Shown: one piece after another, positions 1 through 64,000 of the stretch
Numbering within the stretch: position 1 is the first letter of the stretch
How the letters are laid out: every line of letters begins with the position of its first letter
Virus record (IMG/VR): IMGVR_UViG_3300034358_000044
Span: 1-64,000 of that record
Length of the DNA stretch: 64,000 nucleotides
Direction: 5' to 3' (one strand)
From: a virus
Program-made: the position numbers and the translations under genes
The notes under the pieces: model-generated
Database searches by the model: none
The model's input: the letters and a program-made list of their open reading frames with translations, nothing else
What the model was told of the DNA's origin: nothing

Positions 1-31
1 TCAGCCTTTGGCTTCGGGTTCGGTTGGTCAT
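1..31 (-). CDS. 5' end of a minus-strand gene running off the window
   Basis: An ATG on the minus strand (31-29) opens a frame of ten codons (MTNRTRSQRL) that is still open at the window edge. The conserved promoter-like element at 36-64 ends only a few bases upstream, so the message would have almost no leader, or the true start lies further left. Too little is visible to suggest a function. Confidence 0.35.
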   Translation of the reverse strand, partial: MTNRTRSQRL

Positions 32-35
32 AGAG

Positions 36-64
36 CCTTATGCCAAAAGGTGGCCCACAATTGA
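36..64 (-). promoter_or_regulatory. Sigma-28-like bipartite promoter, copy a
   Basis: Read on the minus strand this is TCAA, 15 nt, then TGGCATAAGG. It matches the other copies in the window in both boxes and in spacing. It points at the gene that leaves the left edge. Confidence 0.6.
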
Positions 65-132
65 GTCTTCGAGAAGCCCAGTGCTGATAGCTAACCAAAA
101 GAGGGCGACGATACCCACTCCTGGGGGTGCTG

Positions 133-150
133 GCCCGTGGCGATACGGGC
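133..150 (-). terminator. Hairpin after gene 170-442
   Basis: GCCCGT at 133-138 pairs with ACGGGC at 145-150 around a 6-nt loop, 20 nt beyond the stop of the minus-strand gene at 170-442. There is no U-run, so termination is inferred from position and shape. Confidence 0.4.
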
Positions 151-169
151 TTACTTCGTTCTGCTTCTT

Positions 170-442
170 CTACTTCTTGCTCTTCTTGGTCGGACCACTG
201 ATGACGACAGTGGGCTCAGCCAGGTCCTTTATCTTCTCCAGCGCTGTTGCTGGAGACTCGAAGTGCTTCGAGAAGCAGTCGTTGTGGTACATCCCCCACT
301 CCCTGGTCTCACTGAACCTCTCAGCGAGGATGGGCGCTCCGGGGATGGGGGACTTCTGCTCCTTCAGCATCTGGCCCTGAAGTACCTTGATGGTCTTCAT
401 CAGGTACTTCAACGGCTTTCCACACGCATTGCAGACGGTCAT
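170..442 (-). CDS. Small zinc-finger-like protein
   Basis: A 90-residue protein preceded by a good Shine-Dalgarno sequence (AAGGAG, 6 nt before ATG). It begins with CNACGKPL (CxxC near residues 4-7) and later has an H-N-D-C pair (about residues 53-56). Together these could bind one zinc ion. The tail is lysine rich (KKSKK). The same CGKPL motif recurs in the small ORF at 39608-39796. No family was recognised; a nucleic-acid or protein adaptor role is a guess. Confidence 0.8.
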   Translation of the reverse strand: MTVCNACGKPLKYLMKTIKVLQGQMLKEQKSPIPGAPILAERFSETREWGMYHNDCFSKHFESPATALEKIKDLAEPTVVISGPTKKSKK

Positions 443-481
443 ACGGTCTCCTTCTTCGACTGGGCGGGATGCCCAGGGTGC

Positions 482-742
482 TTACTGCAGGGTACGGCCA
501 CGGATTGAAGAGCACTCTTCGTAGTGCTTCCACACTGCCTCAAAGTCTATGGTGTTGTGGATGTCCTCTTTGGCACAGATGACCTCGACCAAGTCCTCAG
601 GAGTCGAAGCCTTCTTCACCATGCTCATGTAGTTGAGCAACAAGAGGAAGTCGTAACCCTCCTTCATAGGGCTCTCCTCTTTGCTTCTCTTCTCCAGAGT
701 TCGCTCGAAGTGACGAAGCGCCCAGTCGAAGTCAGAGGGCAT
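482..742 (-). CDS. Hypothetical protein
   Basis: An 86-residue acidic/helical protein (starts MPSDFDWALRHFERTL) with no membrane segment and no recognised family. Its start codon lies inside the 3' end of the upstream gene at 732-923 (11-nt overlap), which implies translational coupling in one minus-strand transcript. Confidence 0.75.
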   Translation of the reverse strand: MPSDFDWALRHFERTLEKRSKEESPMKEGYDFLLLLNYMSMVKKASTPEDLVEVICAKEDIHNTIDFEAVWKHYEECSSIRGRTLQ

Positions 743-923
743 GGATGGTGCTGACGGTCTCTGTGATGAGCTCCTCTGCCAACTTCACCGCCAACTTCGG
801 AGTCATCGTCCCGTCTATGCCCTTGTAGTGGGCTATGAAGATCCTCGCGGCGATGTCCCCCAGCTTGGCGTTCATCGCCAATATCTGGAGTTCCCTTTCC
901 TTCTCTTTCTGCTTGTCGGTCAC
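732..923 (-). CDS. Hypothetical helical protein
   Basis: A 63-residue protein starting at GTG (923) with AAGGA placed 7 nt upstream. The N-terminus is charged (MTDKQKEKEREL) and the rest is predicted helical. It is the first gene downstream of promoter copy b (965-993) and overlaps the next gene by 11 nt. No family was recognised. Confidence 0.7.
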   Translation of the reverse strand: MTDKQKEKERELQILAMNAKLGDIAARIFIAHYKGIDGTMTPKLAVKLAEELITETVSTIHAL

Positions 924-964
924 GTTGCATCCTTGGCTAAGAGAGCAAAAGCGCTCTCATAGAG

Positions 965-993
965 CCTTATGCCGAATGCCACAGAGGTTTTGA
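965..993 (-). promoter_or_regulatory. Sigma-28-like bipartite promoter, copy b
   Basis: On the minus strand: TCAA (993-990), 15 nt, CGGCATAA (974-967), then GG. The first gene start downstream is the GTG at 923. It lies between the terminator-like hairpin at 1000-1034 and that gene, as expected for a new transcription unit. Confidence 0.65.
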
Positions 994-999
994 GAGCTA

Positions 1000-1034
1000 C
1001 ACAGAGAGGGAGCACGGTGGCGCCCTCCCCTGTG
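1000..1034 (-). terminator. Hairpin after gene 1036-1629
   Basis: CACAG and GAGGG (1000-1010) pair with CCCTC and CTGTG (1023-1034), giving a 5+5 bp stem 2 nt after the stop codon of the minus-strand gene at 1036-1629. A short T-poor tail follows, so termination is likely but not certain. Confidence 0.5.
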
Positions 1035-1035
1035 A

Positions 1036-1629
1036 CTACGCCTTCTTGATACCCAGCTTCCTCCTGAAAGCAGTGACCTTCTGCACAGGGACGCCCACCG
1101 TCGAAGCGATGATGCTGTCGGGTATCTCACCCAGGAAGGCTGCTACCTTGTCCTCCCAGCCGTGGGTCTGGTCATAGGCGTAGTCCCACCCCTTGGCCTT
1201 GAATGCCTCCTTCACCGTGCCATAGTGGAAGAGCGCCGAGTAGTAGGCCCGTGGATTGGCCTTGCGCAGAGCGGCAGGAGGGAGCCTGGACTCTGCATCT
1301 CCGAGCGCCTCCAGCGTCTGCATGGCGCACATGAAGTGCACCTCGTAGTACGAGTCTCCACCCAATGAGCCTCTGAAGATGGGCTGGAACCTGCAGGCGC
1401 ACTCCGGGCACTTGGTGGTGGTGTCCAGTGGATCGCGCCTGAAGCCCCTGACAATCTCCACAGGCTCCAGCTTGTAGCTGCAGCTGGGGCACTGCGCTTT
1501 GGGAGAGAGGACAACGTCTTCTCCTGAGTGCAGTGCTGCCAGCAGCGCCATTCGCATGTCGAGCTTCTGCTCGATGCTCATGCTCTGGCGCTGGCTGAGG
1601 ACCTGGCGCTGGCCCATCTCCATCCTCAC
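1036..1629 (-). CDS. Zinc-ribbon protein with C-terminal helix-turn-helix-like segment
   Basis: A 197-residue protein starting at GTG with a strong GGAGGAG site upstream; it overlaps the previous stop as GTGA. Two CxxC pairs (CPSC near residue 47, CPEC near residue 74) form a likely zinc ribbon. The N-terminus has LSQRQSMSIEQKL, which faintly recalls glutamine-rich activator segments of sigma-54; I would not push that. The last 30 residues (SIIASTVGVPVQKVTAFRRK) look like a helix-turn-helix. A transcription-related role is plausible but unproven. Confidence 0.8.
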   Translation of the reverse strand: MRMEMGQRQVLSQRQSMSIEQKLDMRMALLAALHSGEDVVLSPKAQCPSCSYKLEPVEIVRGFRRDPLDTTTKCPECACRFQPIFRGSLGGDSYYEVHFMCAMQTLEALGDAESRLPPAALRKANPRAYYSALFHYGTVKEAFKAKGWDYAYDQTHGWEDKVAAFLGEIPDSIIASTVGVPVQKVTAFRRKLGIKKA

Positions 1630-1967
1630 GGCTCCTCCTTCGCGCGCAGCTGGAGGATGACCTCGGTGTGGAGCTTTCCCTTCTTGCGCATTCGCTCAGT
1701 GCGCTTCATGAAGGTGAAGCTGTCGCCGTTCTCCACCTTCGTAGAGGTGAGCGTTCCACGACGGCACACTGGCAACTCGTCCACCTGCACCACGGGGACG
1801 TCCCTGTTGGGCTTCTGCACGCCCACAGTGGGGTCAATCTGCCTGGCGCAGGCAACGCAGTAGTACCGTCCATTCAAGAAGACCTCTTCGATGAACTCGG
1901 TCTTCCCGAAGACTTTCACATCGATGTGGACCCTGATGCCGCACTTCGAACAGATGGTGTGAGCCAC
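1626..1967 (-). CDS. Small zinc-binding protein
   Basis: A 113-residue protein starting at GTG (AGGAG 6 nt upstream). CSKCG near the N-terminus and CVAC at about residues 38-41 make a four-cysteine zinc site. The C-terminal half is basic (RTERMRKKGKL). It sits between the 27-residue ORF at 1977-2060 and the zinc-ribbon gene at 1036-1629, with stop/start overlap to the latter. No family was recognised. Confidence 0.8.
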   Translation of the reverse strand: MAHTICSKCGIRVHIDVKVFGKTEFIEEVFLNGRYYCVACARQIDPTVGVQKPNRDVPVVQVDELPVCRRGTLTSTKVENGDSFTFMKRTERMRKKGKLHTEVILQLRAKEEP

Positions 1968-1976
1968 GGTGCTCTC

Positions 1977-2060
1977 CTAGGTCAGTTTGATGAGAAGCCG
2001 GTGAGCCGCAAGCGCCTGCCCAGGAGTGGGCAAGCACCACTTCCAGAAGAGGCGCCTCAT
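1977..2060 (-). CDS. Possible 27-residue basic peptide
   Basis: ATG at 2060 overlaps the stop of gene 2057-2308 as ATGA and the frame runs 27 codons to a TAG at 1977. That TAG touches the ribosome-binding site of the next gene. The peptide is rich in Arg, Lys, Leu and Trp. The gap-filling overlap on both sides is typical of real genes here, but the length is too short for a firm call. Confidence 0.35.
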   Translation of the reverse strand: MRRLFWKWCLPTPGQALAAHRLLIKLT

Positions 2061-2308
2061 CGACGAATGGTGGCAACGATGGTTCCCTCGGACATCTTCG
2101 AGGTCACCATCTTGGGGAAGTACAACGTCCACGACTCCCCAGCCCTCAGCTCCATCGAGCGAAGCTGGTACCGGATGTTCCTCCTGCTCCCACGTCCAGG
2201 CCGCCTCCACCCGGGCATCTGCAGGCTGATGCTCACAGCCTTCCACGTCATGGCACCTGGGCCTTCTGAGCCCTGGGCACGCTTCTGAGCCCTGTTCTTG
2301 TCGGTCAT
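2057..2308 (-). CDS. Hypothetical basic protein
   Basis: An 83-residue protein with many Arg and Gly residues in the first half and a beta-like second half (ESWTLYFPKMVTSKM). It starts at ATG 2308 with GGAGGG as ribosome-binding site. The leader carries promoter copy c and a hairpin that contains this site, the same arrangement as gene 2477-2644. No family was recognised. Confidence 0.7.
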   Translation of the reverse strand: MTDKNRAQKRAQGSEGPGAMTWKAVSISLQMPGWRRPGRGSRRNIRYQLRSMELRAGESWTLYFPKMVTSKMSEGTIVATIRR

Positions 2309-2315
2309 TGGAATA

Positions 2316-2330
2316 CCCTCCTTTGAAGGG
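2316..2330 (-). promoter_or_regulatory. Shine-Dalgarno-occluding hairpin in leader of gene 2057-2308
   Basis: In the minus-strand RNA, CCCUUC pairs with GGAGGG across an AAA loop (6 bp with one G-U). GGAGGG is the ribosome-binding site, so folding would hide it. An identical 15-nt element lies at 2652-2666. Confidence 0.5.
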
Positions 2331-2369
2331 TCGCTCAGGAAGCAGCTTTATGCTGTTCTCTGGCTATAG

Positions 2370-2398
2370 CCTTATGCCGAATCCCAGCTCTCTTTGGG
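2370..2398 (-). promoter_or_regulatory. Sigma-28-like bipartite promoter, copy c
   Basis: CGGCATAA (2379-2372, minus strand) followed by GGCTATA, with CCAA 14 nt upstream instead of the usual 15. Together with copy d it belongs to a duplicated leader of about 110 bp. Confidence 0.6.
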
Positions 2399-2476
2399 CG
2401 CAAAGGTGCCTTATAATGGAGCGCAACCAGAAGGCTAAAGGAAGCTGGACAAGCCTTCCCCTTGCTACACCCGCCA

Positions 2477-2644
2477 CTAGGCCTGCATGGGGGTGGTGCC
2501 CGTCAGCTTGACTGGCGGTGGGACCTGGACGTTGATGGTGGCATCCAACATGGCCGCAGCCAGACGGACCAGGCGCAGGTCTGAGCTCTGTTCGACTTCT
2601 CTCAACAGGTCCAACGCCATGTTCACTTTCTCGGTGTCGGTCAT
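2477..2644 (-). CDS. Small hypothetical protein
   Basis: A 55-residue protein (MTDTEKVNMALDLLREVEQ). I chose ATG 2644 rather than upstream in-frame codons because GGAGGG sits 7 nt before it and promoter copy d lies 60 nt upstream. It is mostly helical with a proline-rich end. No family was recognised. It is the last minus-strand gene before a roughly 500-nt stretch with little coding sequence. Confidence 0.7.
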   Translation of the reverse strand: MTDTEKVNMALDLLREVEQSSDLRLVRLAAAMLDATINVQVPPPVKLTGTTPMQA

Positions 2645-2651
2645 CGCAGTA

Positions 2652-2666
2652 CCCTCCTTTGAAGGG
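2652..2666 (-). promoter_or_regulatory. Shine-Dalgarno-occluding hairpin in leader of gene 2477-2644
   Basis: Exact copy of the CCCUUC-AAA-GGAGGG element at 2316-2330, again with the ribosome-binding site as the 3' arm. Confidence 0.5.
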
Positions 2667-2700
2667 TGAGGAACAGCGGTATGCCGTTCTCTCGTTATGG

Positions 2701-2729
2701 CCTTATGCCGAGTTCCACACTGTTCTTGC
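2701..2729 (-). promoter_or_regulatory. Sigma-28-like bipartite promoter, copy d
   Basis: Minus strand: GCAA (2729-2726), 15 nt, CGGCATAA (2710-2703), GG. It drives gene 2477-2644 by position. Confidence 0.65.
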
Positions 2730-2744
2730 TCCAAAGGTGCCCTA

Positions 2745-3219
2745 CAGTGGCGCGCAAGGAGCGGAAACAGGGTTTAAGACATCCTTCACCAGGGAGTAGC
2801 AGGTAGGAGTGTGAGAGTGCCTCATGTGAGGAGTGAGGGGAGTGGAGCAGGCGCATAGGAGGAGTGGGATTTGCCTCTGTGGAGGGTAGGTGGGGTCTGT
2901 GTGAGCACTATGATTCAAGGGCTGGTGAGGCCCTCTAGCCACAAGTGGTATTCCCCTCTGGGATGAAGGATGTGTCCCAGCTTGCGATCCTGAGTAGGAG
3001 CCAGAGCAGGGCGCAAAGGAGCAGCATCAACCTTCACCATCAACCTCGCCTGGCGTTAGGGCTATCTGAACACGAAAGGGAGGGGTGGGGTGGGGCTCAC
3101 TACACAGTGAATCGTTGGGGGCTATAAAACGGTGTTTGCTGGCAGGGAGCAAAAGCAGCACCCTTGAGATTTTCTTGGGGTGTTGTCAAAAACACAGTTC
3201 TGGTGCAGTTTCGGCAGGT
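2745..3219. other. Gene-poor interval
   Basis: No reading frame here has a ribosome-binding site plus protein-like composition; the 66-codon minus frame near 2742-2942 is Pro/His/Thr low complexity. GTTGGGGGCTATAAAACGG near 3113-3132 could be a plus-strand promoter with a TATAAA box for the next gene, but it is not convincing. It could also be a degraded gene or a regulatory interval. Confidence 0.4.
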
Positions 3220-3372
3220 ATGAGCCCCAGGAAGCACTACATCTGTGAGACGTGTGCTGCAGACCGTCCTGGGGTAGAGCGCAACCTGATGCCGGTCTTC
3301 AACTACTGTTGTTGGTGCGGAGAGGTGACTGCTGGCCAGTTGCTGTTGGCCGAGACAGCGCCATGTGAGGAC
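3220..3372 (+). other. 5' half of a frame-split zinc-finger gene
   Basis: ATG 3220 opens a protein-like frame: MSPRKHYICETC, then CCWCGEV, a four-cysteine zinc site (CxxC near residues 9-12 and 31-34). Around codon 50 the frame stops looking like protein and becomes Gly/Asp/Val-rich shadow sequence. Protein-like coding continues in the +1 frame (3365-3727). It could be a decayed or programmed-frameshift gene, or a short gene whose stop was lost. Confidence 0.4.
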
Positions 3373-3727
3373 ACGTGCTTTCTGGGAGCGACTGGAGAGG
3401 CTCCAGAAATTCCTGGGGGTGGGCTGGAACGACTCTCGCTGTTATACGTCAAAGGAGGAATGGGGGTTGTCCATGGGGACGTTGATGCCGAAGGGGACGT
3501 ACAGAAGCTCTCGCACTCCAACACCCAGACGAATCAAGAAGGTGACTCTGGTGAAGAAGCCAGTGGTGTGCCCCAGGTGCAAGGGGACGCACAAGGTCTT
3601 CGTCTTCAAGGACCTGATGTTCCCCATCGTGCTTCACCAGTGGATTGTGTCCAGTCGATGGGCGTTGTGCCCAGCCAGGAAAGAGCCGGTGTTCGAGGCG
3701 GAGCTGGAACCCATTCTTGAACCCTGA
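3365..3727 (+). CDS. Zinc-binding protein, or 3' part of the frame-split gene
   Basis: A frame of 120 codons from GTG 3365. It contains CPRCKGTH and a later single Cys, with a basic middle (TPTPRRIKKVTLVKK). An alternative start at ATG 3473 has AAAGGAGG 14 nt upstream, which would give an 84-residue protein. Because the upstream frame (3220-3372) also carries a zinc-binding pair and overlaps it out of frame, the two may be one protein joined by a +1 shift. Confidence 0.55.
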   Translation: MRTRAFWERLERLQKFLGVGWNDSRCYTSKEEWGLSMGTLMPKGTYRSSRTPTPRRIKKVTLVKKPVVCPRCKGTHKVFVFKDLMFPIVLHQWIVSSRWALCPARKEPVFEAELEPILEP

Positions 3728-3765
3728 TGCACCTTTCAGGTTTTTTGGGTACGAGGGCTAAGAAG

Positions 3766-3787
3766 AAAGGGGTCGGTCCACCCCCTT
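3766..3787. terminator. Possible bidirectional terminator
   Basis: GGGGT (3769-3773) pairs with ACCCC (3780-3784) around a 6-nt loop between the convergent genes at 3365-3727 and 3815-4126. The stem is short. Confidence 0.35.
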
Positions 3788-3814
3788 CCATCTTTCCTGC
3801 CCTCAACTGGAGAT

Positions 3815-4126
3815 TCACGCCTGCGCGGTGGGAGCTTCCTGCTCCTGAAGCTCTCCCAGCTTCCTGAACGACTTCTTCAGGAGCTTCACCTCGTCCTTGG
3901 TCTCGCGGATCCAGGGAGCCTTCTGGGCCGCCTGCTGCGCATGCATGCCACGGGTGATGAGGTCGCCCATGGCGGACTTCAGGTCGGACTCCTCCAGCCC
4001 CTGGCGGACCTCCTTGATGAGCCTCGGGATGACGCCGCCCTCACGGCTGATGGAGTTGTACATGGCGACCATGATGTCGGTCTCGATGCGGATGAAAGCG
4101 GCGGCGGCGTTGAAAAGGGTCTTCAT
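3815..4126 (-). CDS. Hypothetical helical protein
   Basis: A 103-residue, almost entirely helical protein (MKTLFNAAAAFIRIETDIM) ending in a coiled-coil-like Lys/Leu/Glu stretch (EVKLLKKSFRKLGELQEQE). The first 20 residues are amphipathic rather than a true membrane segment. It faces the SET gene across a 167-nt divergent gap. No family was recognised. Confidence 0.75.
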   Translation of the reverse strand: MKTLFNAAAAFIRIETDIMVAMYNSISREGGVIPRLIKEVRQGLEESDLKSAMGDLITRGMHAQQAAQKAPWIRETKDEVKLLKKSFRKLGELQEQEAPTAQA

Positions 4127-4293
4127 GGTGGTGTCTCCTGCCCCGGTGGGGCTGGTGTCGGGGAAAGCTGGATGCTTCCCGTCTACAGCCTTCTCCCAAG
4201 AACCAGCCCGGAATTGCTCTTAAAAGCCATCTTTGCCTCCTCTTCAGGAGGGGCTACCGCCAGAGGAGCCGCTTCTGGTATGAGGCGCCTCCC

Positions 4294-4674
4294 ATGCTCA
4301 CTGTCCGTACCAGGGTCGGGAAGAGCTCGGTTCATGGAAGAGGTCTGTTCGCTGACCAGGACATCAAGGAGGGCCAGCTCGTCTGGGAGTTCGACTCTCA
4401 GTCGGTGCTGGAGTTCCCCTCGAAGTTCATCCGCAACTTGAACCCCAAGTCTCGGGAGATGGTGGAGATTTACGGCTGGTTCCACCGCAATCTCGTCTAC
4501 CTCGATCTGGGGGATGCGAAGTACATGAACCACTCGAAGACGCCCAACCTGCGCTCGGGCCCTGGGAAGACTCCCATGGTGGCCGCCAGGGACATCAAGA
4601 AGGGCGAAGAACTCTTCTGCGACTACAGGGAAATCTGTGACAGTGTTCTGCCCGAGAGCATCGTTGACAGCTAA
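4294..4674 (+). CDS. SET-domain protein (putative lysine methyltransferase)
   Basis: A 126-residue protein that is essentially a bare SET domain. The SAM-binding GRGLF (15-19) follows the first strand, the pseudoknot motif NHSKTPN lies at 79-85 and GEELFCDY with the catalytic Tyr at 104-111. There is no pre-SET or post-SET cysteine cluster. The start has GAGG 8 nt upstream. SET enzymes transfer a methyl group from SAM to lysine; the substrate here is unknown (host protein, RNA polymerase or a virion protein are all possible). It stands alone on the plus strand between minus-strand genes. Confidence 0.85.
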   Translation: MLTVRTRVGKSSVHGRGLFADQDIKEGQLVWEFDSQSVLEFPSKFIRNLNPKSREMVEIYGWFHRNLVYLDLGDAKYMNHSKTPNLRSGPGKTPMVAARDIKKGEELFCDYREICDSVLPESIVDS

Positions 4675-4682
4675 AAAGAAGA

Positions 4683-4701
4683 AGCCGGCTTCAAGCCGGC
4701 T
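4683..4701. terminator. Bidirectional terminator
   Basis: A perfect 8-bp stem, AGCCGGCT with AGCCGGCT around TCA, lies between the convergent SET gene and gene 4720-5100. On the minus strand it is followed by CTTCTTCTTTTT, a good U-rich tail. Confidence 0.75.
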
Positions 4702-4719
4702 CCTCCTCTTCACTCTCTT

Positions 4720-5100
4720 CTACATGTCCCAGGCTGCCAGGACGGGCTCGTGGGCCGGCTTCATGTAGAAGCTCGGTGCGAGAGCCTGGTCGGCCTGGGT
4801 GAAGCCCATCAGCTTGAGCCTGTCTTCGAAGCGCTTGTTCAACACGCATTCGACGTAGAGCCACATCTCGGGGTACTTCTCCCGAAGGTGGTTGAACATC
4901 CTGGTGAAGGCGCCTTGCCCGGGATGTGCAGCCTCCAGGCGGGCGAGATCCAGGACGGGCGAGCGAATCTTCCCATCCAGGACTCTTCGAGTGTACCGGA
5001 CGTAGACCTCGGTGAAGCCAGGGTAGGAGACGAATGTGTTTCGCCTCCAGGCTTTCGAGGCCCCCAGCAAGTAGGCGTCCAGTGTCTCCAACCCTTCCAT
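4720..5100 (-). CDS. Hypothetical protein, faintly acetyltransferase-like
   Basis: 126 residues. I start it at ATG 5100 because AGAAGGAGAAACC precedes it; the longer frame has no site. The C-terminal part, LYVECVLNKRFEDRLKLMGF followed by SFYMKP, resembles the last strands of GNAT acetyltransferases (V-N-V-LN...GF), but the acetyl-CoA loop is not evident. It lies 11 nt after the BRO-N gene and ends at a bidirectional terminator. Confidence 0.75.
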   Translation of the reverse strand: MEGLETLDAYLLGASKAWRRNTFVSYPGFTEVYVRYTRRVLDGKIRSPVLDLARLEAAHPGQGAFTRMFNHLREKYPEMWLYVECVLNKRFEDRLKLMGFTQADQALAPSFYMKPAHEPVLAAWDM

Positions 5101-5111
5101 GGTTTCTCCTT

Positions 5112-6149
5112 CTAGTTCTTCTTGTTCTGCTGCTCTTCTTCGATGGTAGCCCGGATGTGACTCTTCACCATCATCACGACTCCCGGCCCCCAGTAGTTCC
5201 TCCACAGCCTGACATCACCGTAGCCGTCGGAGTACACGGCCACACAGTCGAGCTCAGCGTCGAAGTAGGTGGGGAGCCCAGAAGCGTCCACCAGGGACTT
5301 GATGCCGTTCTCGTCTGCCAGACGCTTGGCCACGTTGTTGGGCAGCTCACGCCCCTTGCTCCGGGCGTAGGCCGTGGTGAACTTCTTCACCTTGTCGCCG
5401 TCCCAGCCGAACTCCCTCCCGATTTCCTCAGACGTGAGGTAGCCGGGGTAGCTGGGGTGCTTGTGGTTGTGAGTCAGGTAGAGGTAGCCAGGCTGAGCCT
5501 GGACGACGGCCTGGCTCTGCGCCTGGGGCACCATGACCATTCCCGGGAGCGTCCGGGTGTAGAGGTCCATGAAGAGCCCGGCGAGCTGCTCTCTGGAGAA
5601 CAGCCCCGAGGTCTGCATCTCCTTGAGGATGAAGAGAGGCACAGCCACTTCCTGCGGAAGAGCAGGAGGCAGCACCACGGGAGGCGTCAGGGGGAAGTGA
5701 ACCTGGACGAGGTCCTCCTTCTTCACTTCCGCCGGCTTCTTCCTCTCCCTGGGAGTCAGCTTCTTCAGGAGCTCGTCGGGCACCAGGCCTTCTCCCACCC
5801 CCGCGAGGAAGGCTCGGAACTCGATCGCGAGCGTCGTCCGACTCCGCAGGAGGATGGCGACAACTCCCTCGACTGTGAGGAAAACCGCAGAGTTGGCCGT
5901 GGGAGGGACTCCCAGACTGGGAGTATCCTTCTTCAGACTGGCGAGGACTTCCCCTTCGAACTGCAGGACCTCCTTGTTGTTCCCCATGCCCCAGCGGTGG
6001 AACATGAGGTCGACCAGCTTCTGGCCGTCATCGGAGTACCCGAGGGCCTTTCCCAGAAGCTTTGCTGGGACAATCCACCTTCCGCCCGTTCCTTGAACGA
6101 AGGTGATGTCCAGGTTGTGAAACGAGAGCGTCTTCGTGTTCAGTGCCAT
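5112..6149 (-). CDS. BRO-N-domain protein (antirepressor-like)
   Basis: 345 residues from ATG 6149 (GAAAGG upstream). Residues 1-140 fit the BRO N-terminal domain of phage antirepressors: an opening strand pair, ALGYSDDGQKLVDLMF, then FLTVEGVVAILLRSRT and AIEFRAFLAG, the usual last helix. A Lys/Pro-rich linker follows. The C-terminal third contains SEEIGREFGWDGDKVKKF, possibly a second DNA-binding helix-turn-helix. BRO-N proteins bind DNA and often act as regulators; the target here is unknown. Confidence 0.7.
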   Translation of the reverse strand: MALNTKTLSFHNLDITFVQGTGGRWIVPAKLLGKALGYSDDGQKLVDLMFHRWGMGNNKEVLQFEGEVLASLKKDTPSLGVPPTANSAVFLTVEGVVAILLRSRTTLAIEFRAFLAGVGEGLVPDELLKKLTPRERKKPAEVKKEDLVQVHFPLTPPVVLPPALPQEVAVPLFILKEMQTSGLFSREQLAGLFMDLYTRTLPGMVMVPQAQSQAVVQAQPGYLYLTHNHKHPSYPGYLTSEEIGREFGWDGDKVKKFTTAYARSKGRELPNNVAKRLADENGIKSLVDASGLPTYFDAELDCVAVYSDGYGDVRLWRNYWGPGVVMMVKSHIRATIEEEQQNKKN

Positions 6150-6212
6150 ACGGTGCCTTTCAGGGTTGTGAGGCAGATTCGGTCTACCATGGGGGTCTGA
6201 CATTCCACGGTG

Positions 6213-6485
6213 TCAGCTCTTTTTGTTCAGGTTTCCGAAGGCGGCCTCAATCATCAGCCCCTCGACAATCTTCGACTTCAGGTTCGGATCGCTGAGCAGG
6301 AGCGGCATCAGGAGCAATCGCATCTGCGAGTCGGGAACGATGATGGCGTCGTCTCGCCCGTACTTGGCGATCTTCCCGTCCAGCAACTTCACAGCCTCAG
6401 ACTCTTCGCCGCCAATGGCGGCGCACAGGTCTCGGTACTCACCCAGCGTGGCCGGGCACTCGTTTCCGTTTTCATCCTTGCGCAT
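6213..6485 (-). CDS. Hypothetical protein
   Basis: A 90-residue soluble helical protein (MRKDENGNECPATLGEYRDL) with no cysteine pairs or membrane segment. It is 2 nt downstream of gene 6488-6925, so probably cotranscribed and coupled. No family was recognised. Confidence 0.75.
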   Translation of the reverse strand: MRKDENGNECPATLGEYRDLCAAIGGEESEAVKLLDGKIAKYGRDDAIIVPDSQMRLLLMPLLLSDPNLKSKIVEGLMIEAAFGNLNKKS

Positions 6486-6487
6486 GG

Positions 6488-6925
6488 TTACCCCAGGTCC
6501 GGGTCAGGGTGAGCTCGCTGCGTCTTGAACTCCTTCTTCAGGCGCGCCTGGTTGTCACGCAGGTAGGCCCAGCTGTAGCTCCGTCCCGGCAGCTCCCTGA
6601 CCTCGATGAAGGGGACATTCGCTCCAGCACTCATCGCCGGCTTGACGCTGATGACCTCGGCCAGGCCCCCACAGACGTCGTCTTCCCCGTGGTCGATGTA
6701 GATGGACGTGTCCACGTAGATGTCATCTCCCACCTTGGGAGGTTCGACTCCGGTGTGCAGGTTGGCCGTCTTCAACCGAAGCTTGGCCAGGCGCTCACAC
6801 GCCATGTCCAGGACTTCCTTTCGGGGACCCATCCCCGTGTAGGTGCCGTCCTTGTTCTTCCTCTTCATCGCCGCCTCGACGACGGCCTTCTCCGCGTCTT
6901 CCAGCCTCTTGTCTGATGCTTTCAT
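6488..6925 (-). CDS. Hypothetical protein with N-terminal coiled coil
   Basis: 145 residues. The first 55 form a charged helix (KRLEDAEKAVVEAAMKRKN); the rest is beta-rich with an acidic IDHGEDDVCGG loop and a SH3-like ISVKPAMSAG...FIEVREL pattern. It overlaps the upstream gene by 4 nt (ATGA). No family was recognised. Confidence 0.75.
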   Translation of the reverse strand: MKASDKRLEDAEKAVVEAAMKRKNKDGTYTGMGPRKEVLDMACERLAKLRLKTANLHTGVEPPKVGDDIYVDTSIYIDHGEDDVCGGLAEVISVKPAMSAGANVPFIEVRELPGRSYSWAYLRDNQARLKKEFKTQRAHPDPDLG

Positions 6926-7239
6926 GTCGTTGGTCCTTTGTACTTGTTGAACTCTTCCAGCAGTCCCATCAGCAGGGGCTCGCAGTCGAAGCAGTACATC
7001 TTCGCCCCGTGAGGAACTGGTTTGTCGAATGCGACGTGATTGATGGAGATGTAGGGGTCCCCACCTTCAACGGAGATTCCCCCCTTCGTCCAGAAACGTG
7101 TGTTCCTGGAGCTCATGTTGATGTTGGTCTCACAGCGGTCACAGTAGTAGCCGCCTTTCTCTTGGTTCCAGCCCATGGCTGCCATCCTTTCCATTCCGCG
7201 TTGGGTAGGGTACGTTCTTGAGTTGGATCTACCGCTCAT
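6922..7239 (-). CDS. Hypothetical protein with zinc-binding cysteines
   Basis: About 105 residues from ATG 7239. CDRCETN and, 45 residues later, CFDCEP form a clear four-cysteine site. The start is uncertain: ATG 7239 shares its bases with the plus-strand start at 7238 and has only a distant GGAG, while ATG 7194 and ATG 7185 are possible shorter starts. It overlaps gene 6488-6925 by 4 nt. Confidence 0.7.
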   Translation of the reverse strand: MSGRSNSRTYPTQRGMERMAAMGWNQEKGGYYCDRCETNINMSSRNTRFWTKGGISVEGGDPYISINHVAFDKPVPHGAKMYCFDCEPLLMGLLEEFNKYKGPTT

Positions 7240-7987
7240 GACGAAGAAGAAGACTCCAGGCGAGCTTGGGTCGGACGACACCCAGACTCTCCCAGTCGTT
7301 CCAGACTCGGTCCCCTCGCCACCAGCGCCCAAACCGTCTGCGCCACTTCCTCGTCCATCGACTCCTCGTCCTTCGACCCCCAGGAAGAAGGTTTCGTCTC
7401 CGGTCTATCCGGATGCCCCAGACCCCTCTGCGCCAGTGCCCGTCAGGCCGCCTCCGGAGGACACCCCCAGGCGGAGGCCCCCTCCTGCGCCGAAGACCAT
7501 TCCCTGGGCCGCCCAGGTGGCTCTGGTGGCCATCCCTGCGACCATCTCTGGGGTGGCCAGCTACATGGTTGCCCGTAGCGACTCAGAGACTGGGTACCGT
7601 GCTACCTCAAAGGCCGTGCTGGAGCTCCAGCAGGCCACCAAGGAGCTGGTTCAGCAGCAGGCCTACATGCAGGGAGTCCTCGACGCTCTTCGCGCCGAGA
7701 CGAGCAGGCTGAAGGGTGCGAAGGGGATTGTGGTTCCGCCCCCTCCTCCACCCCTGAACCCCAAGGTGACGCTCACCGACCTACCTTCGACTCTCAAGGC
7801 CGTCGTCCAGGGTGGGGACAGTCACGCAGACTCGACCGTCCTGGCCTTCACACCGGCTCAGAGAGCTGCTCTGGCCGAAGCAGAGGTGAGTAGGACGGCA
7901 GCCATCGAAGCGATGAGGAAGCACGAACTTGAGAAGGAAGCCGCCAAGCAGGGGCAGCTTCCTCCTGGTCCTCCAGCAACTCCCTAG
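7238..7987 (+). CDS. Proline-rich single-pass membrane protein
   Basis: 249 residues. The first 85 are Pro/Ser/Thr/Arg-rich (PSAPLPRPSTPRPSTPRKK). One hydrophobic segment follows (VALVAIPATISGVASYMVA), then a coiled coil (about residues 125-160), a PPPPPPLNP linker and a helical tail. It resembles spanin- or holin-accessory-like envelope proteins only in layout. It is the lone plus-strand gene between two minus-strand runs, and its stop overlaps that of gene 7984-8793 (CTAG). Confidence 0.75.
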   Translation: MTKKKTPGELGSDDTQTLPVVPDSVPSPPAPKPSAPLPRPSTPRPSTPRKKVSSPVYPDAPDPSAPVPVRPPPEDTPRRRPPPAPKTIPWAAQVALVAIPATISGVASYMVARSDSETGYRATSKAVLELQQATKELVQQQAYMQGVLDALRAETSRLKGAKGIVVPPPPPPLNPKVTLTDLPSTLKAVVQGGDSHADSTVLAFTPAQRAALAEAEVSRTAAIEAMRKHELEKEAAKQGQLPPGPPATP

Positions 7988-8793
7988 TTCATGGTCTTCG
8001 CGACAACGTGTTCCGTCCTGTGCTTCGCCTTCTCGAAGAGGTTGACGAAGCGCCCAGAGACGCTTTCCATGTCGGCCTTGACGAGCTCGATGGGTGGATC
8101 GAATCCGATGATGCGTCCTGTCTTGGGGCGGTTCCTGTGGAACTTCACGGAGAGCATCCTGGAGTAGCCTTCCATCTCCAGGATGGTGGTGATGGCTTCG
8201 CAGGCCTTTGGGTTCTGGGACAGGTCCTTCTTCACTTCGATCTTGGCGATTTCATCCGCCGTCTTGTCCCCCAGCTCCTCCTTGTTCATGGAGAGGACCC
8301 AGGTCTCATCCACCTTGACGTACGCGATGGCGTCCGTCTTCTTGATGAGGTTCTTGATGGCCATGGCCACCACGTCCTTGTAGTCCATCTTAGTTCGCTT
8401 GAGGACCACATCGAGGATGACCTCGTCCGGGTTGGGAGCTCTGAAGTCCCTCCCCTTCATCTGCAGGTGGGTGATGATCTTGTCCATCTCCGGACTGGCC
8501 TTCTTGAGGACGTCCAGAGCCTGCTCTGCACCCAGCACCATGTTGGTCATGACGATGATGGTGTCCCCAGGCTTCACCTTCTCGGAGTCGAGCGGTACTT
8601 CGTCGTCGAAGTTTCCTCCCAGGGTGGCGAAGGAGGCCTCGATGATGTCCTGGTCGATGTTCATCTTCTCGGTCATGAAGAAGGCCACCGGCTGAAGCTC
8701 TCCCTCCTCCCGGAGAATCTTCTTGGCGTTCTCCGTGACGCTGTCATGCCACTTCTTCATGTTCTCGATGGAGTATCTGTCATCGGTGTTCAT
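7984..8793 (-). CDS. Hypothetical protein
   Basis: A 269-residue, acidic, soluble, mixed alpha/beta protein. The middle segment (PVAFFMTEKMNIDQD...SEKVKPGDTIIVMTNM) looks like a compact domain. No catalytic motif or cysteine pair is visible and no family was recognised. Its 5' end overlaps gene 8780-9337 by 14 nt, and its stop codon overlaps the convergent plus-strand stop. Confidence 0.8.
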   Translation of the reverse strand: MNTDDRYSIENMKKWHDSVTENAKKILREEGELQPVAFFMTEKMNIDQDIIEASFATLGGNFDDEVPLDSEKVKPGDTIIVMTNMVLGAEQALDVLKKASPEMDKIITHLQMKGRDFRAPNPDEVILDVVLKRTKMDYKDVVAMAIKNLIKKTDAIAYVKVDETWVLSMNKEELGDKTADEIAKIEVKKDLSQNPKACEAITTILEMEGYSRMLSVKFHRNRPKTGRIIGFDPPIELVKADMESVSGRFVNLFEKAKHRTEHVVAKTMN

Positions 8794-9337
8794 CAGGGCT
8801 CCTTGATTTCGCGTACTCTATGGCTACGAGATGCTTGCCGTAGAACATCTCCTCCCAGCTCGTCTGCAGCGCGTTTTCCAGCTTGGGAACCTGCATGTCA
8901 GTGGGCTTCAGTTCGAAGGGCCGCTGACGAGCTCCAGTGTTTCCGGTGTCCTCACACACCTCGCGCTTCTTGTAGCCGAACGGGAACTTGAAGTCCCTGA
9001 AGCAGAACAGGTGGTACTGGTTCGAAGTATCCACCAGTCTGGACTCGGCAGGGTAGAGCTCCACCGCCTCGAACTCCTCACCGACCAGCTCGTTCTTGAT
9101 TCTCTGGAAGTCTCTCCAGTCATGAACTGGAGCCTTGTCCCTGGTCTTGATGCTGAGGTGGATGCAGAGACCGAAGGGCGGTTGAATCTCGAAGAGCGTG
9201 AGATTCACCTGGTAGCGCGAGTTGATGAAGACGTCGATGTCGGGGAACTGCGGAATGCGCCCCCGTTCGAAAGACGTCCAGGGTTTTGTCTCTGCGACTG
9301 ACTTCTTGCGTTTCTCTTTGGTCTTCTTGCCGCTCAT
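8780..9337 (-). CDS. Phage-conserved protein (DUF7694-like)
   Basis: 185 residues from ATG 9337; the longer frame is rejected because its extension overlaps the zinc-ribbon gene. The centre, with DWRDFQRIKNELVGEEFEAV, ELYPAESRLVDTSNQYHLFC and FKFPFGYKKREV, matches a pattern I know from short phage proteins classed as DUF7694. The function of that family is unknown. The N-terminus is lysine rich. Confidence 0.75.
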   Translation of the reverse strand: MSGKKTKEKRKKSVAETKPWTSFERGRIPQFPDIDVFINSRYQVNLTLFEIQPPFGLCIHLSIKTRDKAPVHDWRDFQRIKNELVGEEFEAVELYPAESRLVDTSNQYHLFCFRDFKFPFGYKKREVCEDTGNTGARQRPFELKPTDMQVPKLENALQTSWEEMFYGKHLVAIEYAKSRSPDEHR

Positions 9338-9344
9338 GGGATTC

Positions 9345-9566
9345 CTAGATGTGGATGGCGTGGCCGCACCGGTTGCAGATGGCGCGGTCAGTTTCGGTGC
9401 GCTGGTTACGGCGATGAGGGCCTCCACTGCCGCACTCCGGGCAGGTGATGCGGATGTGCGTGGGCGGGTCGCCCTCGAATCCGACAGTGCCCTCGGAGAG
9501 CTTCTCCGTGTACGTCTGGAAGGCTTTGACCTTCTCCTTCACCGTGGGCTTCTTGATGTTGTTCAT
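9345..9566 (-). CDS. Small C4 zinc-ribbon protein
   Basis: 73 residues from ATG 9566 (GGAGATGAC just before the start). A helix (KEKVKAFQTYTEKL) is followed by CPECGSGG and CNRCGH, a standard C4 zinc ribbon at the C-terminus. It lies 8 nt before the next gene. Such small ribbons often bind nucleic acid or polymerase subunits; nothing here tells which. Confidence 0.75.
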   Translation of the reverse strand: MNNIKKPTVKEKVKAFQTYTEKLSEGTVGFEGDPPTHIRITCPECGSGGPHRRNQRTETDRAICNRCGHAIHI

Positions 9567-9576
9567 GTCATCTCCT

Positions 9577-9777
9577 TCAGTCTTTGAGTGCTTCGAGGAC
9601 CTGCTCGACGAGGTCATCCCCATCGCAGCGGCACTCCTCACTTCCGTCCCGTTCCTCTGGAAGTTCACGGGCGCCGATGCAGCCTTCTTCGTGTAGCTGG
9701 TGCTTCCACTGACCGTCATCGTCGATGAAGAACAGGAGAGCCCTCTTCAGTTTCTTGACCTTCTGGTCAATCATCAC
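9577..9777 (-). CDS. Small acidic hypothetical protein
   Basis: 66 residues, starting MMIDQKVKKLKRALLFFIDD. A CRCDGDD segment near residue 49 carries two Cys but not a full zinc site. It overlaps gene 9774-10037 by 4 nt (ATGA). No family was recognised. Confidence 0.7.
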   Translation of the reverse strand: MMIDQKVKKLKRALLFFIDDDGQWKHQLHEEGCIGARELPEERDGSEECRCDGDDLVEQVLEALKD

Positions 9778-10037
9778 GCCTCCATACTCGTCATCTTCAT
9801 GGCTTCCCGAGCTCGGGCAATCCGAGCTCCGTGGTGCTGCACCAATGACTGGCGCATGGTGGTGTCTCCCAGTGGAAGATCCGCAATGAGCTTGTCGAAG
9901 TAGTCAATCTCCTCCTGCACCACTTTGCGCAGGAGGAGAACATCCCTCTGGTACTGTTTCAGCACATTCACGGTGATTCTCAGCTTCGAGTTCTCGCTGC
10001 AACCTTCGAGATCACGCTCGTTATACGGAATGCTCAT
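9774..10037 (-). CDS. Hypothetical helical protein
   Basis: An 87-residue, helical, charged protein (KQYQRDVLLLRKVVQEEIDY). It overlaps the upstream gene by 17 nt. No family was recognised. Confidence 0.75.
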   Translation of the reverse strand: MSIPYNERDLEGCSENSKLRITVNVLKQYQRDVLLLRKVVQEEIDYFDKLIADLPLGDTTMRQSLVQHHGARIARAREAMKMTSMEA

Positions 10038-10569
10038 CGTATTTCCTCAGAACTGCGCAGATAGAGCATTCACAAGAGGTCATGTGGGTGTCGTTCCCGT
10101 TGACGACGACGATGTCCACCAACACCTTCTTGTACGCTGCTGCTTCCTCTTCGGCCAGTAGGAAGACCCTCTCAGCTTCCTTCCACTCAGCAGCGCGAGT
10201 CGTGAATTCAGCCTCCTTCTTCACCAGCTCGCGCAGGCGCTGAAGGTAGTTGATGGGGGACGTAGGGACTCCCCCAGCAGTGCCGCCCACTTCGTAGATG
10301 ACGGCGGTCACGATGCGCTGGCACTCGGCCTGGAGCTCTGCGATCTCCAAGCGAACATGGTCGTAGTCTCTCAACCTCTTGAGATTCCCTTGTTCACCGG
10401 CCAGAGAGGCGTACTCCTTGTCGGTGATGAGGTTGTCCCTGAACAGCTCTCTGCGCTGCTGACGAACGAGGTCGTGCTCGCGCTGGTTCTCTTGGCTCAT
10501 CTCTTTGAGTCGTTCAACCTCAATGCGGAGAGCCATCGTCTCACTGAGTGAGTCATCGAATGTGCTCAC
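10021..10569 (-). CDS. Coiled-coil protein with C-terminal Cys cluster
   Basis: 182 residues. I start it at GTG 10569, which shares GTGA with the stop of the upstream gene and has GGGAG 8 nt before it. Residues about 10-150 form long coiled coils (RIEVERLKEMSQENQREH, ELQAECQRIV). The C-terminus holds CECSICAVL, a possible metal site with one His nearby. It is one of a series of coiled-coil genes from 10.0 to 12.6 kb that look related in style. Confidence 0.75.
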   Translation of the reverse strand: MSTFDDSLSETMALRIEVERLKEMSQENQREHDLVRQQRRELFRDNLITDKEYASLAGEQGNLKRLRDYDHVRLEIAELQAECQRIVTAVIYEVGGTAGGVPTSPINYLQRLRELVKKEAEFTTRAAEWKEAERVFLLAEEEAAAYKKVLVDIVVVNGNDTHMTSCECSICAVLRKYDEHSV

Positions 10570-11027
10570 GGTTTGTCTCCCGGAAGAGGCACTTCGCGGA
10601 TAAAAGTCCCCACAGAGCGTGCCACTGCTTCGGCAATGTCGGGACGGCTCGGATCCCACTTCAAGCACGCCGTGTCAGCAGCGACTGACCCATGTCGCGC
10701 GCACGTCTCACGCAGGGCCACCAGAGCATCGCGATTGACGTGCCCACCTACGCGGCACTCAAGCCACGCCACTGGTGGCAAGTTGGCCTTCTCGATATGC
10801 GCCTTGAGCTGCTTCACCTCTACCCGAAGACGATTCAGTTCGGCGCGCTCTGTCTCTTCGGCCAGCAGTAGTACCCCGAGATGCTGCTGCTTTGGAGTCT
10901 GTAGCCGCTCCACTTCGGCTTGAAGACCGAGAGCCGTGTCCCCGAGTACCTTCTCAACGTGCCGCAGTCTCTCGACCTCGGCCCTCAGCTTCTCCAGCGT
11001 ATGCAGCATGTCGTCTGGATCACTCAT
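10566..11027 (-). CDS. Coiled-coil protein
   Basis: 153 residues. The first half is heptad-rich (LEKLRAEVERLRHVEKVL, ELNRLRVEVKQLKAHIEK); the second half is a small folded part with three Cys. It overlaps genes on both sides by 4 nt. The repeated EVERLR pattern is shared with neighbours, suggesting duplication of a scaffold. Function unknown. Confidence 0.75.
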   Translation of the reverse strand: MSDPDDMLHTLEKLRAEVERLRHVEKVLGDTALGLQAEVERLQTPKQQHLGVLLLAEETERAELNRLRVEVKQLKAHIEKANLPPVAWLECRVGGHVNRDALVALRETCARHGSVAADTACLKWDPSRPDIAEAVARSVGTFIREVPLPGDKP

Positions 11028-11227
11028 TTCATTGCCTCCACGTCAGCGATTGCATCGGCCAAGGCGCGCTCTTGCGATAGGAGTCTGTGCAGGCGAGCCG
11101 ATGCCTGATGCGTCCGCAATAGATCCAACACTCTGTCTTTCTGTGCGGCGAGGGCGGCGGCGTGCTCGGCCTCAAGGCAGTAGGGGCATGGACTCATGAC
11201 GTACCATTGGTGCCGACACTCGCTCAT
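11024..11227 (-). CDS. Small zinc-finger-like protein
   Basis: 67 residues from ATG 11227, which overlaps the upstream stop as ATGA. The start MSECRHQWYVMSPCPYCLEAE gives C-x-H plus CPYC, a plausible zinc knuckle, followed by a helical tail. No family was recognised. Confidence 0.7.
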   Translation of the reverse strand: MSECRHQWYVMSPCPYCLEAEHAAALAAQKDRVLDLLRTHQASARLHRLLSQERALADAIADVEAMK

Positions 11228-11469
11228 CGCGCACCTCCCGTAGCGGCGGCGATGGCGGCGCGGGCGTCCTCGCACCATGCCGGTTCGACACAGTCCCCGG
11301 TCCCGTCCATGCCTGCTGCGACGCACCACATCAGTGCGCGCTGCAGTGCCTGTGTCTTCACCGCCGCGTCGGCCTCGGCCTTTTCGGCGCGGGCGATGGC
11401 GCTGTCTCGCTCGGCCTTGAGAGCGTGAATCTCTTTCCAGAGTTTGTCGAACTCTCTGATGTCGCTCAT
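11224..11469 (-). CDS. Coiled-coil hypothetical protein
   Basis: 81 residues: an N-terminal heptad helix (KEIHALKAERDSAIARAEKA) and an Ala-rich second helix with CVEPAWCEDA. It overlaps the downstream gene by 4 nt. Part of the coiled-coil series. Confidence 0.7.
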   Translation of the reverse strand: MSDIREFDKLWKEIHALKAERDSAIARAEKAEADAAVKTQALQRALMWCVAAGMDGTGDCVEPAWCEDARAAIAAATGGAR

Positions 11470-11488
11470 CGCGCCCCTGCCTTCCTCT

Positions 11489-12145
11489 TCATGGGATTGC
11501 CTCCACTGCGGCTATGACTTCAGTGAGCACTTCCCACCCTTCGCTGTCCTGCCTGACCTCGTCGAGCGCTTCTTGCAGCACTGCCACCACGGCGGCCTTC
11601 TGGACGGCGAGGGCGGCTTCCGCCTTATCGGCCCTGTTGAACACCTTGACGTGTGCCCCATCTGGTGAGTCGGTTGGTTTCACGGCAGAGACTCCGTTGG
11701 GCTCGTTGTGCCAACGCAAGTGCAGCCTCTCCACCTCGGCCTGCGCCTCATCTCGCTCTCGTCGTGCCTCTGCGTAGCACCACGGGCAGGTGCCGCACGG
11801 GCCGCGCCCCTCATCTCGATTGCCCTTGCACCACGCTCCAGTGCGAACGTCGGACTCAGCACGCAGCAGCTCGGCCTCTTTGAGCTTCTCCTCCAGAACG
11901 TGAATGACGTCTCGTTCGTGGTTCTTCTCGGAACTCATCTCCAAGAGCGCGCAGACTCTCGACACGAGCTCCCCCCGGGCTGCATTCACGGCCACGACTG
12001 CAGCGTGCATCTCCAGAGCGGTCGAGGCTGCTGAGCGTGCTTCCTCCAGTGCGGCAACAGTGGCGGCAACCCTGTCCCAGTCGGCGTTCCACCACGTAGG
12101 TGGGACCGGCATTTCTTCCATCGTGTACGGCTGTGGCTTGCTCAT
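11489..12145 (-). CDS. Coiled-coil protein with Cys-rich insert
   Basis: 218 residues from ATG 12145 (ATGA overlap with the upstream gene). Long Ala/Glu-rich helices flank a Cys-rich centre (CKGNRDEGRGPCGTCPWCY) that could bind zinc. The same Ala-rich NRADKAEAALAVQKAAVVAV style occurs in gene 11224-11469. Function unknown. Confidence 0.75.
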   Translation of the reverse strand: MSKPQPYTMEEMPVPPTWWNADWDRVAATVAALEEARSAASTALEMHAAVVAVNAARGELVSRVCALLEMSSEKNHERDVIHVLEEKLKEAELLRAESDVRTGAWCKGNRDEGRGPCGTCPWCYAEARRERDEAQAEVERLHLRWHNEPNGVSAVKPTDSPDGAHVKVFNRADKAEAALAVQKAAVVAVLQEALDEVRQDSEGWEVLTEVIAAVEAIP

Positions 12146-12360
12146 CGTGTACTCGGGGGTTGGGGGATCTTGATCGCCATCTCCAGGTCCGCGAGGGTAG
12201 CGGCCTTGGTCTTCATCACTTCCATCACTTGTGGGTTCGGGAAGCCGCCTGCGCGTTCCCAGAAGGACATCATCTGGGCGCCGATGCAGGCGGCATAGAC
12301 GGCGAGCCATTTCTCTTCAGTGACGTGATTCGCCTTGTTGACGCTCCAATTGGTCGTCAT
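12142..12360 (-). CDS. Small hypothetical protein
   Basis: A 72-residue helical protein (EEKWLAVYAACIGAQMMSFW) with a proline-rich end. The ATGA overlap with the downstream coiled-coil gene suggests coupled translation. No family was recognised. Confidence 0.7.
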   Translation of the reverse strand: MTTNWSVNKANHVTEEKWLAVYAACIGAQMMSFWERAGGFPNPQVMEVMKTKAATLADLEMAIKIPQPPSTR

Positions 12361-12363
12361 GGG

Positions 12364-12561
12364 CTAGTCCGCGTTGGCAGCGTCGATGCGGGCCTGGGCC
12401 TCATCATCGAACTCGTCCACCAGGTTCTCCAGCATCACCACGTAGTCGGACGAGGGGATGTCGTGGAGGAGTGTGTTGATGTCCTTCCAGAACTTCTCTC
12501 GCAGCTCGGTGACTTTCTTCTCCAGCTCTTTCTGCTTTGCCTTGTTCACGTGTGCCTCCAA
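12364..12561 (-). CDS. Small coiled-coil protein
   Basis: A 65-residue charged helix (KAKQKELEKKVTELREKF) followed by an acidic helix. First gene after the terminator at 12566-12587, yet no copy of the bipartite promoter is visible in the short gap. No family was recognised. Confidence 0.7.
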   Translation of the reverse strand: MEAHVNKAKQKELEKKVTELREKFWKDINTLLHDIPSSDYVVMLENLVDEFDDEAQARIDAANAD

Positions 12562-12565
12562 TGAA

Positions 12566-12587
12566 AAGGGCTCCCGAAGGAGCCCTT
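12566..12587 (-). terminator. Rho-independent terminator after gene 12612-12986
   Basis: AAGGGCTCC pairs with GGAGCCCTT across CGAA (read TTCG on the minus strand, a stable tetraloop), then TTTTC. This is the best terminator in the left part of the window. Confidence 0.8.
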
Positions 12588-12611
12588 GGTAGAACGGAAT
12601 GTAGGCCTGAC

Positions 12612-12986
12612 TCAGACTCCGCCAGGGCCTGTTGCAGGGTACATCGCCCCGCCCTGACTGATGTTCGCGGTGGACTGTCCATCGACCGGGGACTGTGACC
12701 TGTCAGGGGAGGCTGCAGCAGCGCTCCCCTGGTCGTAGTCCCGAACGTTGCGCTTCCTGGGGTGGCCAGCAGGCAACCCGAAGAAGGCATTGGCCTTGGA
12801 GGCAGGAGTCTCCGACTGAGGCTGCTGCTTCTGGACGCCAGGCTGTCCGCCCTTCTGCCGCCAGTCAGGGTTCTTGTCCTGGTCATCCTGCGGAGGGATG
12901 GAGGCATTGGTGACCATCTGCGCATCTTGGGAGACGGCGATCTTCACCAGTTCATCTTGGAAAGCAGCGAGGGTGTACGGATTCAT
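12612..12986 (-). CDS. KIA-tagged disordered protein
   Basis: 124 residues. The N-terminus MNPYTLAAFQDELVKIAVSQ carries the FxDELxKIA helix shared with five other proteins in this window. The rest is Gln/Pro/Ser/Gly-rich and looks unfolded. The tag plus disorder suggests a minor virion or scaffold component, by inference. It overlaps the next tagged gene by 4 nt, so the two are likely made together. Confidence 0.75.
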   Translation of the reverse strand: MNPYTLAAFQDELVKIAVSQDAQMVTNASIPPQDDQDKNPDWRQKGGQPGVQKQQPQSETPASKANAFFGLPAGHPRKRNVRDYDQGSAAAASPDRSQSPVDGQSTANISQGGAMYPATGPGGV

Positions 12987-13366
12987 CGTGCTCCTAGTCC
13001 GAGTAGCTTCTTGGCCTTGAGCTTGGCCGCATCCCCGTCTGCCATCTGGCGTACGGCCTTCTCACTCTCCCGCTTGATGCCGAACTTCCGTGCGGAGCTT
13101 CCCGAGAAGTACCCGTCCATGGTCTTGGCGGTATTGGGGAGCGTGTTCCTGTTCGACACCAGCGCCGCCACGTCGGGAACCTTGATGGCGGCGTCTGCAG
13201 CTCGGAGGCCCTTCACCTTCGACAGTGTCTTGGCCGCCTCCCTGCCGGCGTTGTGCGCCTTGAGGCGCTCTGCAGCGTAGCCCACTTGGGACATCATCGC
13301 CCCACGTGAGAGACGTGCAATCTTCTCCAACTCGTTGCTGAACGCAGCCATGGTCTGGGGATGCAT
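12983..13366 (-). CDS. KIA-tagged basic helical protein
   Basis: 127 residues. It starts MHPQTMAAFSNELEKIARLS, nearly the same tag as the downstream gene. The body is basic and helical (KTLSKVKGLRAADAAIK, KLKAKKLLGLGAR), compatible with binding DNA. A hairpin separates it from gene 13406-13579. No family was recognised beyond the tag. Confidence 0.75.
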   Translation of the reverse strand: MHPQTMAAFSNELEKIARLSRGAMMSQVGYAAERLKAHNAGREAAKTLSKVKGLRAADAAIKVPDVAALVSNRNTLPNTAKTMDGYFSGSSARKFGIKRESEKAVRQMADGDAAKLKAKKLLGLGAR

Positions 13367-13376
13367 GGGTCGCAGC

Positions 13377-13394
13377 CTACCCTTGGATGGGTAG
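13377..13394 (-). terminator. Hairpin after gene 13406-13579
   Basis: CTACCC pairs with GGGTAG around TTGGAT, 12 nt beyond the minus-strand stop at 13406. There is no U-run, so it may act as a weak terminator or as a leader structure for the next gene. Confidence 0.4.
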
Positions 13395-13405
13395 AAGAGA
13401 GAAGG

Positions 13406-13579
13406 TTACTTCTTCGCCTGCTTCTTGAGAGCCTTCTTCTCGCGCTTGATGTCCTTGGCGAGGACATTCAGTTTCTTCTCGATGTCCTGGATGTCCTTGT
13501 GGCTCTTGATGGCCAACTGGACCGTGTGGGTGATGAGCTCGTCGAGCGTCATGTTTTCGGGCTTCTTGGGACGTCCCAT
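13406..13579 (-). CDS. Small basic coiled-coil protein
   Basis: 57 residues from ATG 13579 (AAGGAG 5 nt upstream). MGRPKKPENMTLDELITHTV opens with an AT-hook-like GRPKK, then a Lys-rich coiled coil (KKLNVLAKDIKREKKALKKQ). DNA binding is plausible. The start lies inside the upstream gene (31-nt overlap). Confidence 0.7.
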   Translation of the reverse strand: MGRPKKPENMTLDELITHTVQLAIKSHKDIQDIEKKLNVLAKDIKREKKALKKQAKK

Positions 13580-14067
13580 TGTAGCTCCTTGAGTTTTAGT
13601 GCCCATTCGTCCATTTCTAGAGCTTCGTCAACATCCTCTATACCGTGGATGAACTCGTATTCCACTGGATCTTTGCTAGTGTCCACCTTGTTGTCGGTTA
13701 GCGTCTTGTGGAAGGCGGCAACGGCGGCGTAGGCCAACTCGCTTCTCAGGTTCTCAAGGGAGGTCAACTCCTCACCGTAGATGGTAGTTGCCCCTGCCGA
13801 CCCGACCCGAAGCTGGACAGAGGGCTTCGTGGGGTTGGGGTCCCACTTGGCGGATCGAAGCTCACTGAGGATGGCGGCGTCTGCCGCATTGAAGGCGACC
13901 TCGTAGGGGTCGAAGAGTGCTTCGGTGTCCGTGATGAACAGGGTGTGCTTCCCCTCGCACTCGTACTTCATCGACTGCGCCTCCCATCCCCCGTCATAGT
14001 CGACGATGCCATGGTCACCCACGTGCTTCATCGGAGTACCGTCCAAGGGACAGAAGAGTGGTTTCAT
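13549..14067 (-). CDS. Hypothetical protein
   Basis: 172 residues from ATG 14067, which overlaps the upstream stop as ATGA; the longer frame is shadow of gene 14064-14387. The N-terminus MKPLFCPLDGTPMKHVGDHG and a later Cys/His pair (YECEGKHTLF) suggest a small zinc site of C-H-C-H type. The C-terminal half is helical and acidic. No family was recognised. Confidence 0.75.
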   Translation of the reverse strand: MKPLFCPLDGTPMKHVGDHGIVDYDGGWEAQSMKYECEGKHTLFITDTEALFDPYEVAFNAADAAILSELRSAKWDPNPTKPSVQLRVGSAGATTIYGEELTSLENLRSELAYAAVAAFHKTLTDNKVDTSKDPVEYEFIHGIEDVDEALEMDEWALKLKELQWDVPRSPKT

Positions 14068-14387
14068 TCCTTCTTCTCCTCTGTGACCATGTCGAACAAG
14101 CCCTTGTTGGCGATGATGGGAGGGGACCAGCCCTCCACCACCTGCTTGCGGTAGTCCTCCTCCGCTGGGTTGTACTTCTCCACCCCATCCTTGCCCTTGT
14201 ACCAGTAGCCGATGACGAGGATGTCGAGGGTGTCCGAATCGCCCAGCTTGTGCTTCTCGACCCACTCCTTGTACTCCTTCACGTCGAATCGGATGATGTC
14301 GTTGTAGTCTTCCGGAAGAGGCTCCTCAGTACGCGAGCCATCGTCGTTGATGCTGAAGGCTCCGTGGGAGCCAAAGATTTCAAACAT
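14064..14387 (-). CDS. Hypothetical protein
   Basis: 107 residues, acidic, mixed alpha/beta (YNDIIRFDVKEYKEWVEKHK, LDILVIGYWYKGKDGVEKYN). No Cys pairs or membrane segment. Coupled to the downstream gene by ATGA. Confidence 0.75.
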   Translation of the reverse strand: MFEIFGSHGAFSINDDGSRTEEPLPEDYNDIIRFDVKEYKEWVEKHKLGDSDTLDILVIGYWYKGKDGVEKYNPAEEDYRKQVVEGWSPPIIANKGLFDMVTEEKKE

Positions 14388-14425
14388 TGAGTAGTTCCTC
14401 TGAGGGTTGTTCGTTGGTGGTGTTC

Positions 14426-14722
14426 CTACTGAACTTCTCCTTCGTCAACTTGGTCAGCATCGAAGTTTCTCCCTTCCCTGTTGTGCATCCTTCGACGCAT
14501 CGTGGTGTCGATGGTGGACCAGATGCTTCTGCACCCGATGCAGCACTTGGTGCTCTCTGGAGCGAGAGACATCCTCGTTTTTCCCATGGAAATGGAGGAG
14601 CCTCCGCAGGCAGAGGTTGGTTCTGGATCATCACCGTAGAAGTAGTGGTACTTCCCAGTGACTTTGGACTCCATCCAGAAGTTGGCGTTTGGATCGGAGC
14701 CAGTTATTCTCTTAGCCATCAT
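14426..14722 (-). CDS. Hypothetical protein with Cys pair
   Basis: About 98 residues from one of two adjacent Met codons (14722 or 14719) next to GGGAGAG; an upstream Met at 14731 is also possible. CCIGCRS in the second half and a single Cys before it could bind metal. It overlaps the 3' end of the upstream coiled-coil gene. No family was recognised. Confidence 0.65.
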   Translation of the reverse strand: MMAKRITGSDPNANFWMESKVTGKYHYFYGDDPEPTSACGGSSISMGKTRMSLAPESTKCCIGCRSIWSTIDTTMRRRMHNREGRNFDADQVDEGEVQ

Positions 14723-15233
14723 CTCTCCCATCAAGAACTGCTTGAACGCGCTCCTTCGCCTTCTGAACTCCCTCCTCTGGGCCAGTGGCACCAATCCAGG
14801 AGGACGCCGAGCGCAAGGCGAGGAGGAGCTTCTCGACTCTGGCCTCTGCCTTCTCAGCGCGAAGGGTGGACTGCTGGTGGCCCTCACCCCAAGTCTTGGT
14901 GAGCTCCTTCCAGCGTCGGAGCTCGTGCTGCACCATGTGGAGGTGCTTCACCAAGTCGTCCACCCCGTTTGCCTCATTCAGCTTCTGGAGCCTGACGAGC
15001 TCCATCTTCACGACTTCGAGCTCGGCACGGGAAGCATCTCGCTCGGCCTTGTACTGATCCCGGATTTCAGCGAGAGACATCACCTGCGCTTTCCAGATGT
15101 CCCTGTCTGCTTCAACCTCGTCCAGTGATTTGACGGTGGCGTAGAGACGTCCGTACATCGAAGGCTCACAGACGACAGTTCCTGCTCGGACTTCGGAAAC
15201 AGTGAACGGCCCTTGGGACTCTGACTCCGACAT
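14712..15233 (-). CDS. Coiled-coil protein
   Basis: 173 residues with heptad-rich helices through most of its length (QYKAERDASRAELEVVKMEL, RAEKAEARVEKLLLAL). It resembles in style the coiled-coil genes at 10.0-12.1 kb. Function unknown. Confidence 0.75.
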   Translation of the reverse strand: MSESESQGPFTVSEVRAGTVVCEPSMYGRLYATVKSLDEVEADRDIWKAQVMSLAEIRDQYKAERDASRAELEVVKMELVRLQKLNEANGVDDLVKHLHMVQHELRRWKELTKTWGEGHQQSTLRAEKAEARVEKLLLALRSASSWIGATGPEEGVQKAKERVQAVLDGRDDG

Positions 15234-15235
15234 GG

Positions 15236-15514
15236 TTACCTCGTTGTTGGTTCAGGAATGGTTCGGAGTGTACTGTCTTCTGTCCGAACCACGCCACCCC
15301 GAAGCTTCTCAAGCTGGTCCTTGGTGATCTCGTAGTCCTGTTCCATGGAGGAGTAGGCCCTGGTTCTTCGGGATGCCTCTCGTTCCAGTGAATAGACCTG
15401 AGCCTGGAGCTCAGTGACTTTTCGAGCAAGGGCCATGACTTTCTCTTTCTGTCCCCCAAACCAGATGTCGCGGTCAACATCTTCTTCGGTGAGCAGCTTC
15501 GGGGTGTCATTCAT
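15236..15514 (-). CDS. Coiled-coil hypothetical protein
   Basis: 92 residues, heptad-rich middle (MALARKVTELQAQVYSLERE). ADRDIW/VDRDIW-like sequences occur in both this gene and its downstream neighbour at 14712, hinting at a duplicated segment. It overlaps gene 15511-16308 by 4 nt. Confidence 0.75.
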   Translation of the reverse strand: MNDTPKLLTEEDVDRDIWFGGQKEKVMALARKVTELQAQVYSLEREASRRTRAYSSMEQDYEITKDQLEKLRGGVVRTEDSTLRTIPEPTTR

Positions 15515-16308
15515 GGGTGTGCTTCTTCCTTGATGTCGTTCTTCTTCATGATGGGGCCTCTAGCCTCGGCCCAGAGGAGAAGGTCTTCGATGGTCCACCA
15601 ACCGAAGTTGTGAATATGCTGTTCCATCGGGTTGAGCCAGAAGACGACGTCGAACTCAGTCTTGATGTCGCCACGGATGGTAGACTTCAGGTTCCGAGAC
15701 CAACGTGGGGAGAGGGCGAACCACTTCTTCCCCGCCTTGTTGAGCGTGTCGATGATGCCAAGGTGCCGAACCTCGCTCTCCAGAAGGTCGTCGTCTAGGT
15801 CCTTGGCCAGAATCTCGACCTTGTCCCTCTCGTCCAACCTGGAGACGATGGCGAGGATGAGGCCACCACCGATGTGGAAGGGGCCGATGTTGATCCAGAA
15901 GGCGACATCGAGATTCTGGAAGGCCTTGTAGAGCTCCTCGACGTTCTTCTTGTCGTCTTCTCCGTAGGCGATGACGCCGAAGGACTTCTGGTCCCAGGCG
16001 CACACCAACGGCCGACCATAGGGCTTGAGCTCCGGGTCTTTGACCCACTCCTTGGGCTGGCGGTAGTAGTCCTCGACCGGGCTGCAGAAGAGGGCAGTGT
16101 AGGACTTCTCAGTGATGAGCCGCAGCCTGTTGGGCAGGTAGCGGATGATGCGCCGCTCGACACCGTACTCCGCCTCATTGAGCTCGAAGATTCGGTGGAG
16201 GTCTCTGATGCCCCACTCGTGTTCGGCGCAGAAGTCGGAGTCCATGGCGATGCCGTAGAGCTCCTTCTTCTCATTGTTGATCCACAGAGGGTTATTTGTT
16301 CTTCGCAT
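15511..16308 (-). CDS. Hypothetical protein
   Basis: 265 residues, soluble, aromatic-rich alpha/beta protein. Landmarks are YGIAMDSDFCAEHEWGIRDL near the start, NIGPFHIGGGLILAIVSRL in the middle and FDVVFWLNPMEQHIHNFGWW near the end. No recognised family or catalytic motif. Its start lies inside the methyltransferase gene (17-nt overlap), so the pair is likely cotranslated. Confidence 0.75.
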   Translation of the reverse strand: MRRTNNPLWINNEKKELYGIAMDSDFCAEHEWGIRDLHRIFELNEAEYGVERRIIRYLPNRLRLITEKSYTALFCSPVEDYYRQPKEWVKDPELKPYGRPLVCAWDQKSFGVIAYGEDDKKNVEELYKAFQNLDVAFWINIGPFHIGGGLILAIVSRLDERDKVEILAKDLDDDLLESEVRHLGIIDTLNKAGKKWFALSPRWSRNLKSTIRGDIKTEFDVVFWLNPMEQHIHNFGWWTIEDLLLWAEARGPIMKKNDIKEEAHP

Positions 16309-17089
16309 GTCGGGATTCCAGTTCTGCAGCTATTTGCTTTCGAAGTTGGGCATCGCGTCTTTTCATCTGGTTGATTTCCTTCTCCACCCACGCGCCCATC
16401 CATCCTCCCTTTTTCAGACTCGTCTGAAACCGGCTCTTGAGCTTCTTGATGTCGGGGAGGCTGTTGAGGGAGATGGTGGGCCAGATGTCGAAGAAGATGA
16501 CATCGTAGTTGTTCTTCGCGGCGGTGTACTCGAAGATGTCGGCCGGAACCATGATGAGCTTCATCTTCTCTTCGTCGGTGAGATGGTTCCCGTAGGTGAA
16601 GGGCATGTAGCAGAGCTGAAGGACATCGGGGTTCTTCTCCACCACGACGACCCGCGTCACCTTGGGGTTCTTCAGGATGGGGACGAGGATCATCCCCAGG
16701 CCGAAGCCGGCGATGAGGACGGACCCTCTGGCCTTCCTGATGGCCTCCCCGCTGGAGCGCGCCTCGTGGGGAGTGTCGGACATCATCACCTGGCCATTGA
16801 CGACCAACCGGACGTACTTGCCCATGGTGATGCCCATGGCTGGCCGTCCGTTGATGGCCTCGGTGAGGTTGTGGAACAGCATGTCCCGCTCGGTGATTTC
16901 GAAGTGTTCGACTCGTGAAGAGCCAGACTCCCCGACCGGAATGATGTTCCTCATGGGAACGAGACCGAAGGGGAGTGGCGAGGCGAGGACCCTGCTGACC
17001 TTGTTCAACTGCTTCTGAGTCCGAACTGCGAACTCTTCCAGCATCTTCATCTGCGCGTCATCGAGAGGTAACGTTGAAGGGCTCGGCAT
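16292..17089 (-). CDS. Class I SAM-dependent methyltransferase (spermidine-synthase-like fold)
   Basis: 265 residues. After an N-terminal beta region (residues 1-115) comes VLIAGFGLGMILVPIL (motif I, glycine-rich SAM loop), then VTRVVVVEKNPDVLQL with the acidic ribose-binding residue, and YDVIFFDIWPTI (motif IV). Arrangement and spacing resemble spermidine synthase and related methyltransferases. No nucleic-acid target-recognition domain is evident, so the substrate is unknown. The C-terminus is basic. Confidence 0.75.
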   Translation of the reverse strand: MPSPSTLPLDDAQMKMLEEFAVRTQKQLNKVSRVLASPLPFGLVPMRNIIPVGESGSSRVEHFEITERDMLFHNLTEAINGRPAMGITMGKYVRLVVNGQVMMSDTPHEARSSGEAIRKARGSVLIAGFGLGMILVPILKNPKVTRVVVVEKNPDVLQLCYMPFTYGNHLTDEEKMKLIMVPADIFEYTAAKNNYDVIFFDIWPTISLNSLPDIKKLKSRFQTSLKKGGWMGAWVEKEINQMKRRDAQLRKQIAAELESRHAKNK

Positions 17090-17098
17090 GTACTCTCC

Positions 17099-17302
17099 CT
17101 ACTTCGGTTCGATGTTGAACTTCTCCATGGTGTCTTCGAGTTCGTAGAAGGCCTCGTCGGAGAGGTCGTCAGTGGCTTTGTCGTGGACCCATCGGAGGTA
17201 GCCGGGGTCCTCTTCGGCTACCTCCTCGATGGTCTTGCCTTGGTACTTCCCGTGCTTGAAGCACCACAGGAAGTTGTTGGGGTCCTTCATCAGGATGGCC
17301 AT
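17099..17302 (-). CDS. Exonuclease-X C-terminal-like / DUF3820-like protein
   Basis: 67 residues. FKHGKYQGKTIEEVAEEDPG followed by YLRWV is the hallmark of the short domain at the C-terminus of exodeoxyribonuclease X and of stand-alone DUF3820 proteins. The nuclease domain itself is absent. Role unknown. It sits 3 nt after gene 17306-17656. Confidence 0.75.
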   Translation of the reverse strand: MAILMKDPNNFLWCFKHGKYQGKTIEEVAEEDPGYLRWVHDKATDDLSDEAFYELEDTMEKFNIEPK

Positions 17303-17305
17303 TCG

Positions 17306-17656
17306 CTAGAGGTTCTCCGGCATGAACATCCCTCTGATGAACTGCGAGTACCCGTTGTCGCGCTTCTTCTCCTTCTTGGCCGCCTTGGGGAAGAGCTGCT
17401 CCTTCGCCATGGACTTGCCAGTCAGGATGCCCTCCCGGTACTTGTCGGCCTCGTTCTTCGCCAGAACGCGCAGCACGGCATCCGGGTGGTTGTCCCGGTA
17501 CTCGTTCATCGCGCCATAGGCAGCTTCCTGGCCACGGTGGCACGGGCCTTCGTTCTTCCACTCCCCCGTCACCTGGTCCTTGACCTGAAGCTGGTGGGGG
17601 AGAACCTCGTGCAACACATCCAGCGCGTGCTGGTACTGCTCCTTGGTGACCGTCAT
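17306..17656 (-). CDS. Hypothetical protein
   Basis: 116 residues, helical and charged, ending in a Lys-rich segment (FPKAAKKEKKRDNGYSQF). It is the first gene below promoter copy e, with a 130-nt leader. No family was recognised. Confidence 0.75.
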   Translation of the reverse strand: MTVTKEQYQHALDVLHEVLPHQLQVKDQVTGEWKNEGPCHRGQEAAYGAMNEYRDNHPDAVLRVLAKNEADKYREGILTGKSMAKEQLFPKAAKKEKKRDNGYSQFIRGMFMPENL

Positions 17657-17786
17657 GGTGTAGTCCTTGAATCGTATTGCGGGTTGGAGTACTACTGCGG
17701 GAAGCCGCGCATCGGGACTAAGCGAGAATGAAGGCTCAATTGCCCGATCCGCCCCGATGCAGCGGCTATGTTTTTTGCCTGCAGTT

Positions 17787-17815
17787 CCTTATGCCGAATG
17801 GCAAGGCCTTCTTGC
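17787..17815 (-). promoter_or_regulatory. Sigma-28-like bipartite promoter, copy e
   Basis: Minus strand: GCAA (17815-17812), 15 nt, CGGCATAA (17796-17789), GG. The GCAA box touches the stop codon of the upstream gene at 17815. The leader to the next start (17656) is the longest of the set. Confidence 0.6.
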
Positions 17816-18204
17816 TACGGCCACAGCCCGCGATTCAGGTACTGCCGAAGTGTCACTGCCCGCTCTTCGATGGAGGAGAGTTCGGACAAGACGAGCTTGA
17901 AGCGGTCCTCTTCGGTGACCTTCTCGCCGTAGTCTCCATTGAAGACCTCGGTAATGTGGACCGCCAGGGTGGAGGCAGCGGTTTCACCCAAGTCCTTCAT
18001 CTGCTGAACGGCGGTGTCGATCCGCTCGTTGTACCAGTCGGGAGGGCCATTCACCGGCACCCCGCTGATTTCGTCCTTCTTCGCTGGAGACTTCGCCATC
18101 ATCTTCTCCAGGTTCTCGTTGAGTTGTTCCAGCCCTCGCGCGATGCGGGGCATAGTGCCGTCGTAGAACTGCCTGCCCATGACGGTCTGGAAGAAATCGG
18201 TCAT
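17815..18204 (-). CDS. Hypothetical helical protein
   Basis: 129 residues, mostly helical (GLEQLNENLEKMMAKSPAKK ... TAASTLAVHITEVFN). No membrane segment or motif. One base separates it from gene 18206-18433. No family was recognised. Confidence 0.75.
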   Translation of the reverse strand: MTDFFQTVMGRQFYDGTMPRIARGLEQLNENLEKMMAKSPAKKDEISGVPVNGPPDWYNERIDTAVQQMKDLGETAASTLAVHITEVFNGDYGEKVTEEDRFKLVLSELSSIEERAVTLRQYLNRGLWP

Positions 18205-18205
18205 T

Positions 18206-18433
18206 CTAGAAGCCCTCCGGCCAGATCTTGTTCGTCTTGTGGTAGTGGAGAATCAACTTCTTCAGTGTCTGCATCTCTTCCTTGCTGGCCCCGGCTTTCC
18301 CCTGTGCGGAATCCAAGGCGAGCAGCAGCAGGTCGGCAGAAACGGTGTTACGGATGAGCTCTCCGACGAAGGCAAGGAGGAGCTTGATGGGAAGGGGCTC
18401 TTCTCCTTCCCTGATGGCAAGCCTATCGTTCAC
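18206..18433 (-). CDS. Small hypothetical protein
   Basis: 75 residues. A Leu-rich segment (IKLLLAFVGELIRNTVSADLL) is amphipathic rather than clearly membrane spanning. ATGA-type overlap with the upstream gene. No family was recognised. Confidence 0.7.
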   Translation of the reverse strand: MNDRLAIREGEEPLPIKLLLAFVGELIRNTVSADLLLLALDSAQGKAGASKEEMQTLKKLILHYHKTNKIWPEGF

Positions 18434-18717
18434 GCCCAGAACAGGACTCGTATGGCCCCCTCTTTTGCTGCCTTCTTGTAGGAGTTGATGAACTGCTTGG
18501 AGCAGCCGAAGTCCTTCATGTCGTTTACGGTGTTCAGAACGAAGTTCGGATCTCCGCAGTGGATGATGAACTCGCAGGCACTCTTGTGGGTGAAGGTTGC
18601 GTGCTCGGCGCAGTAGTGCCAGTCGATGCTAACCTGCCCTTCATTATCGAAGAGAATGCCGGCATCTACCTCGGCAGTGACTGAGAGAACGAGTCCCTTT
18701 TTTCTCTTGGTGGTCAT
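18430..18717 (-). CDS. Hypothetical protein
   Basis: 95 residues from ATG 18717 (overlaps the upstream stop as ATGA). Small alpha/beta protein with four scattered Cys and several His (WHYCAEHATFTHKSACEF), possibly metal binding. No family was recognised. Confidence 0.75.
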   Translation of the reverse strand: MTTKRKKGLVLSVTAEVDAGILFDNEGQVSIDWHYCAEHATFTHKSACEFIIHCGDPNFVLNTVNDMKDFGCSKQFINSYKKAAKEGAIRVLFWA

Positions 18718-19157
18718 GGGAGGTTCCTCAACTCCAGCTTCTTGGTGTTCTTGGTCACCCACTCGCTCTCGTTGAACCAGATGATCTTCGGAGCCGTGAC
18801 GATGCAGAACCCTCCACCGAACTCGTCAACTCTGGGCTTGCTGCAGGTGTCCGCCCAGCTCATGTGGAAGTAGCCCTTGGGGCAGAACTTCTTGAGATAG
18901 CTCTGCACGAAGTCGGCAATCTGCTCCACGTTGCCGGACTCTCCGCTGTCCCTGAACCAGACGTAGGGAGGCTGGATGATGTCTCCCAGGGTCTTCATGC
19001 CCGTGAGGCCGAAGACGGTCCAATCGTAGTCCGTCATGAGGTTGCCATCCTCATCCTCCGTAATCTTCAGGAGGTCGAGCTCCTTCTGGCACCACTCCGC
19101 TTCCCCGTGGTGTTGCAGCTTCAGTGCGAATGAGAACTGCCTGTAGTTGTTGGCCAC
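18714..19157 (-). CDS. Hypothetical protein
   Basis: 147 residues, starting MANNYRQFSFALKLQHHGEA. Mixed alpha/beta with conserved-looking aromatic stretches (PPYVWFRDSGESGNVEQIAD, GYFHMSWADTCSKPRVDEFG). This reads like a self-contained small domain but I cannot place it. It shares one base with the upstream stop. Confidence 0.75.
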   Translation of the reverse strand: MANNYRQFSFALKLQHHGEAEWCQKELDLLKITEDEDGNLMTDYDWTVFGLTGMKTLGDIIQPPYVWFRDSGESGNVEQIADFVQSYLKKFCPKGYFHMSWADTCSKPRVDEFGGGFCIVTAPKIIWFNESEWVTKNTKKLELRNLP

Positions 19158-19588
19158 TAGACCTCCACTTGCCGGCCGAATCGTTTGTTCCTGACAACGC
19201 TGGACACTTCCTTGGCCCTCTTCCTCTTCTTGAGAAGGAGGATCTCTTTGCGTCTCTCCTTCTCCGCGTCCATGTAGATCTTCCTGTTGTAGAGGTGGAA
19301 GAGCTCCTCCATGACGCGGAGGCCCGCCATCGTGATCTTGATGAGGGCGTACTTCTGGTCATTGACCTGCAGGTAGTCCATGACGTGGTTGATGCTGGGG
19401 GAGTGCGTGGTGTGCTTCTCCACTTCCGTCCTGCGGGGGCCGAGTCTCCTCTCGCAGAGCACCTCGTAGACGGCGTAGACGTCGAAGTCCTTGTGGAAGC
19501 GCCCATGGACCTCGTACCGGTCGAGCGCGACCTTGCTGACCTCTTTCCACCTGGTGGGGTATCGAGCCCTCTTCGCTTTCTTGGCCAT
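19157..19588 (-). CDS. Hypothetical basic protein
   Basis: 143 residues, strongly basic at both ends (MAKKAKRARYPTRWKEVSKV, LLLKKRKRAKEVSSVVRNKR), suggesting nucleic-acid binding. The centre is helical. Adjacent stops and starts share a base. No family was recognised. Confidence 0.75.
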   Translation of the reverse strand: MAKKAKRARYPTRWKEVSKVALDRYEVHGRFHKDFDVYAVYEVLCERRLGPRRTEVEKHTTHSPSINHVMDYLQVNDQKYALIKITMAGLRVMEELFHLYNRKIYMDAEKERRKEILLLKKRKRAKEVSSVVRNKRFGRQVEV

Positions 19589-19902
19589 CAGTCCGCCGTG
19601 AGGCTGAGGTCTTCGATCTCATCCAGAGCGACCGTCACCTCATCGCCGTAGTTCTTCTTGGCGAGGAAGAGCGGTTGGTTCGCCAGGGTGCCGTAGAGGA
19701 CACCGTCCTTGTCGCCAAGGATCTTCACCCAGATGTGCTCCCTCTGTGGCCAGTCCTTCTTCTTGTAGTTGACCCTGAACGCCTTCTTCACCCACTTCCC
19801 TTTGAAGAAGGAGAGGGGCTCGGAGGCGTACTTGGACTCGGGCTTGGGGGCGTGGTCGGCGCAGACGAACTGGAGGTTGTCGAGTTGCTTGCTGGAGGGC
19901 AT
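19588..19902 (-). CDS. DUF2314-like protein
   Basis: 104 residues. REHIWVKILGDKDGVLYGTL followed by ANQPLFLAKKNYGDEVTVAL fits the DUF2314 pattern (HxWV..., G.LAN.P, GD.V) known from bacterial stand-alone domains of unknown function. Its first 115 nt overlap the 3' end of gene 19788-20228 in another frame. Confidence 0.65.
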   Translation of the reverse strand: MPSSKQLDNLQFVCADHAPKPESKYASEPLSFFKGKWVKKAFRVNYKKKDWPQREHIWVKILGDKDGVLYGTLANQPLFLAKKNYGDEVTVALDEIEDLSLTAD

Positions 19903-20228
19903 GGCGGTTCCATTGCCTTTCTGATGCGGGTTTCTTCAGCGATGACGCGCTTGTAGTCGGTGATGTTGATGGGGCGGCAGCTCGCGAATATGGGCATGCC
20001 GTTGGCGCTTCTTGGGAGTGCCTCTGTGATGTACTCGTAGAAGTGGGCAATCTGGTCCTTCACGAAGCCCTCGATGACTTCCTTGCTCACCATTGCCAAT
20101 GGGAGGAAGCACATCCTGACGTCTTCTACCCTTCGCAGCCGGTCGGACATGAAGACCTGGTTGGTCACCAGTTCCACCGCCAGCTTGTTGACTTCTGCAT
20201 CTGTCATCTTGGGTTCTGGATCCGTCAT
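19788..20228 (-). CDS. Hypothetical protein with out-of-frame overlapping tail
   Basis: 146 residues from ATG 20228 (overlaps the upstream stop as ATGA). The first 107 residues are a normal helical protein (TDAEVNKLAVELVTNQVFMS). The last 38 are almost only Pro, Ser and Thr and are encoded over the start of gene 19588-19902 in a different frame, because no stop occurs before 19788. Either the tail is real or a stop was lost. No family was recognised. Confidence 0.65.
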   Translation of the reverse strand: MTDPEPKMTDAEVNKLAVELVTNQVFMSDRLRRVEDVRMCFLPLAMVSKEVIEGFVKDQIAHFYEYITEALPRSANGMPIFASCRPINITDYKRVIAEETRIRKAMEPPCPPASNSTTSSSSAPTTPPSPSPSTPPSPSPSSKGSG

Positions 20229-20509
20229 GGTTTCCCCAGGTAGTCGTCGAACCAGAAGTCGTTGATTTCCAAGTCTTCGGGCATGGGCTTCTCTGACTCG
20301 AAGATGGCTGAGACATCGACCAGTCCGTGCCCAACATGGGCGTACATCGTGAAGCCGTCCGGCTCTTCGTCCGAGTCGCAGTTCTTGATGGTCAGGATGT
20401 GCTGCCACTTGTGCGCCGCGATGAGCTTCCGCTCCTTGGCCCTGTTGATTTCCTTGAAGGGGCCGTAGAGCTCGACGAGTTGCTTGTTGGTGAGCTTCTT
20501 GCTCGTCAT
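20225..20509 (-). CDS. Hypothetical protein
   Basis: 94 residues from ATG 20509 (overlaps the upstream stop). Helical N-terminus (KKLTNKQLVELYGPFKEINR) and an acidic C-terminal half. No family was recognised. Confidence 0.7.
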   Translation of the reverse strand: MTSKKLTNKQLVELYGPFKEINRAKERKLIAAHKWQHILTIKNCDSDEEPDGFTMYAHVGHGLVDVSAIFESEKPMPEDLEINDFWFDDYLGKP

Positions 20510-20700
20510 GTCTCCTCCCAGTCGATGTTCTTCAGGTCCACTGGGGCTACGCCTGCGGCTTTGCACTTGCCGCACTGGACTTCGACGACCCAGCCGACGA
20601 TGGCATCGTGGTAGAGGCTGTACCTGCCCGCTGTCGGGTAGATGTGGCCGGTGTGCTTGCACGTCTTGACGGGCTTCTTAGGCGGTTGTTTCGCTGACAT
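20506..20700 (-). CDS. Small zinc-binding protein
   Basis: 64 residues from ATG 20700. KTCKHTGH near the start and CGKCKAAG near the end provide Cys and His ligands for one zinc. Its start lies inside gene 20678-20872 (23-nt overlap). No family was recognised. Confidence 0.7.
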   Translation of the reverse strand: MSAKQPPKKPVKTCKHTGHIYPTAGRYSLYHDAIVGWVVEVQCGKCKAAGVAPVDLKNIDWEET

Positions 20701-20872
20701 CGTCGGCCTCGATGGTGGAGTCATCCACTCCGTTGTAGACCCAGACGACGTCACCCTTCTGTGCTTTCTCGACGGCGATGTCGGTCGCTTCTTCCGAGCT
20801 TTTCGCCTCCACCTCAACTGTCGCTTCGACGTTGCCGACCGCTGAGAGATAAACCTTGAACTTCTTCTTCAT
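20678..20872 (-). CDS. Small beta-alpha protein
   Basis: 64 residues from ATG 20872. MKKKFKVYLSAVGNVEATVE followed by SSEEATDIAVEKA is a strand-helix pattern seen in short host and phage 'DpnD/PcfM-like' domains; I regard that likeness as weak. Its leader is short and carries promoter copy f and a hairpin that includes the ribosome-binding site. Confidence 0.7.
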   Translation of the reverse strand: MKKKFKVYLSAVGNVEATVEVEAKSSEEATDIAVEKAQKGDVVWVYNGVDDSTIEADDVSETTA

Positions 20873-20877
20873 GAGCA

Positions 20878-20890
20878 CCTCCAGTGAAGG
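20878..20890 (-). promoter_or_regulatory. Shine-Dalgarno-occluding hairpin in leader of gene 20678-20872
   Basis: In the minus-strand RNA CCUUC pairs with GGAGG across ACU; GGAGG is the ribosome-binding site of the ATG at 20872. Same layout as the elements at 2316 and 2652 with a different loop. Confidence 0.45.
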
Positions 20891-20910
20891 ATACGATTTT
20901 ACGGCCATAT

Positions 20911-20939
20911 CCTTATGCCGAAGTACATGCGTAAGTTGA
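20911..20939 (-). promoter_or_regulatory. Sigma-28-like bipartite promoter, copy f
   Basis: Minus strand: TCAA (20939-20936), 15 nt, CGGCATAA (20920-20913), GG. It is divergent: the -35 part lies in the 5' end of the plus-strand gene at 20915. Confidence 0.65.
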
Positions 20940-21274
20940 CAAGTCGAAATCGACGTGCTTCTGTTCGCGCCATGCAGACTGACTACGTCTCTGACGAGTC
21001 CGCAGCGCAAGCCAAGGCCTACGAGACGGAGCTCCGCAAGCTTCCGCCCGATGCCGGCATCCTCTTCATTGGGGTCAAGGCCGTTCCGTGCCGGGACGGG
21101 AAGAGCAAGTCCTTCGAGGTCAGGCTGGGGACTCACCGAGCGGTGGGACAGTCCGCTAGTGTGGCGCTGGTCAGCTACACCTTCCGTCACGAGATGCAGA
21201 GGGGCATCAAGTTTCTAGTCAGCGCCTACCAAGGCATTTCGGGAGCCGCACGTGCCGACCATGGTGATGCGTAG
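20915..21274 (+). CDS. Hypothetical protein, first gene of the plus-strand run
   Basis: Up to 119 residues. ATG 20915 lies inside promoter element f, so the true start is more likely ATG 20927 (MRKLTSRNRR) or 20972 (MQTDYVSDES); none has a strong ribosome-binding site. The protein is basic at the N-terminus with an alpha/beta body (PDAGILFIGVKAVPCRDGKS). It overlaps the regulator gene by 23 nt. No family was recognised. Confidence 0.65.
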   Translation: MPKYMRKLTSRNRRASVRAMQTDYVSDESAAQAKAYETELRKLPPDAGILFIGVKAVPCRDGKSKSFEVRLGTHRAVGQSASVALVSYTFRHEMQRGIKFLVSAYQGISGAARADHGDA

Positions 21275-21467
21275 GTTGGTACGTCTTCGGCGCAAGAAGA
21301 TGACAGCGTCTGAGGCAGCCCGGAGGATGAAGGTGTCCAGGCAGCAGATCTTCAACATCGAGACGGAGTACCAAGGAGCCCCGAGTATCCTGACCGTGGA
21401 GCGTTACGCGAAGGCCATTGGGGCGAAGGTTGTTGTTCTTGACCGAGCCCACAAGAGCGGTACATAG
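21252..21467 (+). CDS. XRE/Cro-type helix-turn-helix regulator
   Basis: 71 residues. RKKMTASEAARRMKVSRQQI followed by NIETEYQGAPSILTVERYAK and AIGAKVVV is a complete five-helix lambda-repressor-type DNA-binding domain with nothing else attached. It sits at the head of the plus-strand run beside a divergent promoter region, where a Cro-like switch protein would be expected. Its operator is not identified. Confidence 0.85.
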   Translation: MPTMVMRRLVRLRRKKMTASEAARRMKVSRQQIFNIETEYQGAPSILTVERYAKAIGAKVVVLDRAHKSGT

Positions 21468-21494
21468 TCGCCGTACAGACAACGTACAGACACC

Positions 21495-21818
21495 ATGTCA
21501 GACCGAAATCCGATAGTCATCCCGAAGACTGCTGACGCTAGAAGGCGCTGCGCCAAATGTGGCAGCCTTGACTGGTACGGGCGCAACATCTCAGGAGCCG
21601 TCACCTTCAAGTGCAAATGCGGCTATGAGTGGTATGGGGGGCTCGCCCAGGTGCCGATGGATCCACTCGTACCACAGCCCCCTCTGGCTCCTCCCGATCC
21701 CGACATTCAGTTCGTTGAGAATTCGAGGGTCGAGGGTGGTGTAGAAGAGATTCGCAAGAAGCCCGACATGAGGACCGACTTCAGGAAGGGCGCCCCAATT
21801 CCAGGTGACGAGGAGTGA
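21495..21818 (+). CDS. Zinc-ribbon protein
   Basis: 107 residues. CAKCGS at about 19-24 and CKCGYEW at about 40-46 form a C4 zinc ribbon; a proline-rich then acidic tail follows. It directly precedes the tail-assembly chaperone gene (4-nt overlap region), so it may belong with the tail genes. No named family was recognised. Confidence 0.75.
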   Translation: MSDRNPIVIPKTADARRRCAKCGSLDWYGRNISGAVTFKCKCGYEWYGGLAQVPMDPLVPQPPLAPPDPDIQFVENSRVEGGVEEIRKKPDMRTDFRKGAPIPGDEE

Positions 21819-21820
21819 CA

Positions 21821-22681
21821 ATGGCAGATGTGAGGGAGCAGGAAATCAAGGAGATCTCCTTTGGTCGAAAGGAGCTCGACCCTGAGGAAGAAGCAGCGTA
21901 CCGGGAGAAGATCGCTGCTGCCCGGAAGGGCGGCATTGGGGCACTGAAGGGTTCCACCCCCATCGGCCATGTGGAGCGTCCTCCCATCCCCGACCTCACC
22001 AGTCGGCGGTCGAAGGATGCCCCCTCCGGTCTCACTGCAGAGGGCGGAGTGGCTCCCAGGCCTCCAGGGTCGCCTGCCATCAGTTCGAGCACGGTCGCTC
22101 AACTGGAGGAGATCCAGAAGGTGCAGGCGAAGGAAGCCGTCATCAACGAAGAAGAGGTTAAGAAGGGGGCTGCGGAAGCCGCCAAGGAAGACCTCTTCGA
22201 CATGTTCGACTTCGCCGGCAACAACGAGGCGGAGCGCATCCTCAATAACAAGAAGCGGCGTAAGGAGGTTGAGGACCGCTGCGAGCCAATGAACTTCGAA
22301 GATCTCATCATGAAGGATGAGGTGCGGCAGACGGTGCCCATCATCCCAGGCAAGTTCGAGCCCAGGTTCCGTACTCTGAACCCAGAAGAGAGCCTCTTCC
22401 TCAAGCAGTTCCTGGCGAAGGACCCCTCCCCGAATGAAGCCTACTCGGTGGAGAAGTTCTCTCTCTGTCAGCTCACGTGCGCGCTGGTCTCCCTCAACGG
22501 GCAGGACTTCCCGGACCATCGCAAGCCGGACGGCACCCCGGACGAGGAGCTCTTCAAGATCAAGCTGAAGAGGCTGATGAAGAAGTCTGGGTACATCATC
22601 GCGGACCTGGCCATCAACTACTACTGGTTCGACATTCGAGTTCGGAAGCTCATCGCTCCGGACAGACTGGGAAATGGCTAG
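21821..22681 (+). CDS. Tail assembly chaperone, short form (gpG-like)
   Basis: 286 residues from ATG 21821 (AGGAG 5 nt upstream); GTG 21815 is an alternative. A disordered, charged first half precedes a folded C-terminal domain (about 170-280: VPIIPGKFEPRFRTL, EKFSLCQLTCALVSLNGQDF). A GGGAAAT slippery heptamer just before the stop, and an open -1 frame beyond it, match the lambda G/GT arrangement. In lambda the two products bind the tape measure and guide tail assembly. Tail-chaperone identity rests mainly on this frameshift architecture. Confidence 0.75.
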   Translation: MADVREQEIKEISFGRKELDPEEEAAYREKIAAARKGGIGALKGSTPIGHVERPPIPDLTSRRSKDAPSGLTAEGGVAPRPPGSPAISSSTVAQLEEIQKVQAKEAVINEEEVKKGAAEAAKEDLFDMFDFAGNNEAERILNNKKRRKEVEDRCEPMNFEDLIMKDEVRQTVPIIPGKFEPRFRTLNPEESLFLKQFLAKDPSPNEAYSVEKFSLCQLTCALVSLNGQDFPDHRKPDGTPDEELFKIKLKRLMKKSGYIIADLAINYYWFDIRVRKLIAPDRLGNG

Positions 22682-23088
22682 ACACCGCTGAGGGGTGGGC
22701 TAGGGCGAACGTCCTCTACGACAAGGAAGATCGCGCTCCCAAAGCGGGAAGTTTGAGAGAAGCACTCTTCCTGCACGTTTGGCTCAAACGTCAGGAGCAG
22801 AAGGTAGCGGAGATGCGAATCCTCGCACAGGGGCTGGCGAATGGAGAGCTCGTAGGGAAGGCGTTCCAGGACTACGTCCAGACGGTGTACCCATTCATGA
22901 AGCAAGAGAAGGTAGCGTCGGACAAGGAGCTGATGAAGCGGGTCGAACAGGAAGTAGCAAAGGGCGTCATCACCTTCGCTCCGGCACCTACAAGATTCCT
23001 GGGAGATGCGGCCAAGAAGTACACGATGGCAGATGAAGACGTGAAGCGATTCAGGGATTCTGCTAGTAGACGGAAAGGTCTCAAATGA
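22669..23088 (+). CDS. Tail assembly chaperone, -1 frameshift extension (GT-like)
   Basis: Slippage at GGGAAAT (22669-22675) would continue the upstream protein as GKWLDTAEGWARANVLYDKE and on to 23088, adding about 137 residues and giving a fusion of about 422. The extension is helical and protein-like (LFLHVWLKRQEQKVAEMRIL, VEQEVAKGVITFAPAPTRFL) and lacks its own ribosome-binding site and start codon at its beginning. Zero-frame termination at 22681 yields the short form. Confidence 0.75.
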   Translation, partial: GKWLDTAEGWARANVLYDKEDRAPKAGSLREALFLHVWLKRQEQKVAEMRILAQGLANGELVGKAFQDYVQTVYPFMKQEKVASDKELMKRVEQEVAKGVITFAPAPTRFLGDAAKKYTMADEDVKRFRDSASRRKGLK

Positions 23089-23387
23089 GTCTGATGCTCA
23101 CAAGGTTCTCGCAGGAAGTTGACGTGGGCTCGGGCTCCCTGGACGTCACGTTCTTCGCCATCTTCAAGTCGGAGGATGGACGCGAGATGAAGATGCCCAT
23201 CTCCGAGGAAGCCTCCAGGGCCATCATCGCCTTCTTCGCGGACACTCCCGTCAAGGAAACACACACCGCTCCAGCCCCAGAGGCAGATGCGACGGTCTTC
23301 GAGTCCGAGGACCACCAAGATGAGTCCTACCAGACAGATGAAGGGGAAGGCCTCATCGACAATGAGGAGGATGTTCCTTCCCTATGA
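23085..23387 (+). CDS. Hypothetical protein with acidic tail
   Basis: 100 residues. A beta-rich N-terminal half (GSLDVTFFAIFKSEDGREMK) and a very acidic C-terminal tail. ATGA overlap with the chaperone extension suggests the same operon. No family was recognised. Confidence 0.75.
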   Translation: MSLMLTRFSQEVDVGSGSLDVTFFAIFKSEDGREMKMPISEEASRAIIAFFADTPVKETHTAPAPEADATVFESEDHQDESYQTDEGEGLIDNEEDVPSL

Positions 23388-23842
23388 TCATCAACTCGCT
23401 CTGCAACAAGTGCTTCCAGCCCTTCAAGCTCCTGGTTCAGACAAGTGATGCAGGCTTGCTGAGTGAGGTGACACAGGATGATGGCCGGTCCTGCCTGTGT
23501 CCGCGCCTCTGCGGCGGGGTCATCAACCTCACGGGAGATGCTCATGGGCCTGAAGGAGTACATCTCCGAGAGCCTCTCGAAATCACTGCCGGGGAGCTCT
23601 ACCGTGCGGTCAACGGTCTCGGACTCCCAGACGAGATCCCAAAGGACGGGATTGTGGTAGCAGCTCTTCTCAAGTCCTATCCGGTCGAGGATGTCGTCAC
23701 TCATGAGTTCCGAGGAGGCCTCTACCTGGAAGAGCTTCGTCTCAAGGGCGGGGTCACCATCCATCTGACGTCGGGAGCGGTAGGAGCACGCATCTTGAAG
23801 ATCACGAAGGAGAAACCCAATGGGCCTGTCAATTCTGGCTGA
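23384..23842 (+). CDS. Hypothetical protein with zinc-binding cysteines
   Basis: 152 residues. CNKC near residue 7-10 and CLCPRLCGG at about 37-45 could bind zinc; the C-terminal half is alpha/beta. It overlaps both neighbours. No family was recognised. Confidence 0.75.
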   Translation: MIINSLCNKCFQPFKLLVQTSDAGLLSEVTQDDGRSCLCPRLCGGVINLTGDAHGPEGVHLREPLEITAGELYRAVNGLGLPDEIPKDGIVVAALLKSYPVEDVVTHEFRGGLYLEELRLKGGVTIHLTSGAVGARILKITKEKPNGPVNSG

Positions 23843-24143
23843 AGCTCTCGCTCGGATCGAACACAAGCTGGACAGCCTGCTTCGTCACAGCGGGACTCCG
23901 GTTCTCCCGATGCACTTCGTCGGAAACGTCTGCCCTGTGTGTAGTCAGATGGTGGACTACCAGATAGACATTCAGCATCAAGTCGTTGTCCGTCGATGTG
24001 GCTGCCGCACCGGGAAGGTTCCCTCGACGATCCCTCTCCTTCCCCTCTCACCCACCCCAGGAGCACCCAATGGCTACCCCTCTCCAGATGAGCCCGAGCG
24101 ACCTGAACCAGCCGAGGACAGTTCTCGGCGCAAAGCGCGTTGA
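23820..24143 (+). CDS. Hypothetical zinc-binding protein
   Basis: 107 residues. A short coiled helix (ILAEALARIEHKLDSLLRHS) leads to CPVCSQM and CGCRTG, a C4 site, then a Pro/Glu-rich tail. Its 3' end overlaps the next gene by 74 nt in another frame. No family was recognised. Confidence 0.7.
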   Translation: MGLSILAEALARIEHKLDSLLRHSGTPVLPMHFVGNVCPVCSQMVDYQIDIQHQVVVRRCGCRTGKVPSTIPLLPLSPTPGAPNGYPSPDEPERPEPAEDSSRRKAR

Positions 24144-24339
24144 GATCGCGCTGGTGACGTACACCGACGAGACCAACACGCCCCAGACGCAGCTCGCCAT
24201 CATCGGTGAGAACAACGTCCACCTGCTGGAGGGCCGCGCCATGGGGCTCTCGAAGGTCACCACTCCGCAGGGCAACGCCTCCTCCTGGCTGCGTGATGCC
24301 ATCATGGCGAAGTTGGCTGCCGGCAAGGTGAAGAAGTAG
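24070..24339 (+). CDS. Hypothetical protein
   Basis: 89 residues from ATG 24070 (CCAGGAGCACCC upstream). Beta-rich centre (RVEIALVTYTDETNTPQTQL) and a helical, Lys-rich end. It ends directly before the GroES-like gene with no gap, so the two are probably coupled. No family was recognised. Confidence 0.75.
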   Translation: MATPLQMSPSDLNQPRTVLGAKRVEIALVTYTDETNTPQTQLAIIGENNVHLLEGRAMGLSKVTTPQGNASSWLRDAIMAKLAAGKVKK

Positions 24340-24708
24340 ATGTTCACCGCCGATCCTCACAACATCCGGCCGAAGAGGGATTGGGCCATCATCCTTCAGG
24401 ACCCCAGGAAGAGTGTGCTCTCTTCCGGCATCCTTCTGCCGATGGAGACGAACGACGAGAAGCTCCATGAGGGCTCTGGCATCGTCATCCGTCTCGGAGT
24501 TGGCCCCAAGGTGACTGGTACGAGTCTTCGTGAGGGAGACCGGGTTCTCTACCGGACCTATCTACGCCACGCCGTCACCATCGACTCTGACAAGAAGTGG
24601 TCAGACGGTTCGCGCATGGAGTTCTTCTTCATGGACGTCACCGACATTGCCGCAGTCATCAGTACTGATCTAGAAGTAGGCGCACTCTCTGAAAGGAAGC
24701 TCTCGTGA
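24340..24708 (+). CDS. GroES-like co-chaperonin (gp31 type)
   Basis: 122 residues. IRPKRDWAIILQDPRKSVLS, then GILLPMETNDEKLHEGSGIV and a REGDRVLYRTYL core reproduce the GroES beta-barrel order: an I-x-P-x-x-D start, a mobile loop (SVLSSGILLP), and V..G.G followed by GDRV. GroES caps the host GroEL ring; T4 gp31 and similar phage proteins replace it to fold large capsid proteins. The C-terminus is longer than host GroES. No GroEL gene is in the window. Confidence 0.75.
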   Translation: MFTADPHNIRPKRDWAIILQDPRKSVLSSGILLPMETNDEKLHEGSGIVIRLGVGPKVTGTSLREGDRVLYRTYLRHAVTIDSDKKWSDGSRMEFFFMDVTDIAAVISTDLEVGALSERKLS

Positions 24709-24968
24709 AGATGAGCATGTTGAAGCACCTCCCTACTGGGTGGAAGGACGAGGCCGACGCGATGGGCGAAGCACAGCTTCGAGCTGTCATCGTCGAAAGC
24801 TCGAACAACCTCCGCACCATCGACGATGAGATGGCGGAGAACGACGCCCTCCAGCGCCTGAAGACCAAGGTGAAGGACGCCTCTCAGGGGTACAACGACG
24901 CGAAGAAGGCCCAGAAGGCGAAGGTGGCCTACGCGCTGCACTGCTTGGAGCAGGCGGGGAAGATCTGA
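24705..24968 (+). CDS. Hypothetical helical protein
   Basis: 87 residues, start GTG 24705 (or ATG 24711). Helical throughout (ELR-free, charged: SSNNLRTIDDEMAENDALQR, KKAQKAKVAYALHCLEQAGK). Overlaps neighbours at both ends. No family was recognised. Confidence 0.75.
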   Translation: MKMSMLKHLPTGWKDEADAMGEAQLRAVIVESSNNLRTIDDEMAENDALQRLKTKVKDASQGYNDAKKAQKAKVAYALHCLEQAGKI

Positions 24969-25606
24969 TGAAAGTCCTCACTCCAATCCTGGTGTTCTTC
25001 GGACGGCTGTTCTCGTTCTCCTACATGGGATCGGGGCTCTACAAGCGGTGGTCCTACGTCTACCGCTGGCTGTACGAGAGGAAGTACAAGGACGTGCAGC
25101 TCGCCACGTTCGACACCCTCCCCCGGCTCGCCACCTGGGTGAACCGGCAGAAGTGGAAGGCGGACTCCTGGAAGGAGATGTGGGACGCCATCAGCACCCC
25201 ACAGAAGGTTCAGGCCATCGGTCAGGACAAGGACGGAGACCACTTCATCGGGGACTGCGACGAATTCGCCATCTACAGCGTCGCTGCTATCCAGGGGAGT
25301 CTCGCTGCAGGCCTGATGAAGGGCGAGAACATCGCAGCCGCCTACATCCTCTCCGTCACCTGGTTCAACCCGACGAAGATGAAGACGCTCTTCGGCTTCG
25401 GTGGGCACAACGTGTGCCTCATTGAGTTCTCTGACATGGGGCCGAAGTACGCCTACATGGACTACTACCTGCCCTCGAAGAGAGCCGGGTCCATCGCGGA
25501 CATCGCTGAGGTGGTGCGCCAGAGGTACTCGGGCGAGGGTGTCATCCCGTTGGTGTGGCATGTCGCCAAGCTCGACCTCACTCCTGTGCAGACTCGCTGG
25601 GGATGA
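24968..25606 (+). CDS. Transglutaminase-like cysteine peptidase
   Basis: 212 residues. A hydrophobic, aromatic N-terminus (about 5-40) could anchor it to a membrane. The core has GDCDEFAIYSVAAIQGSL (Cys97), GGHNVCLIEF (His147) and YAYMDYY (Asp165), the Cys-His-Asp order and surroundings of transglutaminase-like peptidases. Substrate and role are unknown; processing of a virion protein or attack on the cell wall are both possible. Confidence 0.6.
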   Translation: MKVLTPILVFFGRLFSFSYMGSGLYKRWSYVYRWLYERKYKDVQLATFDTLPRLATWVNRQKWKADSWKEMWDAISTPQKVQAIGQDKDGDHFIGDCDEFAIYSVAAIQGSLAAGLMKGENIAAAYILSVTWFNPTKMKTLFGFGGHNVCLIEFSDMGPKYAYMDYYLPSKRAGSIADIAEVVRQRYSGEGVIPLVWHVAKLDLTPVQTRWG

Positions 25607-25824
25607 CTGTCTCGTTCTTCAAGGCAACGACGCCAGATGGGCGGACAGTTGTCGAGGTCAAGGTCCCTGGAGACTCTGTCTCCGAGGTAGGGTTGGAGTT
25701 CTCCTGTTCCGTCGTCTTGGATGGACGGCTGCCGGCGTTGGAAGAGCTGGCGACGACGGACAAGCACGAAATGGTGCTGTGGGTGAAGAAGCAGATGAAG
25801 GAAGCCATGAGGAGATCTCGATGA
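25603..25824 (+). CDS. Small hypothetical protein
   Basis: 73 residues from ATG 25603, overlapping the peptidase stop as ATGA. Beta-rich first half (SFFKATTPDGRTVVEVKVPG) and helical end. No family was recognised. Confidence 0.7.
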   Translation: MTVSFFKATTPDGRTVVEVKVPGDSVSEVGLEFSCSVVLDGRLPALEELATTDKHEMVLWVKKQMKEAMRRSR

Positions 25825-26114
25825 GCGCGCCGTTTCCAGAGAGGGAAAGCCCCTTCGCCGGCAGGATGCCTCAGTTGGCGGAGATCATTCGGCAAGAGAA
25901 CTTCCAGGAGAAGTTCGATGCCCTGCTCAAGTGGTACAGGGACTCCCGCTTCAAGGTCTACAGCGTGAAGATCGTCATCGATGCAGAATCAGAGGGTATG
26001 CCTCGACAGACGAGGGAGATGGTCCTGGAAGGCGGCAACATCCTCTACGAAGGGACCAATGGGACGTCCGAGGGGATGGAGATGATGGGAATCGTAGTGC
26101 TCAAGGAGAGATGA
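25821..26114 (+). CDS. Small hypothetical protein
   Basis: 97 residues from ATG 25821 (ATGA overlap). A helix then a beta-hairpin (FKVYSVKIVIDAESEGMPRQ). The longer open frame upstream is a shadow. No family was recognised. Confidence 0.7.
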   Translation: MSAPFPERESPFAGRMPQLAEIIRQENFQEKFDALLKWYRDSRFKVYSVKIVIDAESEGMPRQTREMVLEGGNILYEGTNGTSEGMEMMGIVVLKER

Positions 26115-26584
26115 ACATGGCCTGGATTTCAATCAACCTCGACGACACCCTGGTGCAGAAGCTCCCCGACCCGATGACCGGTGAGGAGGCGGAGCAGCCC
26201 ATCGAGGGTGCAGTCGAGTCGATGATGCAGTTGGTCCAGGAGGGCCACAGGCTCACCGTCTTCACTTCCCGTTTCGCGCCCATGCCGGACACGGAGAAGC
26301 AGCGGCTCAAGGAGCAGATTGAGCAGGAGCTGCAGGGCTACGGCTTCCCGCCCATGGAGGTCTGGACGGGGACCACCAAGCCTGCAGCGGACGTCTACAT
26401 CGGTGGAGAGGCCATCACCTTCGACCAGGACTGGGGCCTTGCCCTAGCGCAGCTCCAGTACATGCTGGAAGAGCGCGGGCTGGTGGAGATTCCTCAGGAG
26501 GGTGGGGGCGAGCTTCCTCCAGAAGAAGAGCCTCCTCCCGAGGAAGGCCAGTCTGAGGAAGACCCGAACGGAGGTGGCCAGTGA
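26111..26584 (+). CDS. HAD-superfamily-like protein, probably inactive
   Basis: 157 residues from ATG 26111. The fold markers are present: WISINLDDTLVQ (strand 1), LTVFTSR with motif II Thr52, K90 in GTTKPAADVYI, and the motif IV position. But the nucleophile Asp of DxDxT is Asn9 (NLDDT), and the acidic pair usual after DVYI is Gly-Gly (DVYIGGEAITF). It therefore looks like a binding-only relative of phage HAD phosphatases. The C-terminal 35 residues are Glu/Pro/Gly-rich. Confidence 0.65.
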   Translation: MNMAWISINLDDTLVQKLPDPMTGEEAEQPIEGAVESMMQLVQEGHRLTVFTSRFAPMPDTEKQRLKEQIEQELQGYGFPPMEVWTGTTKPAADVYIGGEAITFDQDWGLALAQLQYMLEERGLVEIPQEGGGELPPEEEPPPEEGQSEEDPNGGGQ

Positions 26585-27162
26585 TTGGAAACGTGAACGC
26601 CTGGGTTCCCCTCAACCCGTCAGAGGTGCCCTTCCGCAGCGATGAGCACATCCGGGCCTCGCAGTCCGTTTCGGATCGCGTTGCCTCCTACAAGGCCATC
26701 ACGAGGCAACTCGATGTATCCAGCAACCCACGGTACAAGAGGGGGCACAACAACGACCCCAAGGATGGTGAGGAGACGTACTGCAACATCTACCTCTGCG
26801 ACTTCATGTGGTGCATGGGCGTGGTGCTGCCGCACTGGGTTGACCCTGCCACTGGAGCTCCAGTCGGAATGGGCAAGGGAGTCGAGACCAGCGCCAACGG
26901 CATCTGCAAGTGGATCTTCGATCACGGCATGATGTACCACTGGATGGAGTGCAGTCAGGCCAAGGCCAGAGAGCGGGCCAGTTCAGGGTGGCCCACTGCC
27001 TGCTTCTGGCTCAACCCCAAGGGCATTGGACATGTCGTCGTCGTGATGCCGGGGATGGAGTTCACGCACATCTCCCAGGCTGGTGCGACCAACTACTACG
27101 ACGTCCCTCTCCAGAAGGGCTACGGCGGCATTCCCGGCCTGCGGTTCTTCACGCACGACTGA
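26581..27162 (+). CDS. Putative cell-wall hydrolase (CHAP-like cysteine hydrolase)
   Basis: 193 residues, start GTG. GEETYCNIYLCDFMWCMGVV places Cys68 at the N-terminus of a helix, and GIGHVVVVMPGMEF places His151 on a strand, the Cys-His pair of CHAP/NlpC-type hydrolases. ISQAGATNYYDVPLQKGYGG resembles the later part of such domains. No signal peptide or separate wall-binding domain. It could be the endolysin or a virion-associated lysin. No holin was firmly found next to it. Confidence 0.6.
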   Translation: MIGNVNAWVPLNPSEVPFRSDEHIRASQSVSDRVASYKAITRQLDVSSNPRYKRGHNNDPKDGEETYCNIYLCDFMWCMGVVLPHWVDPATGAPVGMGKGVETSANGICKWIFDHGMMYHWMECSQAKARERASSGWPTACFWLNPKGIGHVVVVMPGMEFTHISQAGATNYYDVPLQKGYGGIPGLRFFTHD

Positions 27163-27170
27163 GGACTAAG

Positions 27171-27347
27171 ATGGCTGCTTCGAAACAGAAGGCCAAGAAG
27201 GAGAGGAAGCCCAAGGTCCGGGTCAACATCCGGATTCCCTCCTACCTCGTGGACTGGGCCAAGGACTACGCCAAGGCCAGGAACACCACGTTCACCCAGG
27301 TCGTCGTGGATAGACTCACCGATCTTCAAGCAGAGGAATCAGCATGA
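27171..27347 (+). CDS. Ribbon-helix-helix protein
   Basis: 58 residues from ATG 27171. After a Lys-rich tail comes KVRVNIRIPSYLVDWAKDYA and NTTFTQVVVDRL, the strand-helix-helix of Arc/MetJ-type DNA-binding dimers. Likely a small transcription regulator; its operator was not found. ATGA-type overlap with the next gene. Confidence 0.75.
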   Translation: MAASKQKAKKERKPKVRVNIRIPSYLVDWAKDYAKARNTTFTQVVVDRLTDLQAEESA

Positions 27348-27895
27348 GCTCGACACCTTCAATCGGTGACTCTGGAGGCTCCTCCCTCACTCGGCATCAG
27401 GAGTCCTACCCTCTTCCGAAGTCGAGGAAGGAGGTGGTGACTGCCTTCGAGCGCATTCTCAACCTGGGAGGGGTCCAGAAGGTCACCATCGAGCTCGGGC
27501 TTCCCATCAAGGTGGTGCGACTCGCAGAGAGTGGACCTGAGGTTCCAGAGGACATTCAGGATGACGACCTGGTCTCTGCAGCCAGGAATGCTCCCATGGA
27601 GGAGTTCGTCTTCCCCGAGGAGCTCCCTCCCACCGTCTACCTCTTCAGGGCCTTTCGTCTGCTGAGCAGCAAGCGTCTGAGAGGGAAGGGGATGGTGGTC
27701 AACAGCCTGACGACACTTCGAGAGTGGTTCAGGGTGGACGCAGACTTTGACCTCTCTGAAGTCTTCGGCGTGCCTGTCACGGTCCACAAAGAGATTCCCG
27801 ATGGGGCGCTGCTCTTCGTGGCCAGTCCCATTGATGATGCAGACCTCGTTTCCTTCAGCCTGCGGCTGGAGCTTCCTGTGGAGAAGAACTCGTGA
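27344..27895 (+). CDS. Hypothetical protein
   Basis: 183 residues, start ATG 27344. Soluble alpha/beta; landmarks are ILNLGGVQKVTIELGLPIKV and GALLFVASPIDDADLVSFSL. No recognised family. The stop overlaps the GTG start of the next gene. Confidence 0.75.
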   Translation: MSSTPSIGDSGGSSLTRHQESYPLPKSRKEVVTAFERILNLGGVQKVTIELGLPIKVVRLAESGPEVPEDIQDDDLVSAARNAPMEEFVFPEELPPTVYLFRAFRLLSSKRLRGKGMVVNSLTTLREWFRVDADFDLSEVFGVPVTVHKEIPDGALLFVASPIDDADLVSFSLRLELPVEKNS

Positions 27896-28152
27896 TTTTC
27901 GAACAGAGTCGGCTTCCTCCTGTCGTGAAGTCGCGGGCGGAGCTCGAAGCAGAACTGGCTTACGCCTTTCAGGGCATCCTGGGGAGTGGTGTCACCCCTG
28001 GAGCGCTTCACAATCCAAGTCGAATGACCTACGACGACATCCATGCCAACCAGCATCTCTACGAGAGACTGGGGACGGCGATGGCTGCCTTGGGCGCTCT
28101 TCGGGGCTACAGGGACTTGCCCAGAGGGTTCACTGTCAGGGAGGGATCATGA
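27892..28152 (+). CDS. Hypothetical protein
   Basis: 86 residues from GTG 27892 (GTGA overlap). Helical with a MTYDDIHANQHLYERLGTAM segment. Similar short helical phage proteins are common; I cannot name this one. Confidence 0.7.
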   Translation: MIFEQSRLPPVVKSRAELEAELAYAFQGILGSGVTPGALHNPSRMTYDDIHANQHLYERLGTAMAALGALRGYRDLPRGFTVREGS

Positions 28153-28646
28153 AGCCAATCGTCGAGAAGGTGTTGGCCAGCGGTCTGGTGGACAAGGCCA
28201 CTGCAGAGCTCATGGAGAAGTGGGGCTATCTGCCTGAAGGCTCCGTGGACAAGGTCAACGAGGACAAGCTGAAGAACGCCACCCAGGAGACGTTGAAGGC
28301 TCTGGCCAACGATCTCGCCATCGAGGTGGAGAAGGAGCACGCCCTTCGAGAGACCGTTCTCGACCTGGAGCGACTCAAGTGGCCCGTCTCGCGCATCTCC
28401 ATCTTCAAGCCCGACCCAGAGCCAGGAGAGATGGTTAGCTACCTGGCAGAGGACCTGGTGGCGATGGTGGATCGAATGGGGCGCTACTTCTTCCGCCTGC
28501 AGGACGTGAACAAGGACTGGTTCGTTCCTGGCTACCATCTGCGTCGAGGCGACCCGGCATTCGCTCCGGAGACCATCCTCCAGTCCCAGGTGCTCTTCAT
28601 CGGGGAGCAGGGTGTCTGCGTCCAGGTCTCCACGGATAGGGGCTAG
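28149..28646 (+). CDS. Hypothetical protein
   Basis: 165 residues from ATG 28149 (ATGA overlap). A helical first half (PIVEKVLASGLVDKATAELM) and a beta-rich second half (EMVSYLAEDLVAMVDRMGRY ... DWFVPGYHL). No family was recognised. Confidence 0.75.
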   Translation: MKPIVEKVLASGLVDKATAELMEKWGYLPEGSVDKVNEDKLKNATQETLKALANDLAIEVEKEHALRETVLDLERLKWPVSRISIFKPDPEPGEMVSYLAEDLVAMVDRMGRYFFRLQDVNKDWFVPGYHLRRGDPAFAPETILQSQVLFIGEQGVCVQVSTDRG

Positions 28647-28652
28647 TAGGAC

Positions 28653-28925
28653 GTGACCCGTCAAGAACTAGAGGCGGAGATTGAGGAGAAGAGTCTCGAC
28701 CTTCAGGCATTCACCCGTGCGCGGGAGATTGTCCGAGCTCGGGTGCTGGAGGTAGCTGACTCCACCAGTCCTCTCACTCCGCTTCCACATTGGTCCGGGA
28801 CGGATGCCGTACTCGGCTCTCTCGACCTTTCCATTCACGCCATGGAGAGGACCCTCGACGAGCTGCGACAGACACTGGCGGCCTCGAAGCCGGAATTGCG
28901 ACTCCTCACCAAGGACGAATCATGA
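28653..28925 (+). CDS. Coiled-coil hypothetical protein
   Basis: 90 residues from GTG 28653. Two heptad helices separated by a proline-rich turn (ELEAEIEEKSLDLQAFTRAR, IHAMERTLDELRQTLA). ATGA overlap with the next gene. Confidence 0.7.
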   Translation: MTRQELEAEIEEKSLDLQAFTRAREIVRARVLEVADSTSPLTPLPHWSGTDAVLGSLDLSIHAMERTLDELRQTLAASKPELRLLTKDES

Positions 28926-29581
28926 GCAAGAAGACTCTCCAGTTCCAGCAGGCCCTGATGTCCACGGGACTGGTGCAGCCTCTCTCTGAGAAGTCCAAGG
29001 GCGGCCACATCGAGTTCCTCTGCCGCCAGGTGCCAGGCCAGGAGCGGGGCTGGCTCCAGGCAGTGGACGGCTTCCTGAAGTGTGAGGAGGAGCTGGCAGA
29101 CTCCCCCAAGCCCTTCACCCTCCATCTCTGCCGGCGCTACCTCCGCAGGGAGGGACAGATGGTCTTCGGCTGGCATGTCGGCATCGATGCCAAGTCCGCG
29201 AAAGACCTGGAGCTGGTGCTGGACACCCTCACCGTGGAGGTCTTGGAGGGGCTCAAGCCCTCCTTGGTGACGTCTCAAACCGGTCCAGTCGGCCCGCCAG
29301 AGCCGCCTGTAGCCGTCGCTGTGGCCCATCAGGAGCCCCTGTCGCCCGGCAGGCACCCTCCGCCGCGCCCGGCCACCCCACGGGCTCCCAACGCGCCAGG
29401 GACGGTCATCGGGACGCCTCCGCAGGACTTCTCTCCGACACTCCGGGTCGTGCAGAACTCCAGGGATGACCACGGCAAGGTGACCATCGTCGAGGAGATG
29501 CCCCTGCCCCACGTCTACTCCGACATGAACAAACCGAACGCGAAGGGCAGAGGCGCCAAGCTGACAGGAGGAGGTTCATGA
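28922..29581 (+). CDS. Hypothetical protein with proline-rich linker
   Basis: 219 residues from ATG 28922. Residues 1-110 form an alpha/beta domain (GHIEFLCRQVPGQERGWLQA, LHLCRRYLRREGQMVFGWHV). Residues 115-170 are Pro-rich, and a short conserved-looking end follows (TIVEEMPLPHVYSDMNKP). No family was recognised. Confidence 0.75.
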   Translation: MSKKTLQFQQALMSTGLVQPLSEKSKGGHIEFLCRQVPGQERGWLQAVDGFLKCEEELADSPKPFTLHLCRRYLRREGQMVFGWHVGIDAKSAKDLELVLDTLTVEVLEGLKPSLVTSQTGPVGPPEPPVAVAVAHQEPLSPGRHPPPRPATPRAPNAPGTVIGTPPQDFSPTLRVVQNSRDDHGKVTIVEEMPLPHVYSDMNKPNAKGRGAKLTGGGS

Positions 29582-30009
29582 AGAAGTTCCATCTGCAGAG
29601 GCTGGAAGACGAGTCGGGAGTCAGTGGTACAGGCTGGGTCGCTGAAGGGGTCGAGTTCGCCAACGGGAAGTGTGTCGTCTCCTGGCTGACGAAGTACACT
29701 TCGGTGGCGGTCTACGAGAACATGCTCTCGTTGGAGGCCATCCATGGTCACAACGGGAAGACCGTCGTTCGAAGAGACGGTGACGAGTACGCAGGACCCA
29801 ACTGCTTGGGCTGCCATCACCCTGTCGAATTCCACGACCTCGACAACTGCGGTGGCTGCAGCGTCGGAGTCTGCAACTGCAACCTGATGGAACACCCTGA
29901 GAGAGCCCCCAAGGAGGCCAAGCGTGTCACGCGAACAAGAGCAGCTCGACGACCAGCAGGAAAGAGTTCGAAAGCTACTTCAGAGTCCAGCGCTGCCGCT
30001 GGTCGGTGA
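29578..30009 (+). CDS. Zinc-finger-like protein
   Basis: 143 residues from ATG 29578. A beta-rich first half (VSGTGWVAEGVEFANGKCVV) is followed by CLGCHHPVEFHDLDNCGGCS and CNCNL, enough Cys and His for one or two zinc ions. The tail is Arg/Lys/Ala-rich. The first half resembles small SH3-like folds. Its last 86 nt overlap the next gene. Confidence 0.75.
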   Translation: MKKFHLQRLEDESGVSGTGWVAEGVEFANGKCVVSWLTKYTSVAVYENMLSLEAIHGHNGKTVVRRDGDEYAGPNCLGCHHPVEFHDLDNCGGCSVGVCNCNLMEHPERAPKEAKRVTRTRAARRPAGKSSKATSESSAAAGR

Positions 30010-30709
30010 AGGCAGCTTCGAACTGAGTAAGGCGAGTCCGAATGAGAAGAAGGCCATCGAGGTGGCCCGCAGGAATGCAGGAGTCGTCCCTGTCTCATCG
30101 GACTGGGAACGGACAGCCACGGCTGAGCAGCGGGCAGCTCGTCAGCGGGCCACCATGCTCAGGGAGAAGACGGTCACCCTGGGCGTGGAGGAGGTTCGGG
30201 CCAAGTACAAGATCGAAGTCACCTTCGTGAAGAACCGCTCCGTCACCGGGCTCAACGCGGTGGGCATCTCCATCTGGGAGTCCGGCAAGCGATTCCACGG
30301 CGGCGGCGATGAGCTCATGTACTGGTGCAAGGACAACCGCAAGGGAGAGGATGGAGGGTGCTGGTCGCCCATCCCGGCCGACAACATCAGCGGCGGAGTG
30401 GCGGTGTGTCCGTCCTGCAAGAAGGCCGTCAACCCCGAGCTCCTCACCAACATGCGAATCGGGAACGTCACCGCACAGACCCTTGCTGCTGAGCTGGTGA
30501 AGATCTTCCACTCCCTGAGCTCGAACGCGGACATCTACCTCAAGTTCCATACGACCGATGTTCGGTACATCGCCATGGAGCGCGACAAGGGACCTGATGT
30601 GGCTCGACGGCTGAAGGGAATGGCGATCTATCCGCTGAAGAATATTCTCAAAGACACCTCTTCTGGGGCAGACTTGGGAAAGCGGTTCTTCGCCTTCCTC
30701 ACATCCTGA
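29924..30709 (+). CDS. Hypothetical protein with zinc-binding centre
   Basis: 261 residues from GTG 29924, overlapping the previous gene by 86 nt in another frame. A charged helical N-terminus precedes a folded region with CKDNRKGEDGGCW and CPSCKKAV, which could bind zinc; the C-terminal third is alpha/beta. No family was recognised. Confidence 0.75.
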   Translation: MSREQEQLDDQQERVRKLLQSPALPLVGEGSFELSKASPNEKKAIEVARRNAGVVPVSSDWERTATAEQRAARQRATMLREKTVTLGVEEVRAKYKIEVTFVKNRSVTGLNAVGISIWESGKRFHGGGDELMYWCKDNRKGEDGGCWSPIPADNISGGVAVCPSCKKAVNPELLTNMRIGNVTAQTLAAELVKIFHSLSSNADIYLKFHTTDVRYIAMERDKGPDVARRLKGMAIYPLKNILKDTSSGADLGKRFFAFLTS

Positions 30710-30715
30710 GCTCCG

Positions 30716-32095
30716 ATGGCTATCCCCATGACCATGTTCCGAGCCTTCGTGGACGAGCTCACCAAGATCGCTTCTACGAAGGAGGCCATGCATTGGACCA
30801 AGGACCTCGACCGGGACATCATGAACGGTCGGAAGTATCCAGGGAGCTACCTCACCGGAGAGTTGAAGGAGCTTGGGGAGGCCATCAAGGAGCGGAACTG
30901 GAACCACATCAAGGAAGAGGCAGGAGATTCCGCATACGCAGCTCAGATGATTGTTGGACAGCGCACCGGTCTCAACCTTCCAGTAGTGGGTGCTGATAGG
31001 GTCATCAAGAAGTTCTACGATCGTATTGGAACCTGGAAGAAGGCGTTCAAGGAACAAGACGTTCCATTCTCCCACGACTACCTTGCTGGGGGTAGCAACT
31101 ACGCCAAGCCGGAAAAGGTTCAAGCAGCTTTCGCGTTGGCGAATCACCACCTCTCCGATGATGAGGCTCGTCGAATCTCTCAGAGCCTTGTCGGCAAGGT
31201 GAAGACCTCTACGGTGGTGGCGCACATCGATGGTCCTATGGGTTCCGGGAAGACGACACTCATTCGGAAGATCGGCAAGGACTTCCCTGGGTTGGTAGTG
31301 AAAGACGTTGACGAGTTCAAGAGAGACGCCGCCCACATCGTCCGGCTAGAGCTTGGAGACCGTCCTCAAAACGCAGGCCCCAAGGACGACGAACTCTTCA
31401 AGCAGAAGGTCATGGCTATGCGCCAGAAGCTCACGGATGACTTCCTTGAGAAGCACAAGGACCGTCCCGTGGTGCTGGCAGGTATGAAGGTTGGTCTCAG
31501 CAAGTTCCCATTCGAGTTCCCAGAAGAAGGGCAGGCCAAGTACCGTCTCGACGACGTAGGCCCTCTTCGTTCGACCTACCGTGCCTACAAGAGGAACCTG
31601 GATCTCGACAAGCCGCGTCGATGGCCCCTCTCTGATACTCCTCGGCGCTACCGAGAAGCCAGAGAACACATCAAGCTCCTCGACAGCATGGGGTATAGAC
31701 CTGCATCCTCGAAGGCCATCATCGAGGAACTGGGGAAGGTGAAGACCTCTGCTCTCTCCAAGGCCCAGGCTCAGGAGCGGGTGGACATGCACCACCAGAC
31801 CCGCGACTGGAACCTCTTCGAGAAGAACCTGAAGGCCAAGGCCTTCCGGCAGGCAGTGGTCTCTCATCCAGAGTCCGACGCCAAGCTGAAGCGCTACACG
31901 AAGAACTTCGGAGAGTACACCAGCTCCAAGAAGGTGCTTGGTGTGGTGCCGAGTCGGACCAGCAACAAGCTGTACAAAATCAAAGAGCTCTCCAACGGTC
32001 GGCTGGCCTGTGGATGTGGGGACTGGCAATATCTCCACTCACACAAGAAGACGGACTGCGACCACATCAAGGAATTCAAGGGGGGATTGTCATGA
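30716..32095 (+). CDS. KIA-tagged MazG-like / P-loop kinase / SWIM fusion
   Basis: 459 residues. The N-terminus carries the tag (FRAFVDELTKIAS, 8-20). Residues about 25-115 resemble a MazG-like nucleotide pyrophosphohydrolase (TGELKELGEAI ... HIKEEAGDSAYAAQMI). GPMGSGKT (173-180) with KDVDEF after it is a P-loop kinase-type domain to about residue 345. The last 45 residues are a SWIM zinc finger: Cys432, Cys434, Cys448, His450 (CxC-N13-CxH). Nucleotide or nucleic-acid phosphorylation is likely, but no substrate is evident. ATGA overlap with a second kinase. Confidence 0.75.
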   Translation: MAIPMTMFRAFVDELTKIASTKEAMHWTKDLDRDIMNGRKYPGSYLTGELKELGEAIKERNWNHIKEEAGDSAYAAQMIVGQRTGLNLPVVGADRVIKKFYDRIGTWKKAFKEQDVPFSHDYLAGGSNYAKPEKVQAAFALANHHLSDDEARRISQSLVGKVKTSTVVAHIDGPMGSGKTTLIRKIGKDFPGLVVKDVDEFKRDAAHIVRLELGDRPQNAGPKDDELFKQKVMAMRQKLTDDFLEKHKDRPVVLAGMKVGLSKFPFEFPEEGQAKYRLDDVGPLRSTYRAYKRNLDLDKPRRWPLSDTPRRYREAREHIKLLDSMGYRPASSKAIIEELGKVKTSALSKAQAQERVDMHHQTRDWNLFEKNLKAKAFRQAVVSHPESDAKLKRYTKNFGEYTSSKKVLGVVPSRTSNKLYKIKELSNGRLACGCGDWQYLHSHKKTDCDHIKEFKGGLS

Positions 32096-32691
32096 TGGAG
32101 AAGGAGGCCAGGGAGCAGGACCCGGAGCTCAACAAGGCCAAGGCTGAACGAGATGCCCAGGCAGGCCTTCGTCTTCATCTGAACATCGACGACATCCGCC
32201 AGAAGGCGTTGGAGATGGCCGTCCACATCCTTGCCGAGTTCAAGGGGTGGCCTACTGTCGTCGTCACTGGCGGTGCAGGCTCAGGGAAGACGACCTTCTC
32301 CAAGGAGATGGCCATCTTCCTCGGAGTGAAGCATCTCGACTTCGACACCTACATTCCCGGGGGCTACACGCCCGACAAGAACGAGTACGAGCGCCGCTTC
32401 AACAAGGGACTCTACGAGATGTGGGAGGATGTCCCTCCGAAGCAGGGGTGGGTCATCGAGCACGTCGAGAGCTGCAATGAGGACTTGGTTGGGCTCTACC
32501 GCCCTGAGTACGCCATCCTCCTAGATCCGGGGGAAGAATGGTTGAGCAAAGCGGTAGAGGCCCGAGGAAACCGTAATGGTCTTTCTCGCGCCCTGCAATC
32601 GTCTTCAACAGCCCGTTCTCAATTCAGAGAGCTGTCAGGAGAGGTGGTAGCAAAGCTACACGGCCTCACCCTCAAGAAGCTTGAGAGCTAA
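32092..32691 (+). CDS. P-loop kinase-like protein
   Basis: 199 residues from ATG 32092 (or 32095). VVVTGGAGSGKTTFSKEMAI is a Walker A motif; LDFDTYIPGG and PPKQGWVIEHVESC follow in the manner of adenylate/shikimate-type kinases with a DxD-like second motif. It has no tag, no MazG and no SWIM part. Its pairing with the preceding fusion suggests a shared pathway. Substrate unknown. Confidence 0.75.
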   Translation: MMEKEAREQDPELNKAKAERDAQAGLRLHLNIDDIRQKALEMAVHILAEFKGWPTVVVTGGAGSGKTTFSKEMAIFLGVKHLDFDTYIPGGYTPDKNEYERRFNKGLYEMWEDVPPKQGWVIEHVESCNEDLVGLYRPEYAILLDPGEEWLSKAVEARGNRNGLSRALQSSSTARSQFRELSGEVVAKLHGLTLKKLES

Positions 32692-32798
32692 AAAGATTCA
32701 CTGACCGTCCGGGATCGGGGAACGCACCCCTCATTCATCCGGCGGCCGACCTCCGTACTCAGTGGTGAGTGGCCGGGTCGCGTAAGTACAGCGATACA

Positions 32799-32828
32799 CT
32801 CTTGTGCCGAAGTTTCGAAAGGAATTGC
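32799..32828 (-). promoter_or_regulatory. Weak match to the bipartite promoter, copy j (antisense)
   Basis: Minus strand: GCAA (32828-32825), 15 nt, CGGCACAA (32809-32802). It has one mismatch in the -10 box and points away from the next gene, so it would give antisense RNA. The 138-nt gap around it also holds short GC-rich inverted repeats. It could be chance. Confidence 0.3.
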
Positions 32829-32829
32829 A

Positions 32830-33129
32830 ATGCCCACTTTCAAAGAGCTGTCCGAACAACTGGCGGCGGTGAAGCTCAAGAGGACCGTCATCCAGCACCT
32901 CATCGAGTACATCGATACCAACTTCCGCCCCATCGCTGGTGGTGAGTCGAAGAGCAAGCTGCTGACCGAGGACAAGGTCCCTGTCCCTCCCGCCATCTTC
33001 GAGGCGGTGGTCTCAGAAGTTCTTCTTCAAGTCGATGGAGAGCTCGAAACCCTGATGACAAGCATTCTGGATTCGAGTATTCAGTCGCCGTCACCCACCC
33101 CAGTCAGCACTACCCAGGAAGCGAACTAA
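32830..33129 (+). CDS. Hypothetical protein
   Basis: 99 residues from ATG 32830 (AAAGGAA upstream). Helical (FKELSEQLAAVKLKRTVIQH) with a Ser/Thr/Pro tail. First gene after a 138-nt gap. No family was recognised. Confidence 0.75.
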   Translation: MPTFKELSEQLAAVKLKRTVIQHLIEYIDTNFRPIAGGESKSKLLTEDKVPVPPAIFEAVVSEVLLQVDGELETLMTSILDSSIQSPSPTPVSTTQEAN

Positions 33130-33131
33130 CC

Positions 33132-33911
33132 GTGAGCGAGAACATCCCGCTGAACTCTGAAGCCGGCCAGCAGACTGTCGATGAGCTGATGGCCAAGATG
33201 ACCCCTGCCGACCAGGAGCTCTTCAAGAAGGCTCTTCAGGGCAAGACGCCCGTTCAGGTCGTGGTGGACCAGGATGGAACGGTCAGGCCGGCCTTCGAAG
33301 AGACTCCTGTCATCGACGCCGACCCGACGTCTCCTGCCGTGGAGCCTGTTCCTCTGGAGCCGGCACCGGAGAACGCCATCCCGGTTCAGAAGTTCCCCAA
33401 GGGTGCGGCCAAGCTGGAGGCCAAGAGGCAGCAGATTCTTCAGGACCGGATGCGCCGGCACATGGGCAGGGGTCTGAGCCAGGAGCAGGCGTGGCAGGCC
33501 ATCCAGAAGGAGGACTTCGACGCCCTCCCGATGGACAAGAAGTTCGCCCGGCTGGAGAACATGGTGTCGAACACCTTCCGCCAGCTGGCCCAGGAAATCG
33601 TCAACCTGGGGCAGGGGCATGCAGCGGTGGCCGACGCCTTCGACATCAACTACCGTGCGGTCCACAAGATCTTCGTCAAGCTGGGGGTGTCTCCTGAAGA
33701 GCAGCAGCTTCTCATTGCGGAGGCTCAAGGAGAGGTCGCTGAGATCCGGCGGCGCCAGCAGGAGGGACGTGCCGTTGCAGAGAAGGCTTTCAACGATGCA
33801 CAGGAGAAGCAGAGGGTCGAAGCCGAGCTCGCCTCCGCCGAGTCCCCCAACCAGGCTCCCTCCTCAGTCGGGGCGGAGCCTCCTCCGGAAGCTACGGTCT
33901 TCGGTGGGTAG
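33132..33911 (+). CDS. Hypothetical protein with helix-turn-helix-like segment
   Basis: 259 residues from GTG 33132. An acidic, proline-rich region (40-90), then a helical domain: RHMGRGLSQEQAWQAIQKED and HAAVADAFDINYRAVHKIFV, the latter resembling a helix-turn-helix. The tail is coiled coil then disordered. It could be a DNA-binding or structural adaptor. No family was recognised. Confidence 0.75.
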   Translation: MSENIPLNSEAGQQTVDELMAKMTPADQELFKKALQGKTPVQVVVDQDGTVRPAFEETPVIDADPTSPAVEPVPLEPAPENAIPVQKFPKGAAKLEAKRQQILQDRMRRHMGRGLSQEQAWQAIQKEDFDALPMDKKFARLENMVSNTFRQLAQEIVNLGQGHAAVADAFDINYRAVHKIFVKLGVSPEEQQLLIAEAQGEVAEIRRRQQEGRAVAEKAFNDAQEKQRVEAELASAESPNQAPSSVGAEPPPEATVFGG

Positions 33912-34125
33912 GAAGCTCCTCTTCGCACTGCGCTTTCTTGGAGAGGTCACCACCCTCTGGGACATGGCCAACTCATCGACCTACAGAGCTCTATGGGGAG
34001 GCCGCTGGGAACAGTGGTGGATTGGCTCCCCAGTGAATTCCTACGTGTGGTTGAACGACCTCAAGGTCGGAGAACGTCCCGGCCTGGGTGAGTATCGTGA
34101 GAAAGTTGAAGACTACTCCTACTGA
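33904..34125 (+). CDS. Small tryptophan-rich protein
   Basis: 73 residues from GTG 33904, overlapping the previous stop by 8 nt. Rich in Trp and Tyr (RALWGGRWEQWWIGSPVNSY). There is no clear ribosome-binding site. It ends at the strong terminator before the convergent minus-strand run. No family was recognised. Confidence 0.55.
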   Translation: MGRKLLFALRFLGEVTTLWDMANSSTYRALWGGRWEQWWIGSPVNSYVWLNDLKVGERPGLGEYREKVEDYSY

Positions 34126-34133
34126 GGGCTAAC

Positions 34134-34160
34134 GAAGGAGGGCGGACCTGCCCCTCCTTC
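34134..34160. terminator. Bidirectional terminator
   Basis: A perfect 9-bp stem, GAAGGAGGG (34134-34142) with CCCTCCTTC (34152-34160), lies between the convergent genes ending at 34125 and 34163. It divides the plus-strand and minus-strand runs. Confidence 0.75.
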
Positions 34161-34162
34161 TG

Positions 34163-35287
34163 TTACTCGTCGAGCTCGGTGGAGACGACGACCTTCGTCC
34201 GCACCTTGACCTCGCGGAAGACACGGATGTCCTCTCTCTTCACCCCGACCACATCGACCAGGCGGTCGATGCTCTGGGAGAGATGCTCCTTGCTGGTGAA
34301 CTCCGGCTGGCCGCAACCGGGCCAGTAGAGCAGCATCGGGAGCGGCGTGACAGGGCCGACCACCGGGGGAACATACACCGGCACAGCCTGTGCTTCCTGC
34401 GGAACCAGTTTCATCTCTTCCTCTTCCTCTTCACGCTCTTGGGTTGCGAGACGCTTTCCTCGGTAGGGGAGCCCGCTGAGCTCCCTCACCTGTTTCATGA
34501 TGTCGAGGACGATACGCTGGTCGCGGCTGATGCTGAAAACTGACTGCAGCACCATAGATGCGTCCCAGGAGTTGGCCTCAGGATTCTTCAAGAAGAAGTC
34601 CTCCAGCCAGTGGTCCCGAACCTTTCGACCCTCTTCGGAGTCCTGAGACCCCTGAGCAACCTGCTCTGTCGTCGTGGTGGGGAGTGTGAGGGTCGAGAGC
34701 CTCTCAAGCACCTGCTGCTTGTAGTCTCTCACCAACTCGACCACCTTTGACTGCGGAGCCTCTGCAGACTTCAGGGCCTGCTGCTTGGCTTCTTCGGCCC
34801 TCTCCTTGGCCCACTGCTCCTCCTTCGCCTTGCTGCGTTCCAACTGCTCAGCCTCCCGCTCTTCCCGCACCTTCTTGCGCCGCTCGCGCTCCTCCTGATC
34901 TTCTTGGAGTTTCTCTGCCCCACCCTGCTGAAGGGTGACCCGAAGTGGGGTGGGGGCGGCCATCAACTTCTCTGACACCTTCTCCAAGACCCCATCGGTT
35001 GCTGCCTTCGCCCATTCCTTGGATGAGACTCCGAGTTGGGCCAATATGGCCCCTTCCCGAACCAGCTCGTCACTCGGGAACCCTTGAAGGGCGGTGTACG
35101 CGCCCTTCTTCAGTTGACGGCGGATGGCGACGAGTTCGTCCTTGTTTGCCGGGATTCCGTCCTTCAACAGCTCTCGGATGAGGGCGTTGATTCCGAGGTT
35201 GGGGTGTTTGACGATGTAGGACCTTATCTGTTGGACACGTTTCTCGTTGTCCTTGGTGATGTTCGTCATGTACTTCCGTGATGACAT
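34163..35287 (-). CDS. Coiled-coil protein with winged-helix-like N-terminus
   Basis: 374 residues. Residues 10-70 (KRVQQIRSYIVKHPNLGINA ... VAIRRQLKKG) look like a helix-turn-helix. Residues 120-185 are an extreme Glu/Arg/Lys coiled coil. The C-terminal domain has PMLLYWPGCGQPEFTSKEHL. Own promoter (copy g) and leader, after the terminator at 35384-35403. No family was recognised. A role with the upstream AAA+ genes is possible but not shown. Confidence 0.75.
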   Translation of the reverse strand: MSSRKYMTNITKDNEKRVQQIRSYIVKHPNLGINALIRELLKDGIPANKDELVAIRRQLKKGAYTALQGFPSDELVREGAILAQLGVSSKEWAKAATDGVLEKVSEKLMAAPTPLRVTLQQGGAEKLQEDQEERERRKKVREEREAEQLERSKAKEEQWAKERAEEAKQQALKSAEAPQSKVVELVRDYKQQVLERLSTLTLPTTTTEQVAQGSQDSEEGRKVRDHWLEDFFLKNPEANSWDASMVLQSVFSISRDQRIVLDIMKQVRELSGLPYRGKRLATQEREEEEEEMKLVPQEAQAVPVYVPPVVGPVTPLPMLLYWPGCGQPEFTSKEHLSQSIDRLVDVVGVKREDIRVFREVKVRTKVVVSTELDE

Positions 35288-35337
35288 GTTTTTCTCCTTA
35301 CCGTTGGTGAAGAGATTCAGCAGAGAGTCTGCTGTAT

Positions 35338-35366
35338 CCTTATGCCGAAATGGAGGAGAGAATAAC
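35338..35366 (-). promoter_or_regulatory. Sigma-28-like bipartite promoter, copy g
   Basis: Minus strand: CGGCATAA (35347-35340), GG; the upstream box is GTTA instead of TCAA/GCAA at the 15-nt position, the weakest -35 match. It lies between a terminator and the gene start at 35287. Confidence 0.55.
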
Positions 35367-35383
35367 CAAGGGCTAAGAGGAGT

Positions 35384-35403
35384 CCCCCGGCTCTCGCCGG
35401 GGG
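35384..35403 (-). terminator. Terminator after gene 35416-36489
   Basis: CCCCCGGC pairs with GCCGGGGG across TCTC, a perfect 8-bp stem 12 nt beyond the stop. The downstream tail is only moderately T-rich. Confidence 0.65.
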
Positions 35404-35415
35404 CTCTTGGTTCTC

Positions 35416-36489
35416 TTAGACCTCCAGGAATCGTGCGAAGCCCTTCGTCTTGGCGAGGGCAACCCGCCCAGCTTCTTCTGCAGTCTGCTCCAGTGCAAGG
35501 CTCCCGATGGAGTTCAGCAAGTTCTTGAACTCAGTCGTGGCGAAGCTGGTGCCATTGATGCTCTCCGAGGTGAGCTCGAAGTTGATGCTGCCGTCCGCAT
35601 TGCGACGGATGAAACGCTCTCGTGCATCATCCACCTGCTTCCTCCAGTCCGATGAACCGGTGAAATCGATGGCGTTGAAAGTCTCGAAGGCCTCGAAGAG
35701 AGGCCTCAGGTTCTTCGGGTTGAGCTTGCCCTGCTTCTCCAGCATGTTCTTCGCCTGGGCAGCAGCCTCCCCGAGTGCGCGGTGCATGTCGGAGGTGGCA
35801 GTCCTCACCCAGCTCTGCAGGTCCGCCCTGAGGGCTTCCCGTGCAGCCAGCAGCTCATCCTGTTGCAGGGTGTTGAGCTCTTCCAGCCCCTCCACTGCGC
35901 TCACCTTGAACATCCTCCAGGTGAAGCGGAACATCTGCGGGAGCTCATCCACGGGTGGGTAGAGCTTCCGGTGCTGCAGCTTCTGCATCTCCAGCCACTC
36001 CTCCAGCTCCTTCTGCCTCTCCGCCCTCTGGGAACTCACTGGGGTGCCTGGCCCCTTGGCCAGTTCCCGCATCATCAGGTCCTCGCTCTGGGAGTCGAGG
36101 ATGGAGAGCTGACGGGCCTTGAGCTCGGGGTAGTTGTCCACCAGGTCCTGCACTGCGCTGTTCCAGTCCCTCTGGAGGCTCCTCAGGCGCACCAGGAGGT
36201 CCGGCAGGGCACGGAAGTACACGAACCTGGCCCCGGACAGGGGGAATTCCAGGGAACGACCAGCCAGGGCCGTACGAGCCAGCCCCTCCAGCGTGACGAG
36301 CCGGCCCATCGCTTCCTTGGGGAGCAGCTTCTTGTGTCCCAGATAGATGGCGTCGTCGTTGATGCTGCCCTCCAACAACACGTCGTTCGACCTCAACTTC
36401 TTCTGGAAGGTAGGCTTGCCCACGAAGAGGTCGAACAGGGTCCCCTTGTCGAAGAGGATTTCAGTCGGTTGAGACTCTTGAGTCGTCAT
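35416..36489 (-). CDS. DUF3150-like protein
   Basis: 357 residues from ATG 36489. HKKLLPKEAMGRLVTLEGLA ... FPLSGARFVYFRALPDLLVR and a following helical run match my memory of DUF3150, a domain often encoded beside MoxR-type AAA+ ATPases. Here the AAA+ gene at 37649-39283 is four genes upstream in the same direction. The family's function is unknown; a substrate or adaptor role for the ATPase is a guess. Confidence 0.6.
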   Translation of the reverse strand: MTTQESQPTEILFDKGTLFDLFVGKPTFQKKLRSNDVLLEGSINDDAIYLGHKKLLPKEAMGRLVTLEGLARTALAGRSLEFPLSGARFVYFRALPDLLVRLRSLQRDWNSAVQDLVDNYPELKARQLSILDSQSEDLMMRELAKGPGTPVSSQRAERQKELEEWLEMQKLQHRKLYPPVDELPQMFRFTWRMFKVSAVEGLEELNTLQQDELLAAREALRADLQSWVRTATSDMHRALGEAAAQAKNMLEKQGKLNPKNLRPLFEAFETFNAIDFTGSSDWRKQVDDARERFIRRNADGSINFELTSESINGTSFATTEFKNLLNSIGSLALEQTAEEAGRVALAKTKGFARFLEV

Positions 36490-36506
36490 TGATACTCCAA
36501 AGAGAA

Positions 36507-36539
36507 AGCCCCCACACAGCACGAGGCCGTGTGGGGGCT
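36507..36539 (-). terminator. Strong hairpin after gene 36554-36763
   Basis: AGCCCCCACAC pairs with GTGTGGGGGCT (11 bp), followed on the minus strand by TTTCTCTTTGG. It closes the Ycf46/DUF1257/SWIM/DUF2997 group or attenuates the next gene. Confidence 0.7.
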
Positions 36540-36553
36540 GATGGGAGGTGGAC

Positions 36554-36763
36554 TCAGTTGCCGGTCTTCAGCTTGTCCTTGACGACTTCCTTGTCGAAGA
36601 ACTCCGGCTTCTTCTTCCTGCTGGTGACGTCGCCGCCGAGAGCCTCCTCGATGGACTTGGTGATGTCGGTGCAGACGGAGCCCTTGGCTCCATCGACCTC
36701 GATCTTCACGTCGGCCGCCCCGGGGGGAATCAACAGCGTGACGGTGTGGTAGTTGTTTGCCAT
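36554..36763 (-). CDS. DUF2997 protein
   Basis: 69 residues. KIEVDGAKGSVCTDITKSIE followed by EALG and KKKPEFFD is the DUF2997 pattern (a short strand, G..C..T..LE.ALG, then KPE). In bacteria this small protein is encoded next to DUF1257 (Ycf35), as here. Function unknown. It lies 2 nt after the SWIM gene, so the two are coupled. Confidence 0.8.
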   Translation of the reverse strand: MANNYHTVTLLIPPGAADVKIEVDGAKGSVCTDITKSIEEALGGDVTSRKKKPEFFDKEVVKDKLKTGN

Positions 36764-36765
36764 GG

Positions 36766-37152
36766 TCAGTACTCCACCACTCGGTTGAACTTGATCTTCG
36801 TGTCGGACTGCTTGACCTTCACCTTGCCTGGGCTGGTAGTCGATGCAGCGGAGGCGGGGACGGAAGGCTGAAGGTTGAACTCCTTCACCTCGAACGTTTC
36901 CCCGTTACGCCAGGACTTCAGAATCTCCGGCACATCACCTTGGACGGTGTCGGTGTGCTTGCAGCGACGCGACTGCCCCTTCTTCACGAAGCGCCAGCCG
37001 GGGCAGTTGCAGCTCACGGTGCCGTCCTGGTTGAGCTGTGCGACGTAGTCGAACATCACGCCGCCAGCCAGTGGGGTCTTGCTGGACTTGAAGCCCCACG
37101 TGAAGACCGGGGTCTTGTCCTCTGCCTTCTTCGGTGCCTTGATGCGTGCCAT
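36766..37152 (-). CDS. SWIM zinc-finger protein
   Basis: 128 residues from ATG 37152 (AAGGAAACTCTAC upstream). Cys48, Cys50, Cys64 and His66 (SCNC ... RCKH) form CxC-N13-CxH, a SWIM zinc finger with the same loop length as the SWIM end of the fusion at 30716-32095. The rest is basic. It lies between DUF1257 and DUF2997, so it probably acts with the AAA+ group. Confidence 0.75.
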   Translation of the reverse strand: MARIKAPKKAEDKTPVFTWGFKSSKTPLAGGVMFDYVAQLNQDGTVSCNCPGWRFVKKGQSRRCKHTDTVQGDVPEILKSWRNGETFEVKEFNLQPSVPASAASTTSPGKVKVKQSDTKIKFNRVVEY

Positions 37153-37190
37153 GTAGAGTTTCCTTCTTGGGCGTTGCAGTGGTTGGAACA

Positions 37191-37607
37191 TCAGCCGTAC
37201 TTGGTCGCCACGAGCTTGACGACGCCGTCCTTCATCACTTCGCGCTTCAGGGTGTAGCCCTGGGCCTTCAACTTCTTCGAGGCCACGCGCTCGGCGTAGT
37301 CCTGGGCGATGCGGTTCTGGCTCTCGACGGGGAAGTCGGTCGGGTCGGCGTACAGGTTGTACGTCCCGTCCTCCTGCCTCTCGTAGCCGATGTCGTTCCA
37401 GCCGTAGTTGTGGAACGTCTTCTTCACGGCGTCCTTGCGCACGACGATATGCGCCTTCTTGGCGGCCGACCGGTCGTAGCCCTCCATCCTGACAGGGGTG
37501 TCGTGGACTTCGACCGAGTTCTCCCCGAAGACCTGCCTCAGGGAGTTGATGAGCTCGGTCTCGGACTTCTGGAGGAACTTCGGCTTCAATTCAGTGAGGT
37601 GTGACAT
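37191..37607 (-). CDS. ycf35: DUF1257 / Ycf35-like protein
   Basis: 138 residues from ATG 37607 (AAGGAGAACCC upstream). It begins MSHLTELKPKFLQKSETELI and continues with the family pattern: a GY..S...A.IVVRKD segment, NDIGYERQEDGTYNLYADPT and a C-terminal ...YAERVASKKLKAQGYTL... strand-helix. DUF1257 includes plastid and cyanobacterial Ycf35. Its biochemical role is not established. It follows the Ycf46-like ATPase by 41 nt. Confidence 0.8.
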   Translation of the reverse strand: MSHLTELKPKFLQKSETELINSLRQVFGENSVEVHDTPVRMEGYDRSAAKKAHIVVRKDAVKKTFHNYGWNDIGYERQEDGTYNLYADPTDFPVESQNRIAQDYAERVASKKLKAQGYTLKREVMKDGVVKLVATKYG

Positions 37608-37648
37608 GGGTTCTCCTTGAGGCGAGTTGTACCAGACGGGTCTGACAT

Positions 37649-39283
37649 TCAGACCTGAACGGAGCGTCCAGAGGCGGAAGGCGGAGGGACGGCCACCTCG
37701 GGGGTGTTGGCCGGGCGGGTACGGCGCTCGCACCAACGACGGATGGCGTCGATCTTCTCCTTCATCGTCTTGGACAGGGGGTTGGTGCTGTCGAAGCTGT
37801 GCTGCAGGTCGAAGTCGTTGAGGTCCTTCTCCCCATCGAATGCTGCGTACATGGCGTCGTTGATGGCTGCCTCGATCTCTGCCCCGGTGAAGCCTTCGGT
37901 GGTCTCCCCAGCGAAGTGGTCGAGCTTGATCTTCCCGCTCATGATGAGGTGACCACGGTTCTTCTTCTTGATGTGAATCTCCAGGATTTCCTTCCGCTCA
38001 GCCTGGTTGGGGAGATCCACCGAGAACATCTCGTCGAAGCGGCCCTTCCGAAGGAGCTCGGGAGGGATGCCGGTGACGTCGTTGGCCGTGGCGAACACGA
38101 ACACCGGGCTCTTCTTCTCCTGCATCCAGGTGAGGATGGTACCCATCACGCGGGCTCCCACACCAGAGTCCAGGTTGCCTGCCCCGCTGCCGGCAGTGCC
38201 CTTCTCGATTTCGTCCACCCACAGGATGCAGGGGCTGATGGTCTCTGCCACCTGCAGGGCGTTGCGGATGTTGGCCTCTGACTGCCCCACCAGGCTCCCG
38301 AACATCTTGCCCATGTCGAGGCGCAGGAGGGGCATGGCGAGCTCACTGGAGGCAGCCTTGGCCGTCAGGGACTTCCCGCAGCCGGGAGGCCCCACGAGGA
38401 TGATGCCCTTCGGAGCAGGCAGCCCGAAGTCCTTGGCCTTCTGGGTGAAGGCGTTCTTCCGCTTGGAGAGCCAGCTCTTGAGGTTCTGCAGGCCTCCGAC
38501 GTCCTTCAGGCCCGAGGGGGAGACCGGGATGTACTCCAGCAACCCCGTCTTCTTCAGCGCCTGGCACTTCTCCTCCATGACGATGCGGGGGTCCCAGATG
38601 TCCTTGCTCTTGGCGATGCGAGGACGGATGAGGGAGAGCGACAGTGCGTTCTCAGCCTCGCTGGTGGTGAGACCCAAGGCCGCCTCGATGAGCTCCTCCT
38701 TGCGCCCCTCGGAGGGCACCATGTCCCCCTTGAGCTGAGAGCCCTCGATGATGCCGTTCAGCACGTCGTGGAGCTGCTGCTCTCCGGGGAGCTGCGTCTC
38801 CACCAGGGCGAACTCCTTCTCCAGCTCCATCGGCAGCTTGGAGACCGGGGTGAGGACGACCAGCATGCGCTGCGTCATCTTGTACTCCGGGATGATGTCC
38901 AGCAGCAGCGACTGCACCAACGGGTCATCCAGGAAGTGGTGGAAGAGGCGCAGCACCACGATGGACTTGCTGGGGATGACGTACCGCTTGTCCTTCGCCT
39001 TCGGATCCACCACGCCGGTGAGGGCGTTGAGCAACCCAGGTGGGAGCTCGGTGTCCGCGATGGGGTCCTTCTTGCCGTCCTCCAGGATGCCCTTGCCGAA
39101 GGTCCAGGTGAACAGCTTGCGGTCCAGCTCGTGGGCCGCAGACTGAATCTCCTTCTGGCTCCTCATGTCCTCGGCGGACACGAGGTAGAGCGCGGCGTAG
39201 CCGGCCCGAGCCTTCTCGAAGATGGTCCTGGCGGTTGCTGGCTTCTCTTCCTTCTTCAGCGTGTCCTTCTTCTCATCAGCCAT
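37649..39283 (-). CDS. ycf46: Ycf46-like AAA+ ATPase
   Basis: 544 residues. The N-terminal domain (about 20-230) has the Ycf46 opening: ARAGYAALYLVSAEDMRSQK and KLFTWTFGKGI. The AAA+ module has GPPGCGKS (298-305), ILWVDEIE (353-360), sensor-1 ATAND (398-402) and the arginine-finger region GRFD (414-417). The C-terminal lid has GFTGAEIEAAINDAMYAAFD. No protease or other catalytic domain follows. Ycf46 is known from cyanobacteria and plastids, with wider bacterial relatives. Likely a remodelling ATPase acting with its small neighbours. Confidence 0.85.
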   Translation of the reverse strand: MADEKKDTLKKEEKPATARTIFEKARAGYAALYLVSAEDMRSQKEIQSAAHELDRKLFTWTFGKGILEDGKKDPIADTELPPGLLNALTGVVDPKAKDKRYVIPSKSIVVLRLFHHFLDDPLVQSLLLDIIPEYKMTQRMLVVLTPVSKLPMELEKEFALVETQLPGEQQLHDVLNGIIEGSQLKGDMVPSEGRKEELIEAALGLTTSEAENALSLSLIRPRIAKSKDIWDPRIVMEEKCQALKKTGLLEYIPVSPSGLKDVGGLQNLKSWLSKRKNAFTQKAKDFGLPAPKGIILVGPPGCGKSLTAKAASSELAMPLLRLDMGKMFGSLVGQSEANIRNALQVAETISPCILWVDEIEKGTAGSGAGNLDSGVGARVMGTILTWMQEKKSPVFVFATANDVTGIPPELLRKGRFDEMFSVDLPNQAERKEILEIHIKKKNRGHLIMSGKIKLDHFAGETTEGFTGAEIEAAINDAMYAAFDGEKDLNDFDLQHSFDSTNPLSKTMKEKIDAIRRWCERRTRPANTPEVAVPPPSASGRSVQV

Positions 39284-39611
39284 TGCGGAGCTCCCAGAAG
39301 AATCTGACTTCGAGTTCCAACGCTTCCTTGCGGGTCTTGAAGAAGTGCAAGGCGTCGGTGCGGTTGCAGTAGAAAGCAGTGATGTTACCCTTCGTCTCGG
39401 ACCTGATGGCGAGAGTGCGGTCCTTCACTGACCGAACGACCCAGCCCTGCATGCCCTCCCAATCGGACCACTCCTCCCACTCCACGTCAGAGACGCGGCA
39501 AGAGCGAGTCACATCGGCTCCGATGGTTTCAGCGAACGCCTCGATGCCCTCTTGGTAGATGGTCTCGATGGTTCCGTCCGCCCCTATCTTCAGGTCGAAT
39601 TCTTGTTTCAT
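39276..39611 (-). CDS. Hypothetical protein
   Basis: 111 residues from ATG 39611. Acidic, Trp-rich centre (DVEWEEWSDWEGMQGWVVRS) and a conserved-looking helical end (FFKTRKEALELEVRFFWELR). It overlaps the AAA+ start by 8 nt, so it may belong to that operon. No family was recognised. Confidence 0.75.
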   Translation of the reverse strand: MKQEFDLKIGADGTIETIYQEGIEAFAETIGADVTRSCRVSDVEWEEWSDWEGMQGWVVRSVKDRTLAIRSETKGNITAFYCNRTDALHFFKTRKEALELEVRFFWELRNG

Positions 39612-39796
39612 AGCCGCCTCGGTTTCCACCTGTAGAGGCACGCGGCCATCGCGGTCAGGTCATTCAACGGCTTCCCGCAAGTTTCACACAAGCGGTCGTC
39701 GAAGTAGCTACTTCCAGGTGATGTGGGGGAGCTCGATGCTGGGCTTTCCGGCGTAGCCGACTTCCCAGATGAAGCATCCGTACTCGTTGGTGTCAT
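39608..39796 (-). CDS. Small CxxC peptide (start uncertain)
   Basis: The frame is open for 62 codons but the first half overlaps the methyltransferase gene and reads as shadow. The last part, CETCGKPLNDLTAMAACLY, looks real and echoes the CGKPL zinc motif of the gene at 170-442. It ends with ATGA overlap onto the next start. A TTG at 39691 would give 27 residues. Low confidence. Confidence 0.35.
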   Translation of the reverse strand: MTPTSTDASSGKSATPESPASSSPTSPGSSYFDDRLCETCGKPLNDLTAMAACLYRWKPRRL

Positions 39797-40292
39797 TGAC
39801 AGCCTTTGCTCCTTTCACGAAGCTGGGACGTCCCACAATGGGGATGACCCATCTGAGCTGGCCCTGGTTCCAGAGGGTCGCAGCTCGGGCCTTGCCACCG
39901 AAGAAGTTCATCTTCAAGAGGAAGGCTATGTGACTGCCGGGGAGAAGATACTCAAGTCCAGCGAAGATGTGATCCTCAGCCAGACTGAATGGTGGGTTGC
40001 CTACTACGAGGGTCGGCCCCTCCACCTTGTACTGCTTGACCCATTGGACCCAATCGGCCTTGTGGACGTCATCAGCGCCAGCTTTATGGAGCGCCTTCAC
40101 ACTTGGATGAGTGTCGATGGCGATGAGCGGAGGTAAGCTCCAGAGCTGCCTCAAGGGTCGTACGAAGACCCCAGTTCCGGCAGACGGCTCAATGACTTCG
40201 AAGTGCCCTATGGGCAACAGCTCCGAGAGTCTCTTGCAGATGGCTTCAGCTAGTGCTGGTGGCGTCGGGTAGTTGTCAACCCGTGCGCCCAT
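39708..40292 (-). CDS. DNA adenine-N6 methyltransferase
   Basis: 194 residues. DNYPTPPALAEAICKRL near the start, EPSAGTG (35-41, SAM loop) and NPPF (99-102, catalytic DPPY-type motif) in that order define an adenine-N6 methyltransferase. It is short, with no separate target-recognition domain, and no partner restriction nuclease was seen. A role in protecting phage DNA from host restriction is usual for such genes; the site modified is unknown. Confidence 0.85.
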   Translation of the reverse strand: MGARVDNYPTPPALAEAICKRLSELLPIGHFEVIEPSAGTGVFVRPLRQLWSLPPLIAIDTHPSVKALHKAGADDVHKADWVQWVKQYKVEGPTLVVGNPPFSLAEDHIFAGLEYLLPGSHIAFLLKMNFFGGKARAATLWNQGQLRWVIPIVGRPSFVKGAKAVNDTNEYGCFIWEVGYAGKPSIELPHITWK

Positions 40293-40725
40293 TTCTACCT
40301 CTTGTCATCTTTGGTGGTGGGGGTGGGATTACCAACCCGGTGGACTTCTTTGCAGGCCTGCGACGCATCGAAACTGCCTTCTCGAACCAGCGAATCTTCC
40401 TGGCCCGGATGTCGATGACCTTGAAGGACGAGCGCCAGTCAGGGCACTGGATGTCGTACCTGCGGTCTGGGCACATCTCGTGGGCGATGACGAACTCGTC
40501 CTTGATGGCTACCCGGCTGTCATCGGTGTTGTCGTCCTTGTAGTAGACGAGAGTCGATGCCCCGCACCCGTGGCAGCAGAGCTCGATCTTCCCGTAGCCC
40601 AGCTCCTCGTACTCCGTGGTGTCCGTCATGTAGTGCAGGTGAATCTGGGGTGCCTTGGTGATGGTGTCGATGGCGAACAGGCCCAGGTGTGACGTGTGTC
40701 CGCAGCCTAGAACGGTCGCGCTCAT
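40276..40725 (-). CDS. Hypothetical protein with zinc-binding motifs
   Basis: 149 residues. CGHTSHLG near the start, CCHGCGAS at about 50-57 and CPDRRYDIQC at about 86-95 provide zinc ligands; the end is Arg/Pro-rich. The start of the methyltransferase lies inside its 3' end. No family was recognised. Confidence 0.75.
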   Translation of the reverse strand: MSATVLGCGHTSHLGLFAIDTITKAPQIHLHYMTDTTEYEELGYGKIELCCHGCGASTLVYYKDDNTDDSRVAIKDEFVIAHEMCPDRRYDIQCPDWRSSFKVIDIRARKIRWFEKAVSMRRRPAKKSTGLVIPPPPPKMTRGRNGRTG

Positions 40726-40753
40726 TGGTGCTCCTCAGTCGAGTTGGGCTGAT

Positions 40754-41425
40754 TCATTCTGGCTCATCATCCCCTATTTCGACGTGTCTGCGAAACGTAA
40801 TCGTGTCGTTCTTCTTGGGTGATTCTTTCGGTGGAGGAGGCTTCCGTACAGGTCGTACAGGCTCTCCCCTCCATACTGGAGCGGGTCGGTTCGCCTTGTC
40901 CTGCAGGAGGCCCATCTCGATCTCCATGGCGAGGTTCCAAATCTCTCGTGGGAGGGAAAGTTGGTAGACCCCTTTGCCAGTCTGCACAGCTTTCTGCTGG
41001 GCATAGCGGACACACGACGCGGTCCCTCCGCTGTTCTGACCGTCCCACACCGCAAGAAGAGCATCGCTGTGGTCTACCATCCATGCGTTGCGGTCGTGGA
41101 GAAGCTGGGGGCTGTAGTATCCCTCACTGAGAGTCACGACGCTGGCTGCCTCTTGCAGGAGCATGTTGTAGTGCTGTCTGGATCTCATGGGCCACTTCGA
41201 GTCGTAGCCCTCGAAAGGAACGATGGCGTCGAATGGTATCTTCATCCTGATGCAGAGGGAGGCGACCCATTGGTCAGTGCCAAGAGCCATTCCAGTGAGT
41301 ACCTTGTCGATCTTCAGGACACCGAAGGACTCCTCCAGCTTCTGCATCACCGCGTTGTAGATAGGATTCGGAATGTTGTAGCCACCGAGCCGAGAAGGCC
41401 GATGGCCGGTGACTGCGAGGATCAT
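40754..41425 (-). CDS. SLOG-family nucleotide-binding protein
   Basis: 223 residues. MILAVTGHRPSRLGGYNIPN opens a Rossmann-like fold of the YspA/DprA/LOG (SLOG) group. KVLTGMALGTDQWVASLCIR is the second conserved part and DALLAVWDGQNSGGTASCVR the third, a ligand-binding G-G-T segment. SLOG proteins bind or cleave nucleotides and ADP-ribose derivatives. The C-terminal 50 residues are Pro/Lys-rich. Whether it senses or destroys a signal nucleotide is unknown. Confidence 0.8.
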   Translation of the reverse strand: MILAVTGHRPSRLGGYNIPNPIYNAVMQKLEESFGVLKIDKVLTGMALGTDQWVASLCIRMKIPFDAIVPFEGYDSKWPMRSRQHYNMLLQEAASVVTLSEGYYSPQLLHDRNAWMVDHSDALLAVWDGQNSGGTASCVRYAQQKAVQTGKGVYQLSLPREIWNLAMEIEMGLLQDKANRPAPVWRGEPVRPVRKPPPPKESPKKNDTITFRRHVEIGDDEPE

Positions 41426-41432
41426 AGGACTC

Positions 41433-41651
41433 CTAGACGTGAGGTAGTATTCGCTGAGAGTGTTGTTCGGCTCCCAGAGCTTTCTTCTGGGAATTGATAG
41501 CGTGGCCGTGTTCGTGAACCAGGGCGACCTTCTTCGTCCACTCGTAGTCGTGGGGGGGAAGCCACCGCCTCTTTGCTACTTTCGTCCAACCGTGAGCTCT
41601 GAGGAAGAGGCCCTCGACGAAGTACAGCAGTACTTGAGTGATTCTACGCAT
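41433..41651 (-). CDS. Small hypothetical protein
   Basis: 72 residues from ATG 41651. Basic, Trp-rich (WTKVAKRRWLPPHDYEWTKK), with LVHEHGHAINSQKKA. The HEHGH looks like a zinc-protease motif, but this short pattern (HGHAxNxQK) is also seen in unrelated small phage proteins, so I do not call it a protease. It starts 2 nt after the microprotein stop. Confidence 0.65.
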   Translation of the reverse strand: MRRITQVLLYFVEGLFLRAHGWTKVAKRRWLPPHDYEWTKKVALVHEHGHAINSQKKALGAEQHSQRILPHV

Positions 41652-41653
41652 GG

Positions 41654-41740
41654 TTACCTGAGAGAGTTGTACATCTTGATGAGCCAGAATCCAATGGTGA
41701 GAAGACTGGTCAAGAAGACGATGAGAGCTGCGAGCCACAT
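41654..41740 (-). CDS. 28-residue single-pass membrane peptide
   Basis: ATG 41740 with ACGGAG 8 nt upstream begins MWLAALIVFLTSLLTIGFWL, followed by eight more residues (IKMYNSLR) and TAA. One hydrophobic helix of about 20 residues with a basic C-terminus (positive end inside). It lies between the ligase gene and the small basic gene, with 2 nt to the next start. It could be a regulatory or lysis-related small membrane protein; no match was recognised. Confidence 0.55.
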   Translation of the reverse strand: MWLAALIVFLTSLLTIGFWLIKMYNSLR

Positions 41741-41753
41741 AGTTCGGCTCCGT

Positions 41754-43157
41754 TTAGAGCTGGGGGTTCACACATTCCTGCGGACTCTTGTCCGTTCGTT
41801 CTTCGATGAAGGCGGCGAAGGTGAGGGCATTGGTGTCGTCGCCCTCGGAGATGTAGGTGCGCTCCTTGTACTCGACTCGCCACACCCTAGGCCACAACTT
41901 GACGTCGGCCATCTCCGTCTTCATCTGCTCCGTCATACCGCTGTTGAGGTTCGAGATGTACACCAGCTCGCCAGCACTGTTGTACTGGAAGAGCGCCACG
42001 CACTTGATGCCGTTGCCACCATACCGGCCCTTGGTGGAGAACTCACCTTGGCCTGATGCCGGGTTCCAGATGGCGATGAAATCGTCCTCGAAGGACGGCT
42101 TCAGCTTGGCGCAGAAGCTCCCAGGCCTGTCCGGCTTGCCCTTGAAGTTGAAGGCCTTGTCGCCGTACACGCCGTCCGGGTCCACCAGCACGAAGCCCTC
42201 CCACCCGTGGTGCTTCGCGATGGTCAGGGCTGCGTCAGTGGTAGGGAAGTGGTCGGCGGTGAAGATCTGCACCGGCCCTAGAGCGGTGCCCTGGTAGTCG
42301 AGCTCGTGTATGAGATCGAGCCGAGCTCTCACTGGCTGCTTGGAGACGAAGTCTTCTCCATTCCAGAAGGCAATGTCCCAGATGATGAAGGTCACGAACT
42401 TGCCCTCTCCATGGAGGAGCTCGTGCTGCTTCGACCGGCTCTCCATTGAGAGGCTCTTGGTGACACTCTGGATGGCCTTGAAATCCTCCAGCCCATTGGG
42501 GCCTTGGACTATCATCTCACCCAGTAGGATGCTGTTGGGAGGCATCAGGACCGAGGCAGCCTCGACAACGTAGGGGAACCTGTCATTCCAGGTGAGGTTG
42601 GTACCGGCCTCATCGTCATGCTGGCGCAGCATGCGCCGACTGTAGATTTGAATCGCCCCTTGGGCGTCTGAGACGATGACGTGCATCATCCCGTTCATCT
42701 TCCGGGTGTACCAGGCGTCACCATTCTCAGCCTTCTTGAGGAGGCCTGCTCCTGCCGCATTGAGAGGCTTGTAGAAGGCCAGGCTCTGCGGCAGGGGCTT
42801 GGTGAAGTCGATGGCAGGAGCCTCGATTGGATCGAGAGTCGTGTACTCCATCGTATCGTGGATGAAGGCGGAGACTTGAACCTCCCTGTAGCCCTCCCTG
42901 TACTTCAGCTCCATCTTCCTGAGCCCGAGAGCTAAGGCATTAGCGTTGGCGCTGACTTCGTTCTTCTTCCCTGCGTTGACGACGGGGGCCTTCTCGTTGA
43001 CCTCCTGCATGGCACCACCGAGCTGCCCCCACTTGCAGTAGAGGGTATCGTCGATTGCCCAAACTGTCCAAATTCTTGGAGAAGTGCTACGAGAGGCGAG
43101 CTGGATGAACTCCCTCTTCTCTCCCTTCCACTGGGCGTTGCGGTCTTGAAAAGTCAC
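41754..43157 (-). CDS. ATP-dependent DNA ligase with WGR-like N-terminus
   Basis: 467 residues from GTG 43157 (AAGGA 7 nt upstream); ATG 43172 is possible but has no site. Residues 28-92 resemble a WGR domain (RIWTVWAIDDTLYCKWGQLG). The nucleotidyltransferase core has motif I KMNG (153-156; usual KxDG), motif III LLGEM (211-215), motif IV EGFVLVDPDG (320-329) and motif V KLKP (351-354), then an OB-fold part. Seals nicks using ATP. It is the first gene below promoter copy h. Confidence 0.8.
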   Translation of the reverse strand: MTFQDRNAQWKGEKREFIQLASRSTSPRIWTVWAIDDTLYCKWGQLGGAMQEVNEKAPVVNAGKKNEVSANANALALGLRKMELKYREGYREVQVSAFIHDTMEYTTLDPIEAPAIDFTKPLPQSLAFYKPLNAAGAGLLKKAENGDAWYTRKMNGMMHVIVSDAQGAIQIYSRRMLRQHDDEAGTNLTWNDRFPYVVEAASVLMPPNSILLGEMIVQGPNGLEDFKAIQSVTKSLSMESRSKQHELLHGEGKFVTFIIWDIAFWNGEDFVSKQPVRARLDLIHELDYQGTALGPVQIFTADHFPTTDAALTIAKHHGWEGFVLVDPDGVYGDKAFNFKGKPDRPGSFCAKLKPSFEDDFIAIWNPASGQGEFSTKGRYGGNGIKCVALFQYNSAGELVYISNLNSGMTEQMKTEMADVKLWPRVWRVEYKERTYISEGDDTNALTFAAFIEERTDKSPQECVNPQL

Positions 43158-43199
43158 TGAGCTTCCTTTCATGGGACGTAAACTTCTACGTTGACACTG

Positions 43200-43228
43200 T
43201 CTTATCCCGAAGATCAGGGAGGTATTGA
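43200..43228 (-). promoter_or_regulatory. Sigma-28-like bipartite promoter, copy h
   Basis: Minus strand: TCAA (43228-43225), 15 nt, CGGGATAA (43209-43202), one mismatch in the -10 box. The ligase GTG is 42 nt downstream. The -35 box overlaps the start of the divergent plus-strand gene at 43231. Confidence 0.6.
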
Positions 43229-43230
43229 CT

Positions 43231-43455
43231 ATGGGCGATGGCGATGTAAGAATAGCTTCAATGGTCAGCGTGACCGTAGTAGACGCGGACAAGAAGACCA
43301 AAGAAGAGCTGTTGGGGTTGGTGGACTCGGAGGTGGAGAAGTTCTCCGACTTCATGGCCGCACTGGAGGACTGGCGGGCAAGAGGTGCCCTGAACAGCCC
43401 CGAGAAAGCTCTACTTCGTACGTACTTGATTCAGAAGATTCAAGGGAGACTCTGA
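43231..43455 (+). CDS. Hypothetical acidic protein
   Basis: 74 residues. ATG 43231 has GGAGG 8 nt upstream; TTG 43225 is in frame but too close to that site. Acidic and helical (TKEELLGLVDSEVEKFSDFM). Starts a two-gene plus-strand unit inside the minus-strand run. No family was recognised. Confidence 0.7.
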   Translation: MGDGDVRIASMVSVTVVDADKKTKEELLGLVDSEVEKFSDFMAALEDWRARGALNSPEKALLRTYLIQKIQGRL

Positions 43456-43766
43456 TGTCCCGTCTCGAAGTCATTCAGATTCGATGTGACAGGTGCAAGC
43501 GGGTCGAGCTCCAGCCCCCAGCCCCTGTCAAGGCCAGGGCGGACTTCGAAGCAAGAATCTTCGACAAGTACGTCAAGTACGAGGATCTCTGCTCGTCATG
43601 CAAGGAAGCCCTCGGTCGCATCTGGGACGACATGAGGGAATGGACCAGGGAAATCAAGCAGCAGTTCGGTCCCACTGTTGCAGACAACAAGTCAGTTCCC
43701 CTGGCTCCGGCTCCTGACTATTCGCCGCCAAAGCCGCACTCATTGGCTGCAGCGTCAAAGAAGTAG
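43455..43766 (+). CDS. Small zinc-binding protein
   Basis: 103 residues from ATG 43455 (TGATG overlap with the previous stop). CDRCKR near residue 11 and CSSCKEA near residue 50 form a four-Cys zinc site joined by a helical linker; the C-terminus is Pro/Ser-rich. No family was recognised. Confidence 0.75.
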   Translation: MSRLEVIQIRCDRCKRVELQPPAPVKARADFEARIFDKYVKYEDLCSSCKEALGRIWDDMREWTREIKQQFGPTVADNKSVPLAPAPDYSPPKPHSLAAASKK

Positions 43767-43802
43767 GCTCGGCTGCCCGTCCCCACGGCTTCGAAGCCTG
43801 CA

Positions 43803-43836
43803 GCCCCGGGGGTTCCTTGCAGGGGATCCCCGGGGC
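43803..43836. terminator. Bidirectional terminator
   Basis: GCCCCGGGG (43803-43811) pairs with CCCCGGGGC (43828-43836) between the convergent genes ending at 43766 and 43846. The loop is 16 nt. Confidence 0.65.
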
Positions 43837-43845
43837 GAGTTGTCT

Positions 43846-45912
43846 CTACGGCATCATGGGGGAGTAGTTGGTCGGGCACCCGCCGACGCACTCCATCTCC
43901 AAGACCATCACTTCCTTTTGACCGGGATGTGCATCAAACTGAGCTTTGGTGATGGGCTGAATGGGGGCGTTCTTCCGGCTCTTGTCGGGGAAGACAGTAG
44001 TTCCCTTCAAGTCGGGAAGAGCATCGATGAGCTGCTTCTCCATCTCCTCTTCGGTGAGGGACATCTGAGCCGGTAGGTTGATGGTGAAGGACACAGCGTT
44101 GTCCGCGAAGAACTCCTGGAACATCTTCTGGACCTGAAGGCTGTCCGCGAAGGAGATGTCGTACTGACCTTCCAGGACTTCGGCAGGGTCCCAGCCGGCG
44201 GCGCGAACCTTGGCCACCAGTGGATCCTCGAACCAGTAGACGACGATGTCGGTGTTCTTGGCGTCCTCGTCCGGGAAGACCTCGTAGCCTTCCGCACGTT
44301 TCACGGCGAGCTCAGCGTCATCCGAGGAGTAGCGCACCAGGCGCTTGCCCCAGGGCGTCATCATGCACTGGCCACTGGAAGTCGTCCCTGGGAGCATCGC
44401 CGTCGTGCCCGTGGGGGCCAGGGCGGTGTTCTTCACCGGAGGAGGGTAGCCGAGCTGGATGGAGTACGTGGTGGCCTCGGCCATCACGACGCCCTTGGCG
44501 GACATCAGCATGGTGTGGATCTTCGGGTCCTTCCAGCTCTCCGAGTACTTGATGCCGCGAAGAGCCAGGTAGGCGTGGAAGCCGAAGAAGCCGACCGCGA
44601 TGCGCCGGTTCCGGTCCACCACTGCACGCTGTCGAGGCTGGGGGATGTCCCCGTTGGTGGCCCTGACGAGCCAGCGCGTCATGAGGCGGAAGGCCTCCAT
44701 CATCTCCTTCTGTGGCCTCTTGGCGAAGGCCTCCAAGTTGACGTGGCCCAGGCAGCAGTTCTCCCACATCTGCAGGCCGATCTCTCCGCAGGGGTTGGGG
44801 CAGAACATGAGTTCCGGCTCCCGCTCTCCCTGCATGGCGAGGGTGCGATTCCAGAAGCCCGGCTCCCCGTTGGCCCTCTTGCCCAGAACGACTGCCCTCA
44901 TGACCTCTGAGGCAACGTGGTGGAGACTGGCATCAGGGTTCCGGTAGGCCTCGAAGAACTCGTCATCGACTTCGACTGAGATGTTCGAGCTCCACTGGGC
45001 GCCATCCGTGCGCTTGCAGTTGATGAACTCCATGATGTCCACGTCCGCCCAGTTCTTCACGGCGATGCGGCTGGAGCGCCTCTTGCCGCCTGCAACGACG
45101 CAGGCAGCCACGGTGTGGTCCAGGGTCATCGCGTCGAGGCTGGTGAGGTTCCTGCCGACGCAGCCGTTGAGGTGCTTGACGTAGTCCACCAGCATGGTGA
45201 CCAGGGGCTCTGGACCAGCAGCCGTTCCGCCACCAGCGCGCAGCGGGGCACCACGGCGTCGCACCCCGGAGACGTCGATGGTCAGGATGATGTCCTTCTC
45301 CCTGCGGTAGGGCTGGAAGGCGGCACGGGTGACCGTGTCGAGCGCCTTCACCCAACCCTCACGGCTGTCGGCCACGTTCATGTAGCTGGAGTCGCGCTCC
45401 CCGACGTGCTTCGAGAGGAGGTGGGCGAACTCGTGGTGGTCCGGGTGGGACTCGTTGCAGATGATGTGGAGGTCGATGGGGTTGGTGACCCTGGGCATGC
45501 CGTGCATGTACCGGTTCGAGTAGTTCGAGCCGACACCGCCGCCCATCATGAGCTCGTCGAAGGTGAAGGTGAAGTGGGCGGTAGGGTCCAGAGGATCCCA
45601 GCCAGCCGCGTGGCAGTTGAAGAGGTACTGACGGTCCTTCATCCCTGAAGCATTGAGATGGCGACCAGCAGGGAGAGCAGCGAAGGGCAGCAAAAGACCG
45701 ATGAGCTTGTTGCGCTCATCGGCCTCGATGAATGACTCTGGAACCAGTCCGAGGTTGCCATCGACGGCCCTCACGACTGTTTCGGCCCAGGTCTCTTTGT
45801 TTCCGTCTTCCTTCGTCTGGCTGTAGGTCCTCTTGAAGACCTGCTCACCCATGGGACCGAAGGGGATGCGTACGTCGTGGAACTGGGCCGGGAGAAAACC
45901 CTTCTCATGCAT
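43846..45912 (-). CDS. nrdJ: Class II (adenosylcobalamin-dependent) ribonucleotide reductase
   Basis: 688 residues from ATG 45912 (GGAG 6 nt upstream). Features of the monomeric B12-dependent type: PAGRHLNASGMKDRQYLFNC, CPNPCGEIGLQMWENCCLG with the radical and pair cysteines, NTALAPTGTTAMLPGTTSSG, and a C-terminal ECVGGCP redox pair. It reduces ribonucleotides to deoxyribonucleotides and needs adenosylcobalamin from the host. No nrdA/nrdB-type second subunit is encoded nearby. The similarity is to the Lactobacillus RTPR-type enzyme rather than large NrdJ. Confidence 0.85.
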   Translation of the reverse strand: MHEKGFLPAQFHDVRIPFGPMGEQVFKRTYSQTKEDGNKETWAETVVRAVDGNLGLVPESFIEADERNKLIGLLLPFAALPAGRHLNASGMKDRQYLFNCHAAGWDPLDPTAHFTFTFDELMMGGGVGSNYSNRYMHGMPRVTNPIDLHIICNESHPDHHEFAHLLSKHVGERDSSYMNVADSREGWVKALDTVTRAAFQPYRREKDIILTIDVSGVRRRGAPLRAGGGTAAGPEPLVTMLVDYVKHLNGCVGRNLTSLDAMTLDHTVAACVVAGGKRRSSRIAVKNWADVDIMEFINCKRTDGAQWSSNISVEVDDEFFEAYRNPDASLHHVASEVMRAVVLGKRANGEPGFWNRTLAMQGEREPELMFCPNPCGEIGLQMWENCCLGHVNLEAFAKRPQKEMMEAFRLMTRWLVRATNGDIPQPRQRAVVDRNRRIAVGFFGFHAYLALRGIKYSESWKDPKIHTMLMSAKGVVMAEATTYSIQLGYPPPVKNTALAPTGTTAMLPGTTSSGQCMMTPWGKRLVRYSSDDAELAVKRAEGYEVFPDEDAKNTDIVVYWFEDPLVAKVRAAGWDPAEVLEGQYDISFADSLQVQKMFQEFFADNAVSFTINLPAQMSLTEEEMEKQLIDALPDLKGTTVFPDKSRKNAPIQPITKAQFDAHPGQKEVMVLEMECVGGCPTNYSPMMP

Positions 45913-46157
45913 GGCAACTCCAGAACAATAGAAGCCCATCGGTGGCGACACCGTAGGGAGGAGGTTGGACATCTATGTGGTTAGGCGAGTAGTTCGGTCC
46001 CCAGTGCGTTAGAGCGGACGCTGGTGCCTTGCAGGGCTCCAGACGGTCCCTCTGTTATACGCCTGGCACATGAACCTGCCAAGGGTTTGGCGCTGAGAGC
46101 TAAAGGATGCGGCGGAACACGAGTTACGTTTCGTGACCGCCGGTCCTTGTACCGTCT
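45913..46157 (-). other. Structured leader of the ribonucleotide reductase gene
   Basis: About 245 nt without a convincing gene. It contains the long hairpin at 46110-46142 and an imperfect stem near 46020-46042 (CTGG...CCAG with GCC/GGC). I checked for a B12-box of a cobalamin riboswitch and did not find one. It may hold an unrecognised promoter or RNA element. Confidence 0.4.
46110..46142 (-). terminator. Long hairpin after gene 46158-46658
   Basis: GGCGG (46111-46115) pairs with CCGCC (46137-46141) and CACGA (46118-46122) with TCGTG (46131-46135), 16 nt beyond the stop. No U-run, so termination is uncertain; it may be the 5' part of the reductase leader. Confidence 0.45.
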
Positions 46158-46658
46158 CTAGGCCTGCTTTTTCCCAAGACCTCTCATCTGGAGGATGGGG
46201 TCGTTGAGGCGGTTCTTGGAGAGCCACATCAATTCTTCGATCCCTCTTATCGACGTTGCTGTGTCCGCAATGAGGTCTTCAAACTCGTCCACAGGGATGT
46301 TAGCCCTTCGACAGAGATCGGCCACTTTCTCTGCGTAGTTACCCTTACCGAGTTTGAGCATCTGGTACATCAACATCGCATTCAATCGTGTTCTCTCAGT
46401 GAGAGTCAGGCAGAACTCCATTTTGAGATCGTCTTCCCATCCCTCTGGGATGAGATCCGCCGTCAGGGTGAAGATGACGAACTCTTCAGTACTCCTCCGC
46501 GCGAACTCAGAGTTCGTTCCCAGACGGAGCTCTCTCCTCAACATGTAGTTCTTCTTCGTCAGCCCAAGAGGGTAGGCGACGAGAAGAGTTGAGACGCCCG
46601 CTTTTACGGTACCAAAGGTCCAGGCAACAGACCCCACAGCAATGAGAATGGACAGCAT
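46158..46658 (-). CDS. Hypothetical protein with N-terminal membrane segment
   Basis: 166 residues from ATG 46658 (GGGAG 6 nt upstream); the longer frame lacks a site. MLSILIAVGSVAWTFGTVKA is a signal-anchor-like helix; the rest is a helical soluble domain (ERTRLNAMLMYQMLKLGKGN). It lies below promoter copy i with a hairpin over its ribosome-binding site. No family was recognised. Confidence 0.75.
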   Translation of the reverse strand: MLSILIAVGSVAWTFGTVKAGVSTLLVAYPLGLTKKNYMLRRELRLGTNSEFARRSTEEFVIFTLTADLIPEGWEDDLKMEFCLTLTERTRLNAMLMYQMLKLGKGNYAEKVADLCRRANIPVDEFEDLIADTATSIRGIEELMWLSKNRLNDPILQMRGLGKKQA

Positions 46659-46662
46659 GTTG

Positions 46663-46679
46663 AACTCCCTTTGAGAGTT
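46663..46679 (-). promoter_or_regulatory. Shine-Dalgarno-occluding hairpin in leader of gene 46158-46658
   Basis: In the minus-strand RNA AACUCUC pairs with GGGAGUU across AAA (7 bp with one G-U). GGGAG is the ribosome-binding site. Same layout as the hairpins at 2316, 2652 and 20878. Confidence 0.5.
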
Positions 46680-46697
46680 GGGAAGATTCCCGTACAT

Positions 46698-46726
46698 CCT
46701 TATGCCTAAAACGTCCTAGCTCTTGC
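46698..46726 (-). promoter_or_regulatory. Sigma-28-like bipartite promoter, copy i
   Basis: Minus strand: GCAA (46726-46723), 15 nt, AGGCATAA (46707-46700), GG. It lies in the divergent gap between gene 46158-46658 and the tape measure operon. Confidence 0.6.
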
Positions 46727-46786
46727 TGCAGTATGGGTGCTACCTTCCCGCCACGCACTTCACAGGCTCCTGGAGACGTGTAGCCA

Positions 46787-49700
46787 ATGCTCAGCTCTAG
46801 TGACATCAGTGCCCTCATCAACGCCCAGAACCAGCAGTTCATGGGGCAGGCGCAGTATGCGCAGCAAGTGGGCATCTCGAATCCCAGTATGAGTCTTTCC
46901 TCTTGGGGTTCGGATCCACGTCAACGTGCTTTTGGGAGCCAAGGTACAGTGATGGGGCATGCTCCCATCAGCTACGCGCCAGGAGGGTATGCAGGTCCCT
47001 CTCACGGAGCAGGAAACAAGTTCGCTGGCGGTGCAATGGCTCTTGGAGGTGGAATAGCGTCCGCTGTAGCCATGACGGCGTTCGATCCGCTCTCTGCTTT
47101 CATGAAAGCTGGGGGCTACATGCCCAGCCTCTTTGGTGGAGTGGCTGGTGGTGGGGTGGGTGCTGGACTTGCTGCGACCGCAGCTCCACTGGCCCTGGGT
47201 ACTGCTGCTTCCGCTTATATCGGCGCCGGTATGCACGGAGCTCAGCAGCAACATCAGATTCAAGGACAGCTGGGGCAGTTCGGTTTTGCGAACTCGGCCT
47301 CTCGTACTGGGCAGGGGTTCACGAGGGATGACGCGCTGAGTATCGGAAATCAGATTCGGCATCTGGCGCACATCCCCGAGATGATGACCTCAGTGGATGA
47401 GCTCACCAAGCTCATCCCCAGGCTCAAGGCCTCTGGCATCATGCAGGGGGTCAAAGACGCGACGGAGTTCAACTCCCGGTTCAAGGATGCGGTGAAGACG
47501 ATTCGAGAGGTCTCCAAGGTCATCGGATCGACCATGGAAGAGGCCTCAGCCTTCTTCGAGCACAGTCGTTCTGTCGGCTTTCTAGGGAAGAATGACCAGC
47601 TCAAGAATGCCATGAACGTCCAGTTCACGGCGGCCCAGACTGGGATGTCTTCTGGGCAGGTGATGCAGGTTCAGCAGGCTGGTGCGCAGATGGCGGTTGG
47701 GCGGGGATTGCAGCGGAAGACCGGAACCACTGCCATCACCAACATCATGCAGGGGCTCGGAGCAGGAATGCAGTCTGGGCGTATCTCACAGGATCAGTTG
47801 GAGGACGTCACAGGGGTAGCTGGAGAGGGAGCAGTAGGTGCTGCTGCCCAGCAGATGGCCGAGAAGATGGCCAGGTTCGCAGAAGGTACTGCTGCAGGTC
47901 GTGCCTCCATGATGGGGTTGGCCAAGTTCGACGCCAATGGTCGCTTCGTCGGTATCGACCAGGACCTTGCAGACCGCTACGCCAGAGGTGAGGTCTCCAA
48001 GTCCGAGCTGATGGAGAGGATCGGCAAGTTCTCGAACCAGCAGAAGATCTCCGCCTCCAGGAAGACTGGGTCCATGGCCATGGAGTTCGCCGGCAAGGCG
48101 GGCCTGGGAGGTATCGGCGCCTTCATGAAGAACGTCTTGGCCGAGGGCGGACACACTGGGGAGTCGATGAAGTACATGCTCGGCCAGTACGGGTTCGGTG
48201 AGACCGAGCAGGACCTCATGGAGAATATGGCCGGGATGGGCAACATCGACAACACGAGTACTCGAACTGCCTACGAGAGAAAGCAGAAGATCGAGGCTGA
48301 AATTGCCGAGAGGACAGACCCCTCGAAGATCATGAAGCGCATTGGAACTCGTCTGAGCAATACGCTCGGATTTTCAGCTATCGGACATGCGGGTGCAGAA
48401 GGATTCGAGGCCATAGGTCGGGCCTACGATGAGTTCGTTGACGACCTTGTTGGCCGCTACGCCATCGGTCTTTCAGCGAAGGGCTCCCAGCACATGGCTG
48501 AGGCGCTATCTTCGGCAGAGGGGAGAGCTGGTCTCAAAAAGGTCTTCGCGCTGCACTCTCAGTTGCCGACGAGAGATGCACGAGCTGCTTCTTCTCTGGG
48601 AAGAGGGCTGGCTCAGGTGGCATCCTTGACCCCCTTCCATGGAGCCGTCGTAGGGGCCGGAGGTATTGAGGGAGCTGGTCGTCAAATCGACAAGATGATG
48701 CGTGGTGTTCATAGGACCCTCAACAGCGCCAGCTACGATGGTGCAGGGAGCTTTGAAGACCAGGTCGAGATCATGCAGGACAACTTCGGCATGAAGAAGG
48801 CCAGTGTCTCTCAGCTTCAGGATCGATTCACGGATCTTCGGAAGATGGGTGAGGGTGGGGTTGGAACCGATGTCGAAGACTTCACCAACCAGATGATAAA
48901 CCAGATTGGCAGGACGAAGTACGAGGAGGCCAATCAGGCGAACAAGATAGACATGCTCAGGAACATGTTCGAGGTACGGAGCTTCACCAACGCTGGGGTG
49001 GACAAGGGGGCAGACGCCTACAATGCGTTGATCAAGGCAAAGGGACTTGGTGCCAACGGAGCCAACGCTCATGCCGAAGCTGCCATGCTCATCAGTGGAG
49101 CGATGAAGATAGGTGTTGAAGGAAAGATGGAAGGCAGCTCCTACGCTGAGAAGGTCAAGAGGCACGCAGTCAGCGTTCAAGTAGCTGACAAAGACCTTCG
49201 AGATTCTCTTGGGTACAGTGGTGGATCTGAGGTCTCCTCAGCAATCGCTTCTGACTGGCAGGTGGGGGTCAATCTTCACAGCGCCCTGGTCGGAACCAAT
49301 GCTAGGAAGATTACCGACATCCTTCATGAGGATCCGACCCCAGAGAACAGGGAAGCTCTCGGTAAGCTTCTTGGAAGACCTACCCTTTCTGAGGACGAGT
49401 TCAACAAGACCAAAGCGGCGCATAAGAGTGTCGAGCTGCAGATCGACTCTGGAAATCCAGACAGCACCGAGCGGAGCAAGAGAAAGGCGAAGATCGCTGA
49501 CGCCATTGCTGGAAGGGTCAATGCCGAAGGTCAGAAGGATGTTGGAGCACTGCAGATTGCTGCTCGTGACGTAGTTCAAGGCATGGGGAAGGGCGAGCTA
49601 CGCGATGCCATGGAGGCTTTCGGACGCGAGTCGAATTCTGATAAGGCTATCGACAAGAGTGGGGAGCTCTACAAGACTATTGGGAAGAAGTCACGTCAGC

Positions 49701-50206
49701 TCACGGATCTGCAGGCGAGGCGTAAGGCCGAGAAGGACCCGGCAAAGCGGAAGAAGCTGGACGAGGAGCTGGAGTCCCTGTCCAAGGAGCTGGGCCCGGA
49801 AGTCATAAGCAAGATTCGGAGCTCTGCTTCGCAGGTGGAGAACTCCATCGGTAAGGTGGGTACCTCCACCACGGTCGAAAAACTGATGAGCGATACCGGT
49901 CTTACTGACGATCAAATCGGTCTTGGAAAGAAGGACACCAAGGTTCAAATCACCGACAAGATTCTCTCTGACATCAAGGCAAAGGTGGCCGAGGCTGGTG
50001 GGGCAGGGATCATCAACCCCACCAAGAACCAGAAGAAGGAAGCGCTTGACGAGAAGCTCAACACGACCTTGGTTGAGATAGGCGGTACCTTGAAGCAGGT
50101 GAACACCGGCCTTGCTCTTCAGGGAGCAGACAAGGATCAGCGCGCTGCGTACTACAAGAAGCATGGCGACACGTATCGCCTGGCTGTAGATGGAGACAAG
50201 CCATGA
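46787..50206 (+). CDS. Tail tape measure protein
   Basis: 1139 residues from ATG 46787. A Gly/Ala-rich hydrophobic stretch lies at about 80-165 (GGAMALGGGIASAVAMTAFD, PLALGTAASAYIGAGMHGAQ). A very long helical, Gln/Gly/Lys/Ala-rich body and a charged coiled-coil end follow, with no peptidase motif found. Size, composition and position at the head of the tail operon fit a tape measure, which sets tail length and leaves with the DNA. It starts a plus-strand operon after a divergent gap. Confidence 0.8.
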   Translation: MLSSSDISALINAQNQQFMGQAQYAQQVGISNPSMSLSSWGSDPRQRAFGSQGTVMGHAPISYAPGGYAGPSHGAGNKFAGGAMALGGGIASAVAMTAFDPLSAFMKAGGYMPSLFGGVAGGGVGAGLAATAAPLALGTAASAYIGAGMHGAQQQHQIQGQLGQFGFANSASRTGQGFTRDDALSIGNQIRHLAHIPEMMTSVDELTKLIPRLKASGIMQGVKDATEFNSRFKDAVKTIREVSKVIGSTMEEASAFFEHSRSVGFLGKNDQLKNAMNVQFTAAQTGMSSGQVMQVQQAGAQMAVGRGLQRKTGTTAITNIMQGLGAGMQSGRISQDQLEDVTGVAGEGAVGAAAQQMAEKMARFAEGTAAGRASMMGLAKFDANGRFVGIDQDLADRYARGEVSKSELMERIGKFSNQQKISASRKTGSMAMEFAGKAGLGGIGAFMKNVLAEGGHTGESMKYMLGQYGFGETEQDLMENMAGMGNIDNTSTRTAYERKQKIEAEIAERTDPSKIMKRIGTRLSNTLGFSAIGHAGAEGFEAIGRAYDEFVDDLVGRYAIGLSAKGSQHMAEALSSAEGRAGLKKVFALHSQLPTRDARAASSLGRGLAQVASLTPFHGAVVGAGGIEGAGRQIDKMMRGVHRTLNSASYDGAGSFEDQVEIMQDNFGMKKASVSQLQDRFTDLRKMGEGGVGTDVEDFTNQMINQIGRTKYEEANQANKIDMLRNMFEVRSFTNAGVDKGADAYNALIKAKGLGANGANAHAEAAMLISGAMKIGVEGKMEGSSYAEKVKRHAVSVQVADKDLRDSLGYSGGSEVSSAIASDWQVGVNLHSALVGTNARKITDILHEDPTPENREALGKLLGRPTLSEDEFNKTKAAHKSVELQIDSGNPDSTERSKRKAKIADAIAGRVNAEGQKDVGALQIAARDVVQGMGKGELRDAMEAFGRESNSDKAIDKSGELYKTIGKKSRQLTDLQARRKAEKDPAKRKKLDEELESLSKELGPEVISKIRSSASQVENSIGKVGTSTTVEKLMSDTGLTDDQIGLGKKDTKVQITDKILSDIKAKVAEAGGAGIINPTKNQKKEALDEKLNTTLVEIGGTLKQVNTGLALQGADKDQRAAYYKKHGDTYRLAVDGDKP

Positions 50207-50418
50207 GCATCCAAGTTGTCATCTCCCAGAAGATGATTCTGGACGGGAAGCCGTGGACTGTATCGCTCATCCAGAACCCCACCATCGACGATGTTCTCGT
50301 CACGGAGGCACGACTTCAGGCGCACAACGTCGAGCAGGGAGCTGTCGTAACGAGTGATGACAGACGGGTAGCCAGGGACATCAGGGACTACCTCATTCGC
50401 TTCGGGGTGGAACACTAA
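50203..50418 (+). CDS. Small tail-region protein
   Basis: 71 residues from ATG 50203 (ATGA overlap with the tape measure). Beta-rich (VVISQKMILDGKPWTVSLIQ) then helical. Sits between tape measure and tail proteins; a minor tail role is inferred from position only. Confidence 0.75.
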   Translation: MSIQVVISQKMILDGKPWTVSLIQNPTIDDVLVTEARLQAHNVEQGAVVTSDDRRVARDIRDYLIRFGVEH

Positions 50419-51845
50419 TGGGCGTTTTCGTGCAGGTCATACCAGATCGCTGGGGTTCCGCTTCGCAGGTGGCCAAGAAGGACACTGCTGGGAGAGGACA
50501 GGCCTCGGAGCCCTTCATCAGGCGACCCACGAATGGGATTCAGTTGAAGGAAGAGACCTTCGCCACGCTTCGGTTGGTGACGGCTGTCAACGGACAGAAC
50601 CAGCTCTTGGTGGATGCAGGTTCCAGAAGGAAGGGAATCATCAACTCGGAGGATGGGGAGCAGTTCCTCACCATTGGTGAGAAGCGCGCTACCGACATCT
50701 ACTCGAACTTCCTGTTGCAGTCGGTTCAAGAAGAGAGAACCGAGAAGCAGCAGATTCTGGAGACCTTCGGAGAGGCCTACATCTTTCTCTTCGGGCAGCG
50801 AGCCAGGGTCATCACCTTCTCCGGGATCCTAGCCAACACCTTCGACTTCAACTGGGAGGCGGAGTGGTGGGAGAACTACGATACCTATCTTCGAGGTACT
50901 CGCTGCGTGGAGAGCCAGGCGCAGGTGTTCATCTCCTACGACAACACCCTGGTGGGCGGCTACATCATCGCCACCTCATCCTCGAAGGACTCGACGACGC
51001 AGAACTACGTCCAGTTCACCTTCCAACTCTTCGTCACCTACTACAGCAACTTCTCGAACGTAGGAAACCCTTCAGCATTCCCACCAGGGGTGTCGTCTCC
51101 AGTTCAGTATTCAACAGAGGATCTGAAGAAGATGAGGCCCCATCTGGTAGACGACATACCAATTCAGAACTGGCCTCTTCTTGGAAACGGGTCTGAGCCT
51201 GGTCTCTTCGATGCGATTTCCAACGGGATCTCTCTGGTCTCGAACGCATGGAACTCGGCAGGAGCTATCGTCAACTCTGGAGTCAACAAGCTCTCCGCTT
51301 CACTCAATCTCGATGGCGTGAGAATCCCCATCGGATTTGCTGGAAGTCTTGTCTACGATGGAGCCCAACAGACGGCCGACAGTGAGTTGGTGGAGCTCAA
51401 GCAGAGGGCCTGGATCAACGGAAGGGTCTACTACACTACCTTCGACAAGAACGCTGAGGAGTACGTAGGGAAGGGGAGCCACTACGGGTCCTCTGCTGTT
51501 TCCAACTTCGGCAAGGATTCGGGATTGTACTTCTTCGGAGAGGATCCCTACTATCTCGACAACGCCTACACGAAGATCCAGACGGCAACGGAGATATGGG
51601 CAAAGAACGGGTACACCATGCCTCCAGAGGGATTGGGGACCATCTCGGGAGTTCTGGCGAACAACGTCGTTGGACTTGTAGGAGTTGGGGCTACTGAGGT
51701 GTGGAGGAGTGCCACGAGCTCTGGGGAGCAGGGCACCGCCACCTCGCCTACTTTCGCCGTAGGGTCTACTTCCAGTGGGCCCCCTTCTACTGGAGTAGTG
51801 ACCAAGGACCTCTCCAACATCAACGTGCCCAATGCCAGCAGCTAA
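50418..51845 (+). CDS. Tail/baseplate structural protein
   Basis: 475 residues from ATG 50418. ATDIYSNFLLQSVQEERTEK followed by ETFGEAYIFLFGQRARVITF and NWEAEWWENYDTYLRGTRC is a segment I associate with conserved virion proteins of large tailed phages near the tape measure. The C-terminal part is Ser/Gly/Thr-rich. Exact position in the tail is unknown. Its last 14 nt overlap the next gene. Confidence 0.7.
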   Translation: MGVFVQVIPDRWGSASQVAKKDTAGRGQASEPFIRRPTNGIQLKEETFATLRLVTAVNGQNQLLVDAGSRRKGIINSEDGEQFLTIGEKRATDIYSNFLLQSVQEERTEKQQILETFGEAYIFLFGQRARVITFSGILANTFDFNWEAEWWENYDTYLRGTRCVESQAQVFISYDNTLVGGYIIATSSSKDSTTQNYVQFTFQLFVTYYSNFSNVGNPSAFPPGVSSPVQYSTEDLKKMRPHLVDDIPIQNWPLLGNGSEPGLFDAISNGISLVSNAWNSAGAIVNSGVNKLSASLNLDGVRIPIGFAGSLVYDGAQQTADSELVELKQRAWINGRVYYTTFDKNAEEYVGKGSHYGSSAVSNFGKDSGLYFFGEDPYYLDNAYTKIQTATEIWAKNGYTMPPEGLGTISGVLANNVVGLVGVGATEVWRSATSSGEQGTATSPTFAVGSTSSGPPSTGVVTKDLSNINVPNASS

Positions 51846-54800
51846 GCTTCTCCGTCTGAGACTCCTCTTGGAAGGTGAGGAGGTGCCAGTCATCTCGGCC
51901 CAGGTCATGATCAACATTGGAGCCCCCGCTACGGCCTCCATTCAGATTATCCCTCTCGACTCAGCATTGGACTTCTTCCCACGGACGATGGTCCATCTCT
52001 TCTTCTTGGACGTCCAAGGAGTAGGGGAGGAGCAGACTTCGGAGTACAAGCTGCTTTTCGCTGGGGAGGTGGTGGGGTTCGCCTACTCTCAGACCCCGGC
52101 CAGCCGAGGGACCGTCCTTCAGTGCCTGGACTTCTCCAACTACTGGGATTCCTGCAACGCGATGGCAGTCTCCTACGGGCCCGGCGGCAACGCCTTCACC
52201 AACGATGGGTCCATCAATGGTGCCTCCATCGGCATGTTTACCGACATCCCAGGCGACAGCGCGGCTGAACACCTGGTCCGTTGGGTCCGTTCGCCTCCGG
52301 TTACGGCAGGACTCACGGGTGTGAGTGGACTCGCGGGGGGTATCATCCACATCATGGAGGCCATGGGGGGTGTTCCAGGGCACTTCAAGGGCATCAACGA
52401 TTTCTACACCGTGGCAGAGCTCCGCTGCCGGTTGATGAATCAAATCACGGCGGAAGAGAACGACTCCACGGCGTCCAGAGTTCTGAGCATCAAGGTCTTC
52501 GAGGAGTGGCTCAAGGGAGGTCTTCAGCAGGCGGGAGGGAACATCACCTTCCGCGACATCATGAACCTGCTCTTCTCCCACATCTTCTACGAGTTCGTTC
52601 CCAACCCAGCCCCCAAGTTCGACAATGGAAATGGTAGTAAGTCCACGAAGACGAACTCCATCGCACTCACGTCGAATTCAAAGGTAGCCGGTATAAGGAC
52701 TCGGCTGGATGAGATGAGAATGTCCCTCATTCTCCTCAATGGCCAAATCACTTTGATGGCGACAGGGGATATGATCCCCACAGTGACAGGTCTTTCTACT
52801 ATTCTTTCAGACATTCTCAAGGACTTGATCGCTCTCGGACAAAGCCCCTCTGAATTGACCAAGGCAAGAGCTTCTGTTCAGCAGGCGTCGAACGCTCTTA
52901 CGAAGCTCAAGACGGTAACTTCGTCATCCATCGAGAGCCGTCTCGCTTCGTTGCCAGAGGCTTGGAAGGCTATTGAGGATGCCATCGGGTTCCTTGACGC
53001 CGGCAAGGTCACGTCGATCTCTACTGAGTATTCAAGTCAACGACTCAAGGCGCACATCGTTCGTCCTGACTGCTGGTTTTCCTCGCCTCCCGTCTGCAAC
53101 GTCATCTTCCCAGAGATGTACGCCTCTCTCAGTTTCGACAGGAACTTCCTTCAGGAGACGACGAGGTTGCTCGTACACTCGTTCGACACGCTCATCGGAC
53201 GTGACCACCTGATGGCGAACCACATTCTCTCCCCCTTCATTGGGTTCGATGCGACCAAGTTGGCTAAGTACAAGGGGGCTGCGAGCTTCCGTATCCTGAT
53301 GGACCACGAGATTCACGTCGGTATCGTTTCGAAGACGGAGTGGATTCCCAACAGCGCTGGCATCAGTACGGACCTCGACGCCGAGCAGCTCAAGAAGGTC
53401 TCCTCAGGAAGGCTCTCCTGGCTCATCAAGGCGTCCCTCTACCACTTCTTCAAGGCTCGCTTCTCGGCACGACAGGTCTCCATCAACGGGCGCTTCAACC
53501 CTTCCCTGGTCTGTGGCTTCCCAGGGGCGGTCATCACCAGGCCCTACTACATCGACGGGGGGGCGGCTGCCCTTCGAAGGGCACACGGTGGCACTGACGT
53601 TCCTGACTCTGACATCAGTGGGCTCATTCACGAGAAGGCTGGGGAGTTCAACGCCCCTGCTCATTTCGTTGGACTGATTGGGGCGATTCAGCACTCCATC
53701 GATCAGTCCGGAGGAACAACTTCTGCTGTTCTCCACTACGCCCGGAAGCATCGTGGAATCGATGATGAGTTCATCGGCTACATGGTGGGCATGAAGGAGA
53801 ACACGGGAACTCGCGTCCTCAAGTACGAGTTGGAAATCGAGAAGGCTCTGGAGCTGGCAAGTCCTACGACCACGACCCCCAACATCAAGCCCATTGCTCT
53901 TTTGATGGGCGTGACCCCATCAAAGGATGAAGTGGAGAAGCCCAAGAAGACTGCCGGCAAGACCAGCTCGGTGAGGCCGAAGGTGTCCTCTCAGGAAGTG
54001 TCAGCAGCCTCGAAAGACCCAAAGGCTCAGGCCAGCGCCATCACTGCTTTCGTCTTCTCGACCAATACTGAGAGTGACACGGCTGGACAGGATAAGGTCG
54101 ATGAGAAGCCACCACGTACACATGTCGGGTCTATTTCAGAGGCCAATCGGACGAACGTGTTCATTCCTTTTGGCTCTTCGGCCAGCATCAAGGTGAACAG
54201 CAAGGAGGGGCTCTTCGGTGGGCGAATCGTGGGGATTGAGGTCCCCAAGGGTGCTACCCTTCAAACAGTAGCCTACGGGATCAGTGGGACGGTGCCGGTC
54301 TACGTAGCTCTCACTCCAACGAGAGATGGAACGGTCTACAAGTTCCAGACCGGTTCTCAGACCTTCAAGGCCAACAAGAGAGGAGACGCATTCACGCGCG
54401 TCATCATCTATGAGGAAGTCTCCTTCGCCGTGTCCGGATCACTTCCGATTGAAGAGATACTCAGGCCTTCCTGGTTTTCTACCGGTTACTCCAGTCAGCG
54501 CATCGGGAAGCAAATCTACCAGCCGTTCTTCGGGTGCGATGCTGTTGTTGACAACCTGGTTGTTTCCCCTGACTCCGCACCCCCTGCCGATGACGGTTCG
54601 GATCCTGAGCCGGTCGATGCTGCTACTTCGGCGCAAGACATGATGAAGAGGGTGTCAGCAGCGGAGTCTCAATCCAGGGCCATCTCAATCGAGAAGTCCC
54701 TCAACGTATTGGCCTACGAGTACGGCCAAGTGAAACTTCATGCGAGAGACGTCGAGTCTTTCATCGAGAGCTACACCAAGCGTCCCATCGCCACCTACCG

Positions 54801-55113
54801 GGACATCTTTGGTGACGCCCAACTGGACTTCACCATCAACAAGAAGGCTGTTGGTGGGGATGCACAGGTGAAGAAGAGGGAGGATGGAACGACTCCGAGG
54901 GTCGGGTTCCATACCGGAGCCACCCACAGTACGTTGGTGGACGTGGGGAACCTGGTTGGGCTGGCAACGGATCTTCAGTTGGGGTTCAAGAGGGTAGACA
55001 ACCTTGGAGCTTCAGAGCCTATGGTGACTCAGTACGATGTTCGCAAGCCCAAGAAGGATAGAGTGCGGACGTACATCGCGGACTTGACCAAGGGCCCCGG
55101 GTTCGTTGGATAG
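51832..55113 (+). CDS. Large baseplate hub-like structural protein
   Basis: 1093 residues from ATG 51832. The start (LRLLLEGEEVPVISAQVMIN, PLDSALDFFPRTMVHLFFLD, then YKLLFAGEVVGFAYSQTPAS) resembles the first domain of gpD/gp27-type tail hub proteins. The middle is long and mixed; a Lys/Ser/Thr-rich linker lies at about 685-755. A late region, with HSTLVDVGNLVGLATDLQ, ends it. No lysozyme motif was seen. Assigned from size, position and N-terminal pattern. Confidence 0.65.
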   Translation: MPAAKLLRLRLLLEGEEVPVISAQVMINIGAPATASIQIIPLDSALDFFPRTMVHLFFLDVQGVGEEQTSEYKLLFAGEVVGFAYSQTPASRGTVLQCLDFSNYWDSCNAMAVSYGPGGNAFTNDGSINGASIGMFTDIPGDSAAEHLVRWVRSPPVTAGLTGVSGLAGGIIHIMEAMGGVPGHFKGINDFYTVAELRCRLMNQITAEENDSTASRVLSIKVFEEWLKGGLQQAGGNITFRDIMNLLFSHIFYEFVPNPAPKFDNGNGSKSTKTNSIALTSNSKVAGIRTRLDEMRMSLILLNGQITLMATGDMIPTVTGLSTILSDILKDLIALGQSPSELTKARASVQQASNALTKLKTVTSSSIESRLASLPEAWKAIEDAIGFLDAGKVTSISTEYSSQRLKAHIVRPDCWFSSPPVCNVIFPEMYASLSFDRNFLQETTRLLVHSFDTLIGRDHLMANHILSPFIGFDATKLAKYKGAASFRILMDHEIHVGIVSKTEWIPNSAGISTDLDAEQLKKVSSGRLSWLIKASLYHFFKARFSARQVSINGRFNPSLVCGFPGAVITRPYYIDGGAAALRRAHGGTDVPDSDISGLIHEKAGEFNAPAHFVGLIGAIQHSIDQSGGTTSAVLHYARKHRGIDDEFIGYMVGMKENTGTRVLKYELEIEKALELASPTTTTPNIKPIALLMGVTPSKDEVEKPKKTAGKTSSVRPKVSSQEVSAASKDPKAQASAITAFVFSTNTESDTAGQDKVDEKPPRTHVGSISEANRTNVFIPFGSSASIKVNSKEGLFGGRIVGIEVPKGATLQTVAYGISGTVPVYVALTPTRDGTVYKFQTGSQTFKANKRGDAFTRVIIYEEVSFAVSGSLPIEEILRPSWFSTGYSSQRIGKQIYQPFFGCDAVVDNLVVSPDSAPPADDGSDPEPVDAATSAQDMMKRVSAAESQSRAISIEKSLNVLAYEYGQVKLHARDVESFIESYTKRPIATYRDIFGDAQLDFTINKKAVGGDAQVKKREDGTTPRVGFHTGATHSTLVDVGNLVGLATDLQLGFKRVDNLGASEPMVTQYDVRKPKKDRVRTYIADLTKGPGFVG

Positions 55114-55170
55114 TACCACTTCTTCTCACCCTTACTCCCCTTGGTGTAGGGTCGAGCCTTGGAGACCCAC

Positions 55171-55491
55171 ATGAACTACTCCGACATGATGAAACAGGCA
55201 ATGCGGGGAGAGCTCCGCAAGATTGCCTTCTCTCGTATTGGGCGCAAGCCTATTGGCATCGATCGCCTTCTTGAGAGGGAGTCTGAGTCTCAGGAGACGC
55301 CGAGCAATGTCTTCGGCAAGGTGGATATCACTCCTGAGCAGTTCCAGGCGGACATCGAGAAGGTCTCTGGTATTGGGAAATCCATCGCTCTGATGGGCGT
55401 CGGGTCTCTCGGTACTCTTGGAGCCCAAAAAGCCAACAACGATCGCAAGATGGGCAAGATGATGCGGATGCAGCAGCAGCAGGGCTACTGA
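55171..55491 (+). CDS. KIA-tagged small protein
   Basis: 106 residues from ATG 55171 (GGAG 7 nt upstream; the METH start upstream has none). MNYSDMMKQAMRGELRKIAF is a variant of the tag. A polar middle and a Gly-rich hydrophobic patch (IALMGVGSLGTLGAQKANN) follow, then MMRMQQQQGY. First of four tagged or related genes in the late operon; a minor virion protein is inferred. Confidence 0.75.
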   Translation: MNYSDMMKQAMRGELRKIAFSRIGRKPIGIDRLLERESESQETPSNVFGKVDITPEQFQADIEKVSGIGKSIALMGVGSLGTLGAQKANNDRKMGKMMRMQQQQGY

Positions 55492-55499
55492 GAGGCCAC

Positions 55500-56186
55500 A
55501 TGGACTGGGCTGGAATTCGGGCTGGTCTTCAGGACGAGCTGGAGAAGATCGCTGCCTTCAGCTTGCAGGGACTGTCACCAGAGACGGTGATGGAGAAGAG
55601 TATCCCTCCTCCACCAATGGAGACTCCTGGTTTCAGCAAGGCTCGTGACATTCTTGAGCGAGCTTCTCAAGCCCAGGTGAAGACTGCGGCGAAGGCCTCA
55701 AAGTCTTCGAAGAAGGTACAGCAGGCCCTTCCCCAGCAGCTCGGTCTTGGCAAGATGGTGAACCAGGGGGATGATTCCCTCAACGAGAAGGCCAAGAGTG
55801 TTGCTGGGTACGGCTTGGCCGGTCTTGGTACTGGAGGGGCTCTTCATAAGGCCTACTCTTCGATTCCCAGTGTCCACGAGTCTGTCCGCCATCACTCCAT
55901 CAAGGACGAAGCAAAGTGGTTGGCCGAAGCGAAGCTGAACAACATCGGAAACAAGTTGATGGTCGGTGGGGCTCTCGTTGGCCTCGGCTATGGGGCCAAT
56001 CGTCTTCGTCAGAAGGCCAAGGCAAAGACCGGTACCATCACCAAGACCGCAACCCTGACGACTCCTGGGCAGTCACTGAAGGCTTCCAAGCAGGTGGGAA
56101 GCCTTAAGACCGCCCCAAGTTTGGCGGGACCAAGTACGACCTCACAGATTCGTGGTCAATTCATCGGCAAGAAGGGTATCCCATGA
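55500..56186 (+). CDS. KIA-tagged protein
   Basis: 228 residues from ATG 55500. MDWAGIRAGLQDELEKIAAF carries the tag. Polar, Lys/Ser/Ala-rich linker, then two Gly-rich hydrophobic segments (VAGYGLAGLGTGGALHKAYS, KLMVGGALVGLGYGANRL) that could insert in a membrane, and a Thr/Ser/Lys-rich end. An ejected or capsid-internal protein is a possibility. ATGA overlap with the next gene. Confidence 0.75.
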   Translation: MDWAGIRAGLQDELEKIAAFSLQGLSPETVMEKSIPPPPMETPGFSKARDILERASQAQVKTAAKASKSSKKVQQALPQQLGLGKMVNQGDDSLNEKAKSVAGYGLAGLGTGGALHKAYSSIPSVHESVRHHSIKDEAKWLAEAKLNNIGNKLMVGGALVGLGYGANRLRQKAKAKTGTITKTATLTTPGQSLKASKQVGSLKTAPSLAGPSTTSQIRGQFIGKKGIP

Positions 56187-57193
56187 AAAAGAAGATTGCA
56201 GTTGGAAACGGTGGGGAAGAGGAGCTGGAGCAGCTTCAGCGAATCGTCCTGACCCGCAACGACACCCGTGCTGCTGCCGATGTACTCTTCGGTGCTCCTG
56301 CCGCTGCTGCCAGGAAGGTGGACAGGGGGCTGCTGGAGAAGCTCTTCGTTCAGACGCCGGCTGCGGTGGTCATGGCGCCCAATCTCCAGAAGACCAGTGC
56401 GGTCCACGAGAAGATCGCCCGAGTCTTTGGGGAGTCACCCCCAGGCAACTCGATCGAGGGGGAGATTCCGTATCACGTTCGGAGGAAGGAGTACGAGTCC
56501 TACGCCAACAAGAAGTCCAGGGAGGCGCCGACTCCCTACAGCACGTCGGTTCCAACTGGGGCGCTGGTAGGCGGTCTCGGAGGGGCGGCGGTAGGTGCTG
56601 GGCACGCGGGTGTTCGCGGAGCTGCCATCGGCGGTCTCGGTGGGGCACTACTCGGCGGCCTGACTGGGGCAGGCCTGAGCGCCTCGGACAAGGCGCACAT
56701 CGAGTCCGCGAAGAAGGCCATCAAGTCCAGAGAGAACTTGGACAGTGCCTTGGCCGGGCACATTCATGCGGTCAAGCAGCATGCCCGGACGACCGAGGCA
56801 ATGGAGAGGGCCTCTGAGCGCATGTCGGCTGAGAGGAGGCACCAGGACACCATGTCCGCTCTGGGCGGTCTTGCAGATCGGGGACCGAGAGAGGTCAACG
56901 TCAATCACCACTACGAGGCCAAGAAGACCTCTGGGAAGTGCCTCAACTGCGGAGCTCCTGCTACTGGGGGCCTCTGCGAGTACTGCGGAGCGAACGACTT
57001 CTCCAAGACCTCTCATGTGGCCGCCTTCTTCGAGAAGCTGTCAGCTCCAACTGAAGCCCAGCAGCGGTACCCCGAGCTCCTGAAGGCTGCGGAGATGGAC
57101 ACCAAGAAGGTGCTCTCCATCAAGCCTCGGGTGACCACGGACACGACGGGTACTACCCCCACTCGGTCGTCTCTTTCTGGTGGAAGCGCGTAG
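56183..57193 (+). CDS. Glycine-zipper protein with zinc ribbon
   Basis: 336 residues from ATG 56183. Residues about 120-165 are a long glycine zipper (ALVGGLGGAAVGAGHAGVRG, AAIGGLGGALLGGLTGAG), a helical-hairpin membrane motif. A coiled coil follows, then CLNCGAPATGGLCEYCGAND, a C4 zinc ribbon at about 253-271. A partial KIA-like helix (SHVAAFFEKLSAP) lies after it. Sits among tagged genes. May be a virion protein that enters the membrane. Confidence 0.75.
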   Translation: MKKKIAVGNGGEEELEQLQRIVLTRNDTRAAADVLFGAPAAAARKVDRGLLEKLFVQTPAAVVMAPNLQKTSAVHEKIARVFGESPPGNSIEGEIPYHVRRKEYESYANKKSREAPTPYSTSVPTGALVGGLGGAAVGAGHAGVRGAAIGGLGGALLGGLTGAGLSASDKAHIESAKKAIKSRENLDSALAGHIHAVKQHARTTEAMERASERMSAERRHQDTMSALGGLADRGPREVNVNHHYEAKKTSGKCLNCGAPATGGLCEYCGANDFSKTSHVAAFFEKLSAPTEAQQRYPELLKAAEMDTKKVLSIKPRVTTDTTGTTPTRSSLSGGSA

Positions 57194-57196
57194 CCG

Positions 57197-58102
57197 ATGC
57201 CCGGCCTGGAAGACAGGGGCCAGGCCCTAGAATGGGTTCTGGGTAAGATTGCTGCAGCCTCGAAGAAGGCTCCGGCGAAGCCTGCCTACAGCATTCCCAA
57301 GTTCGAGCCTTCCAAGCCTGCTTCCTTTCAACCAGCGGCCCCTCTCGGTGCCGAGAGGAAGCAGAAGGAGGTCGATCTCTGGCACCAGTGGAACAACAAC
57401 GGTCGGAAGCCAAAGGACTTGGATCCGCTTCTCAAGTCCTTCAGCAACGTGATTCAGAAGAGGATGAACTCTTTTCGTGGTGCAGAAGTCCCGAAGTCAG
57501 CCATCCAGCACAAGCTCAAGACATTTGCTGTCGAGGCCTTCAAGACGTGGGATCCCAAGAAGGGTGGAGCTCTCAATACCTGGGTCACCATCAAGTTGAA
57601 ACCTGGTGAGCGATACGTCAACTCGAACAAGAATCAGACGTACTCCCCAGAGAACATCACGCAGCACATCGGTTCGTACAATACCCTCAAGTCTGAGCTC
57701 CACGAGAAGCTTGGGTACGAACCTGATGCCCACTACATCCATGACCACCTGTTGGAATTCGGTCATCCCAAGGAGACTTTCGCTGCCCTCTCCTTGAAGG
57801 ACATCAAGCGCCTGGAGAAGGAACAGCGTCGAAGCCTGGTGGCCTCCTCTCATGACTCAGAGGAGATTACCGGAGTCCCCAACATGTCTTCTCGGGCAGA
57901 AGAGGTGAAGCACCTCATCATTCCCGAGCTGACCCACGAGGAGAGGGCAGTCCACGAGTTCAGCTTCGGTCTCAACGGGAAGGCACAGTTGAAACCCGGG
58001 GAGATTGCCAAGAAGTTGAAGATGGACAACAGCAAGGTCTCGAAGTTGAGGTCCTCCATCCTGAGGAAGATGCAGAAGCACATGGGAGGAGAAGATGAGT
58101 GA
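57197..58102 (+). CDS. KIA-tagged RNA polymerase sigma factor
   Basis: 301 residues from ATG 57197. EDRGQALEWVLGKIAAASKK is a variant tag. Residues 58-165 resemble sigma region 2 (VDLWHQWNNNG, PLLKSFSNVIQKRMNSF, then FKTWDPKKGGALNTWVTIKL), then a region-3-like helix set (LGYEPDAHYIHDHLLEFG). The C-terminus (KPGEIAKKLKMDNSKVSKLR) is the region-4 helix-turn-helix that contacts the -35 box. Nearest in layout to FliA/sigma-28 and SigF-type factors. It lies in the late operon, so it is made late. Confidence 0.75.
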   Translation: MPGLEDRGQALEWVLGKIAAASKKAPAKPAYSIPKFEPSKPASFQPAAPLGAERKQKEVDLWHQWNNNGRKPKDLDPLLKSFSNVIQKRMNSFRGAEVPKSAIQHKLKTFAVEAFKTWDPKKGGALNTWVTIKLKPGERYVNSNKNQTYSPENITQHIGSYNTLKSELHEKLGYEPDAHYIHDHLLEFGHPKETFAALSLKDIKRLEKEQRRSLVASSHDSEEITGVPNMSSRAEEVKHLIIPELTHEERAVHEFSFGLNGKAQLKPGEIAKKLKMDNSKVSKLRSSILRKMQKHMGGEDE

Positions 58103-58304
58103 TCGACTCTCCCGGGTGAAGAAGCTGGCTGAAGCAGTCCAGAAGTACGCAGATGACGAGAAGAAGAGAATTGAGAATGAGGTCAAGGTTCTTGAAGCCA
58201 TTCTGGAGAAGAGGACTGGAGGGAACGGCATCCAGGCCGTGAGTCTGAGGGTGGTCAGTGCTGCGGCCGAGAACGATCTCAAGGCCTACCTGGAGGACGC
58301 ATAA
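58095..58304 (+). CDS. Small coiled-coil protein
   Basis: 69 residues from ATG 58095 (8-nt overlap with the sigma gene). Heptad-rich (VKKLAEAVQKYADDEKKRIE). Could be a partner of the sigma factor, such as an anti-sigma factor, but nothing shows this beyond adjacency. ATAAG boundary with the next gene. Confidence 0.7.
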   Translation: MSDRLSRVKKLAEAVQKYADDEKKRIENEVKVLEAILEKRTGGNGIQAVSLRVVSAAAENDLKAYLEDA

Positions 58305-58634
58305 GTGGAGGAACTTCTCACCCTCATCTACAAGACCTACGGAATCGTGGGCTTGTTGATTATCTCGCCAGTCGTGGCGTGCATCTACTTGTGGCGTGAG
58401 AACAAGACGAACCACCGCGAGAGCAATCGTCAGGTTCAGGCTGCAAATGACAGGGTAGCCGCTGCTCTTCAGCAGCGAGTCGTTGATGCGCAGTCCATCA
58501 CCAACAAGCTCGTCGAGATTGTCTCCGAGCAGGCTGCCGTCAACAGAGAGACCAGTCTCGCCCTGGCCCAGCTTGAGAACAAGCTCTCCACCATGAGTCT
58601 CAAGACCAGATCTGGCCCCAAGCCTCAAGAGTAG
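58305..58634 (+). CDS. Small membrane protein with coiled coil
   Basis: 109 residues from GTG 58305. One membrane segment at about 10-29 (YGIVGLLIISPVVACIYLW), then a long soluble heptad helix (NDRVAAALQQRVVDAQSITN). The layout matches holin- or spanin-related proteins and also tail-membrane anchors. No partner lysis gene is adjacent, so I leave the role open. Confidence 0.7.
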   Translation: MEELLTLIYKTYGIVGLLIISPVVACIYLWRENKTNHRESNRQVQAANDRVAAALQQRVVDAQSITNKLVEIVSEQAAVNRETSLALAQLENKLSTMSLKTRSGPKPQE

Positions 58635-58690
58635 AACCTTGCGTTTCATGTAGTGCTGATGCAGTCTGCCGCCCTCGAAGGAGCGCCGAG

Positions 58691-59668
58691 ATGATTTCTC
58701 AGTTGACCATCACAGCGGCGCACGTGAACTACCTCAAGGCCAACGGCTATACGACTATCGAGGTGTGGGCTTCGGACGACTACGGCAACTCCTGGGAGGA
58801 AATCACCGCCTCGGTGCAGAAGCCGGCACAGCTCTTCTCCTACCCTGCCCAGAACACCTTCCAGATGGGCGGGAAGCTCATCCGGTTGTCCATCAACGGC
58901 ACGTCAGAGGTCTCCTTCCCGTTCAACACGGTCGTGGACCGGTACACGCCGGCCCAGGTAGCGAGTCGTCTCAATGAGGTTGTTCCTCTTCTCGGGTCGG
59001 TCCAAGGGAAGAAGGTCGTTCTCACCTCTGCCTTCGTCGGGCGCATCAGTTCCATCAAGGTGGCCTACAACGACGCTCATGAGCTCGGGTGGGAAGCCAA
59101 CTCCATCATCTACGGGAGAGAAGCCCGACTCCCGTTGATCACCGACCACCGCATCTATTCCTTCACGGATGTCGCAGGGAAGGGCATCACCAGGTACAAG
59201 TGGAGGTTCTCCGGCAACGGGGTCGACCCCATCTCGGATTTCTCGGACTACGTGCTAGGAAGTTCTCCTCCTGTCGAGGGCATCCCACTCTCCATCGGTA
59301 CGGCTATGTTCGTCGGAGTGGATGGGCGACCACTCAAGACCCGACTCATTGTGGTCACCGACACGGCTCCTCAAGGCATCGTGAACCTGGTGGACATCGA
59401 CCCGGGACCGAACGCCTCCATCATCCTCTCCCATGCAGGAGTTGGGTCCGAGATTCCCACCATCGTTGACTCCGACAACGAAGGGTTCGTTGCTCTGCGT
59501 CTGGTGCAGGGCACCAAGATTCGGGTGGCCATTGAGGGGACTTCCTTCGTGCGCGAGTTCGTCGTTCCCATGGTCCCGCACTTCAACCTGCTGCAGGTGA
59601 TGGCTGACGCACCGGATCCGTTCGCGATTCAGGTACCAGCGCAGTCCATCATTCGCAGAGCTTTGTGA
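58691..59668 (+). CDS. Tail structural protein
   Basis: 325 residues from ATG 58691. Beta-rich throughout, with an N-terminal domain (YTTIEVWASDDYGNSWEEIT). A C-terminal module (GFVALRLVQGTKIRVAIEG, then FVVPMVPHFNLLQVM) recurs in the next gene. A tail fibre or baseplate component is likely. No family was recognised. Confidence 0.7.
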   Translation: MISQLTITAAHVNYLKANGYTTIEVWASDDYGNSWEEITASVQKPAQLFSYPAQNTFQMGGKLIRLSINGTSEVSFPFNTVVDRYTPAQVASRLNEVVPLLGSVQGKKVVLTSAFVGRISSIKVAYNDAHELGWEANSIIYGREARLPLITDHRIYSFTDVAGKGITRYKWRFSGNGVDPISDFSDYVLGSSPPVEGIPLSIGTAMFVGVDGRPLKTRLIVVTDTAPQGIVNLVDIDPGPNASIILSHAGVGSEIPTIVDSDNEGFVALRLVQGTKIRVAIEGTSFVREFVVPMVPHFNLLQVMADAPDPFAIQVPAQSIIRRAL

Positions 59669-59675
59669 GGTCGAG

Positions 59676-60608
59676 ATGACGGTCCCTGTCGACATCTACC
59701 TGAAGGACCGCAGTGCCTACTCCACTCCCATTCGGGGTGTGGTGGTCTCCATCGTGGACCCCCAGACGTTCATGGTGTTGGCCACGGGGATGACGGACAT
59801 CACTGGTCGGGCCGCCTTCCTTCTCCCTGGGTCCCCAATGGGGCTTGGGACGATGTACGAGGTCCGCTTCTTCAAGTTGGGGGTCTTGTTCCCCAACCCC
59901 CAGAAGATCTACGTTCAGGAACCAGTACAGACGACGAACAAGTTTGACATGACCGGTACGCTGCTGCTGTTGCCAGCGGCGACGGATCCGAGGGTCTGCC
60001 GTTGTACGGGCCGGTTCATGTCACTCTCGAACAGGCCGGTGGTGGGGGCGACTGTTCGAGTGATGGCCAAGGTGGAGACGGGGTTCCAGACACCGAAGAT
60101 GGTAGATGGGAACCTCGTCTCCGCTGAGGCCTTGGCCGCTCAGACGGACGGAGATGGCTTCGTCTCCCTCGACCTCATTCGTGGGGCCGAGTACTACATC
60201 ACCTTCTCCGGCGAAGACGACACCCTGTGGAACATCAAGGTGCCGAACATGCCGATGATGAACCTCATCGACCTCATCCACCCAGCCCCTGTGATGCTCA
60301 AGTGGAACAACGCGGTGGCCCCCACCGCAGCCGTCACGGTGGTGAAGGGGCAGTACATCAACGTTCCCTTCACCCTCATCTACAGTGACTTCGAGGAGCT
60401 GGCGGAGGGCTCGTCGAAGTGGGTCCGCTTCATGAACTCCGACGACACGAAGATCGAGGTCTCGTACAACTCAGGAGTGGTCTCGGTGAGGGGAGTAGCA
60501 CCTGGAGTGGCCAACGTGCAGGCCGAGCTCCTCCCAGATCTCAAGCCTGCCAGGGTTCCTGACTACTCCCTCTCCGCCTACCCTCTGACGGTGACTGTCA
60601 CGCCATGA
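59676..60608 (+). CDS. Tail structural protein with carboxypeptidase-regulatory-like modules
   Basis: 310 residues from ATG 59676. Begins with STPIRGVVVSIVDPQTFMVL then GMTDITGRAAFLLPG, an Ig-like regulatory fold. A second such module is SNRPVVGATVRVMAKVETGF ... GDGFVSLDLIRGAEYYITFS. The end (AVTVVKGQYINVPFTLIYSD, VVSVRGVAPGVANVQAELLP) looks Big-2-like. ATGA overlap with the next gene. A tail or baseplate role is inferred from position. Confidence 0.7.
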   Translation: MTVPVDIYLKDRSAYSTPIRGVVVSIVDPQTFMVLATGMTDITGRAAFLLPGSPMGLGTMYEVRFFKLGVLFPNPQKIYVQEPVQTTNKFDMTGTLLLLPAATDPRVCRCTGRFMSLSNRPVVGATVRVMAKVETGFQTPKMVDGNLVSAEALAAQTDGDGFVSLDLIRGAEYYITFSGEDDTLWNIKVPNMPMMNLIDLIHPAPVMLKWNNAVAPTAAVTVVKGQYINVPFTLIYSDFEELAEGSSKWVRFMNSDDTKIEVSYNSGVVSVRGVAPGVANVQAELLPDLKPARVPDYSLSAYPLTVTVTP

Positions 60609-61054
60609 TGGAAGAAGAGCAGGAGTTCGACTCAACGGACGGAGACGCCCTCCCCTCCTCCACCCCCTCTGACCGACGCTATGCCGGTGTTCGAGCTCTC
60701 TGGATGAAGGTCATCATCCGGGCAGTCTTCGATTGGGTGACCTACAGGGACAGCACGAAGATTGACAAGCTCAAGTATGCGGAGAGCGCCCACGACTGGC
60801 TCTTCGAAAAGAATGTCCTCTTCAACAGCTTCGAGAACGTCTGTCGTCACCTGGACATCGATCCTATCGTCATTCGACAGCATGCCAGGAAGATGACCAA
60901 GGACGACGTTGCCAAGATAGAGCACCTGGAGAGGGACTACGAAGTTGTGAAGGGGCCTGTCGGCAAGCTTCTTCCAATGGCTCCTCCAAGTCGAGTTCCT
61001 TGGGCTGCAGGTCGCAAGGTCTACAAGGAGCAGGTTCTCAGTGGGGGCTTCTGA
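60605..61054 (+). CDS. Hypothetical helical protein
   Basis: 149 residues from ATG 60605. Helical core (RALWMKVIIRAVFDWVTYRD, YAESAHDWLFEKNVLFNSFE) then HLDIDPIVIRQHARKM, an arrangement resembling helix-turn-helix proteins found in virion gene clusters of large phages. TGATG boundary with the next gene. No named family. Confidence 0.7.
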   Translation: MMEEEQEFDSTDGDALPSSTPSDRRYAGVRALWMKVIIRAVFDWVTYRDSTKIDKLKYAESAHDWLFEKNVLFNSFENVCRHLDIDPIVIRQHARKMTKDDVAKIEHLERDYEVVKGPVGKLLPMAPPSRVPWAAGRKVYKEQVLSGGF

Positions 61055-63231
61055 TGGCTGCGACCCTACAGGACCGCGTTACAAATCTCCTGAGCAAGGA
61101 CATCGTCCAACCCAAGATCCGAGGAGTGCCCAGGCCCGACATCGAGACTGCCTCCGTTGTCGAAAGCCTGGCCCTGACGATGATGCTGCATCCACGTTCC
61201 GCCCTCTACGCGCACTACCTGGCCAAGAACGGGCTGGTCATTGCCATCGATGCAGAGGTCGCCGCCATCGATGTCCTGAAGAAGTCGATTCAGGATCTCA
61301 GCAACGTGACCTACGCCATCAAGGACACCAAGGCGCTGGGTCGAGCTCGATCGGCTCTCTTGCAGCTTGCTACCCAGGGAAGGGTGTCCGCCGAGAGTAG
61401 CGCCTTCACCCGGTACAGTGATGCTGTCGATGACTTCCTGACTCTCCAGCTCGCCAAGAACGTCAGGCGTCCTGGAGCTACGGAGCTTTCGAGGCCCGGT
61501 CAGGAAGCCGCCATTGCCCTACCTTCGGACCTGGAAGCGGTGAAGACGGCGCACATGGATCTCCTGGACAGGCTCTACGCCCTGGCTGTGGGGGCGCAGA
61601 ACTTCCTCTCCATCCCCTTCAACGCCATGGTCGGGGCCAATGCCGTCTACAGGACGAAGAAAGACCTCGACGTCCTCTTGGCGGAACTTGCCGAAGACGA
61701 CTCCGGAACGCAGTCCAGAGACGCAGTGACGAGGCTCCTGGCTGGAAGAGCCACCATCCGCACGCTCAGCACTTCAGTGGTCATGGAGGGGGCCGTCGTC
61801 GACACCCTTCGTCAGCTCCCGGGTGGGAGGCGCCTGAGTGGGGTCACGCCTTCTGTACCCCCATCGGTCACGTCTACCCCAGGGCCGTTCCTCAACATGG
61901 CCATGGGGATGTTCTGCACCGTCAATGGGGAGGGAGGTGGTGGAACCCTCATGAGCCAGGCCAGCAACGCCCCAGCGGTCCTCAGTGAGGAGATTGCCTA
62001 CCCGGTGGCGGTATCGACAGGGGCTACCCTCCTGCTGCACCTGGAGGCCATCCCAGGGCTCACCTGGACCCAGGTTGGTGACTACTACTCGGAGCCAACC
62101 CTGGGAGGGGGTTGGTCGGTGTTCGGAACGACCTACGGCAAGGTGATTTCGGTCAACCTGAATACGGACCCAACGATGCCTTTGAAGAGCCTCCCCATGA
62201 TCCTGGCCAGCATCACGTCAGGGCTGGGTCTGTACGGCTCAGCAGTGGAGTTCGTCTCGGACACCAATCGCATCCTGGTCATCGCCTCTGAGCCGAAGAT
62301 TCAGACTCTCTCAGTGGTGCCCCCCTCAGGCCCACTTCTGGGATTCGTCTCCGACGTCGTGGGGGTTCACGGTACTCCGGCGAAGCGGGTCGTCTACGCC
62401 ATGAACGAGCTCTTCAACGGGCTCATCATCGTGACGCTCAACTCGGACCAGTCAATCACCCTGACCTCCACGGATTCGACTCCTGGTGCGAAGATGCACC
62501 TCTGGGGAACTGCGGTGACGGAGATGGGCTTCTCGACTGAGTTCGACTACTCGTTCGTGGCCTACTCGGATTCTGTCATGCTGGTGGAAGACGGGGTGTC
62601 GGTCTCGCCCATTGGGCTTGTTGACGTGGGGGATGTCCTGTCGAGCCCAACCGGCTCGTCCACCATCAAGTCTCTGAGCTCGACGGTCATCACGCTGGAT
62701 ACCCCCATCCCGACCTTCTTGGGCCCCGTCACCGTCACCAGTGGGCTCTACCTCGTGTGGGAGGAGCTGACTCGACAGCTCGATTCCTTCCTCGGGTCAT
62801 GGGTCATCGGTCCCTATGCGTCCGACCTCACGGCACTCGACCAGGTCATCGCAGTCCTTGTTGGGTCGCCAACCTCCCCTAGGAGAAGTGAGGCAGTTGT
62901 TCTCTTGGACGACTTGAGGACCAAGCTTCTCTCTTTGAGGGCAGGGCTTACCTCGACTACGGCTACACTTCCTGCTGGAGGAGGGTCGCAGGAGAAGGTT
63001 GTCGTGCAGGGCATCCTCGACATCTTCACCGAGAGAAAGTTCACCAGGGCAATAGACCTCTTCCTGAGGTGCAAGCTGCAGGAGGTCTTCCAGATTGACT
63101 GGCAGACCGCCTCCTACAGCGGTGACCTGATGAAGGCGGCAGAGGCAATCGCGCAGAACGACATCAAGTTCCCTGACAGCTCAAAGGATGAGGGCTTCGA
63201 GGTTCTTGGGGTCAGAGAGGTCTCTCGATGA
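61054..63231 (+). CDS. Large tail/baseplate structural protein
   Basis: 725 residues from ATG 61054 (TGATG overlap). An N-terminal helical part (ASVVESLALTMMLHPRSALY) precedes a long Ser/Thr/Gly/Val-rich beta region (300-620) and a helical end. The two-part layout suits a baseplate wedge or tail fibre adaptor. No enzyme motif was found. Confidence 0.7.
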   Translation: MAATLQDRVTNLLSKDIVQPKIRGVPRPDIETASVVESLALTMMLHPRSALYAHYLAKNGLVIAIDAEVAAIDVLKKSIQDLSNVTYAIKDTKALGRARSALLQLATQGRVSAESSAFTRYSDAVDDFLTLQLAKNVRRPGATELSRPGQEAAIALPSDLEAVKTAHMDLLDRLYALAVGAQNFLSIPFNAMVGANAVYRTKKDLDVLLAELAEDDSGTQSRDAVTRLLAGRATIRTLSTSVVMEGAVVDTLRQLPGGRRLSGVTPSVPPSVTSTPGPFLNMAMGMFCTVNGEGGGGTLMSQASNAPAVLSEEIAYPVAVSTGATLLLHLEAIPGLTWTQVGDYYSEPTLGGGWSVFGTTYGKVISVNLNTDPTMPLKSLPMILASITSGLGLYGSAVEFVSDTNRILVIASEPKIQTLSVVPPSGPLLGFVSDVVGVHGTPAKRVVYAMNELFNGLIIVTLNSDQSITLTSTDSTPGAKMHLWGTAVTEMGFSTEFDYSFVAYSDSVMLVEDGVSVSPIGLVDVGDVLSSPTGSSTIKSLSSTVITLDTPIPTFLGPVTVTSGLYLVWEELTRQLDSFLGSWVIGPYASDLTALDQVIAVLVGSPTSPRRSEAVVLLDDLRTKLLSLRAGLTSTTATLPAGGGSQEKVVVQGILDIFTERKFTRAIDLFLRCKLQEVFQIDWQTASYSGDLMKAAEAIAQNDIKFPDSSKDEGFEVLGVREVSR

Positions 63232-63590
63232 CCGTCAAGTTCCAGCCGGAGAACTTCCGTCAGATTCTGCACTCTGGGTACTCGGCTCTTCGTGGGCTGG
63301 AGGTCTCCAAGGCCCTCTCTGGTGTGACTCTGAACCACGTCATCAAGGGGCACATCGACTCCCTGAAGAGGGACTCACTCAGAGCTTCCTTTCTGGTGGA
63401 TGATCGTGGGGAGTCCTTGGGAGACCGCATCTCCCAGTGGGATCGTATCGACGAGATCGAGAAGATGTTCAAGGATGCCGTGAAGGCTCTGGAAGCTGCA
63501 GGGGATAGCACCGAGTCTCTCAATGCCCTGGGCATCACCTCTACCAAGGGAGACTACCTCTCCTCGTCTGGCACGAGTTCCAAGCTATGA
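63228..63590 (+). CDS. Hypothetical virion-region protein
   Basis: 120 residues from ATG 63228 (ATGA overlap). Mostly helical (KFQPENFRQILHSGYSALRG, EIEKMFKDAVKALEAAGDST). Position suggests a minor tail protein. ATGA overlap with the next gene. Confidence 0.7.
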   Translation: MTVKFQPENFRQILHSGYSALRGLEVSKALSGVTLNHVIKGHIDSLKRDSLRASFLVDDRGESLGDRISQWDRIDEIEKMFKDAVKALEAAGDSTESLNALGITSTKGDYLSSSGTSSKL

Positions 63591-64000
63591 AAGACTTCAG
63601 CATCATCTCGGCCAGGGTTCTCCTGCCAGTTCACTCGATTGCTCCCATTCGTGGGTTCAGGCCCCCCTCCATTGTGGTTCTTGGGTCCAAGCTCGATCTC
63701 ACGCAGGAGGTCTTCTACAACGAGATCAAGGTCTCGGAGTTCGCAGTAACGTCCTCCACCAGACTCATCGTTCGAATCCCTGAGTCGCAGATTGGAAGGG
63801 ACTTCACTGGTATTCAGATCTTCTCTTCCGTCAACCTGACACGCTCGACGGCCGCCCTCTCCTTTGAGCTCCCGCAACCGATGAAGCAGGTGGAGGGGTT
63901 GGAGAGGCTGATTCAGGCCTGGATGATTGTGTTCTTCACCACCCCTGGCTCTGACGTTTTTGATCCTAGTAGTGGCGGCGGAGTTCGAAGCATCATTGGG
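63587..64000 (+). CDS. Baseplate-like protein, N-terminal part (runs off the window)
   Basis: At least 138 residues from ATG 63587; no stop before the edge. A beta-rich, Ig-like start (RPPSIVVLGSKLDLTQEVFY) is followed by AWMIVFFTTPGSDVFDPSSG then GGVRSIIG, which resembles the early part of gp25/gpW-type baseplate wedge domains (TTPG...F...G.G). Assignment is tentative because most of the protein is missing. Confidence 0.5.
   Translation, partial: MKDFSIISARVLLPVHSIAPIRGFRPPSIVVLGSKLDLTQEVFYNEIKVSEFAVTSSTRLIVRIPESQIGRDFTGIQIFSSVNLTRSTAALSFELPQPMKQVEGLERLIQAWMIVFFTTPGSDVFDPSSGGGVRSIIG

Follow-up and report, generated by a model that had tools for sequence, protein, structure and literature searches.

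A family of probable minus-strand promoters in a phage encoding a sigma-70-family factor and a single-chain β–β′ RNA polymerase

Layout of the window and the minus-strand elements

The window analysed here comprises 64,000 nucleotides of a 195,735-base phage genome (IMG/VR record IMGVR_UViG_3300034358_000044, positions 1 to 64,000). Its upper part is a plus-strand block of structural genes (46787–63590) that is devoid of the motif described below and resembles in gene order the gp4–gp14 block of Salmonella phage Arash. Within this block, at 57197–58102 (plus strand), lies the gene of a 301-residue sigma-70-family factor, the proposed reader of the promoters. The RNA polymerase is a single β–β′ chain of 2,090 residues encoded outside the window, also on the plus strand (128221–134493). 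The minus strand of the window carries the short repeated elements that are the subject of this work, and the units headed by them lead into genes of nucleotide and DNA metabolism (ribonucleotide reductase, ligase). The ribonucleotide reductase (about 43846–45972) is of class II (B12-dependent) and finds its best matches in actinobacterial phages (44% identity); the named relatives of the polymerase infect Gammaproteobacteria.

Nine minus-strand sites had been predicted from the window, and all nine are confirmed in position and sequence. At the low end, the element at 31–64 (site 36) combines TCAA with TTTGGCATAAGG and has its predicted +1 at 31 (leave-one-out matrix score 30.5 bits). The highest score (35.8 bits) belongs to the element at 960–993 (site 965), in which TCAAAA is combined with TTCGGCATAAGG 42 nt above gene 732–923 and a hairpin follows the +1. 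A hairpin also follows the +1 of the element at 2365–2398 (31.6 bits), 62 nt above gene 2057–2308. Its near copy at 2696–2729 (25.0 bits) is located 57 nt above gene 2477–2644. The elements at 17782–17815 (30.6 bits) and 20906–20939 (25.9 bits) precede genes 17306–17656 and 20678–20872 by 131 and 39 nt, respectively. The upstream box is diverged in the element at 35333–35366 (21.5 bits), 51 nt above gene 34163–35287. The element at 43195–43228 (TCAATA and TTCGGGATAAGA; 22.4 bits) lies 43 nt above an ATP-dependent ligase-like gene (41754–43157), and that at 46693–46726 (GCAAGA and TTAGGCATAAGG; 31.7 bits) lies 40 nt above gene 46158–46658, which itself precedes the class II ribonucleotide reductase gene.

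The list of nine is correct but incomplete. A further candidate, GCAATT with CTTGGGAGAAGG, is found at 4184–4217 (site 4189; 26.6 bits) above gene 3815–4126, and a weak one, TTCGGCACAAGA, at 32795–32828 (site 32800; 19.4 bits), with no called minus-strand gene close below it; both are on the minus strand. None of the listed sites falls inside a gene called by the simple codon-usage caller written for this analysis, and the gap to the next start ranges from 39 to 131 nt in the window, which bears out the intergenic placement that had been proposed. The claim that one site abuts the start of an edge gene probably does not hold up. The ATG adjoining site 36 is unlikely to be a start codon: it falls on the predicted +1, and CTCTATGA is found again at site 965, whose called gene begins 42 nt further down. 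Sites 2370–2398 and 2701–2729 are near copies together with both flanks, which suggests that a small gene and its promoter were duplicated in tandem, and the two are therefore not independent.

Base-by-base reading covered part of the genome and a pattern search the remainder. A position matrix of 38 positions was built from 21 sites. The two boxes of the original prediction are real, but the conserved element is longer than was described: it spans 34–38 nt and consists of (T/G)CAA(A/T)A, about 12 nt, TTCGGCATAAGG and a T(−1)R(+1) start signature. Outside the boxes first proposed, TT before CGG and GG after ATAA are conserved. The C of the upstream (T/G)CAA box is present at 20 of the 21 sites and the G directly 3′ of ATAA at every one, while the predicted −1 is T at 17 and the predicted +1 is a purine at 19.

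The distribution of the element is strongly one-sided. In the window, KCAA-N15-CGGCATAA with at most two mismatches gives 15 matches versus 3.64 ± 1.89 in dinucleotide shuffles, and none of 100 shuffles reaches 15. The composite two-box pattern is split 14/1 between the minus and plus strands (0/3 for the reversed-pattern control). Over the entire genome, matches to TTCGGCATAAGG with at most one mismatch number 16 on the minus strand and none on the plus strand; with at most two mismatches they number 29 and 8, compared with 6 and 7 for the pattern read backwards. The matrix scan that had been proposed as a check returned 26 matches in 121 kb, about 1.6 being expected by chance, and all 26 are on the minus strand. 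We estimate the family at about 21–25 sites in the 196-kb genome, the nine of the window included. Exact matches to TTCGGCATAAGGNTAT in viral contigs were 34 in number, single and scattered, as expected by chance, and no Rfam family was matched in the window.

One of the 16 TTCGGCATAAGG matches, at 87760, was dropped as it sits in a tRNA array at a tRNA-like sequence. This array holds 28 tRNA genes on the minus strand (genome positions 86648–92785). Copies of the motif are located just past its low end (86606) and inside it (91164), and in one relative (L195) the motif stands directly above a tRNA-like sequence; the promoter family may drive tRNAs too. At several promoters (sites 965, 189491 and 191405, minus strand) TAGCTCTCA is found directly upstream of the −35 box or overlapping it and may be an extra upstream element, with k-mer counts of 6:0 for TAGCTCTC and 7:0 for AGCTCTCA.

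At many sites a predicted 5′ RNA hairpin begins at or just after the predicted +1. The mean z-score of folding there is −1.62; controls taken ahead of other minus-strand genes average −0.12 (p = 5e-5), and those immediately upstream of the motif −0.17. This location supports a transcription start at the predicted +1. With sites in leaders and hairpins adjoining them, the motif could also be an RNA element acting in processing, antitermination or translation control of transcripts from other promoters. We regard this as most improbable: a spaced CAA box lies upstream of both the hairpins and the predicted start, the hairpin sequences vary while both boxes stay constant, and start codons some 60 nt further on are in keeping with a promoter. 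As originally predicted, the sites are very probably promoters.

The sigma factor and the phage RNA polymerase

The window sigma factor had been described as FliA-like, a label that its scores do not support. It reaches 23.6 bits with the FliA/WhiG family model TIGR02479, whose curated cut-off is 189.6, and by this score is not a member of that family. A profile of its own family matches RpoS with 1.7e-18 over profile positions 12–235 and FliA with 3.9e-8, and prefers RpoS/SigA along its length. Homology to the sigma-70 superfamily extends across regions 2, 3 and 4, region 3 being present in 11 of 12 members; taken alone, the window protein remains below the Pfam thresholds. Its predicted structure has a mean pLDDT of 75 and a pTM of 0.37. 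The top Foldseek matches in the PDB are sigma factors (5e-7) with TM-scores of about 0.3, which are low owing to the uncertain placement of the domains.

The −10-reading helix is changed. At the position of the STY tyrosine of sigma70 a histidine is found (a tryptophan in the window protein), and in most members an asparagine replaces the first tryptophan of the pair that follows. The gene occupies the same kind of place in a plus-strand structural block as gp10 of Arash and 0011 of Vibrio phage D69, and given this location the protein may have a second role in the particle. A search of the viral contig collection with the window protein alone yielded no close relatives.

The polymerase frame contains β domains followed by β′ domains and an NADFDGD active site. 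Rpb2_6 (3.4e-58), Rpb1_2 (6.3e-27) and Rpb1_5 (3.6e-18) are matched in one chain, and alignment to a bacterial β′ gives 3.6e-112. Candidate polymerase loci number 323 in one collection. The nearest relatives overall are phage contigs with up to 77% identity, and the closest annotated ones are Vibrio phages D69, D181 and D148 and Salmonella phage Arash. β and β′ are fused in this phage (locus L059, 722–6994) and in many metagenomic relatives. In Arash (L050, 94–4671 and 9442–11262) and D69 (L062, 35289–39872 and 40511–42340) the chain is split inside β′ and the remainder forms a separate gene.

The motif and its putative reader in related phages

A search upstream of the minus-strand genes of Arash, made without input from this genome, recovered TGGTATAAGTAA..TGTAA de novo, and the same procedure in D69 yielded TGTTATAAGwAA.ATGtA. 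The cognate motifs are TGGTATAAG in Arash and TGTTATAAG in D69, and the boxes of the relatives read GGTATAAG (the −10 of Arash) and GTTATAAG. The motif was recovered de novo in three phages, where "early" is drawn from gene content and strand rather than from timing. In Arash GGTATAA occurs 35 times on the minus strand and once on the plus strand; at 22 of these 35 sites the C of CAA has the offset seen in this phage, and at 26 a G follows ATAA. This phage and Arash are so distant that the polymerase and the sigma factor are the only non-structural proteins with convincing similarity between them in the compared stretches.

The orientation bias extends to a wider set of relatives. More motifs are found opposite the strand of the polymerase or sigma gene in 42 of 48 records bearing such a gene, and fewer in 4. 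The pattern CAA-N16-GKYATAAG with one mismatch occurs 443 times opposite and 134 times on the same strand (145 versus 157 for the reversed pattern); relatedness among the records makes these counts non-independent, and the polymerase or sigma gene served as the reference for orientation. Four close relatives are split 60 versus 1. All 30 sites inspected in close relatives fall between genes, in most cases some 60 nt ahead of a start, and they share a T at +12 from GG that was not part of the search pattern. A few records (G007, G008, G014 and G015) show little bias, none or the opposite one. A de novo search in arbitrary stretches of relatives G001 and G004 did not recover the motif, sites being few or tRNA T-arms dominant; a targeted search did.

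Early promoters of many phages use the host sigma70. Reading of the sites by this factor as extended −10 promoters deserves mention as the TGnTATAAG box of Arash and D69 is one base off that element. We nevertheless consider it very unlikely. Sigma70 needs a T at −7, where the G after ATAA is found (21 of 21 sites here and 26 of 35 in Arash), and the TG at −15/−14 seen in Arash and D69 is CGG in this phage. This phage has CGGCATAAG and no TTGACA-like box. Moreover, no unrelated phage shows the motif: in 16 unrelated phage records it is in no excess over the control.

The sigma factor accompanies the polymerase in 18 of 21 metagenomic polymerase records of at least 130 kb (in one of them weakly), as well as in this phage, Arash and D69. 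It is present in most large motif- and polymerase-bearing relatives, and we consider it the best candidate reader of the promoters, as had been proposed. Three large polymerase-bearing records (G011, G016 and G019) gave no sigma match. They fit a different arrangement, in which the polymerase reads the motif via another specificity subunit while the sigma factor reads something else or is structural. Such an arrangement has a precedent in the AR9 nvRNAP with its non-sigma specificity subunit gp226 (PMC7598289), and would also suit a sigma gene among structural genes and a diverged −10-reading helix. On the other hand, two boxes about 15–16 nt apart, an A/T-rich −10 and a purine start form the reading pattern of the sigma-70 family, and no further shared non-structural protein turned up in the compared stretches. 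We therefore judge another subunit improbable and retain the window sigma as the presumed reader.

A second sigma factor is found in Arash, D69 and one other among 15 records. It was rejected as the reader for most records, including this phage, as it was not found there, and with only one other of 15 records carrying it, it is unlikely to be a general reader. On the plus strand of D69, TAAAATATA occurs nine times versus once on the minus strand (for example at 31104, 34824, 41173, 148074 and 150447), mostly 26–144 nt above plus-strand genes, several of which are tail genes. It is a candidate late promoter class of D69, possibly for its second sigma factor. In Arash (OQ632216), a sequence exceeding 70 bases (ATATATAACTATTTTTAGAAAAAGTCATTCGTAATATATAAAGGG...) is repeated between genes in five near-identical copies, at 26687, 66434, 100190, 138537 and 173311.

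Proposed mechanism and comparison with known systems

We think it likely that the sites are early or middle promoters read by the phage β–β′ polymerase together with the window sigma factor, probably delivered with the virion. Sigma region 4 would read (T/G)CAA(A/T)A near −33 and regions 2–3 would read G-G-(C/T/G)-ATAAG near −14 to −7. The first RNA base would be the purine of T(−1)R(+1), which in many cases lies at the base of a 5′ hairpin. The holoenzyme would be made late and packed into virions, and once injected would transcribe the minus-strand genes early in the next infection. For this phage we infer recognition, start site, timing and packaging. The plus-strand location of its genes, amid late-type genes free of the motif, makes it probable that the holoenzyme is made late, packed and injected. 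The plus-strand late-type genes of this phage gave no promoter motif of their own, nothing but the minus-strand motif in reverse complement coming out of the search, and the model thus leaves late transcription unexplained.

Particle proteomics of Arash is consistent with packaging: β is the top protein with 3,516 spectra, β′ has 1,210, and the sigma factor gp10 has 467 spectra and 24 unique peptides, in a list of 116 proteins that includes metabolic enzymes and for which the authors note possible carry-over (PMC10585845). The second sigma factor, gp196, is not mentioned in the main text of that paper (PMC10585845).

The original prediction had assumed the host core polymerase as partner of the sigma factor, which is probably wrong given that the phage encodes its own β–β′ polymerase. 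If it were right, the phage polymerase would serve another class of genes. Phage sigma factors generally pair with host core, as is established for T4 and SPO1, and the profile match makes this one look bacterial. In jumbo phages that lack an RNA polymerase, sigma factors work with the host core (PMC7598289). We nonetheless find this pairing unlikely here: sigma and polymerase co-occur in most large records, Arash particles are reported to hold both, the alignment indicates that the sigma-docking region of β′ is retained in the phage chain, and the motif is common to phages of different hosts.

Beyond this phage, it seems slightly better than an even bet that phages of a widespread group inject an entire bacterial-type holoenzyme, comprising an often fused β–β′ core and their own sigma-70-family factor, and start infection from dedicated promoters on the strand opposite the late genes. 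If true, such a virion RNA polymerase would have retained cellular sigma logic, unlike phiKZ-type enzymes, and would bear on the divergence of sigma-dependent and sigma-independent polymerases. A sigma factor in the virion would be an unusual way to carry promoter choice into the cell. With the conserved bipartite promoter, early operons could be annotated in many metagenomic phages, and the motif, a signal common to a broad phage group, provides an exact sequence to test.

The 4-15-8 geometry had been equated with that of sigma-28/FliA promoters. The spacing of the boxes agrees and ATAA is common to both, but CGGCATAA matches the −10 box GCCGATAA at only four of eight positions, all four G/C positions being different. 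The upstream box is (T/G)CAA rather than TAAA, and the protein is not FliA-like by score; the assignment was rejected. Moraphages (PMC12619734) were considered and set aside, having no polymerase.

The closest described system is Arash (OQ632216; PMC10585845), which has a homologous polymerase and sigma factor, the same sigma gene position and a cognate minus-strand motif. It differs in the chain split over two genes, the second sigma factor gp196 and a −10 of GGTATAAG; the main text of the Arash paper contains no promoter analysis (PMC10585845).

The mReC phages are Caudovirales with a deep-branching multi-subunit RNA polymerase (Weinheimer and Aylward 2020, PMC7481178). Both β and β′ are encoded here and detectable by cellular models, and as judged by these matches and the NADFDGD active site, the polymerase is of the mReC kind; the metagenomic distribution is similar as well. 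What sets this phage apart is the fused β–β′ chain with a dedicated sigma factor and promoter family. The mReC paper never mentions sigma factors or promoters (PMC7481178), and we found no published description of this promoter family, or of a sigma factor or promoter for an mReC-kind polymerase, in the open-access literature.

In phiKZ/AR9-type jumbo phages, which have virion and non-virion RNA polymerases, early operons are preceded by promoters with a conserved motif around −10 (PMC7598289). A conserved motif, presumed early here, and a polymerase in particles (here by analogy with Arash) would be common to both systems; theirs has no member of the sigma-70 family recognisable by sequence, whereas this phage has a sigma factor of that family, a −35 box and a core of bacterial type. 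According to reviews, the jumbo phages that bear sigma factors are those without a polymerase (PMC7598289, PMC13282480). In the known pattern, polymerases of the phiKZ/AR9 kind lack a recognisable sigma factor and sigma-bearing phages usually borrow the host enzyme, whereas here the two co-occur. Phage-encoded transcription with its own promoters is known in kind; the new element here would be the cell-like sigma factor that it keeps.
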